DNA from: Tranzscheliella williamsii
Taxonomy: Eukaryota > Basidiomycota > Ustilaginomycetes > Ustilaginales > Ustilaginaceae
Length of the DNA stretch: 64,000 nt
Direction: 5' to 3'
NCBI GenBank assembly: GCA_023212725.1
Contig: JALBYF010000032.1
Coordinates: 124,001-188,000 of the forward strand
The position numbers and the translations under genes are program-made. This document shows, piece by piece, positions 1 through 64,000 of this stretch; position 1 is the first letter of the stretch; every line of letters begins with the position of its first letter. A model generated the notes under the pieces. That model saw nothing but the letters and a program-made list of their open reading frames with translations. It ran no database searches and was not told the DNA's origin.

Positions 1-2502
1 GGTGATAAAGACCTCGCCTTCGACAGTTTTGGAAGAAAAGACGGCTTCGGTCTTGACTTTCCCCAATCAGCTGCGAATGATCTGCAAAAAGGCGAACCGC
101 AATCAAGGCATGAAGGTCCAAGTATGGGCCACAGTGCCGATGCAGATGGCGAGATTTCTTACTCCAGTGCCGAGCAGCAAATGGATGAACAGCAAAGCTC
201 TAGGGCCGAGATCCACGTAGGCAGTGGCGGCGATAGTCGGCAAGTTGCTCCATCACGACAGGATTGTATGGCTGACTCCGAGCCCCGTGGCGAAGCGCCC
301 TTGTTCTCCAAATCCAATCCCGTCAAACCTCGAAGTTGGGCAGATCGAAGCCTCGACCGATCCGGTAATGGCTCTGATTCGGCGGGCGGCAGCCATACAG
401 GCTCCCCAGGAAGCTCCTCCAACCTAGCATCTAGTATGACTTCTGCTTCTTTGGAGTCTGCCGATCACTCCTCTAGTGGCCCCGAACATTCCATCGGCAT
501 AAATTGGGGTAGTGGAGACAAAACCATCACAATGAACTCAAGCCAGACATCTGCCACAGGCGCTACACTGGCACCAAACACAGCTGATGCAAATCAACTT
601 TCCACGCTCGTGTCTGGGTCCACTTCGACCTCGAATTCGAGCCATGAACAGCGCCATGTTCCCCATCACCAAGCGCCAGCCAGTCACGCAAGCGATGCAC
701 ACCCTGAGCATCTACGCTGGCAGAAGCACCATCAGCCCCCCTCGGACAAGGTGGGCGAAAAGGTGAAACTTCCGCAAGCCGGTTTTGTGTGGAGGAGCGA
801 TGGAGCCAAGGCTGGTCTTTCCAGCTTGGACGCTACCGAGGAGAGCCTAACCTGGGCCTCGACAGCATTTGCGGCGCGCTCAAACGAGGCAGGATCGTCG
901 ATTGCCGGCAGCGCGCTTTGGTCCACCGAAGGTTCTTCGAGCGAATCTAACCCGGCTCGACGGTGCAGGTATGGCGCCTCGACCCTAGCCGACTTGCAAA
1001 ATGCATGGCCTGCGGGTACATGGACGGTCAATAACAAGGCGGCCAACGATTCCGACGCTCACCTTCCGCGCTTTGTCGCCTCACCACATGCCGGAAACGG
1101 CTCTCCATCGCCAGTACCTCACATGCCGGAGGCAGCCAACCCCTATGCCTTTGACTCACGCGCTGGGACGTACCAAAGCCCTGCTTCGGCAATCTTACCG
1201 CCTGGTGTTTATCAAGATCGGTATGCGCTAGTCTCCATCGGACCTGGGGCCGGCATCCGAGCGTTGGACGCATACACGGACCGCGCTGGCAGAGAGGGCG
1301 AGTTCATCCGCCACGATGACGATGCGAACAAAGGCAAGGACCGGCAAGAGGAGCAAGATTCGGCACTCCAGATGGTGGTCAACGGTGTTCCCTACCACGT
1401 CCCCGTCTCTGCGTATCCGGTCGGGTCAACAGCAATGACCACGGGTGGGTTCGGCTATTTGACACGCGCTTATGGTCTCTCGGTCGACAATCTTGTCGAG
1501 GTGGAACTGGTCCTTGCGGATGGAAGGATTCTCACGCTGAATGAGCACTCCAAAACAAAGTCAGAGGAGGAAAAGGACCTCTGGTGGGCTGTCCGGGGTG
1601 CAGCGCCTTGCTTCGGCATCGTATCGCGCCTGACCATCAAGGCTTATCCGGTTCCGTCGGTCTACTCGGGCAACCTGATTTACCCGTTCAATCCGGCCAC
1701 CGCCAGCTCGTTGATCCGGCATTGGCGAGACTGTCTGAAAGTTGGCCTGCCGCCGACCTTCTACTCGAATCTGATCCTGACCGCCGGACCAAGCAAGACA
1801 TCCCATGTGATCGTCATCCAGATCTGCTTTTTAGGGTCAAAGAGCGACGGCGAAGCGCTGGTGGAGACGATCAGCAGCTGGACAGGCGAACGGATGCTGC
1901 TCAAAGATGTGGAAGAACGCAGCTTTCTAGCACAGCAGGATGGTGTCGCTCAGGTGCTCAAGGGCGGAAGAGGACGTCGATGGATGATCCGAGGCGATCT
2001 GATCTCGACCTTGACGGACGAAATGATCTCGCAGAGCGTCGGCAACTTCCAGGGGTTAGGCAGCCGTGCTGTCTGGCTCTTTGAGCTGATGGGCGGAGCG
2101 GTGGAGCGGGCGGACGCTGAGGAGACCTGCATTTCTGCGGAAGCGCGTTCTGCCAAATTTACGGTTGGATCGCTGCAACAGTGGGAGGGGCAGGAAGAAG
2201 ACAGGAACTGCATTGCCAGCGTCGAACGCTGGCTTAATGACGTCGTAAGCAAGGTCAGTGTCGGTGGACCCTATCCGTGTTTCCTGGGCCGCTCGGAGCG
2301 TATGAGCAGGGTCGTCGGCGCTTATGGGCTCGACAACTTCAAACGTCTTCTGCAACTCAAGCGGCGAGTCGATCCGCACAACCTCTTCCGCCACACGTTT
2401 GGCCGTGGCCTGGTCGTCGAGGATGCCGACAAGCTCGTGGCCGAGTTAGAGGCGCACGAGGCGCAACGCCGCTCACTCCAGCAAGAGGCCGCTGCACCGT
2501 AA
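1..2502 (+). CDS. FAD-linked oxidase (PCMH/BBE type), 5' end outside the window
   Basis: The frame is open from base 1, so the protein is truncated at its N-terminus by the window edge; the ATG at 124 is only the first methionine inside. The first ~330 visible residues are Ser/Thr/His/Pro-rich and of low complexity. From about base 1210 the protein becomes a flavoprotein: VSIGPGAG (FAD-domain glycine loop), then TTGGFGYLTRAYGLSVDN and the VLADGR strand typical of PCMH oxidases, and at the end a BBE (berberine-bridge) motif, YGLDNFKRLLQLKRRVDPHNLFR. The family uses covalently or tightly bound FAD to oxidise sugars, alkaloids or other alcohols; the substrate cannot be told here. The usual N-terminal RGGGHS-like FAD motif is not visible and must lie upstream, or has been displaced by the low-complexity insert. 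The stop codon at 2500-2502 is clear. Confidence in the family is high, in the function low. Confidence 0.8.
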   Translation, partial: GDKDLAFDSFGRKDGFGLDFPQSAANDLQKGEPQSRHEGPSMGHSADADGEISYSSAEQQMDEQQSSRAEIHVGSGGDSRQVAPSRQDCMADSEPRGEAPLFSKSNPVKPRSWADRSLDRSGNGSDSAGGSHTGSPGSSSNLASSMTSASLESADHSSSGPEHSIGINWGSGDKTITMNSSQTSATGATLAPNTADANQLSTLVSGSTSTSNSSHEQRHVPHHQAPASHASDAHPEHLRWQKHHQPPSDKVGEKVKLPQAGFVWRSDGAKAGLSSLDATEESLTWASTAFAARSNEAGSSIAGSALWSTEGSSSESNPARRCRYGASTLADLQNAWPAGTWTVNNKAANDSDAHLPRFVASPHAGNGSPSPVPHMPEAANPYAFDSRAGTYQSPASAILPPGVYQDRYALVSIGPGAGIRALDAYTDRAGREGEFIRHDDDANKGKDRQEEQDSALQMVVNGVPYHVPVSAYPVGSTAMTTGGFGYLTRAYGLSVDNLVEVELVLADGRILTLNEHSKTKSEEEKDLWWAVRGAAPCFGIVSRLTIKAYPVPSVYSGNLIYPFNPATASSLIRHWRDCLKVGLPPTFYSNLILTAGPSKTSHVIVIQICFLGSKSDGEALVETISSWTGERMLLKDVEERSFLAQQDGVAQVLKGGRGRRWMIRGDLISTLTDEMISQSVGNFQGLGSRAVWLFELMGGAVERADAEETCISAEARSAKFTVGSLQQWEGQEEDRNCIASVERWLNDVVSKVSVGGPYPCFLGRSERMSRVVGAYGLDNFKRLLQLKRRVDPHNLFRHTFGRGLVVEDADKLVAELEAHEAQRRSLQQEAAAP

Positions 2503-3767
2503 CCGCAGGCACATGTACTTTGCTACATCTGGACTAAACCCAACCATCTCACGCAAAGGGTTGCTCTCAGCCCCTCTCCCGCTGCTCCCCTCAATCACAC
2601 CCAGTGACCAGCTCTGTCGCTGCACTATACCAACAATATCTATTCCTATCTATCTGTCTTTCGTTCTGTCCGCACAGATCAAGCACAGAGTGCTCAGTAC
2701 TTGCGAGTTAATTACAAAGTCACCAACCGCTTTCAAGTCACTACAACGACCCGAAGATCGTCTTCGGCCATGGCAACTCTCCGAATGACTCGTGATAGAG
2801 AAGAAACCTGGTGGCAAGTGTGAGTGTCATGTCGGAGAGAGTAAAGGCGCTTTAACCTATACCTGTGGGTTTCGTGCGCCGAGCCATGTCGTTGCATCGG
2901 GAAAGGGTTTGCATCGGGAACGTGCAGTTGCGCCCACCTTGCTTCCGATCTACTCTCTAGGAACCGCTTCATTATCACTACCGCACGATCCATCCGCATA
3001 AGCTTCCCCGCTTCTTCATCCAGCTATCCGTCTTTTGTGGTGCACACCGTAGCCTGACCCATTCGTGCTATTGACGCTGGTGTCTGCGCGCGAAAGTACA
3101 GAGAGCCCGGGGCTGGCAGCATCGCAGATCGGTCAGCGCGCTAAGGTGAATCGGGGAGATCTCTCTCGTGGATTTGGGTGCAAATCCGCCATTTCGCGGC
3201 TTTCGGAGTTGAGAAGACTGGCAGCCATCCAGAAGCCGCGTCGGTGACCGGCCGGACGTCGGTTGGACCCCATTCCCACACCACCATCATCCACCACCAT
3301 CCTCTTTCTCGCGTTTCGCCCGCTCGATCTTGCTCGCAACAAAGGCTTCTCGCCTAGGCCGATATCAACCTGGCCCCCGCATCCGCACCGATCGAGACCC
3401 CGTTTCACGACACCTTGGCTGCCTTACCGCCGCTGGCACGCTGCATATCATAGACCACCTAACGCTCCTCCCGTCCAGACCGCACCTTGCTCTGCACGCC
3501 CAAACGAACAAGATCCCATCGCCGAGCGCTCTCGTTGCATCAATTGTCGCAGAATCTCGTTCGCATCACTACAGCTTTGCACGGCTGCCAGGGCGCGTCT
3601 ACCACCCGCTTCGCACGACGTTTCGCCTGCTATTCGTGACACTGTCCGTGGTGGCTTCGAATCGTCGCATCCAATCCTCGTATACTCGTGGCACTTGGTC
3701 GTCCTGCTTATCATATGGCTCAGCAAGCGTCTTGGGCTTCGTGTAGCTCCTGTTCCTCCATCTTCAG
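2503..3767. other. Intergenic region and SPT7 leader
   Basis: About 1.26 kb between the FAD oxidase stop and the SPT7 start. It contains pyrimidine-rich stretches (around 3260-3480) suiting an SPT7 promoter or 5' leader. Open frames here (for example 3263-3850) are arginine/proline/serine-rich without recognisable domains, and I do not call them genes. Confidence 0.5.
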
Positions 3768-6223
3768 ATGAAGGTAAGCAATCCGGCCCGCCGCCGAGCA
3801 CGTCTCAATGTGCGTTGAATCCTGGTTCTGACCCGTGTTATCGTCCATAGTACCTCCTACAAGCGATCGAGGCAAAACGTGCCTCGATCAAGCTCGGTGA
3901 TACCGAACTTCGCAGCCTTCTGACTGAAGTATGCAAGGGGAGGGACGAGAGAGAAGAGTTCCTCGAGTCCATAGACCGTATCATCACCGAGCTCAAGAAC
4001 TACACCGAACATTCCGCCGCCTTTCTCACCAAAGTGCACAAACGCGATGCCCCAGACTATTACGATGGTAAGTAACCACGCCTCAGACTCGCAGCCTGTT
4101 CGCCCAGTTCGGCGCACTGAACCGCCCGCCCACCTGTCTCCACAGTCATTAAGCATCCTATGGATCTCGGCTCGATGCAGAAAAAGGTCAAAGCAGGCCA
4201 ATACAAGAACAAGAAGCAGTTTGCCCACGATCTGGATCTTATCTGGGACAACTGTTTGCTCTATAATTCGGACCCAGCGCATCCGCTTCGTAGGAACGTC
4301 CAGTTCATGCGCAAGAAGGCAAACCATCTGCTCGAATTCATCAGCGATAAGAGCGATGTCAAGGATGCACTAATTCAGTGGGAGCTGAACGAGTCTGCTG
4401 CCCCCAACGCCGCTGGCTATGGGCACTCTGCCGTCGCCAAGGCCGGCTTAGGTCTCGCAAATGGCCAGATCGATTCCGCACCTGTGGCGCTGAAACGCGG
4501 CCGGTCGATAGGCGATACGCCTTTCGACCAGCAAGAGGCCTTTATGCGCTCGCGGCAGTCCATGTTTACCTTTGCCCGGCTCGATGCCTCGCTAGCTCAC
4601 CTCCACAGCAGCATAGTGAGTGACTGGCAGATGGCCGGCCCCTCGTCTCGCCCGATGCTGGACAACGCCAAGGTGGTGGAGCAGATGGAGGACATCAAGG
4701 CTCGATCCGAGCACGACCCATTGAGCAGCACCCTTGGCGCCATTTTCCGTCCGCTGCTCAGCGCCAAAGGCAAAGAAAAGGCCTCGCCCGAGCCAGACGC
4801 TCAGCCGACCCCTGCCGTCGCTGATCTGGACGTGGTGGCTGACTGGTACACGGTCGCAGCCTCGCACGACCTGATGTCCTCTGCCCTTCCCGACCTGCCT
4901 TCGTCGGAGCTGATGCCGCCCGATCCGGCCGGGCAGAGCTTGCAGGGGAAAAAGCGAAAAAAGCCCTTCCACCTCGTCCCAGCAACACGGCGAAAGGGGC
5001 TGCAGGGAAAGATCGCTCGCAACATCCGTACGTTACATCGCCTCCAAGAGACGCACAACAAGTTTCTCTATCTGGCTCACCACGTAGAGAACGAAGCGCC
5101 GATTCCGCCCTACCTCACTTCGACGTCGTCCGACGAAGAGTCGGACTACCCTTCCGACGTCGAGGATGCCGAGCAGGAGCCATTCGACCACCCGCGCCAT
5201 CCGTTTGCACGCATCTCGCCCGACTCTGTGCGCGAACACGCGGCCTACAATGCGCAGACCATCCTGGCGCATCAGGGGTTCGAAGGCGGGCATCGTGCCG
5301 CCGTCAACGTGCTTACCGACGTCATGGGTGACTTTATCATGAACCTCGGCAGGGTGATGCGCGTCTACACGGATCGATACGCGTCCAAGATGTCGGCGGA
5401 GGAGATCATCCTGCATACCCTGCAGGAGAGCGGGGGGGCGGATGTGCTGAGCCTGGAGAACTACATCCGGAACGACGTGGACCGGTATGGGGCCAAGATG
5501 GGCGATCTGCTGCGGAAGTTGCGGCAGAGCTACCGCGAGCAGTTCAGTGTCTCGACCGAGCGCGGCGTGATTGAGGACGAGGCGCTGTTTGCGGACAATG
5601 GCGAGGCGCTGGTGGCGGGGCAGTTTGCCGAGGATCTGGGGGACGACTACTTTGGCTTCCGCGAGCTGGGACTCGACCGCGAGTTGGGCATGGCGGGGTT
5701 GACCGTGCCGACGCGGCTCTTCTATGGCCGGGCGCGGCACGCGCACGCTGCGCTGGCCGCGCGCGGCGGCGGTGTGAAGGAGCCTGTCCTGCCGTACCCG
5801 CCGCCGCCGCCGCCGGTGCGCCTGACGTCGGCGGCCCTCGCCGCGCAGATCGGCCTGCTGCAGCCATTCTACCAGGACCGCATGCGCGACCACCGCCAGC
5901 GCGCCAAGCACGAACCCCACCCCCCCGCCAGCCCCGCCCCCGCCAAAGACCCCGAACCCGACCCCGCAGACAAGGAAGAAGACCCCCTCGTCGCCGCCAA
6001 CACCCTCCCCGACACTGAGCAGGAGAAACAGCGCTACAAGGTGCCGCCCACCGGCAAAATGCCCCGCCGCCTCCTCTGGTCCCCCGCGCTGGAAAAGAAG
6101 GCCGCGCTCGACAAATCCGCCGCCGCCGCCGCCCTCGCCACCGCCGCCCGCGCACCACCCCACAAGCCCACCCCCCCCAAAGATGCCAAGCACGCCAAGC
6201 GCCACCAGGGCATCGCCGCATAG
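3768..6223 (+). CDS. SPT7: SAGA complex subunit Spt7 (bromodomain + histone fold)
   Basis: Three exons are inferred: 3768-3773, 3851-4067 and 4146-6223, giving 766 residues. Exon 1 encodes only Met-Lys; splicing (GTAAGC...ATAG) joins it to YLLQAIEAKR, giving the MKYLL start expected of fungal Spt7. The second intron (GTAAGT...CACAG, 78 nt) splits a Val codon inside the bromodomain, restoring DAPDYYD-VIKHPMDLGSM. Residues ~50-110 are the bromodomain (NYTEHSAAFLTKV, KNKKQF, DLIWDNCLLYN). Residues ~450-535 form the bromodomain-associated histone fold (VNVLTDVMGDFIMNLGRVMR, ending at LLRKLRQSYRE), which pairs with a TAF10-like partner. The C-terminus is proline/alanine-rich and basic. Spt7 is a core scaffold of the nuclear SAGA histone acetyltransferase coactivator. 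The gene converges on the dehydrogenase at 6312-7345, with only 88 bp between the stop codons. Confidence 0.93.
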
Positions 6224-6311
6224 CCCTCCCGCACGCCTCTCGCCTCCACTCGGCCGGCGCAATTGCCTTGCTTGGTGCTGCATCATTGCGCGCTCTACCG
6301 TGTGTGTATGT

Positions 6312-7345
6312 CTAGTCTGAGGCGGGGAGCTGTGGCGCAGGTACGACCAGGCGTATGACGTTAGTGGGAAGCAATGAGGACAGGGGACGGTGGGGTGAAA
6401 ACTTACTTTCTGGAGCGCGCCGCCGTCGACGCGCATGGTGGTGCCGTTGGCGAAGACGCTGTTCCTGCTAGCGAGGTAGAGAACGGCAGAGGCGTGCTCG
6501 GGGGGGCGGCCGCAGCGGCCGAGGGGGATGTCGGCGCCGTTGGTGTGGTCGAGGGTGGCGTGGCGGGAGGCTTGGTGGATGGGCTGGGTTGAGGTGAGGT
6601 CGGAGGGGTAGAGGCCTGGTTCGATGGTGTTGGTGCGGAGGCCGTGGTCGCAGAAGAGGGTGCTGAGCATCTGGCCTAGGTGGCTGACGGCGGTTTTGCT
6701 GATGTTGTACAGCGGGTTGAGGATGGGCAGTTTGGCCCAGGCCGCGTTGGACGAGATCAGGATGGTCTGCGCGGCGTACGCCGTGCTGGAGCCTTGCCGG
6801 AGGAGCGGCAGGAAGGCGAGTGCGGTCAAGTAGGTTCCCGTGACGTTGGTCTGCAGGATGGCGCTGCACTCCTCCTCGCTGAACGACCAGAGCTCGTCGA
6901 CGAGCGCGTCCAGCTGCTCCTCCGCGCTGCCGCCTGCCGCTTCCGCGCCGCCGTACGACCGCAAGAACCGCCCGCCCACGCCCGCATTGCACACCAACAC
7001 CTGCACCCCGCACCGCCCGCGCGCAGCCAGATCGCCTGCAATCGCCTCCCGCGCCGCACTCAGCGACGCCTTCTGCGTAATATCCGCCGCCACCGCCACC
7101 AGCACCCCCCGCGCCCCCGTCCCCGCCCCACCCAGCCCCTCAAAGTGCTGCACAACGCTGTCCAGCTGCTCCTTCCGCCGCCCCAGAATGTACACCAGCG
7201 CACCGTTCATCGCAAGCGCCTGTGCCGCATACAGCCCCAATCCAGACCCCCCACCAGTGACAACAACGGTGAGCCCCGACACATCGAACAGGTTCGGCAC
7301 CAGAAGCCCCGACAGCGGATGCTCTTGATCGTCAAACGAAGCCAT
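6312..7345 (-). CDS. Short-chain dehydrogenase/reductase (SDR), 318 aa
   Basis: Two exons: 7345-6407 (313 codons) and 6329-6312 (Leu-Pro-Ala-Ser-Asp-stop), joined by removing a 77-nt intron (GTAAGT donor, CACTAAC branch point, CCACAG acceptor). It is a classical SDR: cofactor loop TGGGSGLG at residues 30-37, NAG at 120-122, N167, and the catalytic Ser (S199), Tyr213 and Lys217 (YNISK). Near the end NTIEPGLYPSDLT and GTTMRVDGG are the substrate-loop and C-terminal SDR signatures. It should be an NAD(P)-dependent cytosolic oxidoreductase; the substrate is not recognisable. Without splicing the frame would run on antisense through SPT7 to 770 codons, which I treat as artefact. The ATG at 7345 is the only plausible start. 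Confidence 0.9.
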
Positions 7346-7681
7346 GCCTATCGATCCTTTCGTAATACACAGTGGCAGACGGGTTCAGGATGCAGGGCGT
7401 AGAAGATGGTGGTAGAGAAGCAGGCTAAGAAGCGAATCCGCTGCACCGTGCACGGGCGAACTAAGTTAACTGGCAGAAAATGCAGACATACCGGCAGTCC
7501 ATCCCCTGGACGTCGAAATCGGACCAACAAGTACTACCCCAGTGCCCCTGTCGCTGTCAACGTCGGAGGCAGCACGACGAAGCATCTCCCGGTTCACATG
7601 TCACGTCATAACGGCACACACAGGCGGCGCATACATGGGATGGTTTGCTGGTGGTGCTAGCAGGTATCAAACGAAACAGAA
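7346..7681. other. Intergenic, SDR promoter side
   Basis: 336 bp between the SDR start codon and the stop of the Bli-3-like gene; both genes lie on the minus strand. I see no gene or clear signal here; it must hold the SDR promoter and the 3' end of the upstream gene. Confidence 0.4.
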
Positions 7682-8293
7682 CTAGTGGCTAGACTTGTGG
7701 TCCTTGGTTGCCTGCTGGATCTCCTGTTCATTGATGATGACGAGCTTCCCGGGGCTGGCAGCTTCGGCGCCGAAAGTGGCCTTGACGGTCTGGGTGATGG
7801 CCGAGAGCATTCCATCGGCCTTAAAGTAGCGGATCTCATCGGGCTGGACGTCGAGCAAGACGACGCGTGGGTCATCGTAGTTGCCCGTGTGCTTGCCGTC
7901 CTTCTTGTCATCAAACCATGCGTTGAGCGAGGTGGTCCAGTACTTCTTGATCTTCTCTTGGTCACGGTTTAGGCTAGCCCGGCCCGAGATGGATACCCAG
8001 TCGGTGGTCTTGGGGTCCAAAAACGAAACGTTCACCTGGGGATTCGCCTCAATGTCGTCGGTCTTGCCAGACTCTGTGTTCATGTAGAAGGCGAAGACGA
8101 GACCCTCTGTAGTGCCGGGCACCATGGCGCGCGAGGCCAGCTTGCCATCCTGAGTGCGCGACGTCAACATGCCCGTCCCAATGCTCTTGGTGATCGAGAG
8201 AAGAGTGTCAATCTTCTGCTGCGGCGTCAAATCGTCGCTCTTCTGCGCGCCCCGCTGGGCGGTGGGATCTTGAGCCTGTGTGTTGGTAGACAT
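7682..8293 (-). CDS. Bli-3 / general-stress-protein-26-like FMN-barrel protein
   Basis: Single exon, 203 residues, ATG at 8293. The body (KIDTLLSITKSIGTGMLTSR, LVFAFYMNTESGKTDDIEANPQVNVSFLDP, DWVSISGRASLNRDQEKIKKYW) matches the pyridoxamine-5'-phosphate-oxidase-like FMN-binding split barrel called general stress protein 26, of which fungal Bli-3 (blue-light inducible in Neurospora) is a member. Such proteins bind flavin and are usually stress- or light-induced, with no firmly assigned reaction. The length fits the family. A TATA-like element lies about 100 bp upstream of the ATG, in agreement with an inducible gene. It is divergent from SPA2 across a 1.8-kb spacer. Confidence 0.88.
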   Translation of the reverse strand: MSTNTQAQDPTAQRGAQKSDDLTPQQKIDTLLSITKSIGTGMLTSRTQDGKLASRAMVPGTTEGLVFAFYMNTESGKTDDIEANPQVNVSFLDPKTTDWVSISGRASLNRDQEKIKKYWTTSLNAWFDDKKDGKHTGNYDDPRVVLLDVQPDEIRYFKADGMLSAITQTVKATFGAEAASPGKLVIINEQEIQQATKDHKSSH

Positions 8294-10121
8294 GGCGATT
8301 ACTCTAGACGTGGTTGTTGTTGGGTAAGTCGTTTGAATGTTGATGTTAGATGGACAACTAAGGATGTTGTGTGCCGACGCAGCAAGGCGGATATATATAG
8401 GTGTAGGATCGGGGTCGCACGGGATGGAAGGAGAAGCAGCACCGCATCACCTCATCAAATGGCGCCTTCACGGGAGCGGCGCGCTGTGATCTCATCGGTA
8501 GGGAGTAGAGCAAAGTCCGCACCGAACTGCGGAAGCGAACGTCCTCTGGCCGGTGTCGAAACGATGATTCATAGGCCAAACGAAGGTTGTGGGTGCTCAT
8601 GCGTTATGCCTAAGCTTGGCAACTCACCACTTTACGTCAGGTGGAGGTCAGGGCTTGGCCCGATGTACTGCATTCCGGATCGGGCCAAGATCTGTAATCC
8701 ACCATCGAAGGGATCGGTGGCAAAGGCGTGTTGTTAGACTCGACTACAGTACACAGCGTCGAACAGTTAACCAATGACGGCTTCAGTGCCAGTCGACGTC
8801 CAATCTCAAGGGACCCCGCGCGACGTTGGTGTGCGCTCTGCGGGCTTGCCAATGGCTTTTGTCCTGACATCAGAAAAGCATGTGCGGTTACTGTTCATTG
8901 CTGGAGGAGGGAGAAATATCGAAAAATCCGCTTGTAGCCATAGAGGTTTGCTGATAGGAGCTTACACTCAGCCGCTTCTAGTGGCGATCAGCCTGGTCGT
9001 GTAGCAGCGATCGTCTTCTCGGAATCATCGGGCGCATGACGGGGTGGTGGTGCATTAACAGAGAGCGAAGATACACGAACACTGTTCGGCATTGACTCTC
9101 CCAAAGTGGCGAGGCATGCGTCCTCCTCCGCCAACGCTCGCTTGGCTAGAATTACGTTGATGCATTCCTGATCATCAGCAGACCCCCTACCGCCGAGGCG
9201 GAATCGGGCCGCACCTTGCCGTCATCCTGCTCTCTGACTGAGTCTGTGGCATGTCCGCCCCTAGACCAACAATTTGGCTCCTCACCATCACAATAAGAGC
9301 TGCGGATGACCATGATTGGGCAAATCATCATCAACGGGAAGGCAGCTGACGTGTCTAGAGATCACATTCTGAGCTGCTTGTCGCAGATCAGACACGCTAA
9401 CGCTAGCTAGCTAGCCTCCCTCTTGAGGTTGTAGTGTTAGGCTGGGCCAGTACGTCGGCAAATTTACTATTCTTCATTTGACTAACCTGCAGAGCGTGGC
9501 TACACGACGCGCGTATCCTATCGTTAGTACGTGCCCTCGTTGGCGACTATATACAATAAATTCAAGTACGGTGGTGGCATCACATGCAGCGGAAGGACAA
9601 TACTAAATACAAGCTCAATCGGTGCTCTCGAGGCTGTGCGGCATGAAACGGGGACCCCTTTCCTTTTGGCTGGCTACTCTACCTCTGCTCTTGGCCTTCA
9701 CCACTTAATTTCCCGCAGACCGAAGCGTGGTGCCGTTCAATTCGATACCTACTCGGCCTGCACTCGCTCGCCGCCATCAAACCTCGTTTTCCTACCCGCA
9801 ACGACCATCACTACTCCTTTCCTCCGCTTCGATTCTCGACCCATTTCGATCCTTCAGCTTCTCGGTTCCAACGGATGCGGCTGCCCGTCTGTTCTGCCCA
9901 TCGTCGTGCATCTCTTCTTCCATTTCTTCTTTATTGATCGGTCCAATTGAATCAGACGAAACCCAACCTGACCTCCCGCAATCGACACTGCTGGACAGGT
10001 GTCACTCACCAAGTACAAGTCTCGCAGTATCTCTTGAACAGTTGATAGGTGGATTGCTACAACACAAGCGTGCCTTGTCGATCAGCCGACCGTATCCTGT
10101 TCGTGTGTCGAGGTGCCAGAA
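8294..10121. other. Divergent promoter region (Bli-3-like / SPA2)
   Basis: 1.8 kb between two divergent genes. Open frames here are short and featureless. The part next to SPA2 (about 9700-10100) is rich in C and T, as expected for a leader of a basidiomycete gene. Apart from the TATA-like element at 8392 I see no further signal. Confidence 0.5.
8392..8398 (-). promoter_or_regulatory. Putative TATA box of the Bli-3-like gene
   Basis: TATATAT on the minus strand about 100 bp before the ATG at 8293. Distance and sequence fit a TATA element; no other support. Confidence 0.5.
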
Positions 10122-13100
10122 ATGATGCCAATGCAACCACCACCCCAGCCACCCAATCAGCAGTTTGCAACCAACTATATGGGTGGTGCAAGTATGGAGC
10201 CCAACACAAGGCCTCCGCCCAGTCCCAGCTACGCAGGCACCTCCAACAACGGCTTTTACCCCGGCAACTCAATGCCGCCCCCTTCCTCCTTTTCCCAGCA
10301 GCATTCGTCTCATCTCTCCCAGTCCCAGCAGCAATATTCTCCTCGCGGCGCTCGTGCCATTTTACAAGACGATCCGCCCAGAGCAAGCCCTAGATCTATG
10401 GACAATGTATCGCTGCCGTCGACCGAATCTACACAGCCATCAGGCTCGCGTTACAGGAGGACGAGGCCGGATACAGAAGAGATCAAACGAGTAGGCCGAT
10501 CACACTATGTTGAGCTGCTCGCCTTTCTTCGCACACATCTAGTCAAGGTGGAACAGACCGGTCCACGTTCCAATGCACGAGAAAAACTGACTAGATTGAG
10601 CAAGCAACAATTCACTGAGCTTTCCACCGATGTTTACGACGAGCTGATGAGAAGAAATACCAACTCGAGAACCGGCAACAGTCAACCCTTCCTTGCTGTA
10701 CGAGACGAGTTTCATCCCAAGAGAAACCAGGCAAGGCAGAAGCTCGCCACGTTACCCAAAAATCGCTTCAAGGATCTGGCCTCGGATGTTTTCTTTGAGC
10801 TGGAACGCAGATTTCCCGAGCTCAAGGAAGAGTTCCGTCCAGAAGCGATCGCACGCGAAAAAGAGCGCGAGGAACAGATGCGACAACAGGCCGAAGCCGC
10901 ATTACAACGCAAAGATTCCATGGGCCAGCCGCAACCTTCGATCCCAGATCGCATCGTTCCAGCAAAGAGCACGCTCGTAGAGGAGGACATCGCGGTGCCA
11001 TACTCTGCCAACGGAAGCAAACCGGATGCGCGTGACCGCGATGGCGATACAGCATCGGAACGCATCTCATCACCTCTGCGCGACTCGATGGGATCGAATG
11101 GCGTCAATGGTGTCACAGACAATCGTAGCACCATGTATAGTCAGGCCAGCAGCGTCGGCACTGGCTTTCTCAACGGTTACACTGGCAGTGTAGCAACGCA
11201 AAGCGTCTCTAGCCCCAACATCACCCGTGGGAGCGGCTTCGATGCCAACTCTGAAGTGCCTTCCATGATGCTTGAAAAGATGCGGTCCGACTACGAACTT
11301 CGCGTCGCTAAACTCCAGCAGCAAGTCAGCTCGCTCGAAGCCCAGATGGCAGATGCGCAACCGCGCGCAAGGAAGGCTGATGAGTTGATCGGTCGCAACG
11401 AAGAGCTGGATCGTCAAGTAGCTCAGCTTAAGCGAGAGCTTGAAGAGGTCAAACGGCGGCACGAGGACGACCACGAGCGCCATCGCGGTCTTTTAACGCA
11501 ACGAGATGCGCAGTTGGAATCGATACGTCAAGAGCTTCAGCAGAGGTCTGAATCAGGTAGCGCAAGGGAGTTCGAAGCACTCCAGACGGAGTTACACCAG
11601 CAGGCCGCGGTAGCCAACGAGCTCAGAGGAGAGGTCGGTTCGTTAGTGCAAGAACTTCGCGAGCTGTCCGAACGCAACGATGAGATGCAGGCAGACAAAG
11701 AGGCAGATGACACTATCATCAAGGATCTCAATGGCCAGATTGCCAACTACAAGCGTCTATACGAGACGGCTAAGACGGAGCTACGCAACCTCAAGGCGAC
11801 ATCGCAGCTCTACGTACGGCCTCCGAAAGCCGACGACTTTTTTACTACATCGGACAAGGGGGCTATCGCCGACGTCAATCTCACAGCATTCCAAAGTTCC
11901 ATTGACGAGCTCCTGGCGGCAGCAAGGTCCAAGACACCAGGCAATGTCTTGCTTTCAATGAAGACAGTGGTTCTGTCCACTACGCTAGTCACGGATGACG
12001 TCGTCAAGTATGAACAGATCCCGGCCAACGTCGCCGAACTGTCTGCAGAGGATCAAGAGCAGTTGCAAGCTCTGAAGTCAAAATGCTCAGGCACTCTCAA
12101 TAACCTGATGACAGCTTGTCGCAACCATGCTTCCTCTCACGGTTTGTCACCAGTCAGCCTGTTGGATGCAGCGGCGAGCCATGTGTCGGCCACCGTTGTC
12201 GACCTAGTAAAGCTGCTCAAGGTGAGAAAGGCGAGCAAAGTCGAGGCTGATGACTTCCAAGCCCACTTTGGAGACAGTTCGGTGGGATCGAATCGGCTCA
12301 AACCGCTTCATATCAATGCCCACTCATCAACCATCAACCATCGGGATGCGAACGCTACCCTGTCCCCTAGCAACACCAATGCCTTTGCTTTTGGCGGACT
12401 CAATCCAAACTCGGCTGTGGCCGATGATCGATTCTCTCCCAGAATTCGAAATAGCCCGACCATGGGGCGATATTCGCCGATTGGCTACAAGGCGGAAGCT
12501 ATTCGTAAGGACTCGGTAGGCGAGTCGACCTGGAGGAGCCGCACCACTTCGGTATCATCAATCAGTAGCGCCAACGCCAGCACTCCGGTGATCCCCGCGA
12601 TGCCCAACGGGGTGAGTTGGCTTGCGCAGAGGCAGGTTAGCGATCCTACTCGGTTGAGAAATGAACAGGCGAATGGAGTCAACGCACCTGCTTCTCCCTC
12701 CATGCCATCAATGGACAGCCAGGTGCAGCGCTCCGAGACATACGACAGCCTGCACACCACCACCTCGGCGAGTGGCAGCGGATTTGGAAGCAGTCAGAAC
12801 GGAGAAGAGAACTGGTCCGAGTTGCGCAACTACATTGAGGTGCAAACCGAGGCGATCGTCCACTCGATCCAAGCACTGCTCTCGGCCATTCGAGAAGGTG
12901 CCCAGGGCGTACAGCTCAAGGAAAATTTGACGCAGATCACTACGATTGTCTCTTCGATCGTCGCCATTTCCAAGGGTAACCTACCAGCCAAGAGCAAGAC
13001 GGAAGGAGAGCACATCTTGGACGAGCTTACCGACAACTGTGACAAGCTGAGCGAGATGCAAAGCCATCTCACTTTTGACAAGAGCACCAAATCGACCATG

Positions 13101-13178
13101 GCCAGCGCTTCCTACGGCGTCGCCAAGGGCCTCAAGGCTCTGAATGCGCTCTTCAACGACGCCGATGTTTCGCAATAA
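10122..13178 (+). CDS. SPA2: Polarity scaffold Spa2 (Spa2-homology/GIT domain protein)
   Basis: 1018 residues from the first ATG (10122); a frame nine bases longer begins with GTG and is not used. Residues ~1-115 are Pro/Gln/Ser-rich. Two Spa2-homology repeats follow: ~126-175 (SHYVELLAFLR, LTRLSKQQFTELSTDVYDEL) and ~192-233 (KLATLPKNRFKDLASDVFFEL). Residues ~375-560 form a coiled coil (KMRSDYELRVAKLQQQVSSL onward). The C-terminal ~120 residues (NWSELRNYIEVQTEAIVHSI, QLKENLTQITTIVSSIVAIS) are the helical GIT/Spa2 C-terminal domain. Spa2 is the polarisome scaffold at hyphal tips and bud sites, binding formin and MAPK modules. There is no intron in the window, and the size is normal for fungal Spa2. 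Confidence 0.93.
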   Translation: MMPMQPPPQPPNQQFATNYMGGASMEPNTRPPPSPSYAGTSNNGFYPGNSMPPPSSFSQQHSSHLSQSQQQYSPRGARAILQDDPPRASPRSMDNVSLPSTESTQPSGSRYRRTRPDTEEIKRVGRSHYVELLAFLRTHLVKVEQTGPRSNAREKLTRLSKQQFTELSTDVYDELMRRNTNSRTGNSQPFLAVRDEFHPKRNQARQKLATLPKNRFKDLASDVFFELERRFPELKEEFRPEAIAREKEREEQMRQQAEAALQRKDSMGQPQPSIPDRIVPAKSTLVEEDIAVPYSANGSKPDARDRDGDTASERISSPLRDSMGSNGVNGVTDNRSTMYSQASSVGTGFLNGYTGSVATQSVSSPNITRGSGFDANSEVPSMMLEKMRSDYELRVAKLQQQVSSLEAQMADAQPRARKADELIGRNEELDRQVAQLKRELEEVKRRHEDDHERHRGLLTQRDAQLESIRQELQQRSESGSAREFEALQTELHQQAAVANELRGEVGSLVQELRELSERNDEMQADKEADDTIIKDLNGQIANYKRLYETAKTELRNLKATSQLYVRPPKADDFFTTSDKGAIADVNLTAFQSSIDELLAAARSKTPGNVLLSMKTVVLSTTLVTDDVVKYEQIPANVAELSAEDQEQLQALKSKCSGTLNNLMTACRNHASSHGLSPVSLLDAAASHVSATVVDLVKLLKVRKASKVEADDFQAHFGDSSVGSNRLKPLHINAHSSTINHRDANATLSPSNTNAFAFGGLNPNSAVADDRFSPRIRNSPTMGRYSPIGYKAEAIRKDSVGESTWRSRTTSVSSISSANASTPVIPAMPNGVSWLAQRQVSDPTRLRNEQANGVNAPASPSMPSMDSQVQRSETYDSLHTTTSASGSGFGSSQNGEENWSELRNYIEVQTEAIVHSIQALLSAIREGAQGVQLKENLTQITTIVSSIVAISKGNLPAKSKTEGEHILDELTDNCDKLSEMQSHLTFDKSTKSTMASASYGVAKGLKALNALFNDADVSQ

Positions 13179-14538
13179 ACTCGACTACCCGGCCGAGCCT
13201 CTTTTGCTAGATCTCTCGTCGCCGCACCTGCCTTCACTTGCGCACTTCGGATCAACGCCAGAAGGTTGGTCTCCTCTACTGTCACCGTCAGCATCATAGT
13301 GTACTGTATGATATTCACTAGAGTTCCACCCAGATCATGGTCTCAGCCGTGCCATTTAGCGTAAAAGGGGGGAAAAATCGAGGCGATATCCACGCGAAAT
13401 TTGTGTGGCTAGGCTTGCGTCGCCTCGTCTGTGAGATCGATAGCAGGATTACAAGTCCCACCTGTATGGCCTGTACGCAGAATATTGGTCGAAGCTGCAA
13501 ATTATCGGCTGCCTTTACAAGAATAGAAGACGAGCTTTCGAATTCGTTGCTCGGTGCACTTTCAACTGCAAAAGCCAGCTGCAACAACGCGTCGTTGGTA
13601 CTTCCGGCTTGAATGCGGTAAACGTTAGTCGGGCAGCGGTGCACTACACGCCGTGGATTTGTGATTTGAAATCGCATAGGGCCACTGTGATTACTACACT
13701 CGCGCTTGCTGGCGCGTGTTACATTATTGCGGGTCCTAGGCTTCGTCACAGTCACAAGCTAGTGTGAGTTTCGGATTCTGATTCGCTCTCACAGTCTTCG
13801 CGCCCCTCCACTCCCATTCGGCGGCTCAGGACGGGATACCGTGCACTCAGCCTCAAGCCTTCAGCACAATTCCAAGTGGGCGGTAGCTGCCTGTCACGTT
13901 TGGCCTGCAGTAGGCACCTTGAGCAGCTACAACTTGGTCAGCCAATTGTGATGCCATCTGTCCATCAGCCAAGCATTCATATTCGAACCAGCCAGCTAAA
14001 TTCAGCTTCTGCTTCGTCATTTCCAGGCACCCTTGATTGCTCACTCGCCGGCACCCTGGCTTAGCCTTCTACACCGTGCTCGCAATCAACCCAGTGTTCA
14101 CAACTTGTTCCTCTACCGCAATCCTCTCTACCGCAATCCTCTCAACCATCTCCCATCACTCTGCTCGCACGATCTGCGTCTTTCGACCCGTGATCCACAA
14201 AGCGCCGCCAGTCATCTCAGCAGCCTCCTCCTCGGACGGCATCTTTGCCGCGCTTCTCGTCACGACGTCCTCCCTTCCCTGCGTCGGGCAAGCTGCACTG
14301 ACTTCCTCCACGACGGTCGAGAAAGCCGCAAGATCCATCACCACGACGGCGGTCATAGGAGCTGGGCATGTCTTCTTACCTCTTTACCATTTCCTAGCCA
14401 CCTTCCGTTCGCCTCGTTCAGTGTACTTCCTCCCGGTCTCCGCTGTACCTTGCACTTCAAACGCTCTTATTCGTGCTCATTGCGCGCAGGCCAACCCAGA
14501 CGTCGACCCAGTCGCTGTCAACGGCCATCTTTTCCGAC
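13179..14538. other. Intergenic region and leader of the C2H2 gene
   Basis: 1.36 kb without a convincing gene. The last ~500 bp are strongly C/T-rich, as in a 5' leader; a CGCGCAG just before the C2H2 gene (about 14485) could be an acceptor of a 5'-UTR intron, which I cannot prove. Open frames in 14033-14590 look like leader shadows. Confidence 0.4.
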
Positions 14539-17500
14539 ATGGGCCCGCAGCAAGACTTTATCCTCTTCGATAATCCCGCTCCACCGCTGACCAAATCCCG
14601 TACTCTGCCTGACGCCGATCGTCTGCCTGACGCCGACCGCAATGCGTCCTCCTCCGATCCTGCTGCGGGCCAGGATGCCCGTTCGTCCCACGCGTCGGGC
14701 GCATCCGCCTTAGGCCCTTTCACCAAGCACAGATCACCACGCCGGTCTCCTTTGGACGATCCAGCCCAGTCTGAAGCTTTGCCCGAAACGCTCAACAGCA
14801 AGGGCAGTCCACAAAGGAAGCGACAGCGCAGCACGGCTCCCGTCGACGCCGCACAGTTGGATGGCAACCGTGAAGGCTCTACCGGCTCGTCCGCCGCAAC
14901 TAGTGACAATGTCTCGCCTAAGGATCCACCAAGCGGCAGCCTCGGCGCACCTATGAACGACCTCACCTTGGCAGACGCCATATCTAGCCATAGCAGCGTA
15001 GGCTTTGGGACAGACCAATCCTCCTCATCCGCGAACGGCTTAACGCTCGATCAGCAAGAGCAGCTGAAAGCTCAGGTTCGCACTGAACTTGCCGGCGTAG
15101 ATTCTCGAGCTGTCAAGGGTCCTCTGCGTGATATCATGCAGGATCATCATTCGACGCCTCAGCCTAGCGATCTCCAGCTCGAATCCTTGCCCTCCTCGTC
15201 GGATCCATTACGAGCCGGTGTCCTTCCATCCTCCCCTCTCTATCCAGACTATGACGTGAAAGGTCAAAGTCAAAGGAAGCAGCAGCGTCAACACGTCGAC
15301 AATTCTGAGGGTGGAAGATCGATGGATCATACCCAGAATCGACAAGATCCGGCAGCCCCGGCTCCAACCGTGAGCCTGGAGGAAGAAATGCCTAGCTTTA
15401 GCCAAAAGGCATCGGATTCGCGTACACCGAACAGCACCGATGACTCCAGTTTCGGGGCAATATCGGATTCTCAGGCTCGAAACTCTCAGAGCTTCCTGCC
15501 TGAATGGGCACGTCAATCACAGATGGCAGGCGACATCTCGGAAGCTTGTGATCAGGAAATACAGGAACATCACGAAAGTAGCCAGCGGACGCAACAGCAG
15601 CAACAGCAACAACGACGACGACCACAAATACAGCAAGAACAGCAACGATCGGAGCAGCAGCAGCAACAACAGCAACAACAACAACAGTTACAACGACGGA
15701 CCATGCCGCCACCCTCCCAGAACATGTCTCAGAGCCAGCTGACGCAGCAAGGCGGCCCCGTCTCCATGGGCCCGAATGACTTCAGCGAGAGTATTGACGG
15801 TCGCCGACCTTTACGGCGTCAGGCCAGTGGTCTGACAGTCAGCCCGCAGCAAGCCTTTCTAGACTACGAAGACGTTGAAAATGCTCTCTCGCACTCCGGT
15901 ATGGGCAACGCACCGAGTCTTTTTGCCCCCGTTCCGCCTGGCCTTTCCGACACCAAGCCTGCTCCCGAACAACTTCATCGCAGTACGGCAGCCATGAATG
16001 GTAGCAGTACGCCTCGAGCCACCTCGCAACAGCTTTCGAAATCCCATGCTTCTGCCACAAATACCTTGCATCCGCCACATCCGGCCCCGATGTTACGCCA
16101 CGATACTGCCAGGCCTCATCATTACCAGAAGCGGCCGGGACCCAAAGCTTATCAAGGCAACAGCGACGGACCAGCGTCGACGAGTCAAGAGTCTGGCTCT
16201 CAAAACAGCCTCTTTAGCCAGGCCGAGAGCGGCGACGCAATGTCGCCTGACGATGACGAGGACGAGAGACCATACAATCCTCCAAGCATGCGACCTAGCA
16301 TGCTCCGCGGTGGTCCAAGCAGTCTGTATCTCAACTTCCCGCTCAAGGCAAACGGGCAGCTCTCGCCGGCACCCTCTATCTCAGCCCAACGTCCCTCGCT
16401 CGGCAAAGAGAGGACAGCGAGCACTGGAAGCAGTTGGGGCCACGTTCAGACTGAGCCATGGGTACTCCGTCAAGCGCACACGAAGCAGCCTAGATTCTCG
16501 GATGTCTCTGCGTCCAGCAGCGATTCCGAAGACGACAGAGGCCTGAGGAGGGCTTACCAATACAGGCCCAGTGCTGAGTTTCCCCACCACTTCAACTCGC
16601 ACCACCAGCACCGGCAGCCTCACCGGCCGCCGCTTTCACAGCATACGTCATCGTCGGAAGACATAGATGAGATGGAAACTTACAAGCCCAGGTATCCGCC
16701 GCCCGGCGGCAAGGCCCCACGCGTCAACATGCCTGGGGTTATGGGCGGTTACGGCTACATCCCGGGAAGCGTAGAGACGGGCCTGAGTGTCGCGCCGGGC
16801 ATGCATGCTACCTCCGGCTTCAAGCAGGAGGAAGGAGGACGGATGGGAAGTCAGGACGATGGCAGCAGGAGCCCCTCCATCAGATCCTCGGCGCAAGCCA
16901 TCGACCGAACTGCGAGAACCACCCCGCCGCGGGCACAGAACTCAGGCCACGACGAAGCATCAGCAGCAAAAAAGGCAGCTTCGAGGACGGCGCCCCTGCA
17001 CGACACACACACTACCAGAAACGACCGAGTCCAGGTCGATGGCGCGGAGGAGGAAGAGGACGAGACTTCGGAGAAGGAAACCGACATGGGCGCCGTCAGT
17101 GGTAGCGGCAGCGGCAGCGGTGAGGAGTCCGAATACGAGGACGGCGACACTGCCAGTGCGTCCTCAAGGAAGCGGCGGAGGAAGTCGCAGGTGGACGAAG
17201 CCGATCCGATGCATGCATCCTCTTTCAGTGCGCGGGCGGCCGGGAAGCCCCGTAGCCATGTGCCGGGGCCCGGGGCGGCGGCGGTGGCGATGGGGGCGTC
17301 GCGGCCGGTGGTGGGGGCGGCGGGGACGACCAGGTGCGACTATGCGTCGCCGCTGACGGGGCAGATGTGCCAGACCGTGTTCCACCGGCCGTACGACCTG
17401 GCGCGGCACCGCGAGACGATCCACGCGCGCGAGGAGGCGGGCCTGATCCGCGAGGGCAAGCTGCGCCTCGAGGACTGCGTCGTGCTCGGCAAGGAGGTCG

Positions 17501-17616
17501 ACCCCAAGAAGAGCATGGCCGTCGTCGAGTGGAAGTGCAAGACGTGCGGCGCCAACTTCAGCCGCAAGGACGCCATGCTCCGCCACGAGCGCCTCCGCCA
17601 CAACGCCGCCAAGTAG
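14539..17616 (+). CDS. C2H2 zinc-finger transcription factor, polyQ-rich (possibly Rpn4-like)
   Basis: 1025 residues from the first ATG (14539, MGPQQDFILFDNP); an upstream in-frame GTG at 14473 is not used. Most of the protein is disordered: Ser/Pro-rich, with glutamine runs encoded at about 15590-15690 and an acidic stretch (EEEEDETSEKETD) at about 17050. The C-terminus holds two fingers. The first, starting at C933, is C-x10-C-x12-H-x4-H with RPYDLARHRETIH; the second, CKTCGANFSRKDAMLRHERLRH, is classical. A widened first finger next to RPYDLxRH and a second finger with FSRKDAxLRH recall the proteasome regulator Rpn4, but this is motif-level resemblance only. It is expected in the nucleus, activating genes through its acidic and glutamine-rich parts. 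Confidence 0.85.
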   Translation: MGPQQDFILFDNPAPPLTKSRTLPDADRLPDADRNASSSDPAAGQDARSSHASGASALGPFTKHRSPRRSPLDDPAQSEALPETLNSKGSPQRKRQRSTAPVDAAQLDGNREGSTGSSAATSDNVSPKDPPSGSLGAPMNDLTLADAISSHSSVGFGTDQSSSSANGLTLDQQEQLKAQVRTELAGVDSRAVKGPLRDIMQDHHSTPQPSDLQLESLPSSSDPLRAGVLPSSPLYPDYDVKGQSQRKQQRQHVDNSEGGRSMDHTQNRQDPAAPAPTVSLEEEMPSFSQKASDSRTPNSTDDSSFGAISDSQARNSQSFLPEWARQSQMAGDISEACDQEIQEHHESSQRTQQQQQQQRRRPQIQQEQQRSEQQQQQQQQQQQLQRRTMPPPSQNMSQSQLTQQGGPVSMGPNDFSESIDGRRPLRRQASGLTVSPQQAFLDYEDVENALSHSGMGNAPSLFAPVPPGLSDTKPAPEQLHRSTAAMNGSSTPRATSQQLSKSHASATNTLHPPHPAPMLRHDTARPHHYQKRPGPKAYQGNSDGPASTSQESGSQNSLFSQAESGDAMSPDDDEDERPYNPPSMRPSMLRGGPSSLYLNFPLKANGQLSPAPSISAQRPSLGKERTASTGSSWGHVQTEPWVLRQAHTKQPRFSDVSASSSDSEDDRGLRRAYQYRPSAEFPHHFNSHHQHRQPHRPPLSQHTSSSEDIDEMETYKPRYPPPGGKAPRVNMPGVMGGYGYIPGSVETGLSVAPGMHATSGFKQEEGGRMGSQDDGSRSPSIRSSAQAIDRTARTTPPRAQNSGHDEASAAKKAASRTAPLHDTHTTRNDRVQVDGAEEEEDETSEKETDMGAVSGSGSGSGEESEYEDGDTASASSRKRRRKSQVDEADPMHASSFSARAAGKPRSHVPGPGAAAVAMGASRPVVGAAGTTRCDYASPLTGQMCQTVFHRPYDLARHRETIHAREEAGLIREGKLRLEDCVVLGKEVDPKKSMAVVEWKCKTCGANFSRKDAMLRHERLRHNAAK

Positions 17617-18220
17617 CCCGTCGCTGGACCACACCGCAATGTATCCTATGCTCCGCTTGCTGTGCACACCAGATACGCCGACTAGCAGATCAGTCGCGGC
17701 TCTGTGCCGTGAAGATGCGTGTTTCAGAAGAGCTAGACCTGGGCGCTGGAATCGTACAGCGTGGGATGCATAGCGCCGCCTTCGTGAATAACCGTTCAGC
17801 GCGGGGACGCTGCTAGAGTGGGAGAGCAGGCTTTCCTGCGTTTGTGAGCATGTCGCGCTTTGGTGAGGGGCGGGCGCGTGCTGCGCCTAGGTTGGGCGGC
17901 TACGAGCTGGATAGCCGGTGTCGAGGGAGCTCGCACCCCACGTCGCGGCGATGGCCGACTCGTCTACCGCAGTGCGCGGATAGCAGCGGCCGATGAGCAG
18001 CGGGGTGCCGCGTCCAACGCCCCAGACGCCGGCCTGGCCGCTGTTAGCTGGCTGTCGCTCTCCAGCGCCATCGCCGCAGCACCTGGCACGCTCCTGCCTT
18101 TGGTGCGAAGGTTCCGAGACGGCCCCCACCGAGCATAAGCGCCGACGGTTATAAGAATTCGGCTTCCGCAACATTGGCCACAACATTGGCCAAATGTATG
18201 CTTGCGATACTGAAGAATAC
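17617..18220. other. Intergenic; original upstream flank of tRNA locus A
   Basis: About 600 bp after the C2H2 gene without a recognisable gene. By the target-site duplication this sequence was contiguous with the tRNA-Thr gene now at 24513 before LINE A inserted. It holds the 12-bp tandem repeat at 18169-18192. Confidence 0.6.
18169..18192. repeat. 12-bp tandem repeat, two perfect units
   Basis: CAACATTGGCCA occurs twice back to back, 28 bp before the distal target-site duplication of LINE A. The flank of LINE B also carries a 12-bp tandem repeat of different sequence. Confidence 0.9.
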
Positions 18221-18232
18221 ATTCGCCGCCCC
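18221..18232. repeat. Target-site duplication of LINE A, distal copy
   Basis: ATTCGCCGCCCC, identical to 24506-24517. It directly follows the 3' end of LINE A (the element is on the minus strand). Its last five bases equal tRNA positions 1-5. Confidence 0.93.
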
Positions 18233-18343
18233 TGAAATGATTCTTATTGCTAAAAGATGGGATTCTAGATACAAGCACGGGCCCAAGCCAGAGTACGCCC
18301 TGCATGGCTATAGTCTGGCCGGTCCGATTGTGAGCGTCATGAA

Positions 18344-21300
18344 CTAGTCAAACGCACGCATCATGGCAGAAACAGCGACCAGCACCTGAATGTCAGTAAA
18401 CGTGGCATGGTGGAACGGAGAATTAGCGAAAAGCCGCGCCATCATAGGAGTAGTCTGCTCTCGTAGGGTGAGCAGCTCAGGGATGACAAAGTCCTTGGCG
18501 GAGGACGGGACGAAGTCATGGCCCATCCGCTCTCGCGCCGTGTAGAGGGCTGTGAGGCTGACCATGTAGACAAGCTGGAGGCGCAACTTGTCGGTTTTGT
18601 CGCGGAGAAGGTCGAAAGATGTTTGCCAACCATGGATGTAATCGATGGTGGACTGCGCCGGAAGCTTGCTAATAGTGAGGGACGGGAGCCAAGCACATGC
18701 CACGTCCAGGCAATGCCGCCAGAAGTCGGCGAGATGGATGCAGGTGTAGATGGCGTGAGGCGTGGAGTCCCTCTCACCGCAGCTACATGTATAGGGCTGG
18801 CGATCAACATCGCGGATCAAGCGAAACCGATCATAGATAGCTTGGAGCCAGAGAGACTTTCCCTGGACATAGTCAATTTTGTGAACACGGCGCCATAAAG
18901 CCTTCCAAACGCCAGCAGCGTGCGCCTCCGTGGGGCTTTGCTGCCGAACCTCATCATAGAATAGAGGCCGAGTCAATCGGACATGCCGCGCATGAGCCCA
19001 CGCATAGGTCGCCTGAAGCGTGAGGTCGCCCAACCGCTGTCCAGCCAGCAAGAGATGCGACCAAGGGAGTTGAAGACGGTTGCGGGTGGCGCTAGGTATA
19101 ATTGGCCACAAAGGGCGAGCTGGGACGGGGCCAGATGGTGCCAGTCGCGGGAGGTCCCGGAGGCGTGCCGAAAGACCAGGCGGGAGAAGGGCGATGTATT
19201 CCTCCCACCGAGAAGAGAGCCACATGATGGTCGTGCGCACCGCCTGGACAGGCTCGACCCCAAAGATCTCAAGTCCAATCTTCTTGGGATACTGAATCTG
19301 CATATATGACGGGGGATCGCTAGCGGCGAGGCTGTAGTAGGAGGGGAAGCATAGATCGTGGCCATCAGTCCACAAAACATCAGCGAAGGAGAGGAAACCT
19401 TGCCGCCGTAGGTTCAGGATGTGCTGCCGGTGACGTTGCCAATTCTTGGCTGGCGGGAATTGGATGTCGTATGAGGGGTGGAACCATGGAAGGGCGGCGA
19501 TTTCCTCGAGAGAAAGGGCCGCCCAGTCGAGGTCTGGAGGAAGAGTAAGTTCTAGTTCATGAAAGATCTGGAGGATCGACGCCGGGTAGTGGTGGCACTG
19601 ATGAAGCCGGGCCGAGTCCCAGCGCATGGAATGGCGGGTGAGGACCATGGTCAGTGGAGCGCCGCACTCCCGTAACAGATATCCTTGGATGAGCGACGCG
19701 AGCAGAGAGCTGGGGGTGGATTGCTGCACCAATAGGGTGCATAGTTGGCAGGCGTTGCTAGCGACGCTCATTGTGCGCGGGTCCTGCAGACCAAATCCCC
19801 CATCTCCCTTGGGGCTGGTGAGTAGATCATACGGGAGCCATGGCCTGGCCTTGGCGCCGAATAGCCATGCGCTCATGAGTGCCTTGACAGAGGTAAAGAA
19901 GTGGTCCGGCGGCACCCCAACGGCGAGCGGGTGCCACAAGATCGATAACACCTGTTCATTCAGAAGATGGACTCGGCGGAGGATTTGAGCTTTACCATGG
20001 TGCGTGGTAAGAAGCCGGTGTCGGACGGATCGGAGGAGGGTGGTGGCTTGCTCCGCCGGGAACAGGTCAGACACATGGAAGTGGAAGCCCAGAAACTTCC
20101 ACTCGGTGGCGTCAGTGAGTTGTATTTGTTGCTGTGCTAAGCCATGGGACCAGGCGTCGCGATGGGAGGCGGAGCTGGGTGTGGCGCCGGGAGCTTGTAT
20201 AAGCCGGTAGGTTGTCGAGGGGTTGAGGCTGGCTCCGGTGGCACTGTCGAATTGTTGCCGGCGGACAGCGTAGCGTTCTAGCTGGCCCGCGTCCGTGAGG
20301 AAGACAACACTGTTGTCGGCATAGGAGACAGAGGAGAGGCGGTCGGGCGAGTCTTGCAAGCTGATACCAATACCATCCTGGGTGATGGCATCTAAGAAGG
20401 GCTGGTACGCAAGGAGGTAAAGGAGAGGTGAGGACGGCATGCCTTGTAAAACACCTCGTTGGATAGGGATGGGCTCCGTATGGGATGAGCCAATGTTGTA
20501 CGTCACATGGGGATGCCGATATACACCCTGGATGTAACGGATGAGGGGAAGCGGGAGGTCCTTGGCTTTCAGAACCGCCCAAATCCAGTCACGGTCAACC
20601 TTATCGAAGGCTTTCTGCTGATCCTGGTCGACCAGGAGCACTGTAGGAGTTGGGGCGAGGCCGAGGGCGACAAGTGAAATGGTAAGCTGAAGAGAGATGG
20701 CCGCCGCGATGATAGACCGTCCGGCGATGAAACCGGTCTGAGAGGCTGGAGTGACCTCGTCGACGGCAGGGAGGAGACGGCGTTGAAGAACGGTGTCCAT
20801 AATACGCAGGTCGGAGTCGATAACCGAGAGGGGCCGATAGTTAGCAGGGTTGTCCCGAGCACCCTTGCCTTTGTAAAGAAGCGATCCAGCCGCAACCGGA
20901 TGTAGATATGGAAGGGTGCGGCCGGCACGAAGCGCGTTGGCGAGGGTGCACATAACCTGGGCAACACTCTCGCTGTTGCTGGACCAGAATACATGTGGGA
21001 GGCCATTGACCCCAGGAGCAGATCGGTTTGTCTCGGCTTTAAGCAGTGCGGTCTGGAACTCCTCCATGGTGAAGGGCCGTGCTATCAGCGCCTTAGTGGT
21101 GGCGTGGATGCGGGTGGGGGATGTCGACAAGAGCTGGCGGCGCTGGTCAACAGCGTCAGGAGGCAGGTCGCGTGCCGCAAAGAGGCCTGTATAAAAATCC
21201 GTAGTAGCGGCGGTCGTCAAGGCTGCAGTTGGGCGGTATGCCGCGGAATGTAGAGCAGTCGAAAGTATATTCTTGCCAGCAAGTCGCAGCTGGAGCTCAC

Positions 21301-22390
21301 ATTGGCGAACCTGGCGTCGGAGGTGCAAATAGGTGTCGATGTTGGACGGGATGCTGAAGTCCCACATGCCGATTTGGGTACGAAGCTGTCGGATGGTTTG
21401 GTGCATCTGGAGGAACTGCAGCCGAAGCTTGTAGCCAGTTCTGTTAGCGAAGTTGCGGCACCGTTCAATCCATTGAATGTACGCATCCGTCACCCTAATT
21501 CCCCGCTCACGGTGCAGGACTGAAACCCTGACCTGTTGGAGAAAGGTGTGGGCGAGCTGTACGAAAGGTTCATAACGGGCCATCGGTTGGGGAAGCCGCC
21601 ACCGGAAGAGGGTAGCGTCGGTGTCAAGTTGACCGGTGCCACCAAGTTGCAGGGAGAGGATGACGGGTGAGTGGTCCGAGGAGAGGCTTTGGAGCATGTC
21701 CATTGCATGGCAGCGGTGAAGGAGGTTGGCGGTAACAAGGAAAAAGTCGATGCGTGATGCCGACGCAATGGTGCCATCGTGATGAAGTTGGACCCGAGAG
21801 AAGGATGAGACCTCGTCATACAAGACCCGGAACGGGTCGAAGAGGTGGTGGTGTAGAATCTGGGGTTCTAAGAGAGGCCATTGGTGCGCGCGGTCGTCCC
21901 TGCCATGAAGAAAGTCCTCCTGAGAGGGTGCATCGTTCCAGTCGCCGGCAAGGATAGCTGGGTGTGGACCAATCCAAGTCGCCAAGCAAACTGACCCAAA
22001 GAAGTCTCGCCGTGCCATGTGCTCCACCGGAGCATAGACGGAGGCAAGCGAAAAGGTTGTCTGGCGATACACAGCAGTGCCGATGACCACCCTTCCCGCG
22101 TCAGTGTGGTGCAAGGCCGTCAAGGTGACCTCGGGGTTGAGGACCAAAATGGCGCTGAAAGGGGTGGCGTAGGCCATCTGAACATGGCGACGAATGGCAG
22201 GGGGTGCAAGCTGCGCAAATAGAAGCGTCGGGTCAAAGGTCGTAAAGCGCGAGCGCAGGGCGGCAAAACACGTCTCCTGAAGTAAAACAATGTCGACACC
22301 TTTGGTGATCACCTCCCAATCGCTCGTTTTGGTGACCGGGGAGGTGTTGACACCGTTGCAGTTCCAACTGATGATTTGAAGTGTCGGCAT
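18344..22390 (-). CDS. LINE A ORF2: APE endonuclease-reverse transcriptase
   Basis: 1348 residues. The start is taken at 22390 (MPTLQIISWNCNG) because it aligns with the start of LINE B ORF2; the frame is open a further 67 codons upstream but begins with TTG. The APE-type endonuclease lies at residues 1-~240: N10 (WNCNG), E39 (LLQET), GDWN at 149-152, SRIDFFLV, and SDH at 238-240. The reverse transcriptase follows: YRPLSVIDSDLR, LLVDQDQQKAFDKVD, QRGVLQGMPSSPLLY, and the active-site box at 690-693 is YADN where YADD is usual. A Cys/His cluster near 1202-1218 (CSCGERDSTPHAIYTC) is the LINE C-terminal zinc motif. There is no RNase H. It nicks the target and reverse-transcribes the element RNA there (target-primed reverse transcription). 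Confidence 0.95.
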   Translation of the reverse strand: MPTLQIISWNCNGVNTSPVTKTSDWEVITKGVDIVLLQETCFAALRSRFTTFDPTLLFAQLAPPAIRRHVQMAYATPFSAILVLNPEVTLTALHHTDAGRVVIGTAVYRQTTFSLASVYAPVEHMARRDFFGSVCLATWIGPHPAILAGDWNDAPSQEDFLHGRDDRAHQWPLLEPQILHHHLFDPFRVLYDEVSSFSRVQLHHDGTIASASRIDFFLVTANLLHRCHAMDMLQSLSSDHSPVILSLQLGGTGQLDTDATLFRWRLPQPMARYEPFVQLAHTFLQQVRVSVLHRERGIRVTDAYIQWIERCRNFANRTGYKLRLQFLQMHQTIRQLRTQIGMWDFSIPSNIDTYLHLRRQVRQCELQLRLAGKNILSTALHSAAYRPTAALTTAATTDFYTGLFAARDLPPDAVDQRRQLLSTSPTRIHATTKALIARPFTMEEFQTALLKAETNRSAPGVNGLPHVFWSSNSESVAQVMCTLANALRAGRTLPYLHPVAAGSLLYKGKGARDNPANYRPLSVIDSDLRIMDTVLQRRLLPAVDEVTPASQTGFIAGRSIIAAAISLQLTISLVALGLAPTPTVLLVDQDQQKAFDKVDRDWIWAVLKAKDLPLPLIRYIQGVYRHPHVTYNIGSSHTEPIPIQRGVLQGMPSSPLLYLLAYQPFLDAITQDGIGISLQDSPDRLSSVSYADNSVVFLTDAGQLERYAVRRQQFDSATGASLNPSTTYRLIQAPGATPSSASHRDAWSHGLAQQQIQLTDATEWKFLGFHFHVSDLFPAEQATTLLRSVRHRLLTTHHGKAQILRRVHLLNEQVLSILWHPLAVGVPPDHFFTSVKALMSAWLFGAKARPWLPYDLLTSPKGDGGFGLQDPRTMSVASNACQLCTLLVQQSTPSSLLASLIQGYLLRECGAPLTMVLTRHSMRWDSARLHQCHHYPASILQIFHELELTLPPDLDWAALSLEEIAALPWFHPSYDIQFPPAKNWQRHRQHILNLRRQGFLSFADVLWTDGHDLCFPSYYSLAASDPPSYMQIQYPKKIGLEIFGVEPVQAVRTTIMWLSSRWEEYIALLPPGLSARLRDLPRLAPSGPVPARPLWPIIPSATRNRLQLPWSHLLLAGQRLGDLTLQATYAWAHARHVRLTRPLFYDEVRQQSPTEAHAAGVWKALWRRVHKIDYVQGKSLWLQAIYDRFRLIRDVDRQPYTCSCGERDSTPHAIYTCIHLADFWRHCLDVACAWLPSLTISKLPAQSTIDYIHGWQTSFDLLRDKTDKLRLQLVYMVSLTALYTARERMGHDFVPSSAKDFVIPELLTLREQTTPMMARLFANSPFHHATFTDIQVLVAVSAMMRAFD

Positions 22391-22429
22391 GGCCAGGTAG
22401 CGATGCCAGTATGGTCGACAGCAGAAGGG

Positions 22430-22470
22430 GAAAAGGAGGGTGGGACGGGGGGGGGTGGGGGGGGAGAGGG
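22430..22470 (-). other. C-rich tract between ORF1 and ORF2 of LINE A
   Basis: Long G runs on the plus strand (C runs in the element sense) lie ~50-80 nt before the ORF2 start. LINE B has a comparable C run at about 42028-42046 in the same place. A role in internal ORF2 translation is possible but unproven. Confidence 0.5.
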
Positions 22471-22597
22471 AGAAAAGGGAGCGCATACTTAGGGGAGACG
22501 GGTGGGGACTCGGTGGATTCAGACCGTTGTATCCACATGAAAGGGGGGAGGGAGCAAAGTGGGGTGAGGCGAGGCACCAAAGCCACAACAACAGCGA

Positions 22598-23662
22598 TCA
22601 GTAATTGAGGTTCATATCATCCAGGTCAGTCAGAGGTCGTTTGGCCGGTCTAGCTGTCGCCTCCTCGGTGAGGTCCTGGAAACCCTCCCGAAGAAGGTCA
22701 GCGTCCCGGTGCTGTTTCTCACCACTCGCATCGGCTCTGGCTTTAGGGCAAGAACGTCGCGGGTGTCCAGGGTCGTGACAGTAACTGCAGAGGCGGGCGG
22801 AGCAGTTCTTGTACGTGTGCCTGTCACGGAAGTCGACACGGTTCTTGCAATGCATGCAGTGATCAAATCGAGCCGCGTACACCATCTTGTATTCACGGCC
22901 GCCGTATACCGCCCATCCCGGAAGGGTAGAAGCTACGTCAGTAACGTGGCTGAGGCCTAAGCGGGCACCTTCCTCCATCGAGAGCTCAACTAGAAGGTAC
23001 ATGTCACAATTCCAAGCCAGCGCGGTGCTCCCATCAGCTCGCTTCGGAGATTGTTCGTATGTAGTCCAAAAGTCAAGGATCTGATGAGGGAAGAAGTCCA
23101 TATTCAGCTTCTCAGCGAAGGGCCGCGGGTCTGACTTGATACTGGGCGCAAGGTCCACAACCCGAATCGTGATCCAGTTTGGTTTGAGGGCCGATGCGGT
23201 ACCAATGAAGACCAGAGGTTTGTCGTCGATGGCCAACGGTGTAGTCGAATCAAAGCGTTGCTGAAGCGGCCACTCCACGTCCATAAGGGTCTGCTTGTTC
23301 TTCTTGAAGAAGAGGATGCCACCATCTTTGTAGGCGGGGTAATGTTGTCGGAGCTGGTCCATGACCTGGAAGCAAGCATTAGTCCTGGCGACCTTGCCCT
23401 GTATGTTCACGGAGGGCGGGACCCCAAAGCGGGCCGTGCCTGGATCAATCTGGGCGGCAAAGCTCTTCCGGTCGATTTGGTGCGGTGGCAGTTCGTGGAA
23501 AGGGATGAGGGGCAGCTTTTCTTCTCCGGGCCGCAGGTTGTCGCCCTGGATGCGATAAGCGAGGTCCAGCCAAACCGGTTTCTCGGTCGTGAGCTGAGGT
23601 ACCGGAAGAGAAGCAGCTGGCGCAGTAGCAGCATCGTGCTTGGAGGAGTGGCCTTGACTCAT
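22598..23662 (-). CDS. LINE A ORF1: CCHC zinc-knuckle protein
   Basis: 354 residues, ATG at 23662. The N-terminal half has LPLIPFHELPPHQ, FAAQIDPGTARFGVPP and GGILFFKKNKQTLMDVEW, all shared with LINE B ORF1. In the middle FFPHQILDFWTTYE and LPGWAVYGGREYKMVY are conserved. The C-terminus has a Cys/His-rich part, HCMHCKNRVDFRDRH, followed by ARLCSYCHDPGHPRRSCPK, a CCHC knuckle (C-x2-C-x4-H-x4-C). Such ORF1 proteins bind the element RNA and form the ribonucleoprotein needed for retrotransposition. The length equals that of LINE B ORF1 although the sequences differ at many positions. It precedes ORF2 by 207 nt. Confidence 0.92.
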   Translation of the reverse strand: MSQGHSSKHDAATAPAASLPVPQLTTEKPVWLDLAYRIQGDNLRPGEEKLPLIPFHELPPHQIDRKSFAAQIDPGTARFGVPPSVNIQGKVARTNACFQVMDQLRQHYPAYKDGGILFFKKNKQTLMDVEWPLQQRFDSTTPLAIDDKPLVFIGTASALKPNWITIRVVDLAPSIKSDPRPFAEKLNMDFFPHQILDFWTTYEQSPKRADGSTALAWNCDMYLLVELSMEEGARLGLSHVTDVASTLPGWAVYGGREYKMVYAARFDHCMHCKNRVDFRDRHTYKNCSARLCSYCHDPGHPRRSCPKARADASGEKQHRDADLLREGFQDLTEEATARPAKRPLTDLDDMNLNY

Positions 23663-24505
23663 CGTTAGTACAGATAATCACGCAGAAAGGTGGTGGTGTA
23701 GAGAGACGCGGTCGCATAGACACGAATGACGGGTGTTGGTGCCGCAGCGGAGGTGGCTTTGAATCACGGGCAGGTGGTCAGCCACAAATGAGCTCGTGGG
23801 CCAGAACCACACGAACCCACCTGACGTGGCACCTTGCAACCAAGGGTGGGGCTAGACTGAGAGAGTGTATCGAGGGGGGGCGGCAGAGCACGGCAAAGTC
23901 CCGGTATTCAGGTGAGGGGAGGGGAAGAGGGCTTAGGAGGTCTGGGGGTGCCTCTAACCTGTAGGGCATGAGATGCCCATCCTGCTGAATCCCCTCCCGC
24001 GATGGGTATCTGAGACTATCCCATCGCAATGTCTTGAGCTGGGTGAACCCTCCCTTGACGATGGGGTCGTCACCGAGTACAACGCATCCTCAGGCAAACA
24101 GAAGGTAGTGCCGGTAAGAGGCAAGCGTACCGCCGGCCGAACTTGAGCACGAACTTCAGGCGGTCGCCCGGGCGGTCGAGCGGCCAATGGACCCGGGAAA
24201 GGTGGTTGGAAACAGGCAAAGCCTCCGACAGAGCGCATGGTACGGTCGGAGCTGTGACAAGATGGGTGCCAGCATGGCCAATGGGGACGCTCCCCGTGCT
24301 GCCGTCATGATCCAAAGGTCGGTCTATTCCTCGCCAGTCGAGACGAGACGTGCGCTGATCCCAATACAGGGGTACAGCAGGTTGGTGAACGTCTCCATGC
24401 TGGCATCGGAGGGGAACCACCTGGATGACCTCCAGTGCTCAGCCGTTGCCGTCGTCGTCATCGACGCCGTCCGATACTGGCGATTTGGTCGTCATCATCA
24501 GTGTA

Positions 24506-24517
24506 ATTCGCCGCCCC
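24506..24517. repeat. Target-site duplication of LINE A, tRNA-proximal copy
   Basis: ATTCGCCGCCCC, identical to 18221-18232. Bases 24513-24517 are positions 1-5 of the tRNA-Thr gene; 24506-24512 are its 7-nt leader. Confidence 0.93.
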
Positions 24518-24584
24518 CTTAGCTCAGTGGTAGAGCGTGTCACTAGTAATGACAAGGTCAGTCGTTCAAGTCGGCTAGGAGGCA
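24513..24584 (+). tRNA. tRNA-Thr (anticodon AGU), locus A
   Basis: 72-nt cloverleaf. The D arm is GCTCAGTGGTAGAGC. The anticodon arm is TGTCA/CTAGTAA/TGACA with anticodon AGT. The T arm is AGTCG/TTCAAGT/CGGCT, and the discriminator is A. The A box (TTAGCTCAGTGGT) and B box (CGTTCAAGTC) are present. The acceptor stem GCCCCCT/AGGAGGC has one C4-A69 mismatch where locus B has T4-A69. The run of eight T at 24592-24599 is a Pol III terminator, so the gene may be expressed. LINE A begins 8 bp upstream, head-to-head. The mismatch leaves open whether this copy still makes good tRNA. Confidence 0.9.
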
Positions 24585-25043
24585 AACAGTATTTTTTTTC
24601 TTCCTCTTTGCTGACAGGTGATTGGTAGCGGGATGCGCAGTGCGAGGGCTGAAAATAGAAATGGACAGTTGCAGCGGTAAAGGGGGGGCAAAAGGACGCG
24701 TCTTTGGGGAGGCTAGGGCGCGAATAGAGACACAGAAAATGGCCGGCCGGAGCGGTAGGCGGAGTGGGGCAGGCGTATCGGTGTCGCGGGGTGCAGCTAG
24801 CGGGCGGCAAGCGCGGCAGGGGTGCGGGATGGCCAAGTCGTGCACGGCGGAGCTCCCGTGCTGGCGTGGTGCTGGGGAGCTGGGCGCTCGGGCCGTGAGC
24901 CGGCTAGTGCGGGTGCAGCTGCCCTAGCACGGCTCCCCGTCTCATACTGCCTACGGCGCAGCGCGCCAGCACAGCCGCATAGGCACACAGATCAGCACGC
25001 CAAAGGAAGTCTTTCGTGGTATTTACACTGGCGCCGCCTGCGC
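24585..25043. other. Spacer between tRNA-Thr A and GLC3
   Basis: About 460 bp. Apart from the Pol III T-run I see nothing specific; it must contain the 3' end of the branching-enzyme transcript, which arrives from the right. Confidence 0.4.
24592..24599 (+). terminator. Pol III terminator of tRNA-Thr locus A
   Basis: Eight T residues 8 nt after the tRNA 3' end. Confidence 0.8.
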
Positions 25044-27110
25044 TCAACCGACGCGGTGCAGGACCAGGGCGCTGCGGCTGGGCAAATAGAGCTGAACAAA
25101 GTTGCGGCGGCCGTTCCACTCCATGGCGGTGGTGAAGTACTCGGTGGCGTGGTCGACGCGGCCGTGGCCGCCGAGGTCGGTGGCATCGGTGTCGAGCAGG
25201 ACGCGGTACTTGCCCGGCTCGTCGACGCCGATGCGGTAGTCGGTGAACGAGTTGGTGGCGTGGAAGTTAAAGACAAAGAGCAGGCCGGCGCGCTCGAACG
25301 CAACCACGCGGTCCGTGTCGTGCTTGAGCGAGATGTACGCCTGCGGCGCGGCCAGCCACCGCCCCACCTCCTCGGCGCGGTTCATCGCCGCGTCAAACGC
25401 GTACAGATACCGGTAGCGAAGCAGCGGATCGTCGACCAGGTTGAACTGCCGCCGCGCGTAGTGGAACGAGTCGCCGTTGCCGGCGCGCGGAAAGTCGAGC
25501 CACTCGGGATGGCCAAACTCGTTGCCGATAAAATTGAGGTATCCTTCGCCGCCTAGCGCGTGCGTGATGAGCCGGATCATCTTGTGGAACGCCAGACCGC
25601 GGTCGATCACCTGGGTGCGCTCCGAGAGGTCCGACATGTTGGTGTACATCTCCTTGTCCATCAGCCAGAAGGCGATCGTTTTGTCGCCCACCAGCGCCTG
25701 GTCGTGCGACTCGGCATAGGCGATCGACTTTTCCATGTGCCGCCGATTAGTCAGTGTAAAGCAGATGCTGCCAAAGTCCCACTCCTCGTCCGGTTTTTCC
25801 TTTAGCAGCTTGATCCACATGTCTGGCACCGCCATCGAAAGCCGATAGTCGAAGCCGACCCCGCCCTCGGCAACAGGCCGGCAGAGCGCGGGCATGCCCG
25901 AAACATCCTCGGCGATGGTGATGGCCTTTGGGTTGATATCGTGGATCAACTTGTTCGCCAGCATCAGGTAGCACACCGCCTCTACATCGACAGACGGACC
26001 AAAGTACTCGTGATATCCGCCGCTAAAGCCTGTACCGATGCCGTGGTGTGTATACAGCATAGAGGTGACGCCGTCGAAGCGGAAACCATCAAAGCCATAC
26101 TCTTCCATCCAGAATAGACAGTTGCTGAGCAGGAAGCGCAAGACCTCGTGACTGCCATAGTTGAAGAGCCTCGAGTCCCACAATTCGTGCCGCCCCTTGG
26201 CCCCCTCGTGGAAGTAGAGATGGTCGGTGCCGTCAAACATGTTGAGGCCGTCGAGGACATTCTTGCAGGCGTGCGAGTGGACGATGTCGAGAAGAACAGT
26301 GATGCCCATGGAGTGGGCGACGTCGATCAGCTCCTTGAGATCTTCAGGATTACCGTATCGACTGCTGGCGGCAAAGAAATTGGTGACCTGGTAGCCAAAG
26401 GAGGCGTAATAGGCGTGTTCCTGGATGGCCATCAGCTGAATGGTGTTGTAGCCCAGCTCGCGGATCCGGGGCAGGACATTCTGGGTGAATTCCTTGAATT
26501 GGCCGACGCGAGGCTCTGGGGTTGCGATGCCGACATGGGCTTCGTACACCTTGATGTTGTCCGGCTGCGGGGGCTTGGCATGCTTGAACGTGTATCGCTG
26601 CGATGCAGGAGGATTCCAGAACCTTGCGTCGTACACCGGTGAGACGTTCAGATCCTGGGTGACGCGGAGGATCCAGGCAGGTAGCCTCTCGATCCTCTCG
26701 CCGGATGGCAACACGAAAGAGATCTTGACCTTAGAGTCGTGGGGGATGGCGCACTTGCCCGCGACAGGAGGGATGGTGATGTGCCACTTGCCGAAGTTGT
26801 CCTTCTGCATTTTGTGAGACTCCCGATTCCAGCCGTTGAATTCGCCGATGAGCGAAGCTTCGACGGGATTGGGCGCCCATTCGGTGTAGGTGACGGTCTG
26901 GTCCTTGGGATCGATCTGGAAGCCCATATGTTGAAATGAGCGGGCAAACTTCTGGAGCCCGCCTTCGGTAGTTTCAATCTGCTTGAGCCATCGCGTGTAG
27001 AGGGAATACCTGTCGCGAAGCGCCGGTGCAAAGGGCTCCAGCCACGGATCGAGGGCGATGACGCCGGTGCCGTCACTGGCCTGCGAGTAGTCGGTCGAGG
27101 CGGCAGCCAT
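25044..27110 (-). CDS. GLC3: 1,4-alpha-glucan branching enzyme
   Basis: 688 residues, ATG at 27110, no intron. The N-terminal CBM48-like part shows [20 protein letters not shown]. The GH13 catalytic barrel (subfamily 8) shows [36 protein letters not shown] (nucleophile Asp), [11 protein letters not shown] (acid/base Glu) and [14 protein letters not shown] (third catalytic Asp). [22 protein letters not shown] is a hallmark of eukaryotic branching enzymes, and the C-terminal beta domain follows. It transfers alpha-1,4 glucan chains to alpha-1,6 positions during cytosolic glycogen synthesis. Length and motifs are complete, so the enzyme should be active. Confidence 0.97.
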
Positions 27111-28573
27111 CTTCGCAACGTGGGGGGGAAGGCGAAGAGCAGTTCAGAAGCTTGGCACTAATGGTTAAATATCGGTGCGTTTCGGCAGAAAAGAGGCACA
27201 GATGGTGGTCGTCGGAAGGGGAGATGCTGATGGCGCCTTGATGGCTACGTTGGCGAGTGGCGGTGGGCGGCAAGATCGAGGAGCGCTGGACGGATACGTT
27301 AAGTGTAGGCTTGGTCAGTGCAGCGTGGAGACGAAGTGGAGAGAGTCACCGTGGCGCATTTCGAATTCGAATTTGTGCGTTCACGGCGTGGGCCCCGCAA
27401 ATCGATTAGATAGCTGCTCTGTTGAAGAAGCGGGCATGACAGCGACGCAGCCTTGGAGATTCCACTATGACTGCATGCTGTGAATTTGAGCTGCGCGCGC
27501 CTTTGCCCTGATGACGGGCTTGTTTCGAGCCAGCGCCATGCCCAAACACTCAGTCTGGCGATATCGGCGAGAAGCACCAAGGTGGCAAGACGCAGTCAGT
27601 GTCCATGTACGGAGCGACGCACTATGATTAAGGCTTCTGCATACGGAAGAGAGCTTGGCAGCCCACATGGACCGTGCATGCCCGTTGTGGATATCACCCA
27701 ACGTCACCGCTCACGCAGACGAGCGTCATGGCTGCAGGTAAAATCGCAATTTTCGCCCAAGCTTTAACGCCTCCCGCGTGGCCGTAATGCGAATCGAAAT
27801 TTTGTTGGCAGTCTCACTATAGGACCCGTCCTGAGCCCGGACATGCTGGCATCACAGTGGGAAGCGGGGAAATTGCAGGTGCGAGCGAGCGACAAATGAA
27901 GGAAGTATGCATGTAGCGGTAATGTGGATGGTGCCCTGAACCAAGCATTCGAGATGCACGCAGTGCGGTAATGTGAACCGTCACCCTAAGGCCGTGGAGA
28001 GAAAGAGAGACGAGGAGCGAAAGCTTGCAGTGGTCGAGGCAGCGCAAGGGCGAAAGTGTGGCCGCAGCCGTTGCAGCTCCGAACCACATTGGCCAACCAA
28101 CGACGACGACGACGAAGGAAAGCGCCCAGAGGTTGGCCTTGGCTGGACAGGTATAAAGGGCAAACAATACTGAAGCAGTGGCCATACCAAGAGGGTTCCA
28201 GTAAAACAAAAAAAGAAGAAAAAGTAGTGGTGACCGGTATAGGCAGCGCGAGAAGCACCTTTTGACGAGAGCCTAAGCAACACGATAGCGGTGACTGACG
28301 GAAGGCCAGATTCGCACCCTATTGGCCTGTAGTGTGACGTGCGCGTCGACTGCGTGGCCTTTGTGGTGGGGCAAGGCGAATGGCTCGAAGGCTTTCGTTG
28401 TGGAGCGAAACGAGCTGTACGCTTGGAATCCCTCTTCCATGCTGGACCCTACTGTCCGATTTCTTCACCCAAGGGCGGGATGATAGCATCAGGCTGATCT
28501 CTGCCAACTGCTTGGCCCTGGACGTCCCTACGTCGAGAAGGGGAGCTCCCAGAGGAGGTACAGAAGGGGCGCT
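27111..28573. other. Intergenic, GLC3 promoter and GPA3 3' side
   Basis: 1.46 kb. It holds the GLC3 promoter at its left end and the 3' end of GPA3 at its right end. Purine-rich stretches (28190-28230) occur, but I see no gene or clear regulatory motif. Confidence 0.4.
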
Positions 28574-29638
28574 CTATAAGATACCGCTGTCCTTGAGCGC
28601 GTTTGTCAGGATGGTTTCCTTGACTGCTGCAAAGACGAGACGGATGTTGGAAGTATCGGTCGCCTGCGTCAAATGCGGATAGATGCTGAGACGAGCGCGA
28701 TTGGTCTGTGTGAATCGCCAAAGGATGTACTTTGCCGCCTTGTTGATATCTGGCCCACCGCTGTATTCTGGAAAGTATTTCGACAGGGGCTGCTTGGGTA
28801 TCTTTTGCTTGAAGATGTCGATCTTATTCAAAAACAGAATCACCGACGTGCGCAAGAACCAACGGCTGTTGACCACCGACTCGAACAGTACGAGCGACTC
28901 GGCCATGCGGTTCTGGCCGCTCTCTTCCAACAGCACCTGGTCGTATTCGCTAAGGGCCACGCAAAAGATGATCGACGTAACCGCTTCGAAGCAGTGGATC
29001 CACTTTTTGCGTTCTGACCTTTGCCCCCCCACGTCGAACAGATGGATGGATAGCTGGCCCATGTTGAACCGAGTTTCGCTGATGCCCGTGGTTTTGGAGC
29101 GCGCTCTTAGCACGTCGTTTTCGTCGGGGATGTAGTCTGGTTGCCCTATGCGGTGGACGTGATCGAAAAAGTAAGCGGCGCTGTCCATCAGGTAGAACTC
29201 GCTGCTGCGTTCCATGATCGCTGGAATGATGGGATCCTTCCACAGAGAATCGACTCTCTTTGCCATGGAATGTTCTAGCGTCGCTCCCGGATCGGCGTCA
29301 ACACGATACTGCAGAATGGCATCGACGTTTTCACGATTCTCTGGCATCTCTGGTTCCATCTTGAACTTGCGTAACGCCAATACAATGGCCTGTGCCGAGT
29401 CGACCAGATTCTTTATCACCGTGAGCCGATAGAGCATCAATTCATCTTTGGAGTAGCCATTTTGATGGATGATCTTCATCTGCTTGACCACCGTGGACTT
29501 GCCGGACTCACCCGAGCCTAAAAGGAGGATCTTGCATTCTTTCCTGAACTTGCGGCTGTCTTCCTCGATCTGTTTGTCGATGGCTACACTCCTTTCCTTG
29601 GCCTCCCTCTGATCTGTCGATGAGAAACAGTTGCCCAT
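28574..29638 (-). CDS. GPA3: G-protein alpha subunit Gpa3 (cAMP pathway)
   Basis: 354 residues from ATG 29638; the frame is open 21 codons further upstream, but MGNCFSS is the N-myristoylation/palmitoylation start of G-alpha proteins. All nucleotide-binding boxes are intact: P-loop GSGESGKS at 41-48, switch [13 protein letters not shown], switch [18 protein letters not shown] and the TQATDT box. The C-terminus is KDSGIL, so the Cys at -4 (pertussis-toxin site) is absent. The whole protein looks close to smut Gpa3, which couples pheromone and nutrient signals to adenylate cyclase and is needed for mating and pathogenic development. It would act at the inner face of the plasma membrane. No intron is seen. 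Confidence 0.96.
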
Positions 29639-32324
29639 CTTGGCGAGGAAAACAAGCAGGATCGACGAGCTAGCGGCAAATCTGTTTGGCTCGCCGATCA
29701 CGCCAGAGTCGAGTTAGACCGAAGCGTAGTCGTTAGCAAAAATTTTTGAGAGCGAAAGGCTGTGAGGTGCGTGTCAAGGGCAGGACAACGCAAAGGAACC
29801 GCCGCAGCCGGACTTGCTTGGATGACAATGACGAAGGGAGGATGCGCAAGGCGCTGCGATGGCGCCAATGAAGCTGCGAGAGAGGAGTGGAATTGAACAA
29901 TAAGAGCCCAAGCACAAGCTCGGTCTCGACCCGACAACGTGACCTCGATGCGAAACAGCTACCGGCCTTCGGTATAAAAGCTTATGAATGGCGGGCCGAA
30001 GATAGATAGGAACGTGTCGGAGGGGCGATAGCCAGTAGCAGATGAATGAGCTGGAGCGGAAGGCACACCAGTGCGCGATAGGTGCTGATCAGCGGGACAA
30101 GGGGCCAGCACGTTGGGCCAACGTCCCGTCACTGCCGGCTTGCGGCTGTTTCAGCCTAAGCTGCGTATAGTGCCACGATAACACTCTCAGGAGTGTGCTG
30201 GCTACAAATCTCTTTGCGGACCTCGCCGATCAGGATAAGGAGTGTGACAGTGTCGAGATTCGGTTGTGAAAACCGATGTAGGTGTTCGCAGGAGCACGCT
30301 GTTGCGAACAAGGTTGAATCAGGTCGGCCGCAGCTGGGTGAGTGGGCGGTGATAGGCTGGGTTGGAGCAAGGACAAAGAGGAATGGGCGGCGTGGGTAGG
30401 GTATGCGCAACCGATGCGGGCGTCAGAACGGTTGGGGAGCGTCGCCGGCGGTGCTGCAGTAGTCGCACAACGATGCGGTAGATGCGCGATGAGATGAGTT
30501 CTCGGAGCAAAGGCCGGACCGGATGCAGCAGCAGGGCCAAGCAGGAAGAGCGGCAGATCGTGGGGAGGTGAATGGCAAGAAGGAGTAGTGAACGGGAGTA
30601 GCATGCGAAGACACGAGGGAGAGACACCCAACCAAGACGAGGAGGCGAAGGGTGGAAGCGGCAGCAAGGGAAAGCAGAACGTTGAGCGGAGCCGAGACGG
30701 AATCGAGAATGAATGGGGGGAGAATGGCGGATGATGAATATAAGACGGGGCAGCAGAAGGTAGTACACACACACGCATCCACAAGTCCGTCAGACACAGC
30801 GTATTACAGTATGTACAACAGGCTTAAGTGACAAGCTAGAACAGTCAAGTAGTACACACAGCTAGTAGTGAATACTACGTACAAGCTCTGAATCTATTAA
30901 TCGGTCTTGTTCAGGCGAAGATCTCGCGTTACTCATAACTGTACTGAGTACGTTGTCGGTTTGGATTAGACAGGAAATAGCGCACTTCCTGTGCGTCTGG
31001 CATGGTGAAGCTTATTTCAGAGTGCTATAATGCTTCCGCTTGCAGGAAAATACAAATGCAGGGCGCCCATCACTATGAAAACCGCCAAATGCTGGGCTAT
31101 CGTGAATGTGTTCGCGGCGTGCAGCGGTCGCGTTTCTGGTTTCTCGCTCTCCTATCCCCATATTGGTCGGAGGCAGGGGTACAGGCTAAGCACCGCACGA
31201 CCATCAACCGAATTTATACTAGGATGCAGCGCCAGCACCTGCAGCATCGTTCGATCTATAGCTTCGAGCCAAATCTACTTAGCGTCGCGGCAGGCGCATG
31301 GGTCCGCAGAGACGAGGCTCGGGTTCGGGCTCGGGGTCGCTTGTCTGTGGGAGCCTTGGTTGCCGCGTCTGCTTGCTGTGCGTACGCTCGCGGTCACGGT
31401 CGCGGTCGCGCTTGATGAAACACAACTCCGGATCTAGTACGGTGATTGTTCGCAATTCCGACTGCGTTCTTCCCAATTCCGACCTTCGGCTCAAAGTCAA
31501 GTGCCGTATCTCTGCGCTCGTATGTAGACAATTCAGACCGACACCACACATGCGACGGGGGTGGTCATCGTTTGTAGGGGTAGGTTTCTGCGCAAATGAC
31601 GGAAGCGGCACTCGACAAACTATTAGGCGGCTTTGTAAACGTGGGAACGTGACAACGACGCTGCCGTGGTGGTAAATGCGTGTAGCGAGTCCCGCCCGCA
31701 GGTAAGCTGGAACCAGCTCTGATGTCACGGCGGAAACGGCCAGCTCGGCATCCATGGCAGTCGCCGTGGGCAGACGGGTCGGCCTATGCAGGTACCAGGA
31801 TGAAGCCATGTAAACCTCCTCGCAGCCATGAGTCTTCAGCCCACCGGCGCCTTCAACAAGATAGCCAGCCAGACTCGGCTCGAACGCGCGGAGTGTCAAG
31901 CGGAGTTCTCGGAAAGGATAGATTATCGAGCCTTCAGCCAAGATTAGAATTATTCTACGATGGCAACATCGCTCCGCCTGAGACTGTAACTGTGACCGTG
32001 ACTGGGTTTGGAGAGCAAAAGCCGAAGCGTATGGCCAAGCACGTCTGTACTCTTGGCCGGAAAATAATCTCGATGGCTCTCTTTGTTCCTGACGCGAGCG
32101 CAGGCGCATCGTCTCGAGCGGATGCACAGTGGCGTCTTCATTACGGAAGGGCAACATCCGCATGCTGCTTGCTAGTCCTTGTACATCTCCCTGACCTGCA
32201 TCGCACATGTAGCCCAAGCAATGCCATCCATTCGCCATTAACGGCCTGGTCTGCATCCGAGCGATTCCAAGCGCGGTGGCGTGGAGGTAAGCAGTCGAGC
32301 AAGCCGTCGATATCGCATCGGCCC
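29639..32324. other. Long intergenic region between GPA3 and the WDR59-like gene
   Basis: 2.7 kb. The part from 29639 to about 30800 is very C/T-rich on the minus strand and suits a GPA3 promoter and long leader. Around 31300-31420 there are short C/G hexamer-like repeats (GGTCGC, CTCGGG) that create arginine- and proline-rich open frames. The frames at 31279-32256 (minus) and 31722-32798 (plus) lack any domain. No RNA gene is recognised. Confidence 0.45.
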
Positions 32325-35300
32325 TTATGTCTCTTGGAAATGCACTCGTTCCTGCCCCGGTGCACTTGCGGGCAAGTCGCGTCGTGCAGCATCGTTAGTA
32401 AGACGATCGTCGTCGCCGTGGCCCTGGCTGTCGTGCCCGTCTGTGGCGGGGTCGACAAACTGGTAGATCGTGACAAAGTTCCTTGCTCTTTTTTGGTGCT
32501 CCCTCAACCGATTCAGAGCCACGACGGCCGCCGGAGGAGGCAGTGCTCCTCGCAGGTCTGCATGATGCAGGATATTCGCCCATCGCTCCTCGTCTTCCGA
32601 GCCGATGGCTTTGCTCCCATGAGGCCGCCCATGGCCGGGAGTAGACGCGCCGCTGCCGGAATAGAAGGGGGGCTGAGGCCGTCTCTTGAGGGTGTCGCCC
32701 TTGCCAGCATTGAGTCCCGTAGGATCCGGGGGTTCGATGTCGCCAAACACGTCGAAAAAGTCCTTTTTCCGCAGCAGCCGACGCGCAAAGAAGTCTGAGC
32801 TCATCAGCTGCACCACGTCAGAGTCTCGGACGCCGTAGCCTGCCGACGACCCTTTCTCCCTTCCGTCCGGGGTCTGTGAGGATCGTGCCAACGAGGCCAT
32901 CGCGTTGGATAACGCCGTGTACGATCGCAAGAAACGCGACTCCTCCTCGTCCTTGGCAACTTCGTCCTTCCCTTTCAGCGAGGCTTCCTGTCCGGCCGCC
33001 TCAACTTCCTCGCCATGGCGGTTCTCGTTGATGCTGGATACGAACCGAGCTCGCGATTGAGACCGCGACCGAGCCGAGGCAGCGCCGCTTGGTCGAGCTA
33101 CCGACGACGAGCGCGACATGTGCTGCAGACGAGGCGAATCGATCGATGGCGGACTACCGCCAAAGACCACCAATTCGTTGTTGGGCCCAAAACTGGCTCC
33201 CATTCGTCTCGGCTCCATCTTCGTACTGACTGTGGCTTTCGGACGGGCAGTGTGCTTGGAACGGAGTGCGGCCAGCTCCAATCCCGAGTCGCTGCTGCTG
33301 GAAGAGACAGAGCCGCCAGTCCGACTGGTCGTGCCGTCGGCCTCCTCGTGTTCGTCTCCGTCGCCTTCGTCCAGTGACTTGATCGGTTCGCCGATCAAGA
33401 AGCGGGCGCACAGCTCGAGACATGGCCTATTAAACTGTGCCGCCTTGGACGAGAGGCGCAATAGCCCGCGCAGCAGATAGGCCCGTGTCTTGAGGCTGAT
33501 GTTGGCGCTCTTCTCCAGGTCGAATTTGGGCGGCTCTCGAGGATAGCTAGACGGAAACTTGAGCTTGATGCGAAGGAAGGCGGGCTCGTGGTCAGCCCAC
33601 GGTCCGTACAGGGTAAGGACACACATACTTCGCGCCAGCTCGATCTTTTCAAATACGATTCGAGGCAGCTTCCGGTTAATGCTGACGATCTCGTCGCCCA
33701 GCCTTTGCGCCGTTAGCTCTGGCTCGATATCGGTGTCGTCTTCTGTCGAGAGGCCGCCCCGGTTGAAGTGGGTGCTCAGTTTAGAGAGATTGCCTCCTTC
33801 GAGACCGCGGTTGTGCCCCGCTCCAGCTGTCTGCGCGTCATCCGAGGTATGCGTGTCACGGCTCGGGTCCTTCTCCATTCTGACGTTAGCTATCCATTCC
33901 AGCGGATCCACCACGGGCCCAGCAAGCCGACCACGGTCAAGGCGCATCGCAGAACCCACCACCTTGCCTGAGCCCGCTTTCCTTGTGATTGCCTTACTCT
34001 CGTCACCCTTCTTCCTCTGCCTGGCGTTTTTGAGCTTGTTCTTCTGGCCGTTGCGTCGCTCTAGGTCCGACCGTTCTTCCTGAATTGCAAGCGGTCGCCT
34101 AGGAGGCTGTTGCTGCTGCGGACGCGACCTGCCGATCATCGGGCCGCCCCTTACCGCCTGGGGAACCTTGAAGGAAGAGGTGCCGTCGCTGTGTTGCGAT
34201 GCAGCACCACCTTTCGAGCTGTGCTGGGAAGTGGCGAGGCGCGAAGCCGAGTCGCGATCAGCATGTTTCGGCAGCGACCGTCCCAGAGCCTGGTTCGAGA
34301 TCGGCGCAGGCGCCTCCGCCCTGCCCCAGGACCTGGGAAAGCCGTCCACGGGACTGCGTGATAGGGGCTCGAGACCAGCGCCAAGGTTACCGTGACTGGA
34401 ACTGTGGTTGAGGCCTCTCTCGGCCAGGCGGGAGCCGCTGCCAGCAACGCCGCCTCCGAAGCTCGTACTGAATGCTGTCAGCGGGCTTGTCCTTCCATCG
34501 CGCGAAATATTCGGGAAGCCAGAGGCGGACGAACTGTAAGGTGATGTACCCGGAAGTTTCACCCCGCTACCCTTGCCACTCAACAGCGACCGTGTCACCC
34601 TGTCGGGCGGAAGGACTGACGAGGCTGTGATGTTGCTGGCAGAATCGCGGCTCTTGAGGCCCATCTCACTATCGGCTGCCTGGGGCATGGGCGGCGGGTC
34701 ACGGTAGGACATGTCCGGAGCATTGGCTCGCGTCAAGAGGACCCGTATAGGCGCATTGGGCTTGTGGCCGACCTTGCGCATCTGGTCCTCGGTGACAGGC
34801 CACAACCGAAGCGTCTGATCCTTGGACCATGTTATCAGCTGGAACTGACGGTCGTCATGATCCCTGTCCTGGCCGCCCTTGGTCCTGAAAAGGTACTCCT
34901 TGACGATATCCGTGTGGCCTTCAAACGTGGCTTGCGGCCCGTCTGGCTTATCCTTGGCCCACATGCTCAGTGTTGAGTCGCCTCGCTGGGGCAGAGTCAT
35001 GACGCCGTTGCCGAAGGGAAGGTGACGGGCTCGCCACACGGGCGTCTTGGTCTCGATCAGGGACTCTGCCTCGGTGATGAGTTCTCTAGCCCCGATGGCC
35101 GCTTGGGACGAGTCGGAGGACAGATTCCAAAACTTCACTGTCCTGTCCAGCGAGCAGGTGACGAGGCGATCCAGTCCCAGACTGGTGTCTCGGCTCCAAT
35201 CAATGCCATAAATCTTGCTTTCATGCGCCTCGATCGTAGCTAACGGCAGAGAGCCCTTTCTGTCGTCCCAGATCAAGACCTTGTTGTCACAGGTAGAAGC

Positions 35301-36275
35301 CAGTCGATGTTCGCTAGCCCGGTTGAACTTGACCTGCGTCACAGCCGCATTCCAAGCGGAGTAGCCCTGGGCCGGCTTGCGTCGCCCACTGCCATCCGAG
35401 GTTCCGCTCATCCGTAAATCCCAGACCCAAGTCCATGTGTCAATGGAGCTAGAGGCGACGACCTCGGGGTGAAAAGGCGACCAGTTGATGTCGGTGATGG
35501 CACGGGTGTGCGCATGAAGGACGTGCTCGATCGCTGACGATCTCGGCGGTGCCACCATAAATTGGGAAGGCAGCGTCATGGGTGTCTGTGGATAAGGCGA
35601 GCCCGAGAAGTTGTGTCCGAACGCTGCGTTGGTTCCAACGGTGGCGCCGGATTGTAAGCTGTTGTATACGCCATGATAGGCGCTGTTTCGATGGGCGCCA
35701 AATGGCGCGTTGGAGGAGATGACGGGACTCGAGTTGCTGAGGATCGAGCCTCTGTGTAGGAGCCTCGATACAGCGGGCGCTGCCCTTGGATCGCCCGGAC
35801 GGTCGAGATTCCAGATGAGAAGCTTCTGATTGGATGTGCTTGCCACCCAATTGCTGCGCGCTGGATGAGGGGACCACTGGATGTCCACAGCTTCCCAAGT
35901 TGTCATATGGGCAAGGAAGCGTGGCGGCGCGAAGGGGTCTTCCAAATCGATGATAAAAAGCCCTTTCCTGGCGGCCAAAACGACATCTCTATTGGCCGGG
36001 CTGATTGACATGGAGCCTACAGGTTCCATGAAGGAGATCTCACACGATCGGTAAAAGGTGTTTGACGGATGCTTCTGGGACACAGGTTCTTTTGAGGGAG
36101 CCTTGCCGATGGAGATGGGCTCGGACGCAGCGGCATTTGAAGCGCTGCCCGATAGGGCTTGCTGCGCATCTAACCCATCCTGGCCGGCGGGTGGAAGACC
36201 AGGCGCTGCACCAGCCGCGCCTGCCGAGATCTCTGTGGACGGAGCTGGCACATCAGTTTCCGGTTCTGGCAGCAT
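32325..36275 (-). CDS. WD40-RWD protein of the SEA/GATOR2 type (WDR59/Mtc5-like)
   Basis: 1316 residues from the first ATG (36275); a further 10 codons upstream begin with TTG. The N-terminal half is a WD40 propeller: IQWSPHPARSNWVASTSNQKLLIWNL, ITDINWSPFHPEVVASSSIDTWTWVWDLR, GIDWSRDTSLGLDRLVTCSLDRTVKFWNL and QLITWSKDQTLRLWPV (separate repeats). A long disordered Ser-rich linker follows. An RWD domain starts with LGDEIVSINRKLPRIVFEKI and continues with TLYGPWADHEPAFLRIKLKF and YPREPPKFDLE. This order is that of yeast Mtc5/Sea3 and human WDR59, vacuole/lysosome-membrane regulators of TORC1. The C-terminal RING expected there is not found in this frame or clearly downstream. A missed 3' exon is possible. 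Confidence 0.85.
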   Translation of the reverse strand: MLPEPETDVPAPSTEISAGAAGAAPGLPPAGQDGLDAQQALSGSASNAAASEPISIGKAPSKEPVSQKHPSNTFYRSCEISFMEPVGSMSISPANRDVVLAARKGLFIIDLEDPFAPPRFLAHMTTWEAVDIQWSPHPARSNWVASTSNQKLLIWNLDRPGDPRAAPAVSRLLHRGSILSNSSPVISSNAPFGAHRNSAYHGVYNSLQSGATVGTNAAFGHNFSGSPYPQTPMTLPSQFMVAPPRSSAIEHVLHAHTRAITDINWSPFHPEVVASSSIDTWTWVWDLRMSGTSDGSGRRKPAQGYSAWNAAVTQVKFNRASEHRLASTCDNKVLIWDDRKGSLPLATIEAHESKIYGIDWSRDTSLGLDRLVTCSLDRTVKFWNLSSDSSQAAIGARELITEAESLIETKTPVWRARHLPFGNGVMTLPQRGDSTLSMWAKDKPDGPQATFEGHTDIVKEYLFRTKGGQDRDHDDRQFQLITWSKDQTLRLWPVTEDQMRKVGHKPNAPIRVLLTRANAPDMSYRDPPPMPQAADSEMGLKSRDSASNITASSVLPPDRVTRSLLSGKGSGVKLPGTSPYSSSASGFPNISRDGRTSPLTAFSTSFGGGVAGSGSRLAERGLNHSSSHGNLGAGLEPLSRSPVDGFPRSWGRAEAPAPISNQALGRSLPKHADRDSASRLATSQHSSKGGAASQHSDGTSSFKVPQAVRGGPMIGRSRPQQQQPPRRPLAIQEERSDLERRNGQKNKLKNARQRKKGDESKAITRKAGSGKVVGSAMRLDRGRLAGPVVDPLEWIANVRMEKDPSRDTHTSDDAQTAGAGHNRGLEGGNLSKLSTHFNRGGLSTEDDTDIEPELTAQRLGDEIVSINRKLPRIVFEKIELARSMCVLTLYGPWADHEPAFLRIKLKFPSSYPREPPKFDLEKSANISLKTRAYLLRGLLRLSSKAAQFNRPCLELCARFLIGEPIKSLDEGDGDEHEEADGTTSRTGGSVSSSSSDSGLELAALRSKHTARPKATVSTKMEPRRMGASFGPNNELVVFGGSPPSIDSPRLQHMSRSSSVARPSGAASARSRSQSRARFVSSINENRHGEEVEAAGQEASLKGKDEVAKDEEESRFLRSYTALSNAMASLARSSQTPDGREKGSSAGYGVRDSDVVQLMSSDFFARRLLRKKDFFDVFGDIEPPDPTGLNAGKGDTLKRRPQPPFYSGSGASTPGHGRPHGSKAIGSEDEERWANILHHADLRGALPPPAAVVALNRLREHQKRARNFVTIYQFVDPATDGHDSQGHGDDDRLTNDAARRDLPASAPGQERVHFQET

Positions 36276-36865
36276 GGCTTGGCAGTTCCAATTTGCAAGA
36301 GCCAAGTGGATGCGGTCGGAGGGGATACAGGGCCGGCAGAGGGAGAAAGAGCGATTGATATCACCGTGTCCTTATCATTCTTTTCAATGTTGACCCAGAG
36401 CCGCTGAAGTGCGTTGACTGCGTAGATGCGAGCAGCTCAACTCCTGCCACTTGATCAGAGCATGCCTGCAGGGCGGAGCGACGTCAGGCCAGAGGTGGTG
36501 ATGCCGTACAAGATACCTGCTGGTGGTCACAGAGTCTTCAATATAGCTGCATCGAAGAGCAATAGTTGCAGTGTGGGATGTCTGCATCTGCCGTGCCGGC
36601 CAATCTTAGCCACCCCGATCCTGCAGACACCAAGTTTAACACATCGGGATGTGTCTTCACTACCGAGATCCGGAGACAGGACTCACACCAGAAAGCGAGA
36701 ATTGTACCAAAATGGGGAAATTTTTTGGCGAACGGCTGAATGGATTGGGAAAAGAAGGGTAAGTTCGTACATGCTGTTCGCGATAAGCTCCGTTCTGTGC
36801 CTCTCGCTTTCGCTCCTTCCTAGCTGTCAACCTCGGAAGCCTCTCGCTGCTCCGAGACATATACA
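36276..36865. other. Divergent promoter (WDR59-like / PXR1)
   Basis: 590 bp between two divergent starts, so the region is a shared promoter. I see no specific motif. Confidence 0.5.
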
Positions 36866-38269
36866 ATGGGGCTGTCTGGGCCAAAACAGAAGCAGCGGCT
36901 GGTTGGCTCTGCGTCGACCCGAAACACAGCATGGCTCAACGATGCGTCTGCGCCGGGACAGAGGATGCTTGCCCAGATGGGCTGGGCCGCCGGACAAAGC
37001 CTAGGGTCTACGATGCCGGGGCTCACCGAGAATCTCAAAGTAGCGTACAAAATGGACAACAAGGGAATCGGCGCTCAGAGGCATGAGCGAGAGGCCCGCG
37101 CTAGCGGCAAGGATGTCTGGGTAGGTGGTGGAGGAGATCTGGGCAGCCTCTTCGACCGGTTGAACGCTGCCAACGCCGTCACCGCCTCGTCCTCGGCTGC
37201 ACCCTCACCTACCGAGGAGGGATCTTCTAGCGGCTATGAAAAGAAATCATTCAAAAAGGAGAAAGCAGCAAGCCACAAAGACCAGGAGAGCCAAAAGCGA
37301 TCCAAAAAGAAGCGTAAATTAGAGAAAGTCGGCGAAGAGACCTCACCGAGGTCAGATAGCGAAGAGACAGATGACGAGGCAGATGGTAAGGGCAAACCAA
37401 AACGCACAAGCAAAAGCAAATCCTCGAAAAAGGAGGAAAAGCAGCAAAAGAAACGGAAAAAAGCTGAAGTCGTATCTGCCATTGTCAAGGCCGATGCAGA
37501 ACTATTAGGGGATGAGGCAGCCGTCAAGGAAATCAAGAAGGATGTGGTGCAGGGCCGGCCTGTCCGACTCGCACACCGGGCAAAGTTTCTAAGGGCCAAA
37601 CGGATGGTCTCAGCTTCGGACCTGGCCAGCGTCAACGAGATTCTGGGCATCGCATCCACACCATCATCTCCCGCCCCTGGCACTCCCAACGCAGGCTCTG
37701 GGAGCGCGACGCCGTTACCTCCGCCTAAGATCTACCCGGGACCCGGTGGCGCCGAGATCCAGCTGATGGATGTGGATCGACGGCTCGTGCAGGAGGGAAC
37801 GGACGATTCGGATGTCAGCTCGTCGGCTTCTTCATCGGCCGAGGAGGACAGCCGACAAAAGAAAAAAGAAAGGAGTAAGAAGGAAACGAAGCGCAAATCC
37901 TCATCCGACCATGACGAGACTGTCACCAAGGAGAAGAGGGCAAAGAAGGAAAAGAAGGAGAAGAAGGAGAAGAAGGGCAAAAAGGAGAAGAAGGGCAGGA
38001 AGGAGAAGAGCAAGAAAAAGGAGGAGACAGATCCTCGTACTGGAACGGAAGTGGCGGCAGCCTCTAGAGGCTCTCAAGTACTGGTCGGGGCCGAGAAGCT
38101 AGCAGCTGACGAGAGGGAGAAAGCCACGCAGATTGGGATGAACGCGCAGGGTCTCTCCGTGTTTGAGTACCTCAACAGAAAGCTGATGCTGCGCAAAGCA
38201 CAGATTGCTCGTCAGAAGAAGGCCGAGCACGAGGCCATTTTCAGCCGTGCCGCCACGGTCCGAGCCTAG
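36866..38269 (+). CDS. PXR1: PinX1/Pxr1-type G-patch protein
   Basis: 467 residues, ATG at 36866. The N-terminus MGLSGPKQKQRLVGS and STRNTAWLNDASAPGQRMLA is the PinX1 start, running into a G-patch (MGWAAGQSLGSTMPGLTENL, DNKGIGAQ). The rest is very lysine-rich and low in complexity (repeated KKEKKEKKEKKGKKEK-type blocks), with a conserved-looking island HRAKFLRAKRMVSASDLASV and a C-terminal region with GLSVFEYLNRKLMLRKAQIA. Pxr1 works in the nucleolus in pre-rRNA and snoRNA processing and can inhibit telomerase. Length and layout fit fungal homologues. It is divergent from the WDR59-like gene. Confidence 0.92.
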   Translation: MGLSGPKQKQRLVGSASTRNTAWLNDASAPGQRMLAQMGWAAGQSLGSTMPGLTENLKVAYKMDNKGIGAQRHEREARASGKDVWVGGGGDLGSLFDRLNAANAVTASSSAAPSPTEEGSSSGYEKKSFKKEKAASHKDQESQKRSKKKRKLEKVGEETSPRSDSEETDDEADGKGKPKRTSKSKSSKKEEKQQKKRKKAEVVSAIVKADAELLGDEAAVKEIKKDVVQGRPVRLAHRAKFLRAKRMVSASDLASVNEILGIASTPSSPAPGTPNAGSGSATPLPPPKIYPGPGGAEIQLMDVDRRLVQEGTDDSDVSSSASSSAEEDSRQKKKERSKKETKRKSSSDHDETVTKEKRAKKEKKEKKEKKGKKEKKGRKEKSKKKEETDPRTGTEVAAASRGSQVLVGAEKLAADEREKATQIGMNAQGLSVFEYLNRKLMLRKAQIARQKKAEHEAIFSRAATVRA

Positions 38270-38652
38270 CAAGCATGGTCGCCATTACGGTATTACCCCC
38301 GCTAGCCTGGCGTCCGTACGCCAACCTCTGCCTCGCCCGGACGTCATCCCTCGCATTGCATTTTTATCTTCCTCTAGCGTACATACCAACGCAGCATACC
38401 TCTATCGCAGAATACTACTTATCTATCCAAGGATCAGGACTCAGCAGTGAAGAGTGCCTTTCAGCAGTGATGGCGGAGTGGATTTACCCACTGGCGACTT
38501 AACAGGCAGCGATGAAGTTGCGAGTAGATATGTGGAGGTAGCGTATCTGAGGACTGTGACTGTGACTTGAGCCGTCGGACGCTTCTTGCTTATGGCCATC
38601 GCTCATCGTCTTCTCGCCGACTCGAGGTGTGCGCGCGAATTGTGGATCGACA
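38270..38652. other. Intergenic PXR1 3' side / small membrane protein promoter
   Basis: 383 bp. Nothing specific is seen. Confidence 0.4.
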
Positions 38653-39246
38653 ATGCCGGCGCGAGAAGAGCCAGTGGCTAACCACGGAGGTGGTGTGTCT
38701 CCGGAGGGTAGGGGGGTGGCGGCAACACCGCGGGTGATGCTTGGACGGAATGCAGGGAAGCTGGATGAGGCGGAGCATCCTGCGCTGCCGATTGCAGAGG
38801 TAGGTGGGGCGAACCGGGCTGCACAGGTGCGCGGGATCCTGTTTGGGCTCGGGGGTGGCGTTGTGTCTGGTAAGTGGATGCGGCGAGCAGTGCTGGCCGG
38901 CCGGGGCTGACGTGTTTCGCGCCGTACGGCAGCCTTTATCTCGCGGCGTGCGCTGGGCTTGGGCAAGAATGCGAGCTACCTGTCGGGGCTATTGGCAGGC
39001 ACTGGCGTCGCGTACATCACGGCGCGCCAGCAGCTCGAACGCAACCTCGCCCACGTCGAGGCCGCTGAAAAACGCCTCCGCTCCCCCCTCCCACCCCGCC
39101 CCCTCGTCCCCGCTCAGGACAACACCACGGACCTCGACATGCTCAAGTACGACCTCCGCGCTGCCGAAAACTCCCACCACGAAGCCGGCGTCGCCGGCCT
39201 GCACGATTTGCAGGACATGTACGCCTCCACGCGCGGCGACCACTGA
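38653..39246 (+). CDS. Small membrane-associated protein of unknown function
   Basis: Two exons, 38653-38869 and 38933-39246, giving 176 residues. A 63-nt intron (GTAAGT...GGCAG) joins GILFGLGGGVVS to AFISRRALGLGKNASYLSGL, producing two glycine-rich hydrophobic segments (about residues 60-77 and 85-110) that look like a membrane hairpin. The C-terminal half is charged and probably helical (ARQQLERNLAHVEAAEKRLR, DMLKYDLRAAENSHHEAGV). The first ATG is at 38653; an earlier in-frame GTG is not used. I do not recognise the family. A mitochondrial or ER membrane place is a guess from the hydrophobic segments. Confidence 0.7.
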
Positions 39247-39662
39247 CTCCAACACGCAGCCGTCCTCCGCTCCGCGCACTTCAAACACTCGCCATCGCTG
39301 CCATCAGTCCGCTGCCCTCACCAGCGATCCGCCTGCTCGGCTGTATAGAGCTGTACATCCTGTCCAGTACATCACTACCCTTGCAAGACAGCAGTCCTCA
39401 CCAAGCCAAGCAAAAACCGCGTGACGCTCCTCCCACATAATTATTGTTGCGGCAATGCAAATCTCAAGATAATCAGTCGAAATGGAATCCGGAAATTCAC
39501 ATCCTGGAAAGAATTGCCGCCCCCACCAGCCCGGCGAGAATTCCGAGCAGATTCAAACACGAAAACCCCAAAAACGAAGGAACCGCTCGAGTAGAAAAAG
39601 TTTGCTCACGACGAAGCGGCAAAAGGTTCTCGCCGAGAGGTGGTGATCCGGGCAGCAGTAGA
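39247..39662. other. Spacer between small membrane gene and tRNA-Thr B
   Basis: About 415 bp. In tRNA orientation a T4 run at about 39618 and a T5 run at about 39597 are the nearest possible Pol III terminators. No other signal is seen. Confidence 0.5.
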
Positions 39663-39734
39663 TGCCTCCTAGCCGATTTGAACGACTGACCTTGTCATTA
39701 CTAGTGACACGCTCTACCACTGAGCTAAGGAGGC
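39663..39734 (-). tRNA. tRNA-Thr (anticodon AGU), locus B
   Basis: 72 nt, perfect cloverleaf: acceptor GCCTCCT/AGGAGGC, D arm GCTCAGTGGTAGAGC, anticodon arm TGTCA/CTAGTAA/TGACA (anticodon AGT), T arm AGTCG/TTCAAAT/CGGCT, discriminator A. It differs from locus A at only two positions (4 and 59), but the 3' flanks are unrelated, so these are two loci of one tRNA family. A box TTAGCTCAGTGGT and B box CGTTCAAATC are intact. LINE B begins 6 bp upstream of the tRNA 5' end, head-to-head. Confidence 0.95.
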
Positions 39735-39740
39735 TCGATG
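39730..39740. repeat. Target-site duplication of LINE B, tRNA-proximal copy
   Basis: GAGGCTCGATG; the first five bases are the complement of tRNA positions 1-5. The partner GAGGCCACGATG at 46248-46259 differs by a one-base gap and a substitution, as expected for an older insertion. Confidence 0.75.
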
Positions 39741-40730
39741 AAGGATGGTGGCGACCACCTGCTGTCAGAATCTCAGCGTCGTGGAAGCTGTCCTCTCCAA
39801 CATCAGTCATACGTTCAGGCTGGGGACGTGTCAGAACCTGCTGTACCCTGCCCGGTGCGGGATCAGCCCACAGTCTTGCCCAGAAGGGCAAGGAGTATGC
39901 TCTTGGTTACAACGACGACGACTGGAAGAAGGCGCTTTCCCAATGCGAACAGGCGAAGCGTCGACCATCCAGCGCCGATACCCTCCTTGCTGACACCACT
40001 GTTTCTGGACATTGCGGTGTGGACCTATATCGATTTGGTGCGATCAACTTCTTGACAGGCTACAAAGACCTGCGTTGACATGTTTTTGCCGCCCCAACCA
40101 ACTACAATGGTCTTGACCTGTGAAGCACCCACCACTGCTTCCATCCTTGTGATGCTCCCGCTCTCCCCCAGCAGGGCGAGATCCTGGCTTGAGATGGCAT
40201 ATCAGCTTCCCGGCTGATAAACATTGCCATGATAACGAGGCGATCGCTGCGGCAATCATCCACGCCGTTGCTACATGCGACCTGACCGTTCTACTGTCGA
40301 TGCATCGTATGTTCAAACCGTGTGGGTCTTCTTCGTCGGAGAAAGACCCTATGCCAAACCCGTCTGTATGTCTACACCCAAGAGGAGCGTACCGTTCTGG
40401 CAGGGGATTCCGAGGGGAGGAAAAAAGAACCAACCCCCCCGCCACGCAACCCCCTTAGGTACCCCAAATTTCTGGCCAACCCACGAAGAGGCCCAAGCCC
40501 AAACCCCCCCCCCCCTATCCAACGGTGTGCCTCCCCCTTTCCACCTCTTAAGTCTCCTGTGCCAGCGCAGCCTGCGACAAGCCAGCGCACGCACCCTCCG
40601 GACAGCTCATTGCCCCATACCAGTCATGGGGAGCGCCAACCCAAATCTGGACTGTCCCGACCGTCTCCAACACCAGCTCGAACTCTTGCAACCACACCCA
40701 CACAGTCCAAAACACCCCTTCCTCCTCAAT

Positions 40731-41795
40731 ATGCCCAACGACCACCCGCCCCCTGTTGATGATGTGAACCTGGCCCAGGCGAAGAGTCTTCTACATACGA
40801 CGGAGATATCAACCTGGCTGCCAGTGGCCCATCGTCTGCAAAGGGATGACTCGAGTCAGGGCCCCCTTATCCCGTTCGCTGAACTTCCCCCTCACCAACT
40901 ACAACATAACTCCTTTGCTGCTAAGATTGAACCTGGTACGGTGAGATACGCAATCCCCCCCACACTAAAAATACAAACCCAGAGCGAGAAAGCCAGTGCT
41001 GGCTACACCATCATCTTACAACTCCAAGCTCGCTACCATGACTATGAGACCGGTGCTGTCCACTTCTTTAAGAAGAATAAGCAGACACTTGTAGATATAG
41101 AATGGACGGCGAAGAGCGAGTTTGACCCCTCTACGCCACTGAAGCTTGACGAGACTAACCTTGTCTTTGTAAACATGGCCTCCGCTATCAAACCCAACTG
41201 GCGTACTGTCAAGATCAGCGGCCTCCCAGCCGCAGTACGTACCAACCCGGGTCTAATGGCTGAGCGAGCCAATATGATACTCTACCCACATCAGATCCTC
41301 GACTTCTGGACCACATACACCCGCTTCACCCACCAAGACGCCAGTCCCGTCGACTTCTGGAACGAAAACCTTTACATGCTTGTGGAACTCGACCTGTCGG
41401 CAGGAGACAGCTTTGGCTATAACCACCCCGCCGAGGTTGCCTCTATGCTCCCGGGATGGATAGCCTACGGCTCCACTGAATACCGCCTCGACTACCTTGA
41501 CAGGTTCGACCACTGCATGCACTGCAAAGCAAACGTCAGTTTTGAAGACCGTCACAAATACCAGGCTTGCACTGCGAGACTTTGCAGCTACTGCAACAAA
41601 GCTGGACATCCCCGCCGCTCATGCCCCGCCCTGAAAAAGGACAAGGCAGACAAGACCGCCACACTTGCCGCCGATGAAGACCTGGTACAAGGCTTCAATG
41701 ACCTTGCTCGGGAAGTCTCATCCCGCCCTGCCAAACGCCAGCACGTCGACGACGTTGAAGACACCATGCGCGACGCTGGCCTTCAGTATAACTGA
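40731..41795 (+). CDS. LINE B ORF1: CCHC zinc-knuckle protein
   Basis: 354 residues from the ATG at 40731; the open frame extends further 5' (to 40275), but this start gives exactly the length of LINE A ORF1 and the extension is C-rich and unlike coding sequence. Shared blocks are GPLIPFAELPPHQ, FAAKIEPGTVRYAIPP, VHFFKKNKQTLVDIEW, YPHQILDFWTTYTR and LPGWIAYGSTEYRLDY. The C-terminal HCMHCKANVSFEDRH and ARLCSYCNKAGHPRRSCP form the Cys/His region with a CCHC knuckle. It should coat the element RNA. A 292-nt spacer with a long C run separates it from ORF2. Confidence 0.92.
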   Translation: MPNDHPPPVDDVNLAQAKSLLHTTEISTWLPVAHRLQRDDSSQGPLIPFAELPPHQLQHNSFAAKIEPGTVRYAIPPTLKIQTQSEKASAGYTIILQLQARYHDYETGAVHFFKKNKQTLVDIEWTAKSEFDPSTPLKLDETNLVFVNMASAIKPNWRTVKISGLPAAVRTNPGLMAERANMILYPHQILDFWTTYTRFTHQDASPVDFWNENLYMLVELDLSAGDSFGYNHPAEVASMLPGWIAYGSTEYRLDYLDRFDHCMHCKANVSFEDRHKYQACTARLCSYCNKAGHPRRSCPALKKDKADKTATLAADEDLVQGFNDLAREVSSRPAKRQHVDDVEDTMRDAGLQYN

Positions 41796-42027
41796 AAGTC
41801 CACCCACCACCACCGTACCCTGCCAAAGTTTCTCCCCAGCTCCTTCACCTGTCTGAACGTCAAATCGCTACTATACACTGTTTACGCCCACCCTCCTCCC
41901 TTGATTGCGAATGTCTGTGCCTCTCTGTTGACCACAAAGACTAACGCATACGGTCCGTGCATCTACAGTGACCAAAAGACCTTGAGCCCCCCCCTGCCCC
42001 GTCCAGCCTAATGACACCAACCCCCAC

Positions 42028-42046
42028 TCCCCCCCCCCCCCCCCCT
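42028..42046 (+). other. C-rich tract between ORF1 and ORF2 of LINE B
   Basis: A run of C residues lies about 45 nt before the ORF2 ATG; the counterpart in LINE A is at 22430-22470. Another C run lies upstream of ORF1 (about 40506-40516). Confidence 0.6.
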
Positions 42047-42087
42047 CCGCTCCACTGGCTTCCTCCACCACCCCATGCCCCAGCCCC

Positions 42088-45000
42088 ATGTCCTCCACGT
42101 TACGAATCGTCAGCTGGAATTGTGGGGGCATCAATGTGGCACCAACTACTAAGACTCGCGACTGGGACGTCATCACCCATAACTGTGATATCGTACTACT
42201 CCAAGAGCCTTGCTTCAACTCCCTCCGGCGTCGATATGAATCCTACGACCCCACCCTCCTCTTATCACAAATAGCCCCCGAAGCCATCATTAATCAAGTC
42301 CGCTTCGCTTACACTTCACCCTATAGCGCCATCCTATCCCTGAACCCTCAGATCCAGGTCACACATGCTAATGTCACACCTGACGGCCGGATCGTGACTG
42401 CTACCGCCCGCATTGCCGACGAAGACTTCCAACTCACCTCCATCTATGCACCCTCCGACCACATGGCACGCAAGCTCTTCTTTGAAGAGCTCAACCTCAG
42501 ACCATACACTACGGCAGTCAATGCCATCTTAGGCGGCGACTGGAATGACGCCCCATCTCAACACGACTTCTATCATGGCAGAGACGGCCGTGCTCACCTT
42601 TGGCCCATCCTCGAACCCCAAATCACCTCTACCAACGTCTTCGATCCCCAACATCTGCTCCTTGGCGACACCCGCACATACACACGGGTTCTCCTGGACA
42701 ATGATGGCGACATTTGCACTGCCAGCCGAATTGACTTCTTCCTCACCAGCGCCCGCCTCCTCCATCGATGCAGATCGGTCATCCTGGTCCAGAGTCTCAC
42801 GTCTGACCACTCCGCAGTACAGCTCCAAGTTAGTTTAACCGACCACCCTCCGACAACCGCTGAGGGCCCCATTCGTCGCTGGCGCCTCCCCCAACCCATT
42901 GCACGCTTTGAACCCTTCAGGGCCTCAACATCTCAATACCTCGACCATAGCATCCACACGGTCCTCCAGCCACCTCCTTTCGTCAAGGTCTCCACGGCCT
43001 ACGCCAGCTGGATTGAGCGATGCCGGAACTTTGCACACCTTAACGGGTACAAACTACGGGCCCGCTTCCTCCAGGCCCACCTCCTGCTCCGCCAACACCG
43101 TGCAAAGCTTGGCAGCTGGGACTTCCACGCAAACCCTGATGTCAGCGGCTACCTTCAACTCCGGAAAGAAGTTGAACAGCTCCAGTCTCAACTCAACCTC
43201 ACCGGCCTCAACATACGGCCCACCACTCTACACACCGCCGCCTATGACCAGACGGAACACCTCGACATCTCCAACACCACCACGTTCTTCACCAACCTCT
43301 TTGCTCAACGCCCCTTCGAGCCCTCCCACCACACTGCCGCCCTCTCCCTTCTCGAAGTCTCGCCACAACGCTTGTCCGACGTTACAAGCAACAGACTAAA
43401 CCGACCCTTCACCGCCGATGAGTTCCTTCCCATCCTGACAAAAGCTAAGTCCATGCGCTCAGCACCAGGCCCAAATGGCCTTCCCCACGCATTCTGGACC
43501 AGCAACGCCTCTGCCAGCTCTAAAGCCTTCAGCAGACTGGCCAATTCACTTCGCTCCGGTAGACCCCTGCCAGGACACCAACCCATCGCCGCGGGAACGC
43601 TTCTATACAAAAACAAAGGCAGTAAAGCCGACCCGGCGAACTACCGTCCCCTTTCCATCATCGACGCTGACCTCCGCCTACAAGATCTCGCCGTCCACGG
43701 ACGGCTTATGGAGGGCATCAAAGAGATAACACCCACGTCCCAGTCAGGCTTCATTGCCAACCGCTCAATCTTCACAGCAGCCATCACTCTACAAATCGCA
43801 GTGTCGGCCGTCAACCTCAGCCTTACGGAGACAGATGAAATCCTGATTATTGACCAAGACCAGCAGAAGGCCTTCGACAAGATCGACAGGTCATGGTTAT
43901 GGACAGTCCTCAAATTTCGTGGCTACCCTCTCTCCATCATCCGATACCTCCAGAACCTCTACAAACATGCACACGTCGTGTACACTATTGGCTCAGAGTA
44001 TACCGACCACATTCCCATCAATCAAGGGGTTCTGCAAGGCATGCCGTCTTCTCCCTTACTCTACCTGCTTGCATATCAACCCTTTCTGGATGCCTTATCT
44101 CATGACAACATTGGTATACGGCTGCGAGACACCACGGAAAACCTTACATCCGCATCATATGCCGACAACACCATTATCACTCTCGCATACACGGACGACA
44201 TCAATCTCTACACCGCCCGCCGCCACCAGTTCGACACAGCCGCTGGCGCCAACCTAAACCCATCTACAACCTACCGTCTCCTCCGGCCACCCCATCATGA
44301 CAACACTCAGACCCCTCTCTCTCAAGCCTGGAGCAACACCCTAGCAGAACACGACATGCGGTTAGACGATGCTAAGGAATGGAAATATCTTGGTGTATAC
44401 TACCACCGCTACGATCATGTACCCTCTGGTCTTTTCAACACCCTCCTTGACCAGCTGCGCGGGCGCTTGAGGAAAACCTCCCATTCTCGCAAGGACATCC
44501 TCACACGCGTCCGTATCCTCAACGAGATGGTCTTGTCGTGCCTGTGGCACCACACTACCATCAGTCTCCCACCACCCGATTTCCTACAGTCCCTGCGCAC
44601 GCTCACCAGCGGCTGGCTGTTTGGAACGTCTCGCCGCCCCTACATCCCGTATGACCTACTGTCGGGCCCCAAAGATTTGGGCGGTTATGGTTTTCAAGAC
44701 TGCTGGATCACCAGCCTAAGCCGCAATGCCCAGACGATTGGCGCGATGCTCTGCGACCCAGAGACCCCACACCAATCTCTAGTAGAGCTCCTCCGTGGCT
44801 ATCTTTTGCAGACGACATCCACTCCTATCACCACCTTGGTCACACGACACGGCATGCCATGGGACCAAGCCCGCAACAACAAGGAGCACCGCTTTCCGTC
44901 ATCTGTGCTCCAAGTCTTCCATGAGCTCAACCTCAACATCCCAGTAGACTTAGACTGGGACGCACTAAGCCTCTCTGAAGTCGCATCGCTCCCTTGGTTC

Positions 45001-46161
45001 CATGAATCCTATCAGATCGCCTTCCCTCCCAATGATCGCCGCTGGAACCGTATAAATCAACACATCCTAAACCTCCGCCGACAGGGCTTCGTCTCATTTG
45101 CAGACATCCTCTGGACGGATGGCACCGACCTCCGCCTCCCCACATATCTACACCTCGCAGAATCGGATCAACCTGAGTATATGTCAATCCAATACCCAGC
45201 TGGCTTCAGTCGCACACTGACCGGAACAGCCCAAGTACAAGCCAACCGCACAACCTACGCCTGGATCTCGGCGCGCTGGCAACACTACATGCCGCTGCTC
45301 CCCACGGGTCTTCAAACACGCATTCTCCAGCTGCCCGCCCTAGCCCCTATCGCCCCAGAAACAAGCACGACGGTCGACATGTGGCCCATCCTGACTGGCG
45401 ATCAACGCGCCTCGCTCCCTCTCCCATGGTCACACCTCACGTTAGCAGGTCAGCTCCTCGGATCTTTAGATCTCAGGAGAACATACATGTGGCACTATAC
45501 CAACATCTCCAGGAAAACCACCCCGATGTTCCACGATGAGATCAACAACAATAGCGATACCCTCTTTGGTGTTGACCCTACATCATTCTGGACAACGTTA
45601 TGGAAGCGGGTTCACCGGATCAACCACAGTTCAGGAAAATCAATATGGTTAACGGCAATTTTTGATCGCACACGCCGCCTCAGAAATGACGATGCTAGCA
45701 TCTATAGGTGTCACCACTGCGCCTGCCTTGACGATACTGTCCACACTTTCATCACTTGCCCCAACCTCCGCGACTATTGGCACAACGTCCTTGCTCTGGC
45801 ACAAGCTTGGATACCGACTCTCTCGGATGACATGCTCCCACCCTACACGGCAATTGAATTCATCCATGGGTGGCCCACCACTTATGCTTCCCTGCATCGG
45901 CGTGACAAGCCACGCCTCCAACTTCTGTTCCTCCTCGCCATCACAGCCATCACAACATGTCGGCAAGAGAAACAATGTCGGTACTCACCCCATGATGCAC
46001 TGCCATTCTTCAAAGCGGAACTCCTACTGGCCACTACTACAACATATAGCAAGATATTCGTCAACTCCAACCTTGCCAACTTGGACGCTGACAGCTTGGA
46101 CGCCATTTTACGAGGTGCTGAAATCCTCCGCCACACCAGAGGCTTCCACGACGGTGTATAG
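42088..46161 (+). CDS. LINE B ORF2: APE endonuclease-reverse transcriptase
   Basis: 1357 residues, ATG at 42088 (MSSTLRIVSWNCGG). The APE-type endonuclease shows WNCGG, LLQEPCF, GGDWNDAPSQHDF, SRIDFFLT and LTSDHSAV. The RT shows YRPLSIIDADLRL, LIIDQDQQKAFDKID and NQGVLQGMPSSPLLY, and the active-site box at residues 691-694 is YADN, as in LINE A. The C-terminal zinc motif is CHHCACLDDTVHTFITC. There is no RNase H domain. The frame is undamaged, although the flanking duplication has decayed, suggesting selection on the element before or since insertion, or an older copy by chance still open. Confidence 0.95.
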   Translation: MSSTLRIVSWNCGGINVAPTTKTRDWDVITHNCDIVLLQEPCFNSLRRRYESYDPTLLLSQIAPEAIINQVRFAYTSPYSAILSLNPQIQVTHANVTPDGRIVTATARIADEDFQLTSIYAPSDHMARKLFFEELNLRPYTTAVNAILGGDWNDAPSQHDFYHGRDGRAHLWPILEPQITSTNVFDPQHLLLGDTRTYTRVLLDNDGDICTASRIDFFLTSARLLHRCRSVILVQSLTSDHSAVQLQVSLTDHPPTTAEGPIRRWRLPQPIARFEPFRASTSQYLDHSIHTVLQPPPFVKVSTAYASWIERCRNFAHLNGYKLRARFLQAHLLLRQHRAKLGSWDFHANPDVSGYLQLRKEVEQLQSQLNLTGLNIRPTTLHTAAYDQTEHLDISNTTTFFTNLFAQRPFEPSHHTAALSLLEVSPQRLSDVTSNRLNRPFTADEFLPILTKAKSMRSAPGPNGLPHAFWTSNASASSKAFSRLANSLRSGRPLPGHQPIAAGTLLYKNKGSKADPANYRPLSIIDADLRLQDLAVHGRLMEGIKEITPTSQSGFIANRSIFTAAITLQIAVSAVNLSLTETDEILIIDQDQQKAFDKIDRSWLWTVLKFRGYPLSIIRYLQNLYKHAHVVYTIGSEYTDHIPINQGVLQGMPSSPLLYLLAYQPFLDALSHDNIGIRLRDTTENLTSASYADNTIITLAYTDDINLYTARRHQFDTAAGANLNPSTTYRLLRPPHHDNTQTPLSQAWSNTLAEHDMRLDDAKEWKYLGVYYHRYDHVPSGLFNTLLDQLRGRLRKTSHSRKDILTRVRILNEMVLSCLWHHTTISLPPPDFLQSLRTLTSGWLFGTSRRPYIPYDLLSGPKDLGGYGFQDCWITSLSRNAQTIGAMLCDPETPHQSLVELLRGYLLQTTSTPITTLVTRHGMPWDQARNNKEHRFPSSVLQVFHELNLNIPVDLDWDALSLSEVASLPWFHESYQIAFPPNDRRWNRINQHILNLRRQGFVSFADILWTDGTDLRLPTYLHLAESDQPEYMSIQYPAGFSRTLTGTAQVQANRTTYAWISARWQHYMPLLPTGLQTRILQLPALAPIAPETSTTVDMWPILTGDQRASLPLPWSHLTLAGQLLGSLDLRRTYMWHYTNISRKTTPMFHDEINNNSDTLFGVDPTSFWTTLWKRVHRINHSSGKSIWLTAIFDRTRRLRNDDASIYRCHHCACLDDTVHTFITCPNLRDYWHNVLALAQAWIPTLSDDMLPPYTAIEFIHGWPTTYASLHRRDKPRLQLLFLLAITAITTCRQEKQCRYSPHDALPFFKAELLLATTTTYSKIFVNSNLANLDADSLDAILRGAEILRHTRGFHDGV

Positions 46162-46247
46162 CTATGCCACAGCGTACACTGACGTGCAAACCACCCCCCA
46201 AACACATGTATAGACACATACACCACTTTGCAATACAAATCAATTTA

Positions 46248-46259
46248 GAGGCCACGATG
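46248..46259. repeat. Target-site duplication of LINE B, distal copy
   Basis: GAGGCCACGATG directly after the LINE B 3' end, matching 39730-39740 imperfectly. It begins with GAGGC, the complement of tRNA-Thr positions 1-5. Confidence 0.75.
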
Positions 46260-46880
46260 GTATTATCATGTGTTCATTGCTGTGTTCATTGCTGTGTTCA
46301 TCGTGCCGTGTGGATCTGCGCCCGGATGCAACCTGGACGGGGCTGGGGGCGGAACAGCGTCTGGCCAGGGTTGTGGTGCGTACAGCGCGGATTGGGGCTC
46401 TGTGGCGTGTGCATCGACTTGGAAAAGAGCTTGGGATGGTTGGATGCAGTTCATGAGGTCGAGGGAGATGCCGTGGTGAGCAGGAACGAGCTCCGACCTA
46501 AGCAGGCGCCGAAGAGAGCGACGGCGGCCTTGGCGAGTGTGACGCCGTTCCATGGCAGTCGTCCTTGGGGCGGTAGAAGGGTGGGAAGAGGAGCGGAGGT
46601 CCAGATGGTGGTCGTATAGGAAGCGCACACTGCACCCGAATGGCCCACCACTGCAGCGGATGAAGGGGGCCGCTGGCGCGTCCAAGAGCCCCTTTCGCGC
46701 TCTCGGGCCTCCTGAAGTCGCTCAAATTAAATGCCTTCCCACATTCCCCAAACAGCGGCGGGCTGAGAGTGGCTGCGCGATCTGCCAGTCTTTCTTACTA
46801 CGAGCCGGGGACGATGCTGCACGACTTTATTCTCTGATCGATTCAGGCGCTCTGGCCGATTTAGAACCGGGAAACGCGCA
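46260..46880. other. Original upstream flank of tRNA locus B; no gene assigned
   Basis: Before LINE B inserted this sequence was the upstream side of the tRNA-Thr gene at 39663. It starts with a 12-bp tandem repeat (46269-46301). On the minus strand 46451-46651 is open and contains a hydrophobic stretch (GVTLAKAAVALFGACLG), but no ATG fits and no domain is recognised; it may be a gene remnant or chance. Confidence 0.45.
46269..46301. repeat. 12-bp tandem repeat, 2.75 units
   Basis: TGTGTTCATTGC at 46269-46280 and 46281-46292, then a partial third unit. It lies 9 bp from the LINE B distal duplication. Confidence 0.9.
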
Positions 46881-47814
46881 TCAGCGTCGCTCTCGGAGGC
46901 CCTTACCGACAAAGTTGCGGTCCTTCTCTTTGAGGCCAGAGGCGTACTTGGCCCAGCGACGGATGTCGTCGTGCTGGAGGAGCCGGTCGATGGTGTTGTA
47001 GTCCGTTGCGAGCTCGGCAGTCGGAAGGGCCCTGTGGACGGCCGAATGGCAGGGGCCTGGATGGTAACGAGTAGGCAAGCGCAGGATGAGAGAAGGCGTC
47101 AGCGTCCGGTCTCTCGTACGTCACAGGGCGAAAACCACGGAAATCGCAAGAGTGAGCTGGAGGTCGACGGGTCGAGGTATACGTACGACAGAGCCAAGCG
47201 AGGCGGGTCTGCATCTCATGGCGGGTGAAGAGGCCGCGTTTTTCGAGCAGGTCGTGGGTCTCGCGCGGGATGAGGTGATGGGCAGTGAGGACCATGGCTC
47301 GTTCGCAGAGCTCGCAGTCGGCCAGATCGGCCCGGGCGGGCCTGGCGCGGGTGCTGTTCAGGTCTAGCTGCTTGGCGGCATTGCGACGGTCGCGCGCCCG
47401 CAAGGCATCGAGGCAGTCCAAGAGGTGGCCAAGGACCAGCTGCGCATCGAAACCAGCATACCCAATGACCTCTGACGTAGCTACCCCGACAATGGCCAGC
47501 GCGGGATGGTTCGCAAGACTAGACAGCGTACCATCGTACCCGTACTGGTCAGCGCGCGCCAGATCGACCCCGCCCGCTCGGAACTCGTCGAGGAGGTACT
47601 CGGTGGCTGCATCGACCAGCTCCAGCTCCTCGGCGGTGCTTCCACAGACGCCCGCATCAACCACCACAGGCCGCAGCGCCTCGCGCATCGCCTCGGCCTG
47701 CATCGATAGTTCATCCACTTGGTCGACTACGATGTGCTGGCTGTTGTTGCATTCCGCAGCTTGGGAGATTTTCTGGCGAGTCAACAGGCCGGCATTGCGC
47801 GACCTTTTCACCAT
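46881..47814 (-). CDS. HNH-type zinc protein, 267 aa
   Basis: Two exons, 47814-47187 and 47056-46881, with a 130-nt intron (GTACGT...CCAG) that splits an Arg codon and joins TRLAWLC-R to PCHSAVH. The joined motif CELCERAMVLTAHHLIPRET, then WLCRPCHSAVHR, is a fungal HNH-like fold: two Cys pairs that can bind zinc around an HH-LIPR core. The family is widespread in fungi; whether it cuts DNA is not known to me. The N-terminal ~130 residues have VDAATEYLLDEFRAGG but no known motif. The C-terminal YNTIDRLLQHDDIRRWAKYA is typical of the family. ATG at 47814 is clear; the stop is at 46881-46883. Confidence 0.85.
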
Positions 47815-48383
47815 CGTATCTGCTTAAACCACTCAGCCATAGTGGGGCAGCGTCGACTCGGTGTTGACTCGTACCACGGTGGTGCCAGGTTCAGACGCTT
47901 GATCGGAGAACAGCGGCGCGAAAAGCGGAGCGAGGAGGATATGGCATGGGCATGATGTCATGGGCGTATCGTTGTGGGTGCTCAGCACAACCTAACACGC
48001 TAAGATCGACTCTCGAAAAAGGCAACCCGGCCAGCTTGGCCCGTCATACACTCGCAACTGATCATCAGAACCAATCGCAACCACGGTGAATGGTAGTCAT
48101 GGCGTTTAGGTTACCGATCGCCTAGCTTGAAGAGCAAAAGGGACCCGAGGCTAAGTGCAATCAATGACATATCCGTGCCATTAAGGGCTTACTACCCAGC
48201 TGCGTGCCCACTTTCGGATGAAGTCGGCCAGTTATGGCTGGTGACAAATACGGGCACGGAACAGAGCGGTAAACGAGGCTCGCCATTTGAACGGATCGCC
48301 TGGGCACAAGTGCAGTCAAAGCGGATATGCATTGGCGCAGCAACCCAATTAGCGATCACCTTCTTTACAACGAAAAGCTGCAT

Positions 48384-48488
48384 GCCTCTGCGCATTATAA
48401 CCAAAACGAAGCACGCCTCTGCAGTATACCCAAAAAGAAGCACGCACGCCTCTGCAATATAACGACAAAGAAGAACGCCTCTGCGCAC
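48384..48488. repeat. Imperfect tandem repeat, units of 29-33 bp
   Basis: GCCTCTGC recurs at 48384, 48415, 48448 and 48477, each followed (except the last) by a variant of an AT-rich AAC/AAAG-ACGAAGCAC-like segment. The spacing of 31, 33 and 29 bp and variation inside the units speak against a CRISPR. Confidence 0.85.
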
Positions 48489-48509
48489 TTGCGGATGGCT
48501 ACCGAGCTT

Positions 48510-48561
48510 ACGTACTGCGTTCCGAGAAGTACTGCATTCGGAAACGTACTGCGTTCCGAGA
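48510..48561. repeat. 18-bp direct repeat
   Basis: ACGTACTGCGTTCCGAGA occurs at 48510-48527 and 48544-48561, with a degenerate third copy (AGTACTGCATTCGGA) between them. Confidence 0.9.
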
Positions 48562-49106
48562 CAGCTTGCGAATTTTCATCCTTCGAAAACCTTGACGCTA
48601 CTCACACTTACACTACTACTACTACTGCCTCGCCTTCCGCCCTTCGCCTTCCTTTTCGTGCAGCTGCGCTACGTGGGATTGTATTGGCATGTACATACGT
48701 CGCGTAGTATAGCATAGCATGGCAATAGCATGCGCGTCTTGACCGACCGAGCCAGGCCCCACAGCCAGCCGACACAGATCTTTCCCTCGCCGCTCATGCG
48801 TCCCTTTTCGCTTTGTCCCCTCTCTCTGGCCATAGGCAGACGTGCCTGTGTTGGTTCGGCTACCAAAGATACGAACCCTTGAGCGACTTCCAGAACAGGC
48901 CCCAACCCCATACGACTTAGCTTCTTGTTTGCGCCTTCACACTCTTCCCTTCTCCCTCGCAAGGCCAAACCTCCAAGCTGCTCACAGCCACGGCCTGCCC
49001 TGAGGCCCCTTGCCGGCTCACGCTATCGCTCATGTCGCCACGCTAATCCTTGTGCCCATTGGTGCTTGCTCTTGTCCCGACCCTCGATACTGGAGTGTTC
49101 CCAGCC

Positions 49107-51524
49107 ATGAGCGACCGTTTCCGCAACGGCAGCTGCCGGTTTGGCCGGCTCGCATCTCCTGCCCAAGCGTCGGCGTGTTTGGTAGCCGCTGCTACAGGTT
49201 CTCGCCATAGCGGTCGTAGCGTCGGCAAGCCATCTCGCCGCAGCTACCGCAACCCCACCCTGCTGCCTCATGTCGCCACCATCCTTACGCTTGTTATCCT
49301 GATGCTTCTCTCGCCGCCTGTCCTTGCCCAAGTTTCGAGTGCCGTGCAGTTAACGCCGGACGCATCCTCCACTGTAGGCACTGACGTCCAGCTCCAGCCC
49401 ACTGCCACCGCCGGAAGCAGCAATCAACTGACCCTCGTCAATGGAACAGCAGATTCATCTTTCCAGGTCGGATTGACCCAGCCCTATACGTGTCAGAAAA
49501 TGGCGATCACCTTTGACCCCAGTCGCGGCACTCCGCCTTATACGCTCATGATCACCTTTGAGAGCTGGGCCCCCGTCACGCTCAGCTTGCCGGCAAGCTA
49601 CGACGATGCTTCCAAATCCCTTTGGCTTTACGAGTATCCTGTGCCCACTTTTGTCGGCGAGGTCCCGAACCCGGCGGTCATCGTATCTGTTGTCGATTCC
49701 ACCGGTCGCATGGCGAACTCCTCTCGCATCCTCTCCGTGCTCACCACCGTCGGGTCCACCTCTGCCACGACCTGCGCTCCCTTTTCCGGCACATCTCAAT
49801 TCATCTTCGAGGCTGACTCACCTCCGGTTCCGTGCGGGCCCTATGCCGTAAGCTGGAGTGGCGACTATGCCCCCCCCATGTATGCTGTCTTGCTGCCCGA
49901 ACGAGCGCCTCCCATTTATCTTGCTGCGCCCGCCATCGCTGCAGGAAACTACACTTGGACAAACACCATGGCTAGTGGTTCTGGCTTTCTTACGACCATG
50001 GGCGATTCGCAGGGCCGAAACGGTGGCGTATCCAGATACAAGGTTGTCGCTCAGGACCCGGCGGCCAGTCCTGCTGTCTGCAGTCCCTCCACGGCGTCCG
50101 AGTACAGGCTCTTACCGGCCACGACCACAGCCTCCCCCGCCACAGTCTATCCCGACGCGACCACGACCATCGCTTCTCTTACCACCAATAGAGGCACCGT
50201 GTCCACCGTTACCGTTGTACAGACCATTCGCAAAGGCCGCATCGTCGGTGGACAACACAGTGGTGGCCTCTCCACTGGTCTTGTCATACTCTTGATCGTC
50301 GTCTTCGTCGGCGTCGGTTTGGGCGGTGTTTTGTTGGGCTGGTGTTGTTTCCGCCGGCGGCAGAAGCAGCAACACAACATCAAATCATGGGACCTGCCCA
50401 GCAGCGACCCTTCGATGCCCTTGCACTCGGACCCCTCCATGCCCATCGTGCCCGGGGTTTTTGGCCGCGGCCCCGCTCGTTCAGTGGCGCAAAGCTCGAA
50501 CGAAGCGGAGCGCCGAGCAGCGTTCGATTCTTATCCTGCGCACTCGCTTGCTCCACGCCCGCTGACCCACGTTTCTTCCCTTCGAGATTCTCTGCGAAGC
50601 TGGTCGTCCGGCTTTGACAACGTACCGCTTATCAGCGCCGATCCCGCAACACAGATTACGTCTTCGGCTACCGACGAGTATGCTCTGACCCGACCCACCT
50701 CCGGTATACGGCGCGGACATTCGATCAACCATCCTCGCTCGCGCACCTCAGGCTACGCCTCGCACACTGATGATGGCCGCTCGCCCAGCTGGGTTCTTAA
50801 CAGGACCGCCACTATGGGCTGGGCATCCAACCGTCTTGACGACGTGTCCAACCCGTTTGCGGATCCGCCCAGAGCCACAAGTTCCGTCGCACCGGAATCC
50901 CCCAGCAGCATCAAGACCAGCGTGGTTGGCGCAGGCGCCACGCTCCGTTCCGATGCGGCGTCGCGCGCGGTCTACCAAGAGGTGTTCACCAGTGCTTCGT
51001 CGCCAACGGATGCACCCGTCCCCGCAGCTCCCGGACCAGCTGGACGCTGGGCTCAGGCTGAGAGGCCATCTCACATGTCGCCAACGTCGGATTCGTCGGG
51101 CAGCCGTCGCGCCGCCGCAGGATGGCTAAATGCGTCAAATGATTCCCCGCACGCACATGCTGACGGCCGAGTCATCCAGCACTCGGACGCCGGGCTTCTC
51201 TTCGACGACACCGCCAACGGCGATGAGCTGATTGATTTCGGCGACGAGCCGCCCATGGAGCTGCCGCCTCAGTACGACACCCTCCACCCGCCCCGCGATC
51301 GCTATCAGGAGCCTCTGCCCCTGTCGCTGCCCTCACCGCCACCGCCGCCGCCGCCAGCGCCACACTCACAGGGCGGCACCCGCCCGGCCGCATCCCGTGC
51401 CAGCTCCGGCGACATAGCGGAGCAGCGCAGCCATGCACCCGACACGCACGAAGTGCACGCCGCTGACTTGGTCGACGACGATGACGAGGAGTCGGACTTC
51501 TGGAACTCTGGATCCACGCGCTAA
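49107..51524 (+). CDS. Type I membrane protein of unknown function, 805 aa
   Basis: Start at the first ATG (49107); the frame is open 19 codons further upstream from a TTG. Residues ~55-75 (HVATILTLVILMLLSPPVLA) look like a signal peptide or anchor after a basic N-terminus. An extracellular part of about 320 residues follows, with VQLTPDASS and YTCQKMAITFDPSRGTPPYT, Ser/Thr-rich. A membrane segment (GLVILLIVVFVGVGLGGVLL) then WCCFRRRQK stop-transfer residues lead into a ~400-residue Ser/Pro-rich tail with SDPSMPLHSDPSMP. The layout (Ser/Thr-rich ectodomain, one membrane span, disordered tail) is seen in fungal wall-sensor-like proteins, but I do not recognise the family. Confidence 0.75.
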   Translation: MSDRFRNGSCRFGRLASPAQASACLVAAATGSRHSGRSVGKPSRRSYRNPTLLPHVATILTLVILMLLSPPVLAQVSSAVQLTPDASSTVGTDVQLQPTATAGSSNQLTLVNGTADSSFQVGLTQPYTCQKMAITFDPSRGTPPYTLMITFESWAPVTLSLPASYDDASKSLWLYEYPVPTFVGEVPNPAVIVSVVDSTGRMANSSRILSVLTTVGSTSATTCAPFSGTSQFIFEADSPPVPCGPYAVSWSGDYAPPMYAVLLPERAPPIYLAAPAIAAGNYTWTNTMASGSGFLTTMGDSQGRNGGVSRYKVVAQDPAASPAVCSPSTASEYRLLPATTTASPATVYPDATTTIASLTTNRGTVSTVTVVQTIRKGRIVGGQHSGGLSTGLVILLIVVFVGVGLGGVLLGWCCFRRRQKQQHNIKSWDLPSSDPSMPLHSDPSMPIVPGVFGRGPARSVAQSSNEAERRAAFDSYPAHSLAPRPLTHVSSLRDSLRSWSSGFDNVPLISADPATQITSSATDEYALTRPTSGIRRGHSINHPRSRTSGYASHTDDGRSPSWVLNRTATMGWASNRLDDVSNPFADPPRATSSVAPESPSSIKTSVVGAGATLRSDAASRAVYQEVFTSASSPTDAPVPAAPGPAGRWAQAERPSHMSPTSDSSGSRRAAAGWLNASNDSPHAHADGRVIQHSDAGLLFDDTANGDELIDFGDEPPMELPPQYDTLHPPRDRYQEPLPLSLPSPPPPPPPAPHSQGGTRPAASRASSGDIAEQRSHAPDTHEVHAADLVDDDDEESDFWNSGSTR

Positions 51525-52035
51525 AATCCCTCTTCCCCCCCGCGCGCCGACACACTCAGACCTCCCGACACTCTTTTGTACCCCTCTTCCCGCACTACGG
51601 CCCCTGCAGCCGCCTTCTGTATTCTAGCCTGCTTCGTATACTACGGTCCACCCTGGCGCGGTGGTGATGGTGCGGCGACAGGAACTGCACGGCGGCGCCT
51701 TCGATACAGTGTGGAGGTGGAGGGCAAGGGACGCCATGTTAGATCCGCGGCGGGGCTGCTTAATCGTTGGTACTAGAGTAAAAGACACAGGGTGAGTGCC
51801 GAGGATGTGCTCAGATGTCGCACGACTCGCCGTGCACGATCCGCTGCTGACGCAGCGCTGAAATGCGGGCCCCTCCACCGGAGGTCTTGCAGCAATCAAG
51901 CTCCGTCCAGCAGCTTGGGCTTATCGCGCGGCTTGGCGATATATAGCCAGCGCCTGCGTGCGAGATCGCGGCCCACGGATTCGCATTTCCCTTGCTCTGT
52001 TTATCTGTCCGCCCTTGCCGCCTACTTAGCCTACC
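51525..52035. other. Intergenic, alcohol dehydrogenase promoter
   Basis: 511 bp; contains the TATA element at 51940 and the 3' end of the membrane-protein gene. Nothing further is seen. Confidence 0.5.
51940..51945 (+). promoter_or_regulatory. Putative TATA box of the alcohol dehydrogenase gene
   Basis: TATATA about 91 bp before the ATG at 52036. Confidence 0.55.
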
Positions 52036-53242
52036 ATGTCGCTGCCCAAAACTTACAAAGCCGCCGTGTTCGAAAAGGCGAACGAGCCGCTGACGTTCAA
52101 GGATGTCGAGCTGGAGCAGCCCGCTGCGGGTCACATCCTGGTCAAGGTCGAGGCGTGCGGTGTCTGCCACAGCGATGCGCTCGTCCAGTCGGGCGGCTTC
52201 GGCGCTCTCCCCCGCATTCCCGGCCACGAGGTCGTCGGCAAGGTCGTCGCCGTCGGCGCCAACGTCGACAAGTGGAAGAACGGCGACCGTGTCGGCGGCG
52301 CCTGGCACGGCGGCCACGACGGCACCTGTCGTCAGTGCAACTCGGGCCTCTTCCAGATGTGCGACAACGAGCAGATCAACGGCGTAACCAGAGATGGCGG
52401 ATGTAGGTGCCGCACAGTACAATGTCGACGCGCACGTAAATGCTGACATTTTATATACTCTCTTATCCGCACTTATTGTTGCTGACTGACAGACGCGGAA
52501 TACTGCCATCTCCGCTCTGAGGCGGCGGTTCGGCTGCCTGCAGACGGCGATGCGGTCCAGATGGCGCCTCTAATGTGTGCGGGTGTGACGGTGTTCAACG
52601 GAATCCGGAAGATGGAGATCACAGCCGGTGAGGTGGTCGCTATTCAGGGGCTTGGCGGATTGGGCCATCTTGCGATCCAGTACGCCCGCAAGATGGGCTA
52701 CCGCACTGTCGCCATGTCTCGAGGCACCGAGAAGAAAGAGTTCGCCACCAAGCTCGGGGCCACCGATTACATCGACACCACCAAGGAGGACGCTACCGAG
52801 GCGCTGCTCAAGATGGGCGGCGCTGCGCTCGTGGTAATTACGGCTCCAAACCCCAAGGTGATCACCCCTCTGGTCGGCGCCTGCAAGGCATTAGGCAAGG
52901 TCCTAATTCTAGCACGTGAGTATCCGATCCCCATCTCTTCACAGCCCTTCACCGCCTAGGCTCAGACAACTGACCCGAAGGAGTCTGGTGCGGCCTTTCT
53001 CTTCTGAACCGGCTTCAGCGGTGGGGGACGTGCCCGTCAGCACCTATGCCATGATCAACCGAGGCATCTCGGTCCACGGCTGGCCCTCGGGCCATGCGCA
53101 GGACTCGGAGGAAGCAGTCGCCTTTGCGCATCGTTTCGGCGTCGAGTGCATGTGCGAGGCGTTCCCGCTCGCCAAGGCCAACGAGGCGCTCAAGCACATG
53201 ATGGACAACCAGGTGCGCTTCCGAGCCGTCCTCACCATGTGA
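52036..53242 (+). CDS. Zinc-type alcohol dehydrogenase (MDR), 337 aa, three exons
   Basis: Exons 52036-52402, 52493-52915 and 53019-53242. Intron 1 (GTAGGT...GACAG, 90 nt) joins RDGG to YAEYCHLRSEAAVRLP; intron 2 (GTGAGT...TTCAG, 103 nt) joins VLILA to PVGDVPVSTYAMI. Catalytic zinc residues are Cys in GVCHSD and the His in GHE; the third ligand comes from VTFAGVTVFN-type sequence (MCAGVTVFNG). The lobe WHGGHDGTCRQCNSGLFQMCDN has three Cys where four are common in the MDR structural-zinc site; fungal members of this branch often look like this. The cofactor loop is GLGGLGHLAIQYA. It should oxidise or reduce alcohols/aldehydes with NAD(P). The second, different alcohol dehydrogenase follows at 54075. 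Confidence 0.9.
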
Positions 53243-54074
53243 AGCCCCCCTGCAAAACGGCCCCTTATAGCCTCGCCCCTTGTCGTCCGACCGCTGAATT
53301 CAGTGTTGCTGTCAAGCGAAGAGAAACACCTTGCAAGTGGCCTGTGCAGTTCAAGTCATGTGATAGAGATTTTCTGCTCTGATTTCTCTGGAATTTCCTT
53401 GTGATTCTCGTTCCCTTACTCACCCTGCATGTGTTTTCCGCTTTCTTCTGTGCTCACGGCTTCTAAAGCTTATTGAGCGCATGTGGAGTTTGGGTTGTTC
53501 GCATGAAAATGTGATTCAACAATTACTTCAGATTGTATTGCACTTGAGCGCTGCTTTTCTTTGTCGAAGCTGAGACCACTCAGTCGCGAATTTGCGTCTG
53601 CTATTTGCTACAGATTCTGGAAGGCGGAAGCAAGGCATGACTCAGCTTCAGATGATGTTAGAGCCACACTTGGACCCAGTCAAGTCGTTCACTTTGTCTG
53701 AAGGCCCGTTCGCCCGTGCGGACGGTCATCGAAGCAGCGGGTCTGACGTAGAAGATGTCATCTGTTTGGCCCACTTCCTGGACATGCAAGGCTGCTACGC
53801 TGACATCACTCTCAGCTGGTCGAAACCGTCCTTCCACTGGCTGCCTCGCCCAATCTCACGCTCAGATGTCGTGTGCTGAGTTAGCCGCCCTGCGAGCCGA
53901 CCAAAGATCGCCATTCCCTCGCTCGGTGGTGGCGCTGGGCACGGATCCACTCCGTATAAGAATGCCACACCAAGACGTCGCATCCTAGCCATCTCTCCAT
54001 CGTTCGATTCCTTCTTCGACGCACAGACAGACCCCTCCCCGAATCGAGACCTTCACAGACGCGCTATTGACAGT
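53243..54074. other. Intergenic between the two alcohol dehydrogenases
   Basis: 832 bp. The part around 53370-53570 is more AT-rich than its surroundings. The short frame at 53592-53879 has no features. It holds the promoter of the next gene. Confidence 0.5.
53954..53960 (+). promoter_or_regulatory. Putative TATA box of the second alcohol dehydrogenase
   Basis: GTATAAG about 120 bp before the ATG at 54075. Confidence 0.45.
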
Positions 54075-55160
54075 ATGACTGACTCCATCCCCAAGAGCAT
54101 GCGGGCGGCGACCATCAAGGACTTCAATCAAGGGTACGAAGTTAAGGATATTGATGTGCCTGACCTCGGCCCGAATGACATTCTAGTCAAGATTGCTGCG
54201 GCCGGATACTGCCACACGGACTTGCAGGTGATGGAAGGCGTGTACAAGTCGCAGGGCGCCAAGCCGGGGCTGGTAGGCTCGCACGAGCCTGCAGGCACGG
54301 TGGTGAAGGCGGGTTCCGAAGCGGGCAAGAGCAACATCAAGGTGGGCGACCGTGTCGGCTCGATCAACACATACGGCTTCTGCGGCAAATGCAACTCGTG
54401 CAAGCAAGGCCAGCAACTGTGCGACAACCTGCCCGGTATGCTCGGCCTGACGCTCAACGGCGGCTTCTCGGAATACATGAAGGCGGACGCGCGCGTCGTG
54501 TCCAAGATCCCCGACAAAATCCCCTTTGACGAAGCGGCACCGCTCTTCTGCGCCGGTGCCACCGTTTACGGCGCTCTCCTCGCCGTAAAGCCACAGGCCG
54601 GCCAGTGGCTCGCCATGATCGGCATCGGCGGCCTCGGCCATCTCGGCGTCCAGTATGCCAAGGCCATGGGCTGCAAAGTCATCGCCATCGACAACCGCAA
54701 GGAGGGCGTCGACCTCGCCTACAACGTCCCCGACCACCTCAAGCCAGACAAATCGTTCGTGATTGACTCGGAAGAGGCAGAGAAGAAGTGCATCGACGAG
54801 CTACAGTCGAGCTTCTACGACACGAATCCAGGCGTCGACCGCGTCGTGATCAATACCGAGGCGCGCCACCTGATCAAGTTCTCGCAGCAGTTCCTCCGCA
54901 AAGGCGGCGAGCTCGTCGACGTCGGCCTCCCCGCCGACGGCCCGTTCGAGGTCGACTCGTTTGCGCTCAACTTCAAGGAGCAGACCATCCGCGGCCGTCT
55001 CATTTGCACACCCGAGCAGTGCCAAGACATGATCAACCTTCATGCCGAGAATGGCTGCCGAACCCACATCGAAAAGACCTACTCGGTCGACGACGCCAAC
55101 AAGATGGCCGAACACTACCAGTCCAAGAATCTTCAAGGCCGTCTCTGTATGGTCTTCTAA
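54075..55160 (+). CDS. Zinc-dependent alcohol dehydrogenase (Adh1-like)
   Basis: 361 residues, single exon. It has AAAGYCHTDLQ (catalytic Cys), VGSHEPAGTV, and the structural zinc lobe FCGKCNSCKQGQQLC with all four Cys. MLGLTLNGGFSEYMKADARV and FCAGATVYGAL are conserved in the propanol-preferring/Adh1 group; GIGGLGHLGVQYAKAMG is the NAD loop, and HYQSKNLQGRLCMVF the C-terminus. It should convert alcohols and aldehydes with NAD. It belongs to another branch than the gene at 52036, so this is not a simple recent duplication. Confidence 0.92.
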   Translation: MTDSIPKSMRAATIKDFNQGYEVKDIDVPDLGPNDILVKIAAAGYCHTDLQVMEGVYKSQGAKPGLVGSHEPAGTVVKAGSEAGKSNIKVGDRVGSINTYGFCGKCNSCKQGQQLCDNLPGMLGLTLNGGFSEYMKADARVVSKIPDKIPFDEAAPLFCAGATVYGALLAVKPQAGQWLAMIGIGGLGHLGVQYAKAMGCKVIAIDNRKEGVDLAYNVPDHLKPDKSFVIDSEEAEKKCIDELQSSFYDTNPGVDRVVINTEARHLIKFSQQFLRKGGELVDVGLPADGPFEVDSFALNFKEQTIRGRLICTPEQCQDMINLHAENGCRTHIEKTYSVDDANKMAEHYQSKNLQGRLCMVF

Positions 55161-56329
55161 GCTTCCCACCACACCTGCCTGCATCCTGTCGTTTTCTTTT
55201 GTACTGCAATGTAACTACCTCCTAACGCCTGACTCTTGTGGTGCTGCTTGTGCTGACCTGTTGGCTGGGGAATCAAGGCATGCGCACTTGGAAGGCGACG
55301 ACCGAGGCCTATGACGTGCTCAAACTGTTTCAGCGTAGATCCTGGCTCTTGCGAGGCGATGGTGGCGCTGCGTTCCTCTACCCTCCGACCTTCTCCAGTG
55401 AGTGTCGCCCACAGCCCTTTTGTGGCGGGCAATTCCCGTCCATAGCCACTCCAGCCAGTCACGGTAAGGAAACCTGGTCAATTGCATAAAGAAGTACATA
55501 CTTGCGGCCATGTCATCTGTCAACATCCAGTCTGGTGCTGACAACTCTGTGTCTGTGATCTCTGTGTGTCCCAGTCGACACGGGGCTTTTCCCATGAACT
55601 TGCTGTCCTTTGGGGGTACACTGATCTTGGGCAATCATCCTCCTGTGCCTTTGCATAATGCTGATATTTGCTGTAGATTGCAGATCAAGGTGTATTGCCA
55701 ACATGGCTTGCCTTGTCACAGGCTGCCATGCATTCATGTTGCTATTGATGTGTGGTTGAAATAGCTGCAGATTCATTGAAGCTGACAACTTGTCTGCTTT
55801 TCTACATCAGGAGCCGGTCATATATGTAGCTGCTGATTTCGGTCATCCAAGTCTCTTTGCCTTGCATCCAGGTATCGACTTCCTCCACCTGTCGATGAGC
55901 TCGAAGGCATCGGGCGGCTGATCGGCCCTCAGCGGCCCACACCATCGCTCAGTAAGTGGCCCATATAGAGCGCTATAAATAATCAATGCTGGTCTTCAAC
56001 TCCAAAAATGGTATCATGGATACACATGGCTGCTGACAGAGATAGCCAACAGGAACAGAACGCAGAACGAGATGTGGCTTGGCCTTCTTACCGAGTTGTC
56101 GGTTTTTTATTCATCATAAGAAGACGGCTTCTCGCTTTCTACCCTGGCTTACTGCCGGCCCCAGCGACAAAGGTGGAGGGCGTCATGAGTCCCCGGACCC
56201 GCAGCGCTGGCGCTGCCAGTCATGGACGGCGGGCCAATACGCTGGTTCGCTCGTCGGATTAGGTCTCTTGACTTCCCTCCGCGTGCAGCTTGTCGTTGTT
56301 GAGCTTATCCACATTCCCCTATCGTCCTG
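55161..56329. other. Intergenic, promoter of the FAR-17a-like gene
   Basis: 1.17 kb. A TATAAAT at about 55973-55979 lies some 350 bp before the next ATG, too far to be sure of. Nothing else is recognised. Confidence 0.4.
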
Positions 56330-57397
56330 ATGACCATGGCGCAGCGACAGAACCAGATGACGCCAGCAGCAGCGAGACGCAGAAGCTGGACAAAGGGTGT
56401 GGCGGTGATGTGGCACGCGCTTGCTATCGCCTCGTGCTGGTACGGCTTTCACTCGCTCAACACTATCACCGAGCTTGTGGGCGTGCGGATCGACCTGCAA
56501 TACGGCGGTAGGTTTCTATCACAAAGCCAGAGCAATTCCATCGCCGCGTTAGCGACAATGCCGAGCTGACGTCAGTGTGCTGTTTTGGCGGTGGCATCTC
56601 GCAGGGCACTTCCAGTTCCTTACCATCTGCGGTTTGGCAGCCACGCTTGCGACGATGGTTCTCGCTTTGCTGATCGATCTCGTTGCGCTTCCAGAAGGTA
56701 AACTCACCGTGCAGTTCTGGCAGCTGTGGCGAAGCGCATCGGTGTCGAGACTAACCCAGAGATATTGTTTCCCGCTTGGATCCGTTGCAGCCGCACTATG
56801 GCTAAAAGATGTGCTGACGGCCATCGCGTTGCCGGCCGAGTCGGTCATTTCTCTGTTGTACTGGTCGCTGTTCTTCTATAAGAAGGATCTGCTGATGCCG
56901 CCCAAGTCGGTGATGGACCCGCTCAACCCGGGCCAGGTGCTCTCGGAAGAGCCCATTGTGATCCCCCTGCAGATTGATCTTAGCCTGCACGCCCTCCCCG
57001 GCGTGTTCCTGCTGGTCGATTACTTCGCCTTCCAGCGCCAGCTCGCTTCCTCGATCTCCGTCAGGAAGGTGGCCATTACCGTCACTGCCGCCTATTCGTA
57101 AGTTTCTGCCCGATCCCGCATCATGCGGTCGCATCCGCGCTGTGCTCAGTGGTATTAATTTGACATCATTCCACTGCCTCTCATTGCTCACCAAACAGGC
57201 TGTGGGTGGAAAGGTGCGCAAGAGTCAATGGGCACTTTCCCTATCCGCTCTTGGATCTCCTGAAGCTGCCGCAACGCGTCATCCTGTACGTCGCGTGCTC
57301 TCTCGTTGCCAGCGCCGTGGGTATGACGGCTGTGAAAGCCCACGATGCGGTTCATGGATTCCGCAAGTCCAGACAGGACCTCAAGAAATTGCAATGA
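56330..57397 (+). CDS. FAR-17a/AIG1-family membrane protein, 258 aa, four exons
   Basis: Exons 56330-56507, 56605-56697, 56791-57097 and 57199-57397. Intron 1 joins LQYG to GHFQFLTICG. Intron 2 (GTAAAC...GACTAAC...TTGCAG, 93 nt) is a multiple of three, so the frame also stays open if it is kept; the branch point and family fit favour splicing. Intron 3 (GTAAGT...AACAG) joins AAYS to LWVERCARVNGHFPYPLLDL. Hydrophobic segments: LAIASCWYGFHSL, FLTICGLAATLATMVLALLI, LPAESVISLLYWSLFF, LHALPGVFLLVDYFA and VILYVACSLVASAVGM. The His in LHALPG fits the essential His of AIG1/ADTRP enzymes, which hydrolyse lipid esters (FAHFAs) in mammals. The fungal role is unknown. Probably an ER or other membrane protein. 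Confidence 0.85.
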
Positions 57398-58196
57398 GGA
57401 GCGAGCGCATCCACAGCCCGCGCTCTAACACTACTCGATATGCTCACGTCGTGCTAACACTCGAGGAAAGGCTGAGATCGGGATCGCAACAGCGAGACAG
57501 ACGCGTGACCTGTGCAGCGGACGCAGCTCAATAGCCCGCAACAGCCGAAAGGCCGAACGCTACTCAGATTGCCACAGTATGCACTCGGACGGTAGAAGCG
57601 CAATCTGACACCCATCACTACCACAATAGCCGCCTTTGATTTGTGTGATTGCGATTCACATTCAAGACTATCGTGCAGGCATAAGTGCGGAGCGCATAGC
57701 ACTGCAGCCAAAAACTGCGCCGACATGTACTAGGCCCGATCCGACCGTTGTTACCTCTACGGCGCAGCACCGCACAAGGAACCTTCCACGATAGAAACAA
57801 AGAACACGATCTTGTCTCGGCGCGGCGAACGCTGCTTTTCTCGGCCTTGTACTGATGGCGCCACCGCAAATCGCGATTGCACTCTCGGCAAGCTTAATTG
57901 CGTGCTTATCCTTTCTTCGCAGGGTCGTGTGGGCGTGGAGTGAGCCGTCCGCTCTTTGACGCATGAAGCCCGGTGGCAACCTATCTTCCCTATCTCGCTC
58001 TTTACCCCCCTTACCCCCCAGACGCTTTCGCTTCAAAGCATCGTTGGTCATGACGGAACACGCCGGTTATAGTTCGAAGCTTCTTTTGGCCGCCCTTCAT
58101 TACGTATAAGAAACCACGCTGTGCACGCGAGGTCCTCTTTCCCCTTCTCCATCTGTTTCTATTTCGCTGCGCTATCTTCTCCTTCTCCTGTCCTCC
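57398..58196. other. Intergenic, promoter of choline-sulfatase
   Basis: 799 bp. C/T-rich just before the sulfatase ATG. No other signal is seen. Confidence 0.4.
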
Positions 58197-59873
58197 ATGC
58201 CCGTCCAGTACTCCGCTAACGGAGCCGGCAGCGATGGTATTCCGAACGGTGCCGGCCGAGCCAATGGCTTCCACGGCCACGGCCCTGTGCATTTGGACGA
58301 TGGAGCAACGGGCCGGAGGCCCAATATTCTCTTCGTGATGGCGGATCAGCTAGCGGCGCCACAGCTGCGCATGTACAACCCAAAGTCGCAGATCTTGACG
58401 CCAAATCTCGACAAGCTCGCCGAGAGTTCCGTCGTGCTCGACTCGGCGTATTGCAACTCGCCACTGTGCGCGCCGTCGCGCATGGCCCTCGTCACTGGCC
58501 AGTTGCCCTCCAAGATTGGAGCGTACGACAACGCGTCGTCTATCAGCTCCGACACTCCCACCTATGCGCACTACCTCCGCTCGGCCGGCTACGAGACCGT
58601 CCTGGCAGGCAAGATGCATTTCATTGGCGATCAGCTCCACGGTTTTGAGAAGCGGCTCACCGCCGATATCTACCCCGCCGACTACGGCTGGGCCGTTAAC
58701 TGGGACAAGCCTGACGAGCGTCTCGAGTGGTACCACAACGCTTCCAGCATCCTCCAAGCAGGGCCCTGCGTCCGTAGCAACCAGATGGACTATGACGAAG
58801 AGGTCCTCTACAAGTCCAAACAATTTCTCTACGACTACGTTCGCCAAGGTGACGACGCCCGCCCCTTCGCCATGACCGTCAGCTTCACTCACCCGCACGA
58901 TCCTTACACCATCGAAAAGGAGTACTGGGACCTCTACGAGGACGTGGACATCGACCTGCCCGAGGTTGAGATTCATCCCGACCGTCAGGATCCGCACTCC
59001 AAGCGTCTTCGGCACGTCTGCGATCTCGAGGGCCGCGAGTTCACGCGCGAACAGATTAAGCGAGCCAAACGCGCCTACTACGGCTCCGTCTCGTATGTCG
59101 ATGCCAAGATCGGCCAGCTGCTCTCGACGCTGGACAAGTGCGGGCTGCGAGACGACACAATCATCGTCTTCAGCGGCGATCACGGTGACATGCTCGGCGA
59201 GCGCTCGCTCTGGTACAAGATGAGTTACTTTGAGAGCTCGGTGCGGGTGCCGCTGCTCTTCCACTACCCGCGCCGCTTTGCGCCGCGGCGCGTCGGTGCG
59301 AATGTTTCAACGCTGGATCTGCTGCCGACATTCTGCGATCTGGTGGACGTGCCGCTGCTCAAGGAGTTGCCGCTGGACGGCGTCTCGATGCTCCCGCATC
59401 TGCTCGGCCACGCAGGGCACGACACGGTCATCGCCGAGTACATGGGCGAAGGCACCGTCGCCCCCATCTGCATGATTCGTCGCGGGCCGTGGAAGTACAT
59501 CACCTGCCCTGTCGACCCGCCCCAGCTTTTCAACCTCGAGCATGACCCCAAAGAGCTTGTTAATCTCGCGACCCACAACGCCGCCCACGACCCTCCCACC
59601 CGCGCCGTGCTCGAAGCCTTCACCGCCGAGGCGCGCATGCGCTGGGACATGCAGAAGCTCACCGACGAGGTCCTCCTTGTCCAGCGCCGCCGCCGCTTCG
59701 TCCACGGCAGCCTCAAACAGGGCGCCTGGACCTCCTGGGACTACCAGGTGCCCCAAAACACTCAAAACATGTATATCCGCTCCCATCTCGAGCTCGACGA
59801 CCTCGAGCGGAAGGCCCGCTTTCCCCCCGTCGACGAGCATGGCAGGTCCCTCTCCGTGAAACGTATCTCCTAG
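58197..59873 (+). CDS. Choline-sulfatase
   Basis: 558 residues, single exon. RRPNILFVMADQL has the metal-binding Asp; CNSPLCAPSR is the sulfatase signature, with C91 in C-x-P-S-R converted to formylglycine. GYETVLAGKMHFIGDQLHGF and VFSGDHGDMLGERSLWYKMSYFESSVRVPLL carry further metal and catalytic residues (in separate stretches). The C-terminus RRRRFVHGSLKQGAWTSWDY fits the choline-sulfatase C-terminal element, which sets the family apart from arylsulfatases. It releases choline and sulfate from choline-O-sulfate, a fungal sulfur store and osmolyte. No choline-sulfate permease is recognised nearby; the transporter at 61378-63096 looks inositol/sugar-type. Confidence 0.93.
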   Translation: MPVQYSANGAGSDGIPNGAGRANGFHGHGPVHLDDGATGRRPNILFVMADQLAAPQLRMYNPKSQILTPNLDKLAESSVVLDSAYCNSPLCAPSRMALVTGQLPSKIGAYDNASSISSDTPTYAHYLRSAGYETVLAGKMHFIGDQLHGFEKRLTADIYPADYGWAVNWDKPDERLEWYHNASSILQAGPCVRSNQMDYDEEVLYKSKQFLYDYVRQGDDARPFAMTVSFTHPHDPYTIEKEYWDLYEDVDIDLPEVEIHPDRQDPHSKRLRHVCDLEGREFTREQIKRAKRAYYGSVSYVDAKIGQLLSTLDKCGLRDDTIIVFSGDHGDMLGERSLWYKMSYFESSVRVPLLFHYPRRFAPRRVGANVSTLDLLPTFCDLVDVPLLKELPLDGVSMLPHLLGHAGHDTVIAEYMGEGTVAPICMIRRGPWKYITCPVDPPQLFNLEHDPKELVNLATHNAAHDPPTRAVLEAFTAEARMRWDMQKLTDEVLLVQRRRRFVHGSLKQGAWTSWDYQVPQNTQNMYIRSHLELDDLERKARFPPVDEHGRSLSVKRIS

Positions 59874-59994
59874 CCTGCGCCTCCCCATCTAGACACGCAT
59901 TATACCCCTATGCAAGCCGTTCTGTAATTATCAACTCTACATATACACACGTACCAAACAGATTTCTCCGTGTGTCCGGGCTGCACCACCGGTA

Positions 59995-61095
59995 TCAGCC
60001 CGCGTTGCCATTCGTAATGCTGCCATCCTCGCCGCTGGCGGCGTCTTGTGGATCGGTTTCTGCCGTACCTTTGGCGGCGAAGAACGAATTGGCATTTTGC
60101 TGGAGCTGCCGCGCCGCATCGACCTCGCAAAGGCCGAAGCGGAGGGCGAAATACTGGACGCCTTCGTAGAGGATGGCCGGCATCTGTCGGACGGTGTGGA
60201 AGTCGCTTTCCAGCAGGGCTCTGGCGAGGGGGACGGTGGCGAGGCACTGGTTCTGGACGAACTGCTTGCGATTGATGGTGGAGGAGAAGCCAAAGTAGAC
60301 GTTGGGGTGGGATTTGGCGATGGTTTTGACGACGTTGTTATCGAGGGTGGATGAGTGGATGGAGATGCGCACGGCGCCGAAGGCGGTGGGGTCTGCGTTG
60401 CGGAGCGAGTTGAGGAGGTCGACGGTGAGGCCTGCGGCCTGGACGGAGTGGAGGGAGATAGCGCGGCGGAATGCGATGGCGACGTCGAGCTGTGCGCGCA
60501 GCACGGCGAGTTGATGGGCGGGGGGTGTTTTGAGTTTGGTGAGTTTTGGGCCCGGTGTGGGGGTGCCCGCAGGGTCGTAGTTCCACCATCGGCGCGGGAT
60601 GCGGAACGCGCGGTCCAGGCCCACCTCCCCCAGCAGCGCGTGCGGGAACCGCCGGAACCTCTCGCGCAGCTCCTCGACCACATCCACCAGCGACACCGGC
60701 TCCGGCAGCTCGTCCCAGATCTCTTCCACCTCGCCAGCCCCCCCAAACAGCGCCCGGTAGTGTTCCTCCTTGCTTGGCGCCGGACGGTCCAGCGACAGCT
60801 GGTGTGCAAACCACGGATGCCATCCAAAGCAAGGCACCACCTTCTCGCCGCTCCGCTCGGCAAGCTCAGCAACAATCCGCTGATCCCGCGCATTTGTGGA
60901 CATGCAGACCACCCGCCCCACCGCCGCCGCCTCAACCTCCCGCGACAGCGCATCGCAGCTCGACGGGCCGTACGCCACCGGGTCATCGCTAGCATGGCAG
61001 TGCGTGTCCACCAGCAGCGACGCTACGGCTTCGGGCGGCTCAGGCCCGGTTTTCGTCGCCCCTTCCTCCGTCGTGTCCTTGTATTCCGCCGACAT
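59995..61095 (-). CDS. TatD-family metal-dependent hydrolase (Scn1-like)
   Basis: 366 residues from the first ATG (61095); nine more codons upstream start with TTG. LLVDTHCHASDDP is the HxH metal site at the start of the barrel. VPCFGWHPWFAHQLS, HALLGEVGLDRAFRIP (with the conserved Glu), AISLHSVQAAG and ISIHSSTLDNN follow in the usual order, and VYFGFSSTINRKQFVQ and LLESDFHT (final Asp) complete it. The family includes TatD nucleases and the fission-yeast Cut9-interacting protein Scn1, which the long insert and C-terminus resemble. The reaction is inferred as phosphoester hydrolysis. The stop lies 120 bp from the stop of the convergent choline-sulfatase. Confidence 0.88.
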   Translation of the reverse strand: MSAEYKDTTEEGATKTGPEPPEAVASLLVDTHCHASDDPVAYGPSSCDALSREVEAAAVGRVVCMSTNARDQRIVAELAERSGEKVVPCFGWHPWFAHQLSLDRPAPSKEEHYRALFGGAGEVEEIWDELPEPVSLVDVVEELRERFRRFPHALLGEVGLDRAFRIPRRWWNYDPAGTPTPGPKLTKLKTPPAHQLAVLRAQLDVAIAFRRAISLHSVQAAGLTVDLLNSLRNADPTAFGAVRISIHSSTLDNNVVKTIAKSHPNVYFGFSSTINRKQFVQNQCLATVPLARALLESDFHTVRQMPAILYEGVQYFALRFGLCEVDAARQLQQNANSFFAAKGTAETDPQDAASGEDGSITNGNAG

Positions 61096-61377
61096 CGTTG
61101 TGCCTATCGATGTTGGAAGCAAGTCTGCTCAAACTCTGATGCACGATAAGTCGATGACATATGCAGGCTTCCTACAACCACCCAAAATGGACCTCCACAT
61201 TCGGCAAATCGCGGCACGGATCGGGCAGCCGATGATGGCCGATGATCTTCCACGATCCCATCGTCACAAAGCCCATGAACAAAAGGTACGCTTGTGATTT
61301 GGTATTGGCAGTGGTGACTGAGCATGAACATGATAGCGGCATCAACTCAATGGGTGTAGGAGACAATGGCTCATGAC

Positions 61378-63096
61378 TCATGCCTGCGTCAAGGGATTGG
61401 CAGCGTCGTTTTGCGCTTTCCAAAGAGCGATCTTCTCTTTCCTTACTTTGAGACTCTTTTGGACGTTGAATCCGCCATCGAGCGTGGTTCGTACTTCTTC
61501 GAGAGATAATAGCGAAGTCTCGGGGTATAGGAAGTAGATCATGATAAGGAAGAGAAGCGTGAGCCCAGCATAGAACCCGAAAGCGCCCGAGGGGGTGATG
61601 GCATCCATCAGACTCAGGAAGGTTGACGAGATGACGAGGTTTCCGGCCCAGTTGGCCGCAGTGCCGATCGATGTGCCAACCATCCGCGTCTCGGTGGAGA
61701 AGAATTCGCCTTGCTGCCACGGCACATTCCCGAGCCCGGTGGCGTAGGAAGCCACGTAGAAGACCATAAAGACCAACATGGCCGAGGTGAGCGACTCGGG
61801 ATAGGGGTAGCCCTCCGTTAGACGTTGCCCTGTAGGCTCGAGCATTTTGTAAAAGATCCCGGCGGTGCAGACCAAAAAGATGATGACACAGGGCATCGTT
61901 GCGAGCAAAAAGCGTCGTCGGCCGAATCTATCGATGTACTTGAGCGGAATAAAGGTGAATAGGAAGTTGGCCCCACTGATGACAAGACCTGTCGCAGTGG
62001 GATTTTGAAGTCCAGCGCTCTTGAAGATGCTTGAAGAGAAGTACATGAGTGAATTGAAACCGCACAGCTGCTGAGCGACAAGGACCATGGAGACAAGGAA
62101 AACAGCTCGGCGCGTTGGGACATCGGTCCAGACCAGGGCGATTTTCCTTGCCAAGGGGAAGTTTTCCACCTGGATGTGTCTCTTAAGGACTTTGACTTTG
62201 TCGTCGATCTGCTTTGGAGTGGCCATGGGATAGATGCGCGTCAATGCGCGATGTGCTTCTTCCACACGATCCTGCTTGACCAGGTAACGAGGAGACTCAG
62301 ACATAAAGAAATGGATGCCGACGATCTGCACAATAGGTGGGAAAGCACCTAGAGCGATAATCCATCGCCAGCCGGATGAAACGTTGTTGAAAGCGGCACC
62401 TATGGCGTAGGCAATAACTTGGCCTCCTGTGACGGCAATGGAGTTGAGGCAGGTCAAACGACCGCGTGCCTTAGCGGGTGCCAGTTCCTGGATATATACC
62501 GGGACGATTTGGGCAGCAGCGCCGACACCGAAACCCATGATGAAGCGTCCAGGGATCATAGTCCATTTGGCGTTTGCCGAAGCCTGCACGATGGCACCGA
62601 CGATAAACAAAATATCGCAAATGACAAGAGTCCACTTCCTTCCGATCTTGTCCGCGACAATGCCTGCACCGAGGGCCGAGATGATCGCTCCGACGGTGAG
62701 CGCAGATGTAATGAACTCCTTATTACCATTGGTCAAAGGCTGATTGTCCAGGTCAGTGCCGACCTGAACTAGAACGGTAGAGATGGCGCCGGTATCATAC
62801 CCGAACAGCAAACCTCCGATGGTAGCAAAGAAAGTGAGGCCCCACAGGTAGGTGCTGTTCCGCTCCCCCTGGCCTGCAGCCTCGATAGCAGCTTCGTTCA
62901 GAACCTGATCTAGCTCAGCGGCGTCGATAACACCCTCCGTGGAGACCACAGAACGTGTAGCCAGAGTCACGTGGTCTAGACGCGGCACATCGTCCTTTGA
63001 AGACTTGGCATCCGTAGAGTCGCAGTGCTCGTCGTTGGAAGCAAGAGAAGCTGACTTTTCCTCAGGCGAGGTGAGAGAAGGTGCTTTGGCGACCAT
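61378..63096 (-). CDS. MFS inositol/sugar transporter
   Basis: 572 residues, ATG at 63096. After a ~75-residue cytosolic N-terminus come 12 membrane segments. FFATIGGLLFGYDTGAIS is segment 1 with the sugar-porter motif; DKIGRKW the first loop; GRFIMGFGVGAAAQIVPVYI and ELAPAKARGRL the third to fourth segments; SESPRYLVKQDR the PESPR motif (Pro replaced by Ser); QQLCGFNSLMYFSS and DRFGRRRF the second half; FLYPETSLLSLEEV the PETK-like end. The GYDTGAIS...GTDL start resembles Itr-type myo-inositol carriers, proton-coupled at the plasma membrane, but the substrate is not certain. A TATA-like sequence lies about 140 bp upstream. Confidence 0.9.
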   Translation of the reverse strand: MVAKAPSLTSPEEKSASLASNDEHCDSTDAKSSKDDVPRLDHVTLATRSVVSTEGVIDAAELDQVLNEAAIEAAGQGERNSTYLWGLTFFATIGGLLFGYDTGAISTVLVQVGTDLDNQPLTNGNKEFITSALTVGAIISALGAGIVADKIGRKWTLVICDILFIVGAIVQASANAKWTMIPGRFIMGFGVGAAAQIVPVYIQELAPAKARGRLTCLNSIAVTGGQVIAYAIGAAFNNVSSGWRWIIALGAFPPIVQIVGIHFFMSESPRYLVKQDRVEEAHRALTRIYPMATPKQIDDKVKVLKRHIQVENFPLARKIALVWTDVPTRRAVFLVSMVLVAQQLCGFNSLMYFSSSIFKSAGLQNPTATGLVISGANFLFTFIPLKYIDRFGRRRFLLATMPCVIIFLVCTAGIFYKMLEPTGQRLTEGYPYPESLTSAMLVFMVFYVASYATGLGNVPWQQGEFFSTETRMVGTSIGTAANWAGNLVISSTFLSLMDAITPSGAFGFYAGLTLLFLIMIYFLYPETSLLSLEEVRTTLDGGFNVQKSLKVRKEKIALWKAQNDAANPLTQA

Positions 63097-64000
63097 GACA
63101 ACCTACGTCTGTGGAACCACACGCAGGCTTGAAGGCAAGGCGGTAAAGCGTCAAAATGATTTGACTCGTGCTGAATGCTAGAGAGACGTTGAGGAGATGG
63201 ATTCCGATGAAGATTCCTGGCTATCGATGCCAGCTTATATGCCGTGAGATGCGTACAGGGGGCGTGAAAGGAACGGATGTCGGTCCGAGGTTGAGAGAGA
63301 GAGACCTTAATAGGAGGAAAGGAGTCAATGAGCGAGGAAGCACCTTCTATCCATCAGAGGGGATCGGTGAGGCTCCTCACGCGTGCCACATGACAACTGT
63401 GACTACTAGGGGGGCCCTTTGGCATTTTGGCTAGAGAACTGTCTCGCTTGTTCCATCCGCGTTGCCTCCGCGTTGCCTCTGCCAATTCTACTCTTCGGGA
63501 AATTTCTATCGAAGGAAGCCGGCAAATTTACACCATTTCAAGCTCAGCCTTGGCCGCGTATTCAACGCTCACGACTCGGCTGGCTTGTTCTGCTCGACTG
63601 CCTGTTGCGACAATGCGAAGAACAGGAGCGGGTCACGCTCTTCTACTAATATGTAGTAAGTCGCTTTTTACTCGGTGCCTTGGATCGACTTGCACTTCCC
63701 GACGCCGGCGCTTGGCGGCCTTCTGGAAGACCTTAACGGAGCGGAAAAGGCCCGCTGTTTCCCTCGAAATCAGTGTCCCGCAGTGCGGCTTCCTGAGCAG
63801 TCAGAAACAGAAGGAAAAAAAATTTCCGTTACAGCTTGCTTGTGAGACGTGCCGCACGAGAGAAAGACGTGAGCTTGCCAGAAATCCAAAAATCGCAAGT
63901 CGCGGACGCTTTCGGGCAAAATATGGCTATGGCAAGGGGTCATCGCTGATGATGATGGCGTTGTTCTCAGTAGAGCCCTAGTTGCGACCTCCCTGGAGGA
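63097..64000. other. Promoter of the MFS gene and unassigned window end
   Basis: 904 bp. The minus-strand TATA element at 63234-63239 serves the transporter. Frames such as 63427-63981 have no recognisable domain; no gene is called. Confidence 0.4.
63234..63239 (-). promoter_or_regulatory. Putative TATA box of the MFS transporter
   Basis: TATAAG on the minus strand about 140 bp before the ATG at 63096. Confidence 0.5.

Follow-up and report, generated by a model that had tools for sequence, protein, structure and literature searches.

Two LINEs in a 64,000-nucleotide stretch of the Tranzscheliella williamsii genome, the window analysed here, begin beside the 5′ ends of two tRNA-Thr(AGU) genes, raising the question of whether a LINE lineage in this fungus is targeted to tRNA genes and what might direct it there.

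Two diverged LINEs abut the same tRNA position

LINE A (18233–24505, minus strand) and LINE B (39741–46247, plus strand) are both full length without a poly(A) tail. As originally observed, each lies head-to-head with a tRNA-Thr(AGU) gene, at 24513–24584 on the plus strand for LINE A, where the acceptor stem carries a C4–A69 mismatch, and at 39663–39734 on the minus strand for LINE B. The ORF1 and ORF2 frames are open in both elements. ORF1 of LINE A (22598–23662, minus strand; 354 amino acids) has zinc-knuckle-like Cys/His motifs towards its C end and gives a single Pfam match, below the cut-off, and ORF1 of LINE B (40275–41795, plus strand) is an open frame of 506 amino acids. By Pfam, ORF2 of LINE A (18344–22585, minus strand) and of LINE B (42088–46161, plus strand; 1357 amino acids) each encode an APE endonuclease (PF03372) and a reverse transcriptase (PF00078), making both elements APE-type LINEs. 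Pfam found no RNase H in either ORF2, and the same library detects RNase H in a LINE on another contig (C58). No long terminal repeats were seen at the ends of A or B, which were read by eye without a repeat tool.

The two ORF2 proteins share 48.6% identity over 1349 amino acids, matching the earlier estimate of about half, and the 3′ flanks of the two tRNA genes differ across the 15 nt compared, consistent with the claim that they are unrelated. LINE A ORF2 belongs to the same protein lineage as PSFLO_03970 of Pseudozyma flocculosa (38% over 1345 amino acids) and UHOD_11946 and UDID_17379 of Ustilago sp. (57% over 409 and 54% over 503 amino acids, respectively), relationships throughout being given as pairwise identities.

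Direct reading confirmed a 12-bp duplication flanking LINE A: ATTCGCCGCCCC occurs at 18221–18232 and again at 24506–24517, identical in 12 of 12 positions, with the tRNA-proximal copy made up of 7 nt of leader followed by tRNA nucleotides 1–5. The duplication at LINE B also includes tRNA nucleotides 1–5 and is imperfect. Its proximal copy, GAGGCTC-GATG (39730–39740; tRNA nucleotides 1–5 plus 6 nt of leader), matches the distal copy GAGGCCACGATG (46248–46259) at 10 positions by manual count, with a single mismatch and a single gap, a weaker agreement than the 11/12 given before.

Further copies occupy tRNA genes across the genome

A pattern taken from the 5′ end of LINE A, allowing up to three mismatches, matched the genome five times, LINE B being too diverged to match. 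Four of these matches adjoin tRNA 5′ ends, namely the Thr(AGU) gene of LINE A, a third Thr(AGU) gene, Thr(UGU) and Arg(CCU); the fifth opens an element, C2, that lies in tandem behind another, C1, so that C1 sits between tRNA-Thr(UGU) and a second LINE inserted at the identical nucleotide. A diverged copy, F, adjoins the start of tRNA-Lys(CUU) at a contig end. Overall, six tRNA genes are occupied, including the two in the window, and these comprise all three Thr(AGU) genes found and the single gene found for each of Thr(UGU) and Arg(CCU). The original prediction of tRNA-Thr(AGU) as the target thus captured a fully occupied family but not an exclusive one, as Thr(UGU), Arg(CCU) and Lys(CUU) are also struck at their starts. 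Two of the elements at this tRNA site, D and E, are non-coding, with D at a tRNA-Thr gene. The 5′ UTR block of LINE A (24320–24512, minus strand) shares 81–85% identity with the corresponding blocks of C1, C2, D and E, and 85.5% with that of F over 69 nt; in this alignment E begins beyond its first 34 nt, owing to an internal duplication, and F is truncated where its contig ends.

Elements A, B, C1, D, E and F each begin no more than about 12 nt from the 5′ end of the tRNA, which their own 5′ ends face in opposite orientation. Their 3′ junctions fall at tRNA nucleotides 5/6 in A (..CATTTCA/GGGGC), B (..CAATTTA/GAGGC), C1 (..CAATTAA/GGGGC) and E (..CAATTTT/GAGGC); that of D is imperfect (GAAGC versus AAGGC in its own tRNA), and the duplication of E is certain for 6 nt only. 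An A run at the 3′ end is absent from A, B and C1. These junction positions and orientations, like the tandem insertion, are observed directly. At the 5′ junction, the A, C1 and D leaders are similar to each other and to the LINE 5′ end (GGYGAATYAC), the distal and proximal leader letters of B agree at 0 of 10 positions without a gap, and distal letters fit the leaders of other copies as well as their own (those of D match the A and E leaders at 8 of 10 positions). This likeness and cross-matching suggest that homology to the LINE, besides duplication, may set the 5′ junction.

Genome searches with ORF1 and ORF2, in which the best candidates were scored, returned no full-length copy of the A/B/C group at a non-tRNA site, as expected for a tRNA-targeted lineage. 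Beyond the copy at Thr(UGU), the only other member of this group among the best candidates was one ORF2 relic, about 0.28 kb upstream of an empty tRNA-Thr(CGU) gene and in the other orientation; this gene carries the target sequence yet is unoccupied. The nearest cousin, a LINE on contig C102 at about 36% amino acid identity, does not lie at a tRNA 5′ end, and its 3′ side is roughly 60–135 bp upstream of a tRNA-Pro gene. Its 3′ end can be read in two ways, and no duplication is convincing, as two 9-mers occur where we estimate about one by chance.

ARAGORN in bacterial mode missed intron-containing tRNA genes, and the apparent absence of tRNA genes near the LINEs on contigs C134 and C102 was accordingly rejected. 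The names that ARAGORN gave to the tRNAs on C134 and C120, Ala(UGC) and Ser(CGA), were replaced by Thr(UGU) and Arg(CCU) after the stems were read manually, with introns after nucleotide 37 in both by manual reading. An ORF1-like match near tRNA-Ala(UGC) (contig C1:387822-388908) was not counted, tblastn having found no reverse transcriptase up to C1:392800, and an ORF1-like match on C87 has no tRNA within 1.5 kb upstream.

Target choice probably follows the sequence at the tRNA start

Among 50 nuclear tRNA genes, five of the six that carry GCCYYYTTRGCTCAGTGG at the 5′ end are occupied, versus one of the 44 others (p = 1.7e-5), a directly observed count from one genome with few copies and from an incomplete tRNA list (63 of 391 first-look candidates scored). 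The exception is Lys(CUU), occupied though without GCCYYYTTRGCTCAGTGG. The motif GGTCGYCATCATC matches at 12–13 of 13 positions in the leaders of all six occupied genes (12 for B) and at no more than 9 of 13 in the 44 unoccupied ones.

These data bear on whether the LINE could instead be tethered by bound Pol III factors, with the exact site mirroring the position of the complex. Factor tethering is described in the literature for TRE5-A and Ty3, and it would accommodate the unrelated Lys(CUU) gene being struck at its start. However, such skewed occupancy is unexpected if any Pol III gene served, and the clean 3′ junctions are exact to the nucleotide rather than spread over a window; we therefore regard tethering as unlikely, though the strongest of the alternatives. 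It is more improbable still that a cassette of tRNA gene plus LINE 5′ end spread by segmental duplication or gene conversion, leaving copies that are not independent insertions. The 5′ block of A does share 81–84% identity with its counterparts in C1 and D (74% between C1 and D), compared with 46.5% between the ORF2 proteins of A and C1, but the host genes differ, with Thr(UGU), Arg(CCU) and Lys(CUU) each having its own intron, C2 follows C1 with no tRNA in between, and tRNA nucleotides 1–5 recur at the distal junctions of A, B, C1 and E, and imperfectly at that of D. Finally, random insertion, with survival confined to copies in innocuous sites such as tRNA leaders, might suit an 18-Mb genome that seems compact (an impression from ORF lists), but it can be virtually dismissed, as it accounts for neither one position in six genes nor tandem re-insertion. 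A random point falls within 10 nt of one of the 50 tRNA 5′ ends in the correct orientation with a probability of about 2.7e-5 per copy, which together with recurrence at six genes puts the placement beyond chance.

A model for insertion at tRNA nucleotides 5/6

With a probability of roughly 90%, we favour an old APE-type LINE lineage, accompanied by non-coding partners, that inserts with nucleotide precision at tRNA nucleotides 5/6 and is directed mainly by sequence. The six tRNA genes, the tandem insertion and the four clean 3′ junctions support the tRNA-targeted lineage originally proposed. Against the model count the imperfect junction of D, the duplication of E certain for 6 nt, the ungapped disagreement of the B leader letters, the cross-matching of leaders, the empty Thr(CGU) gene despite its target sequence, the hit on Lys(CUU) and the incompleteness of the tRNA list. 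We infer the enzyme, nick order and sequence recognition as follows. The ORF2 endonuclease would nick the tRNA sense strand between nucleotides 5 and 6 (GCCYC^YTTRGCTCAG), directly before the A box, and the freed 3′ end would serve as primer for reverse-transcribing the LINE RNA from its tail-less 3′ end (..AATCAATTTA in B). Cutting of the other strand several nucleotides upstream would yield a full-length LINE that reads away from the tRNA gene and would duplicate tRNA nucleotides 1–5 together with a few leader nucleotides, thereby rebuilding the tRNA gene. DNA sequence at the tRNA start would mainly determine the choice of target, with Thr(AGU) hit at three genes, Thr(UGU) twice in tandem, and Arg(CCU) and Lys(CUU) once each. 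D and E were probably mobilized by the LINE, and the occupied tRNA genes presumably keep functioning.

Insertion displaces TATA-like leaders

Many tRNA genes here have a TATA-like element about 36–30 nt upstream, and insertion displaces this leader, making the ‘safe haven’ proposed for these LINEs less simple than thought. When the tRNA genes of A, B, D and E were joined to the distal flanks of these elements (C1, C2 and F were omitted for want of a usable distal flank), TATA-like leaders fell at the correct position more often than chance (mean of the four, p = 0.002; 44 unoccupied leaders in the analysis). The effect is weak one by one (A, p = 0.060; B, 0.029; D, 0.42; E, 0.015), and in a shift control the true phase ranked third among 121, slightly behind shifts of −1 and −2. 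The flanks taken together thus support their former contiguity with the tRNA genes, whereas D alone does not.

At the three Thr(AGU) genes, Thr(UGU) and Arg(CCU), any TATA-like element now lies beyond the insert, and a conserved, apparently structured LINE 5′ end stands in its place. Tentatively, and with the odds against it, the LINE may have usurped a codon family's upstream promoter, so that threonine decoding would depend on a mobile-element leader, possibly also serving as LINE promoter and as a swappable targeting module common to otherwise half-identical LINE families. No HDV-like ribozyme was found by Rfam in A, B, C1, D, E or F, whose 5′ ends produced nothing beyond sub-threshold similarities to C/D snoRNAs and other weak matches. 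Single-sequence folds of 5′ UTR pieces showed no clear gain in stability over shuffled sequences (z = 0.18, 0.63, −0.08 for C1, −1.75 for A and −0.05 for B), so the case for structure rests on covariation in seven related sequences, in which one of five measures was unfavourable (further pair types, 8 versus 9.0 shuffled). As no unoccupied Thr(AGU) gene was found, this genome offers a direct test of tRNA gene survival after a leader-displacing insertion of 1–6 kb.

Comparison with known systems

The lineage works like the dictyostelid NLTR-A and TRE5 elements and the tRNA-specific NeSL elements, yet fails tested defining features of each. The NeSL clade has a restriction-like endonuclease, whereas the LINEs here are APE-type. 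Specificity for tRNA genes is shared with the NeSL-clade-related LINEs NeSL-1_TV (tRNA-Pro), LIN15_SM (tRNA-Arg) and LIN25_SM (tRNA-Glu) (PMC4640811). The zebrafish element Dewa is likewise sequence-specific at tRNA units but targets the tRNA-Leu spacer (PMC3706591).

TRE5 of Dictyostelium discoideum is, like our elements, an APE-type LINE found upstream of tRNA genes in opposite transcriptional orientation, but it inserts in a window 40–54 bp upstream in association with the Pol III complex, and has an oligo(A) end (PMC5911963; PMC5006619). By contrast, the elements here start no more than about 12 nt away and use an exact site inside the tRNA gene, bearing out the distinction originally drawn, and the 3′ ends of A, B and C1 are without oligo(A). 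NLTR-A of the social amoeba Dictyostelium purpureum inserts 2–6 bp upstream of the tRNA and has RNase H after the reverse transcriptase (PMC5006619). The elements here come close to that spacing, but the 3′ junctions of A, B and C1 take in tRNA nucleotides 1–5. The LINEs here differ in their fungal host and in having no RNase H found in A or B, and a cut inside the tRNA gene is not described for NLTR-A in the relevant passages of that source. Ty3, Tj1 and other fungal tRNA-linked elements are LTR elements with an integrase rather than target-primed LINEs (PMC5911963, PMC4600332, PMC5006619).

In the table of a review of Pol III targeting, the non-LTR entries shown come from social amoebae, and those shown for fungi are LTR elements; to these the present lineage adds a fungal APE-type LINE acting to the nucleotide at tRNA genes. 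Separately, a distantly related LINE sits directly downstream of two other tRNA genes in this genome. Such a split between distant LINE relatives, one on the 5′ and the other on the 3′ side of tRNA genes within a single small genome, would represent a second origin of the 5′/3′ division seen in Dictyostelium.

LINEs recur at the 5' ends of tRNA genes

LINE A (18233-24505, minus strand) and LINE B (39741-46247, plus strand) each adjoin, at their 5' ends, a tRNA-Thr(AGU) gene (24513-24584, plus strand, and 39663-39734, minus strand, respectively). ORF2 of each encodes an APE endonuclease and a reverse transcriptase, and the two proteins are 48.6% identical, in line with the estimate of about half in the original prediction. 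As it also stated, both target-site duplications start with tRNA nucleotides 1-5; the match is exact in A (12/12) and imperfect in B. In the tRNA-Thr(AGU) gene beside A, the acceptor stem is mismatched at C4-A69, whereas that of the copy on contig C103 carries a compensated change (T5-A68).

We searched the genome (18.18 Mb, 135 contigs) with ORF1 and ORF2, scoring the best candidates alone. The original prediction would be at odds with full-length copies scattered at non-tRNA sites; besides A and B, the related copies among these candidates were element C1 on contig C134, whose longest open ORF2 piece is 46.5% identical in amino acids to A and 63.9% to B, and an 85-aa ORF2 relic on contig C45. 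A LINE on contig C102 (~36%) is more distant, those on C13 (~26%) and C58 (~24%) are related only distantly, and two weak ORF1-like matches, on contigs C87 and C1, were left out of the count. Each of the three copies recovered with ORF2 (A, B and element C1) has a whole 5' end; the C45 relic is too short to judge.

A pattern for the LINE 5' end, allowing up to three mismatches, matched five places (A, D on contig C103, C1 and C2 on C134, and E on C120), with no match to the reversed pattern; LINE B is too diverged for it. D adjoins a third tRNA-Thr(AGU), element C1 an intron-bearing tRNA-Thr(UGU) and E an intron-bearing tRNA-Arg(CCU). The leaders of 46 nuclear tRNA genes yielded a further diverged copy, F, at tRNA-Lys(CUU), truncated by the contig end. 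tRNA-Thr(AGU) is a target (A, B and D), but not the only one. A tRNA adjoins every 5' end except that of C2, which lies behind element C1: the C1 3' end continues into GGGGCGGTGAATCACACTG, where the same target letters precede the C2 5' end, so C1 inserted after C2 at the same nucleotide. C2 itself breaks off at about L015:4857, near the contig end, and the unrelated sequence there (L015:4857-5407, C134) is perhaps another mobile element.

Insertion is nucleotide-exact at clean junctions and probably follows a target sequence

The 3' junctions, available for every element but C2 and F, show a clean break between tRNA nucleotides 5 and 6 for four elements (A, B, C1, E) and an imperfect one for D. 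The pattern GCCYCYTTRGCTCAGTGGTAGAGCG occurs at 12 genome places within three mismatches, six of them within one: the occupied sites of A, B, C1, D and E, and an empty tRNA-Thr(CGU) on contig C45. Across 50 nuclear tRNA genes (the 46 plus four found later on C45, C102, C13 and C17; 16 of 62 tRNA matches, on contig C3, were excluded as probably mitochondrial), 5/6 with the target sequence are occupied versus 1/44 others (p = 1.7e-5). The simplest reading is that the target is chosen by sequence recognition, with the occupied tRNA-Lys(CUU) pointing to some slack in recognition or to help from Pol III factors. We conclude that the lineage is real: it inserts repeatedly at tRNA 5' ends, and does so to the exact nucleotide wherever its 3' junction is clean.

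The tRNA-Thr(CGU) locus (C45:242321-242949, L022) is the sole empty gene having the target sequence; the C45 ORF2 relic lies ~0.28 kb upstream of this tRNA and shares its strand.

Distal flanks resemble tRNA leaders

An A/T-rich element at about -36 to -30, together with an A at -25, is present in many unoccupied leaders. When each leader was scored with a model built from the others, 29/44 exceeded the 95% point of background. That the distal flanks were once contiguous with the tRNA genes, as originally proposed, gained support when those of A, B, D and E were joined to their tRNA genes and scored against 35310 background positions: p was 0.060 for A, 0.029 for B, 0.42 for D and 0.015 for E, with a mean over the four at p = 0.002 and the true phase ranking 3/121 in a shift control. 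The present leaders of the six occupied genes resemble background, with individual p values of 0.18-0.97 and p = 0.95 for their mean. The distal flanks are therefore plausibly the original tRNA leaders, D being the least clear. Since every tRNA-Thr(AGU) gene found, three in all, has an inserted element at the leader position, we infer that some of these occupied genes must still be working.

A shared 5' block and non-coding partners

The first ~190 nt of A are 81-85% identical to those of C1, C2, D and E, and 85.5% to F across its 69 nt; C1 and C2 match D and E at 74-76%. LINE B has mainly a 57-64-nt block (89%) and the GATGGTGGCGACCA start in common with the other copies. Given the ORF2 divergence between A and C1, and that B, nearer to C1 in protein, has so little of it, the block seems to have been exchanged between LINE families or specially conserved. 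In two predicted helices within it, pairing holds in 97.4% of 78 cells, and both sides have changed in 3/13 pairs; slid versions reach at most 59%, and one of five shuffle measures fails to favour structure. Covariation in seven related sequences lends a putative structure modest weight.

Distal letters beside the repeated tRNA nucleotides match the proximal leader at 20/40 positions (p = 0.0005), B contributing none. The match is about equal across and within copies, which argues for homology with the LINE 5' end; the 5' junction perhaps involves microhomology.

D (~0.97 kb) and E (~0.8 kb) can be aligned with each other for the most part, in stretches of 605 nt (74%) and 104 nt (83%). Both start with the LINE 5' block and end in LINE-like letters; neither aligned with the coding part of A. 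They look like non-autonomous elements mobilised by the LINE.

Other LINEs near tRNA genes

The LINE on contig C13 (53405-60155; L018, L019), with its reverse transcriptase at residues 917-1177 of a long open frame, has a repeated 5' block that begins ~28 nt beyond the 3' end of tRNA-Val(CAC). After the A-rich 3' end of this LINE, the block occurs a second time (89%). The sole further locus of the block (C17:15373-15619, L091) lies ~27-28 nt downstream of another tRNA, probably tRNA-Pro by manual reading. These two loci, though few, provide a strong lead to a lineage sited just downstream of tRNA genes.

The C102 cousin (C102:74500-81000; L016, L017) has open ORFs and points the same way as a tRNA-Pro(CGG) gene, with some 60-135 bp between its 3' side and that gene downstream. 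On contig C1 (387822-388908; L044, L093), an ORF1-like zinc-knuckle open frame lies upstream of tRNA-Ala(UGC), at a distance of ~0.47 kb; the anticodon was read manually, and no reverse transcriptase was detected nearby. The frame is a relic or a host gene.

Relation to known elements

A host protein in the window (1326 aa) has, among the best 120 of 439 matches, a best identity of 64-65% over most of its length, with Testicularia cyperi as top match and smut fungi as the named ones. Named ORF2 relatives come from Pseudozyma, Ustilago and, distantly, Tilletia. The fungus is Ustilaginomycotina-like, with no near relative among the named species in the host-protein search.

The TATA-like element ~36-30 nt upstream of many unoccupied nuclear tRNA genes resembles what is reported for S. 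pombe, where TATA boxes lie upstream of tRNA genes and insertion between TATA box and start would very likely disrupt the promoter (PMC4600332). Published accounts describe LINEs linked to tRNA genes in social amoebae, NeSL-related elements specific for tRNA genes, and Dewa; the fungal examples they show are LTR elements (PMC5911963, PMC5006619, PMC4640811, PMC3706591, PMC4600332, PMC7175516, PMC5014426). In an open-licence library, no title or abstract opening among those listed reports a fungal LINE targeting tRNA 5' ends.
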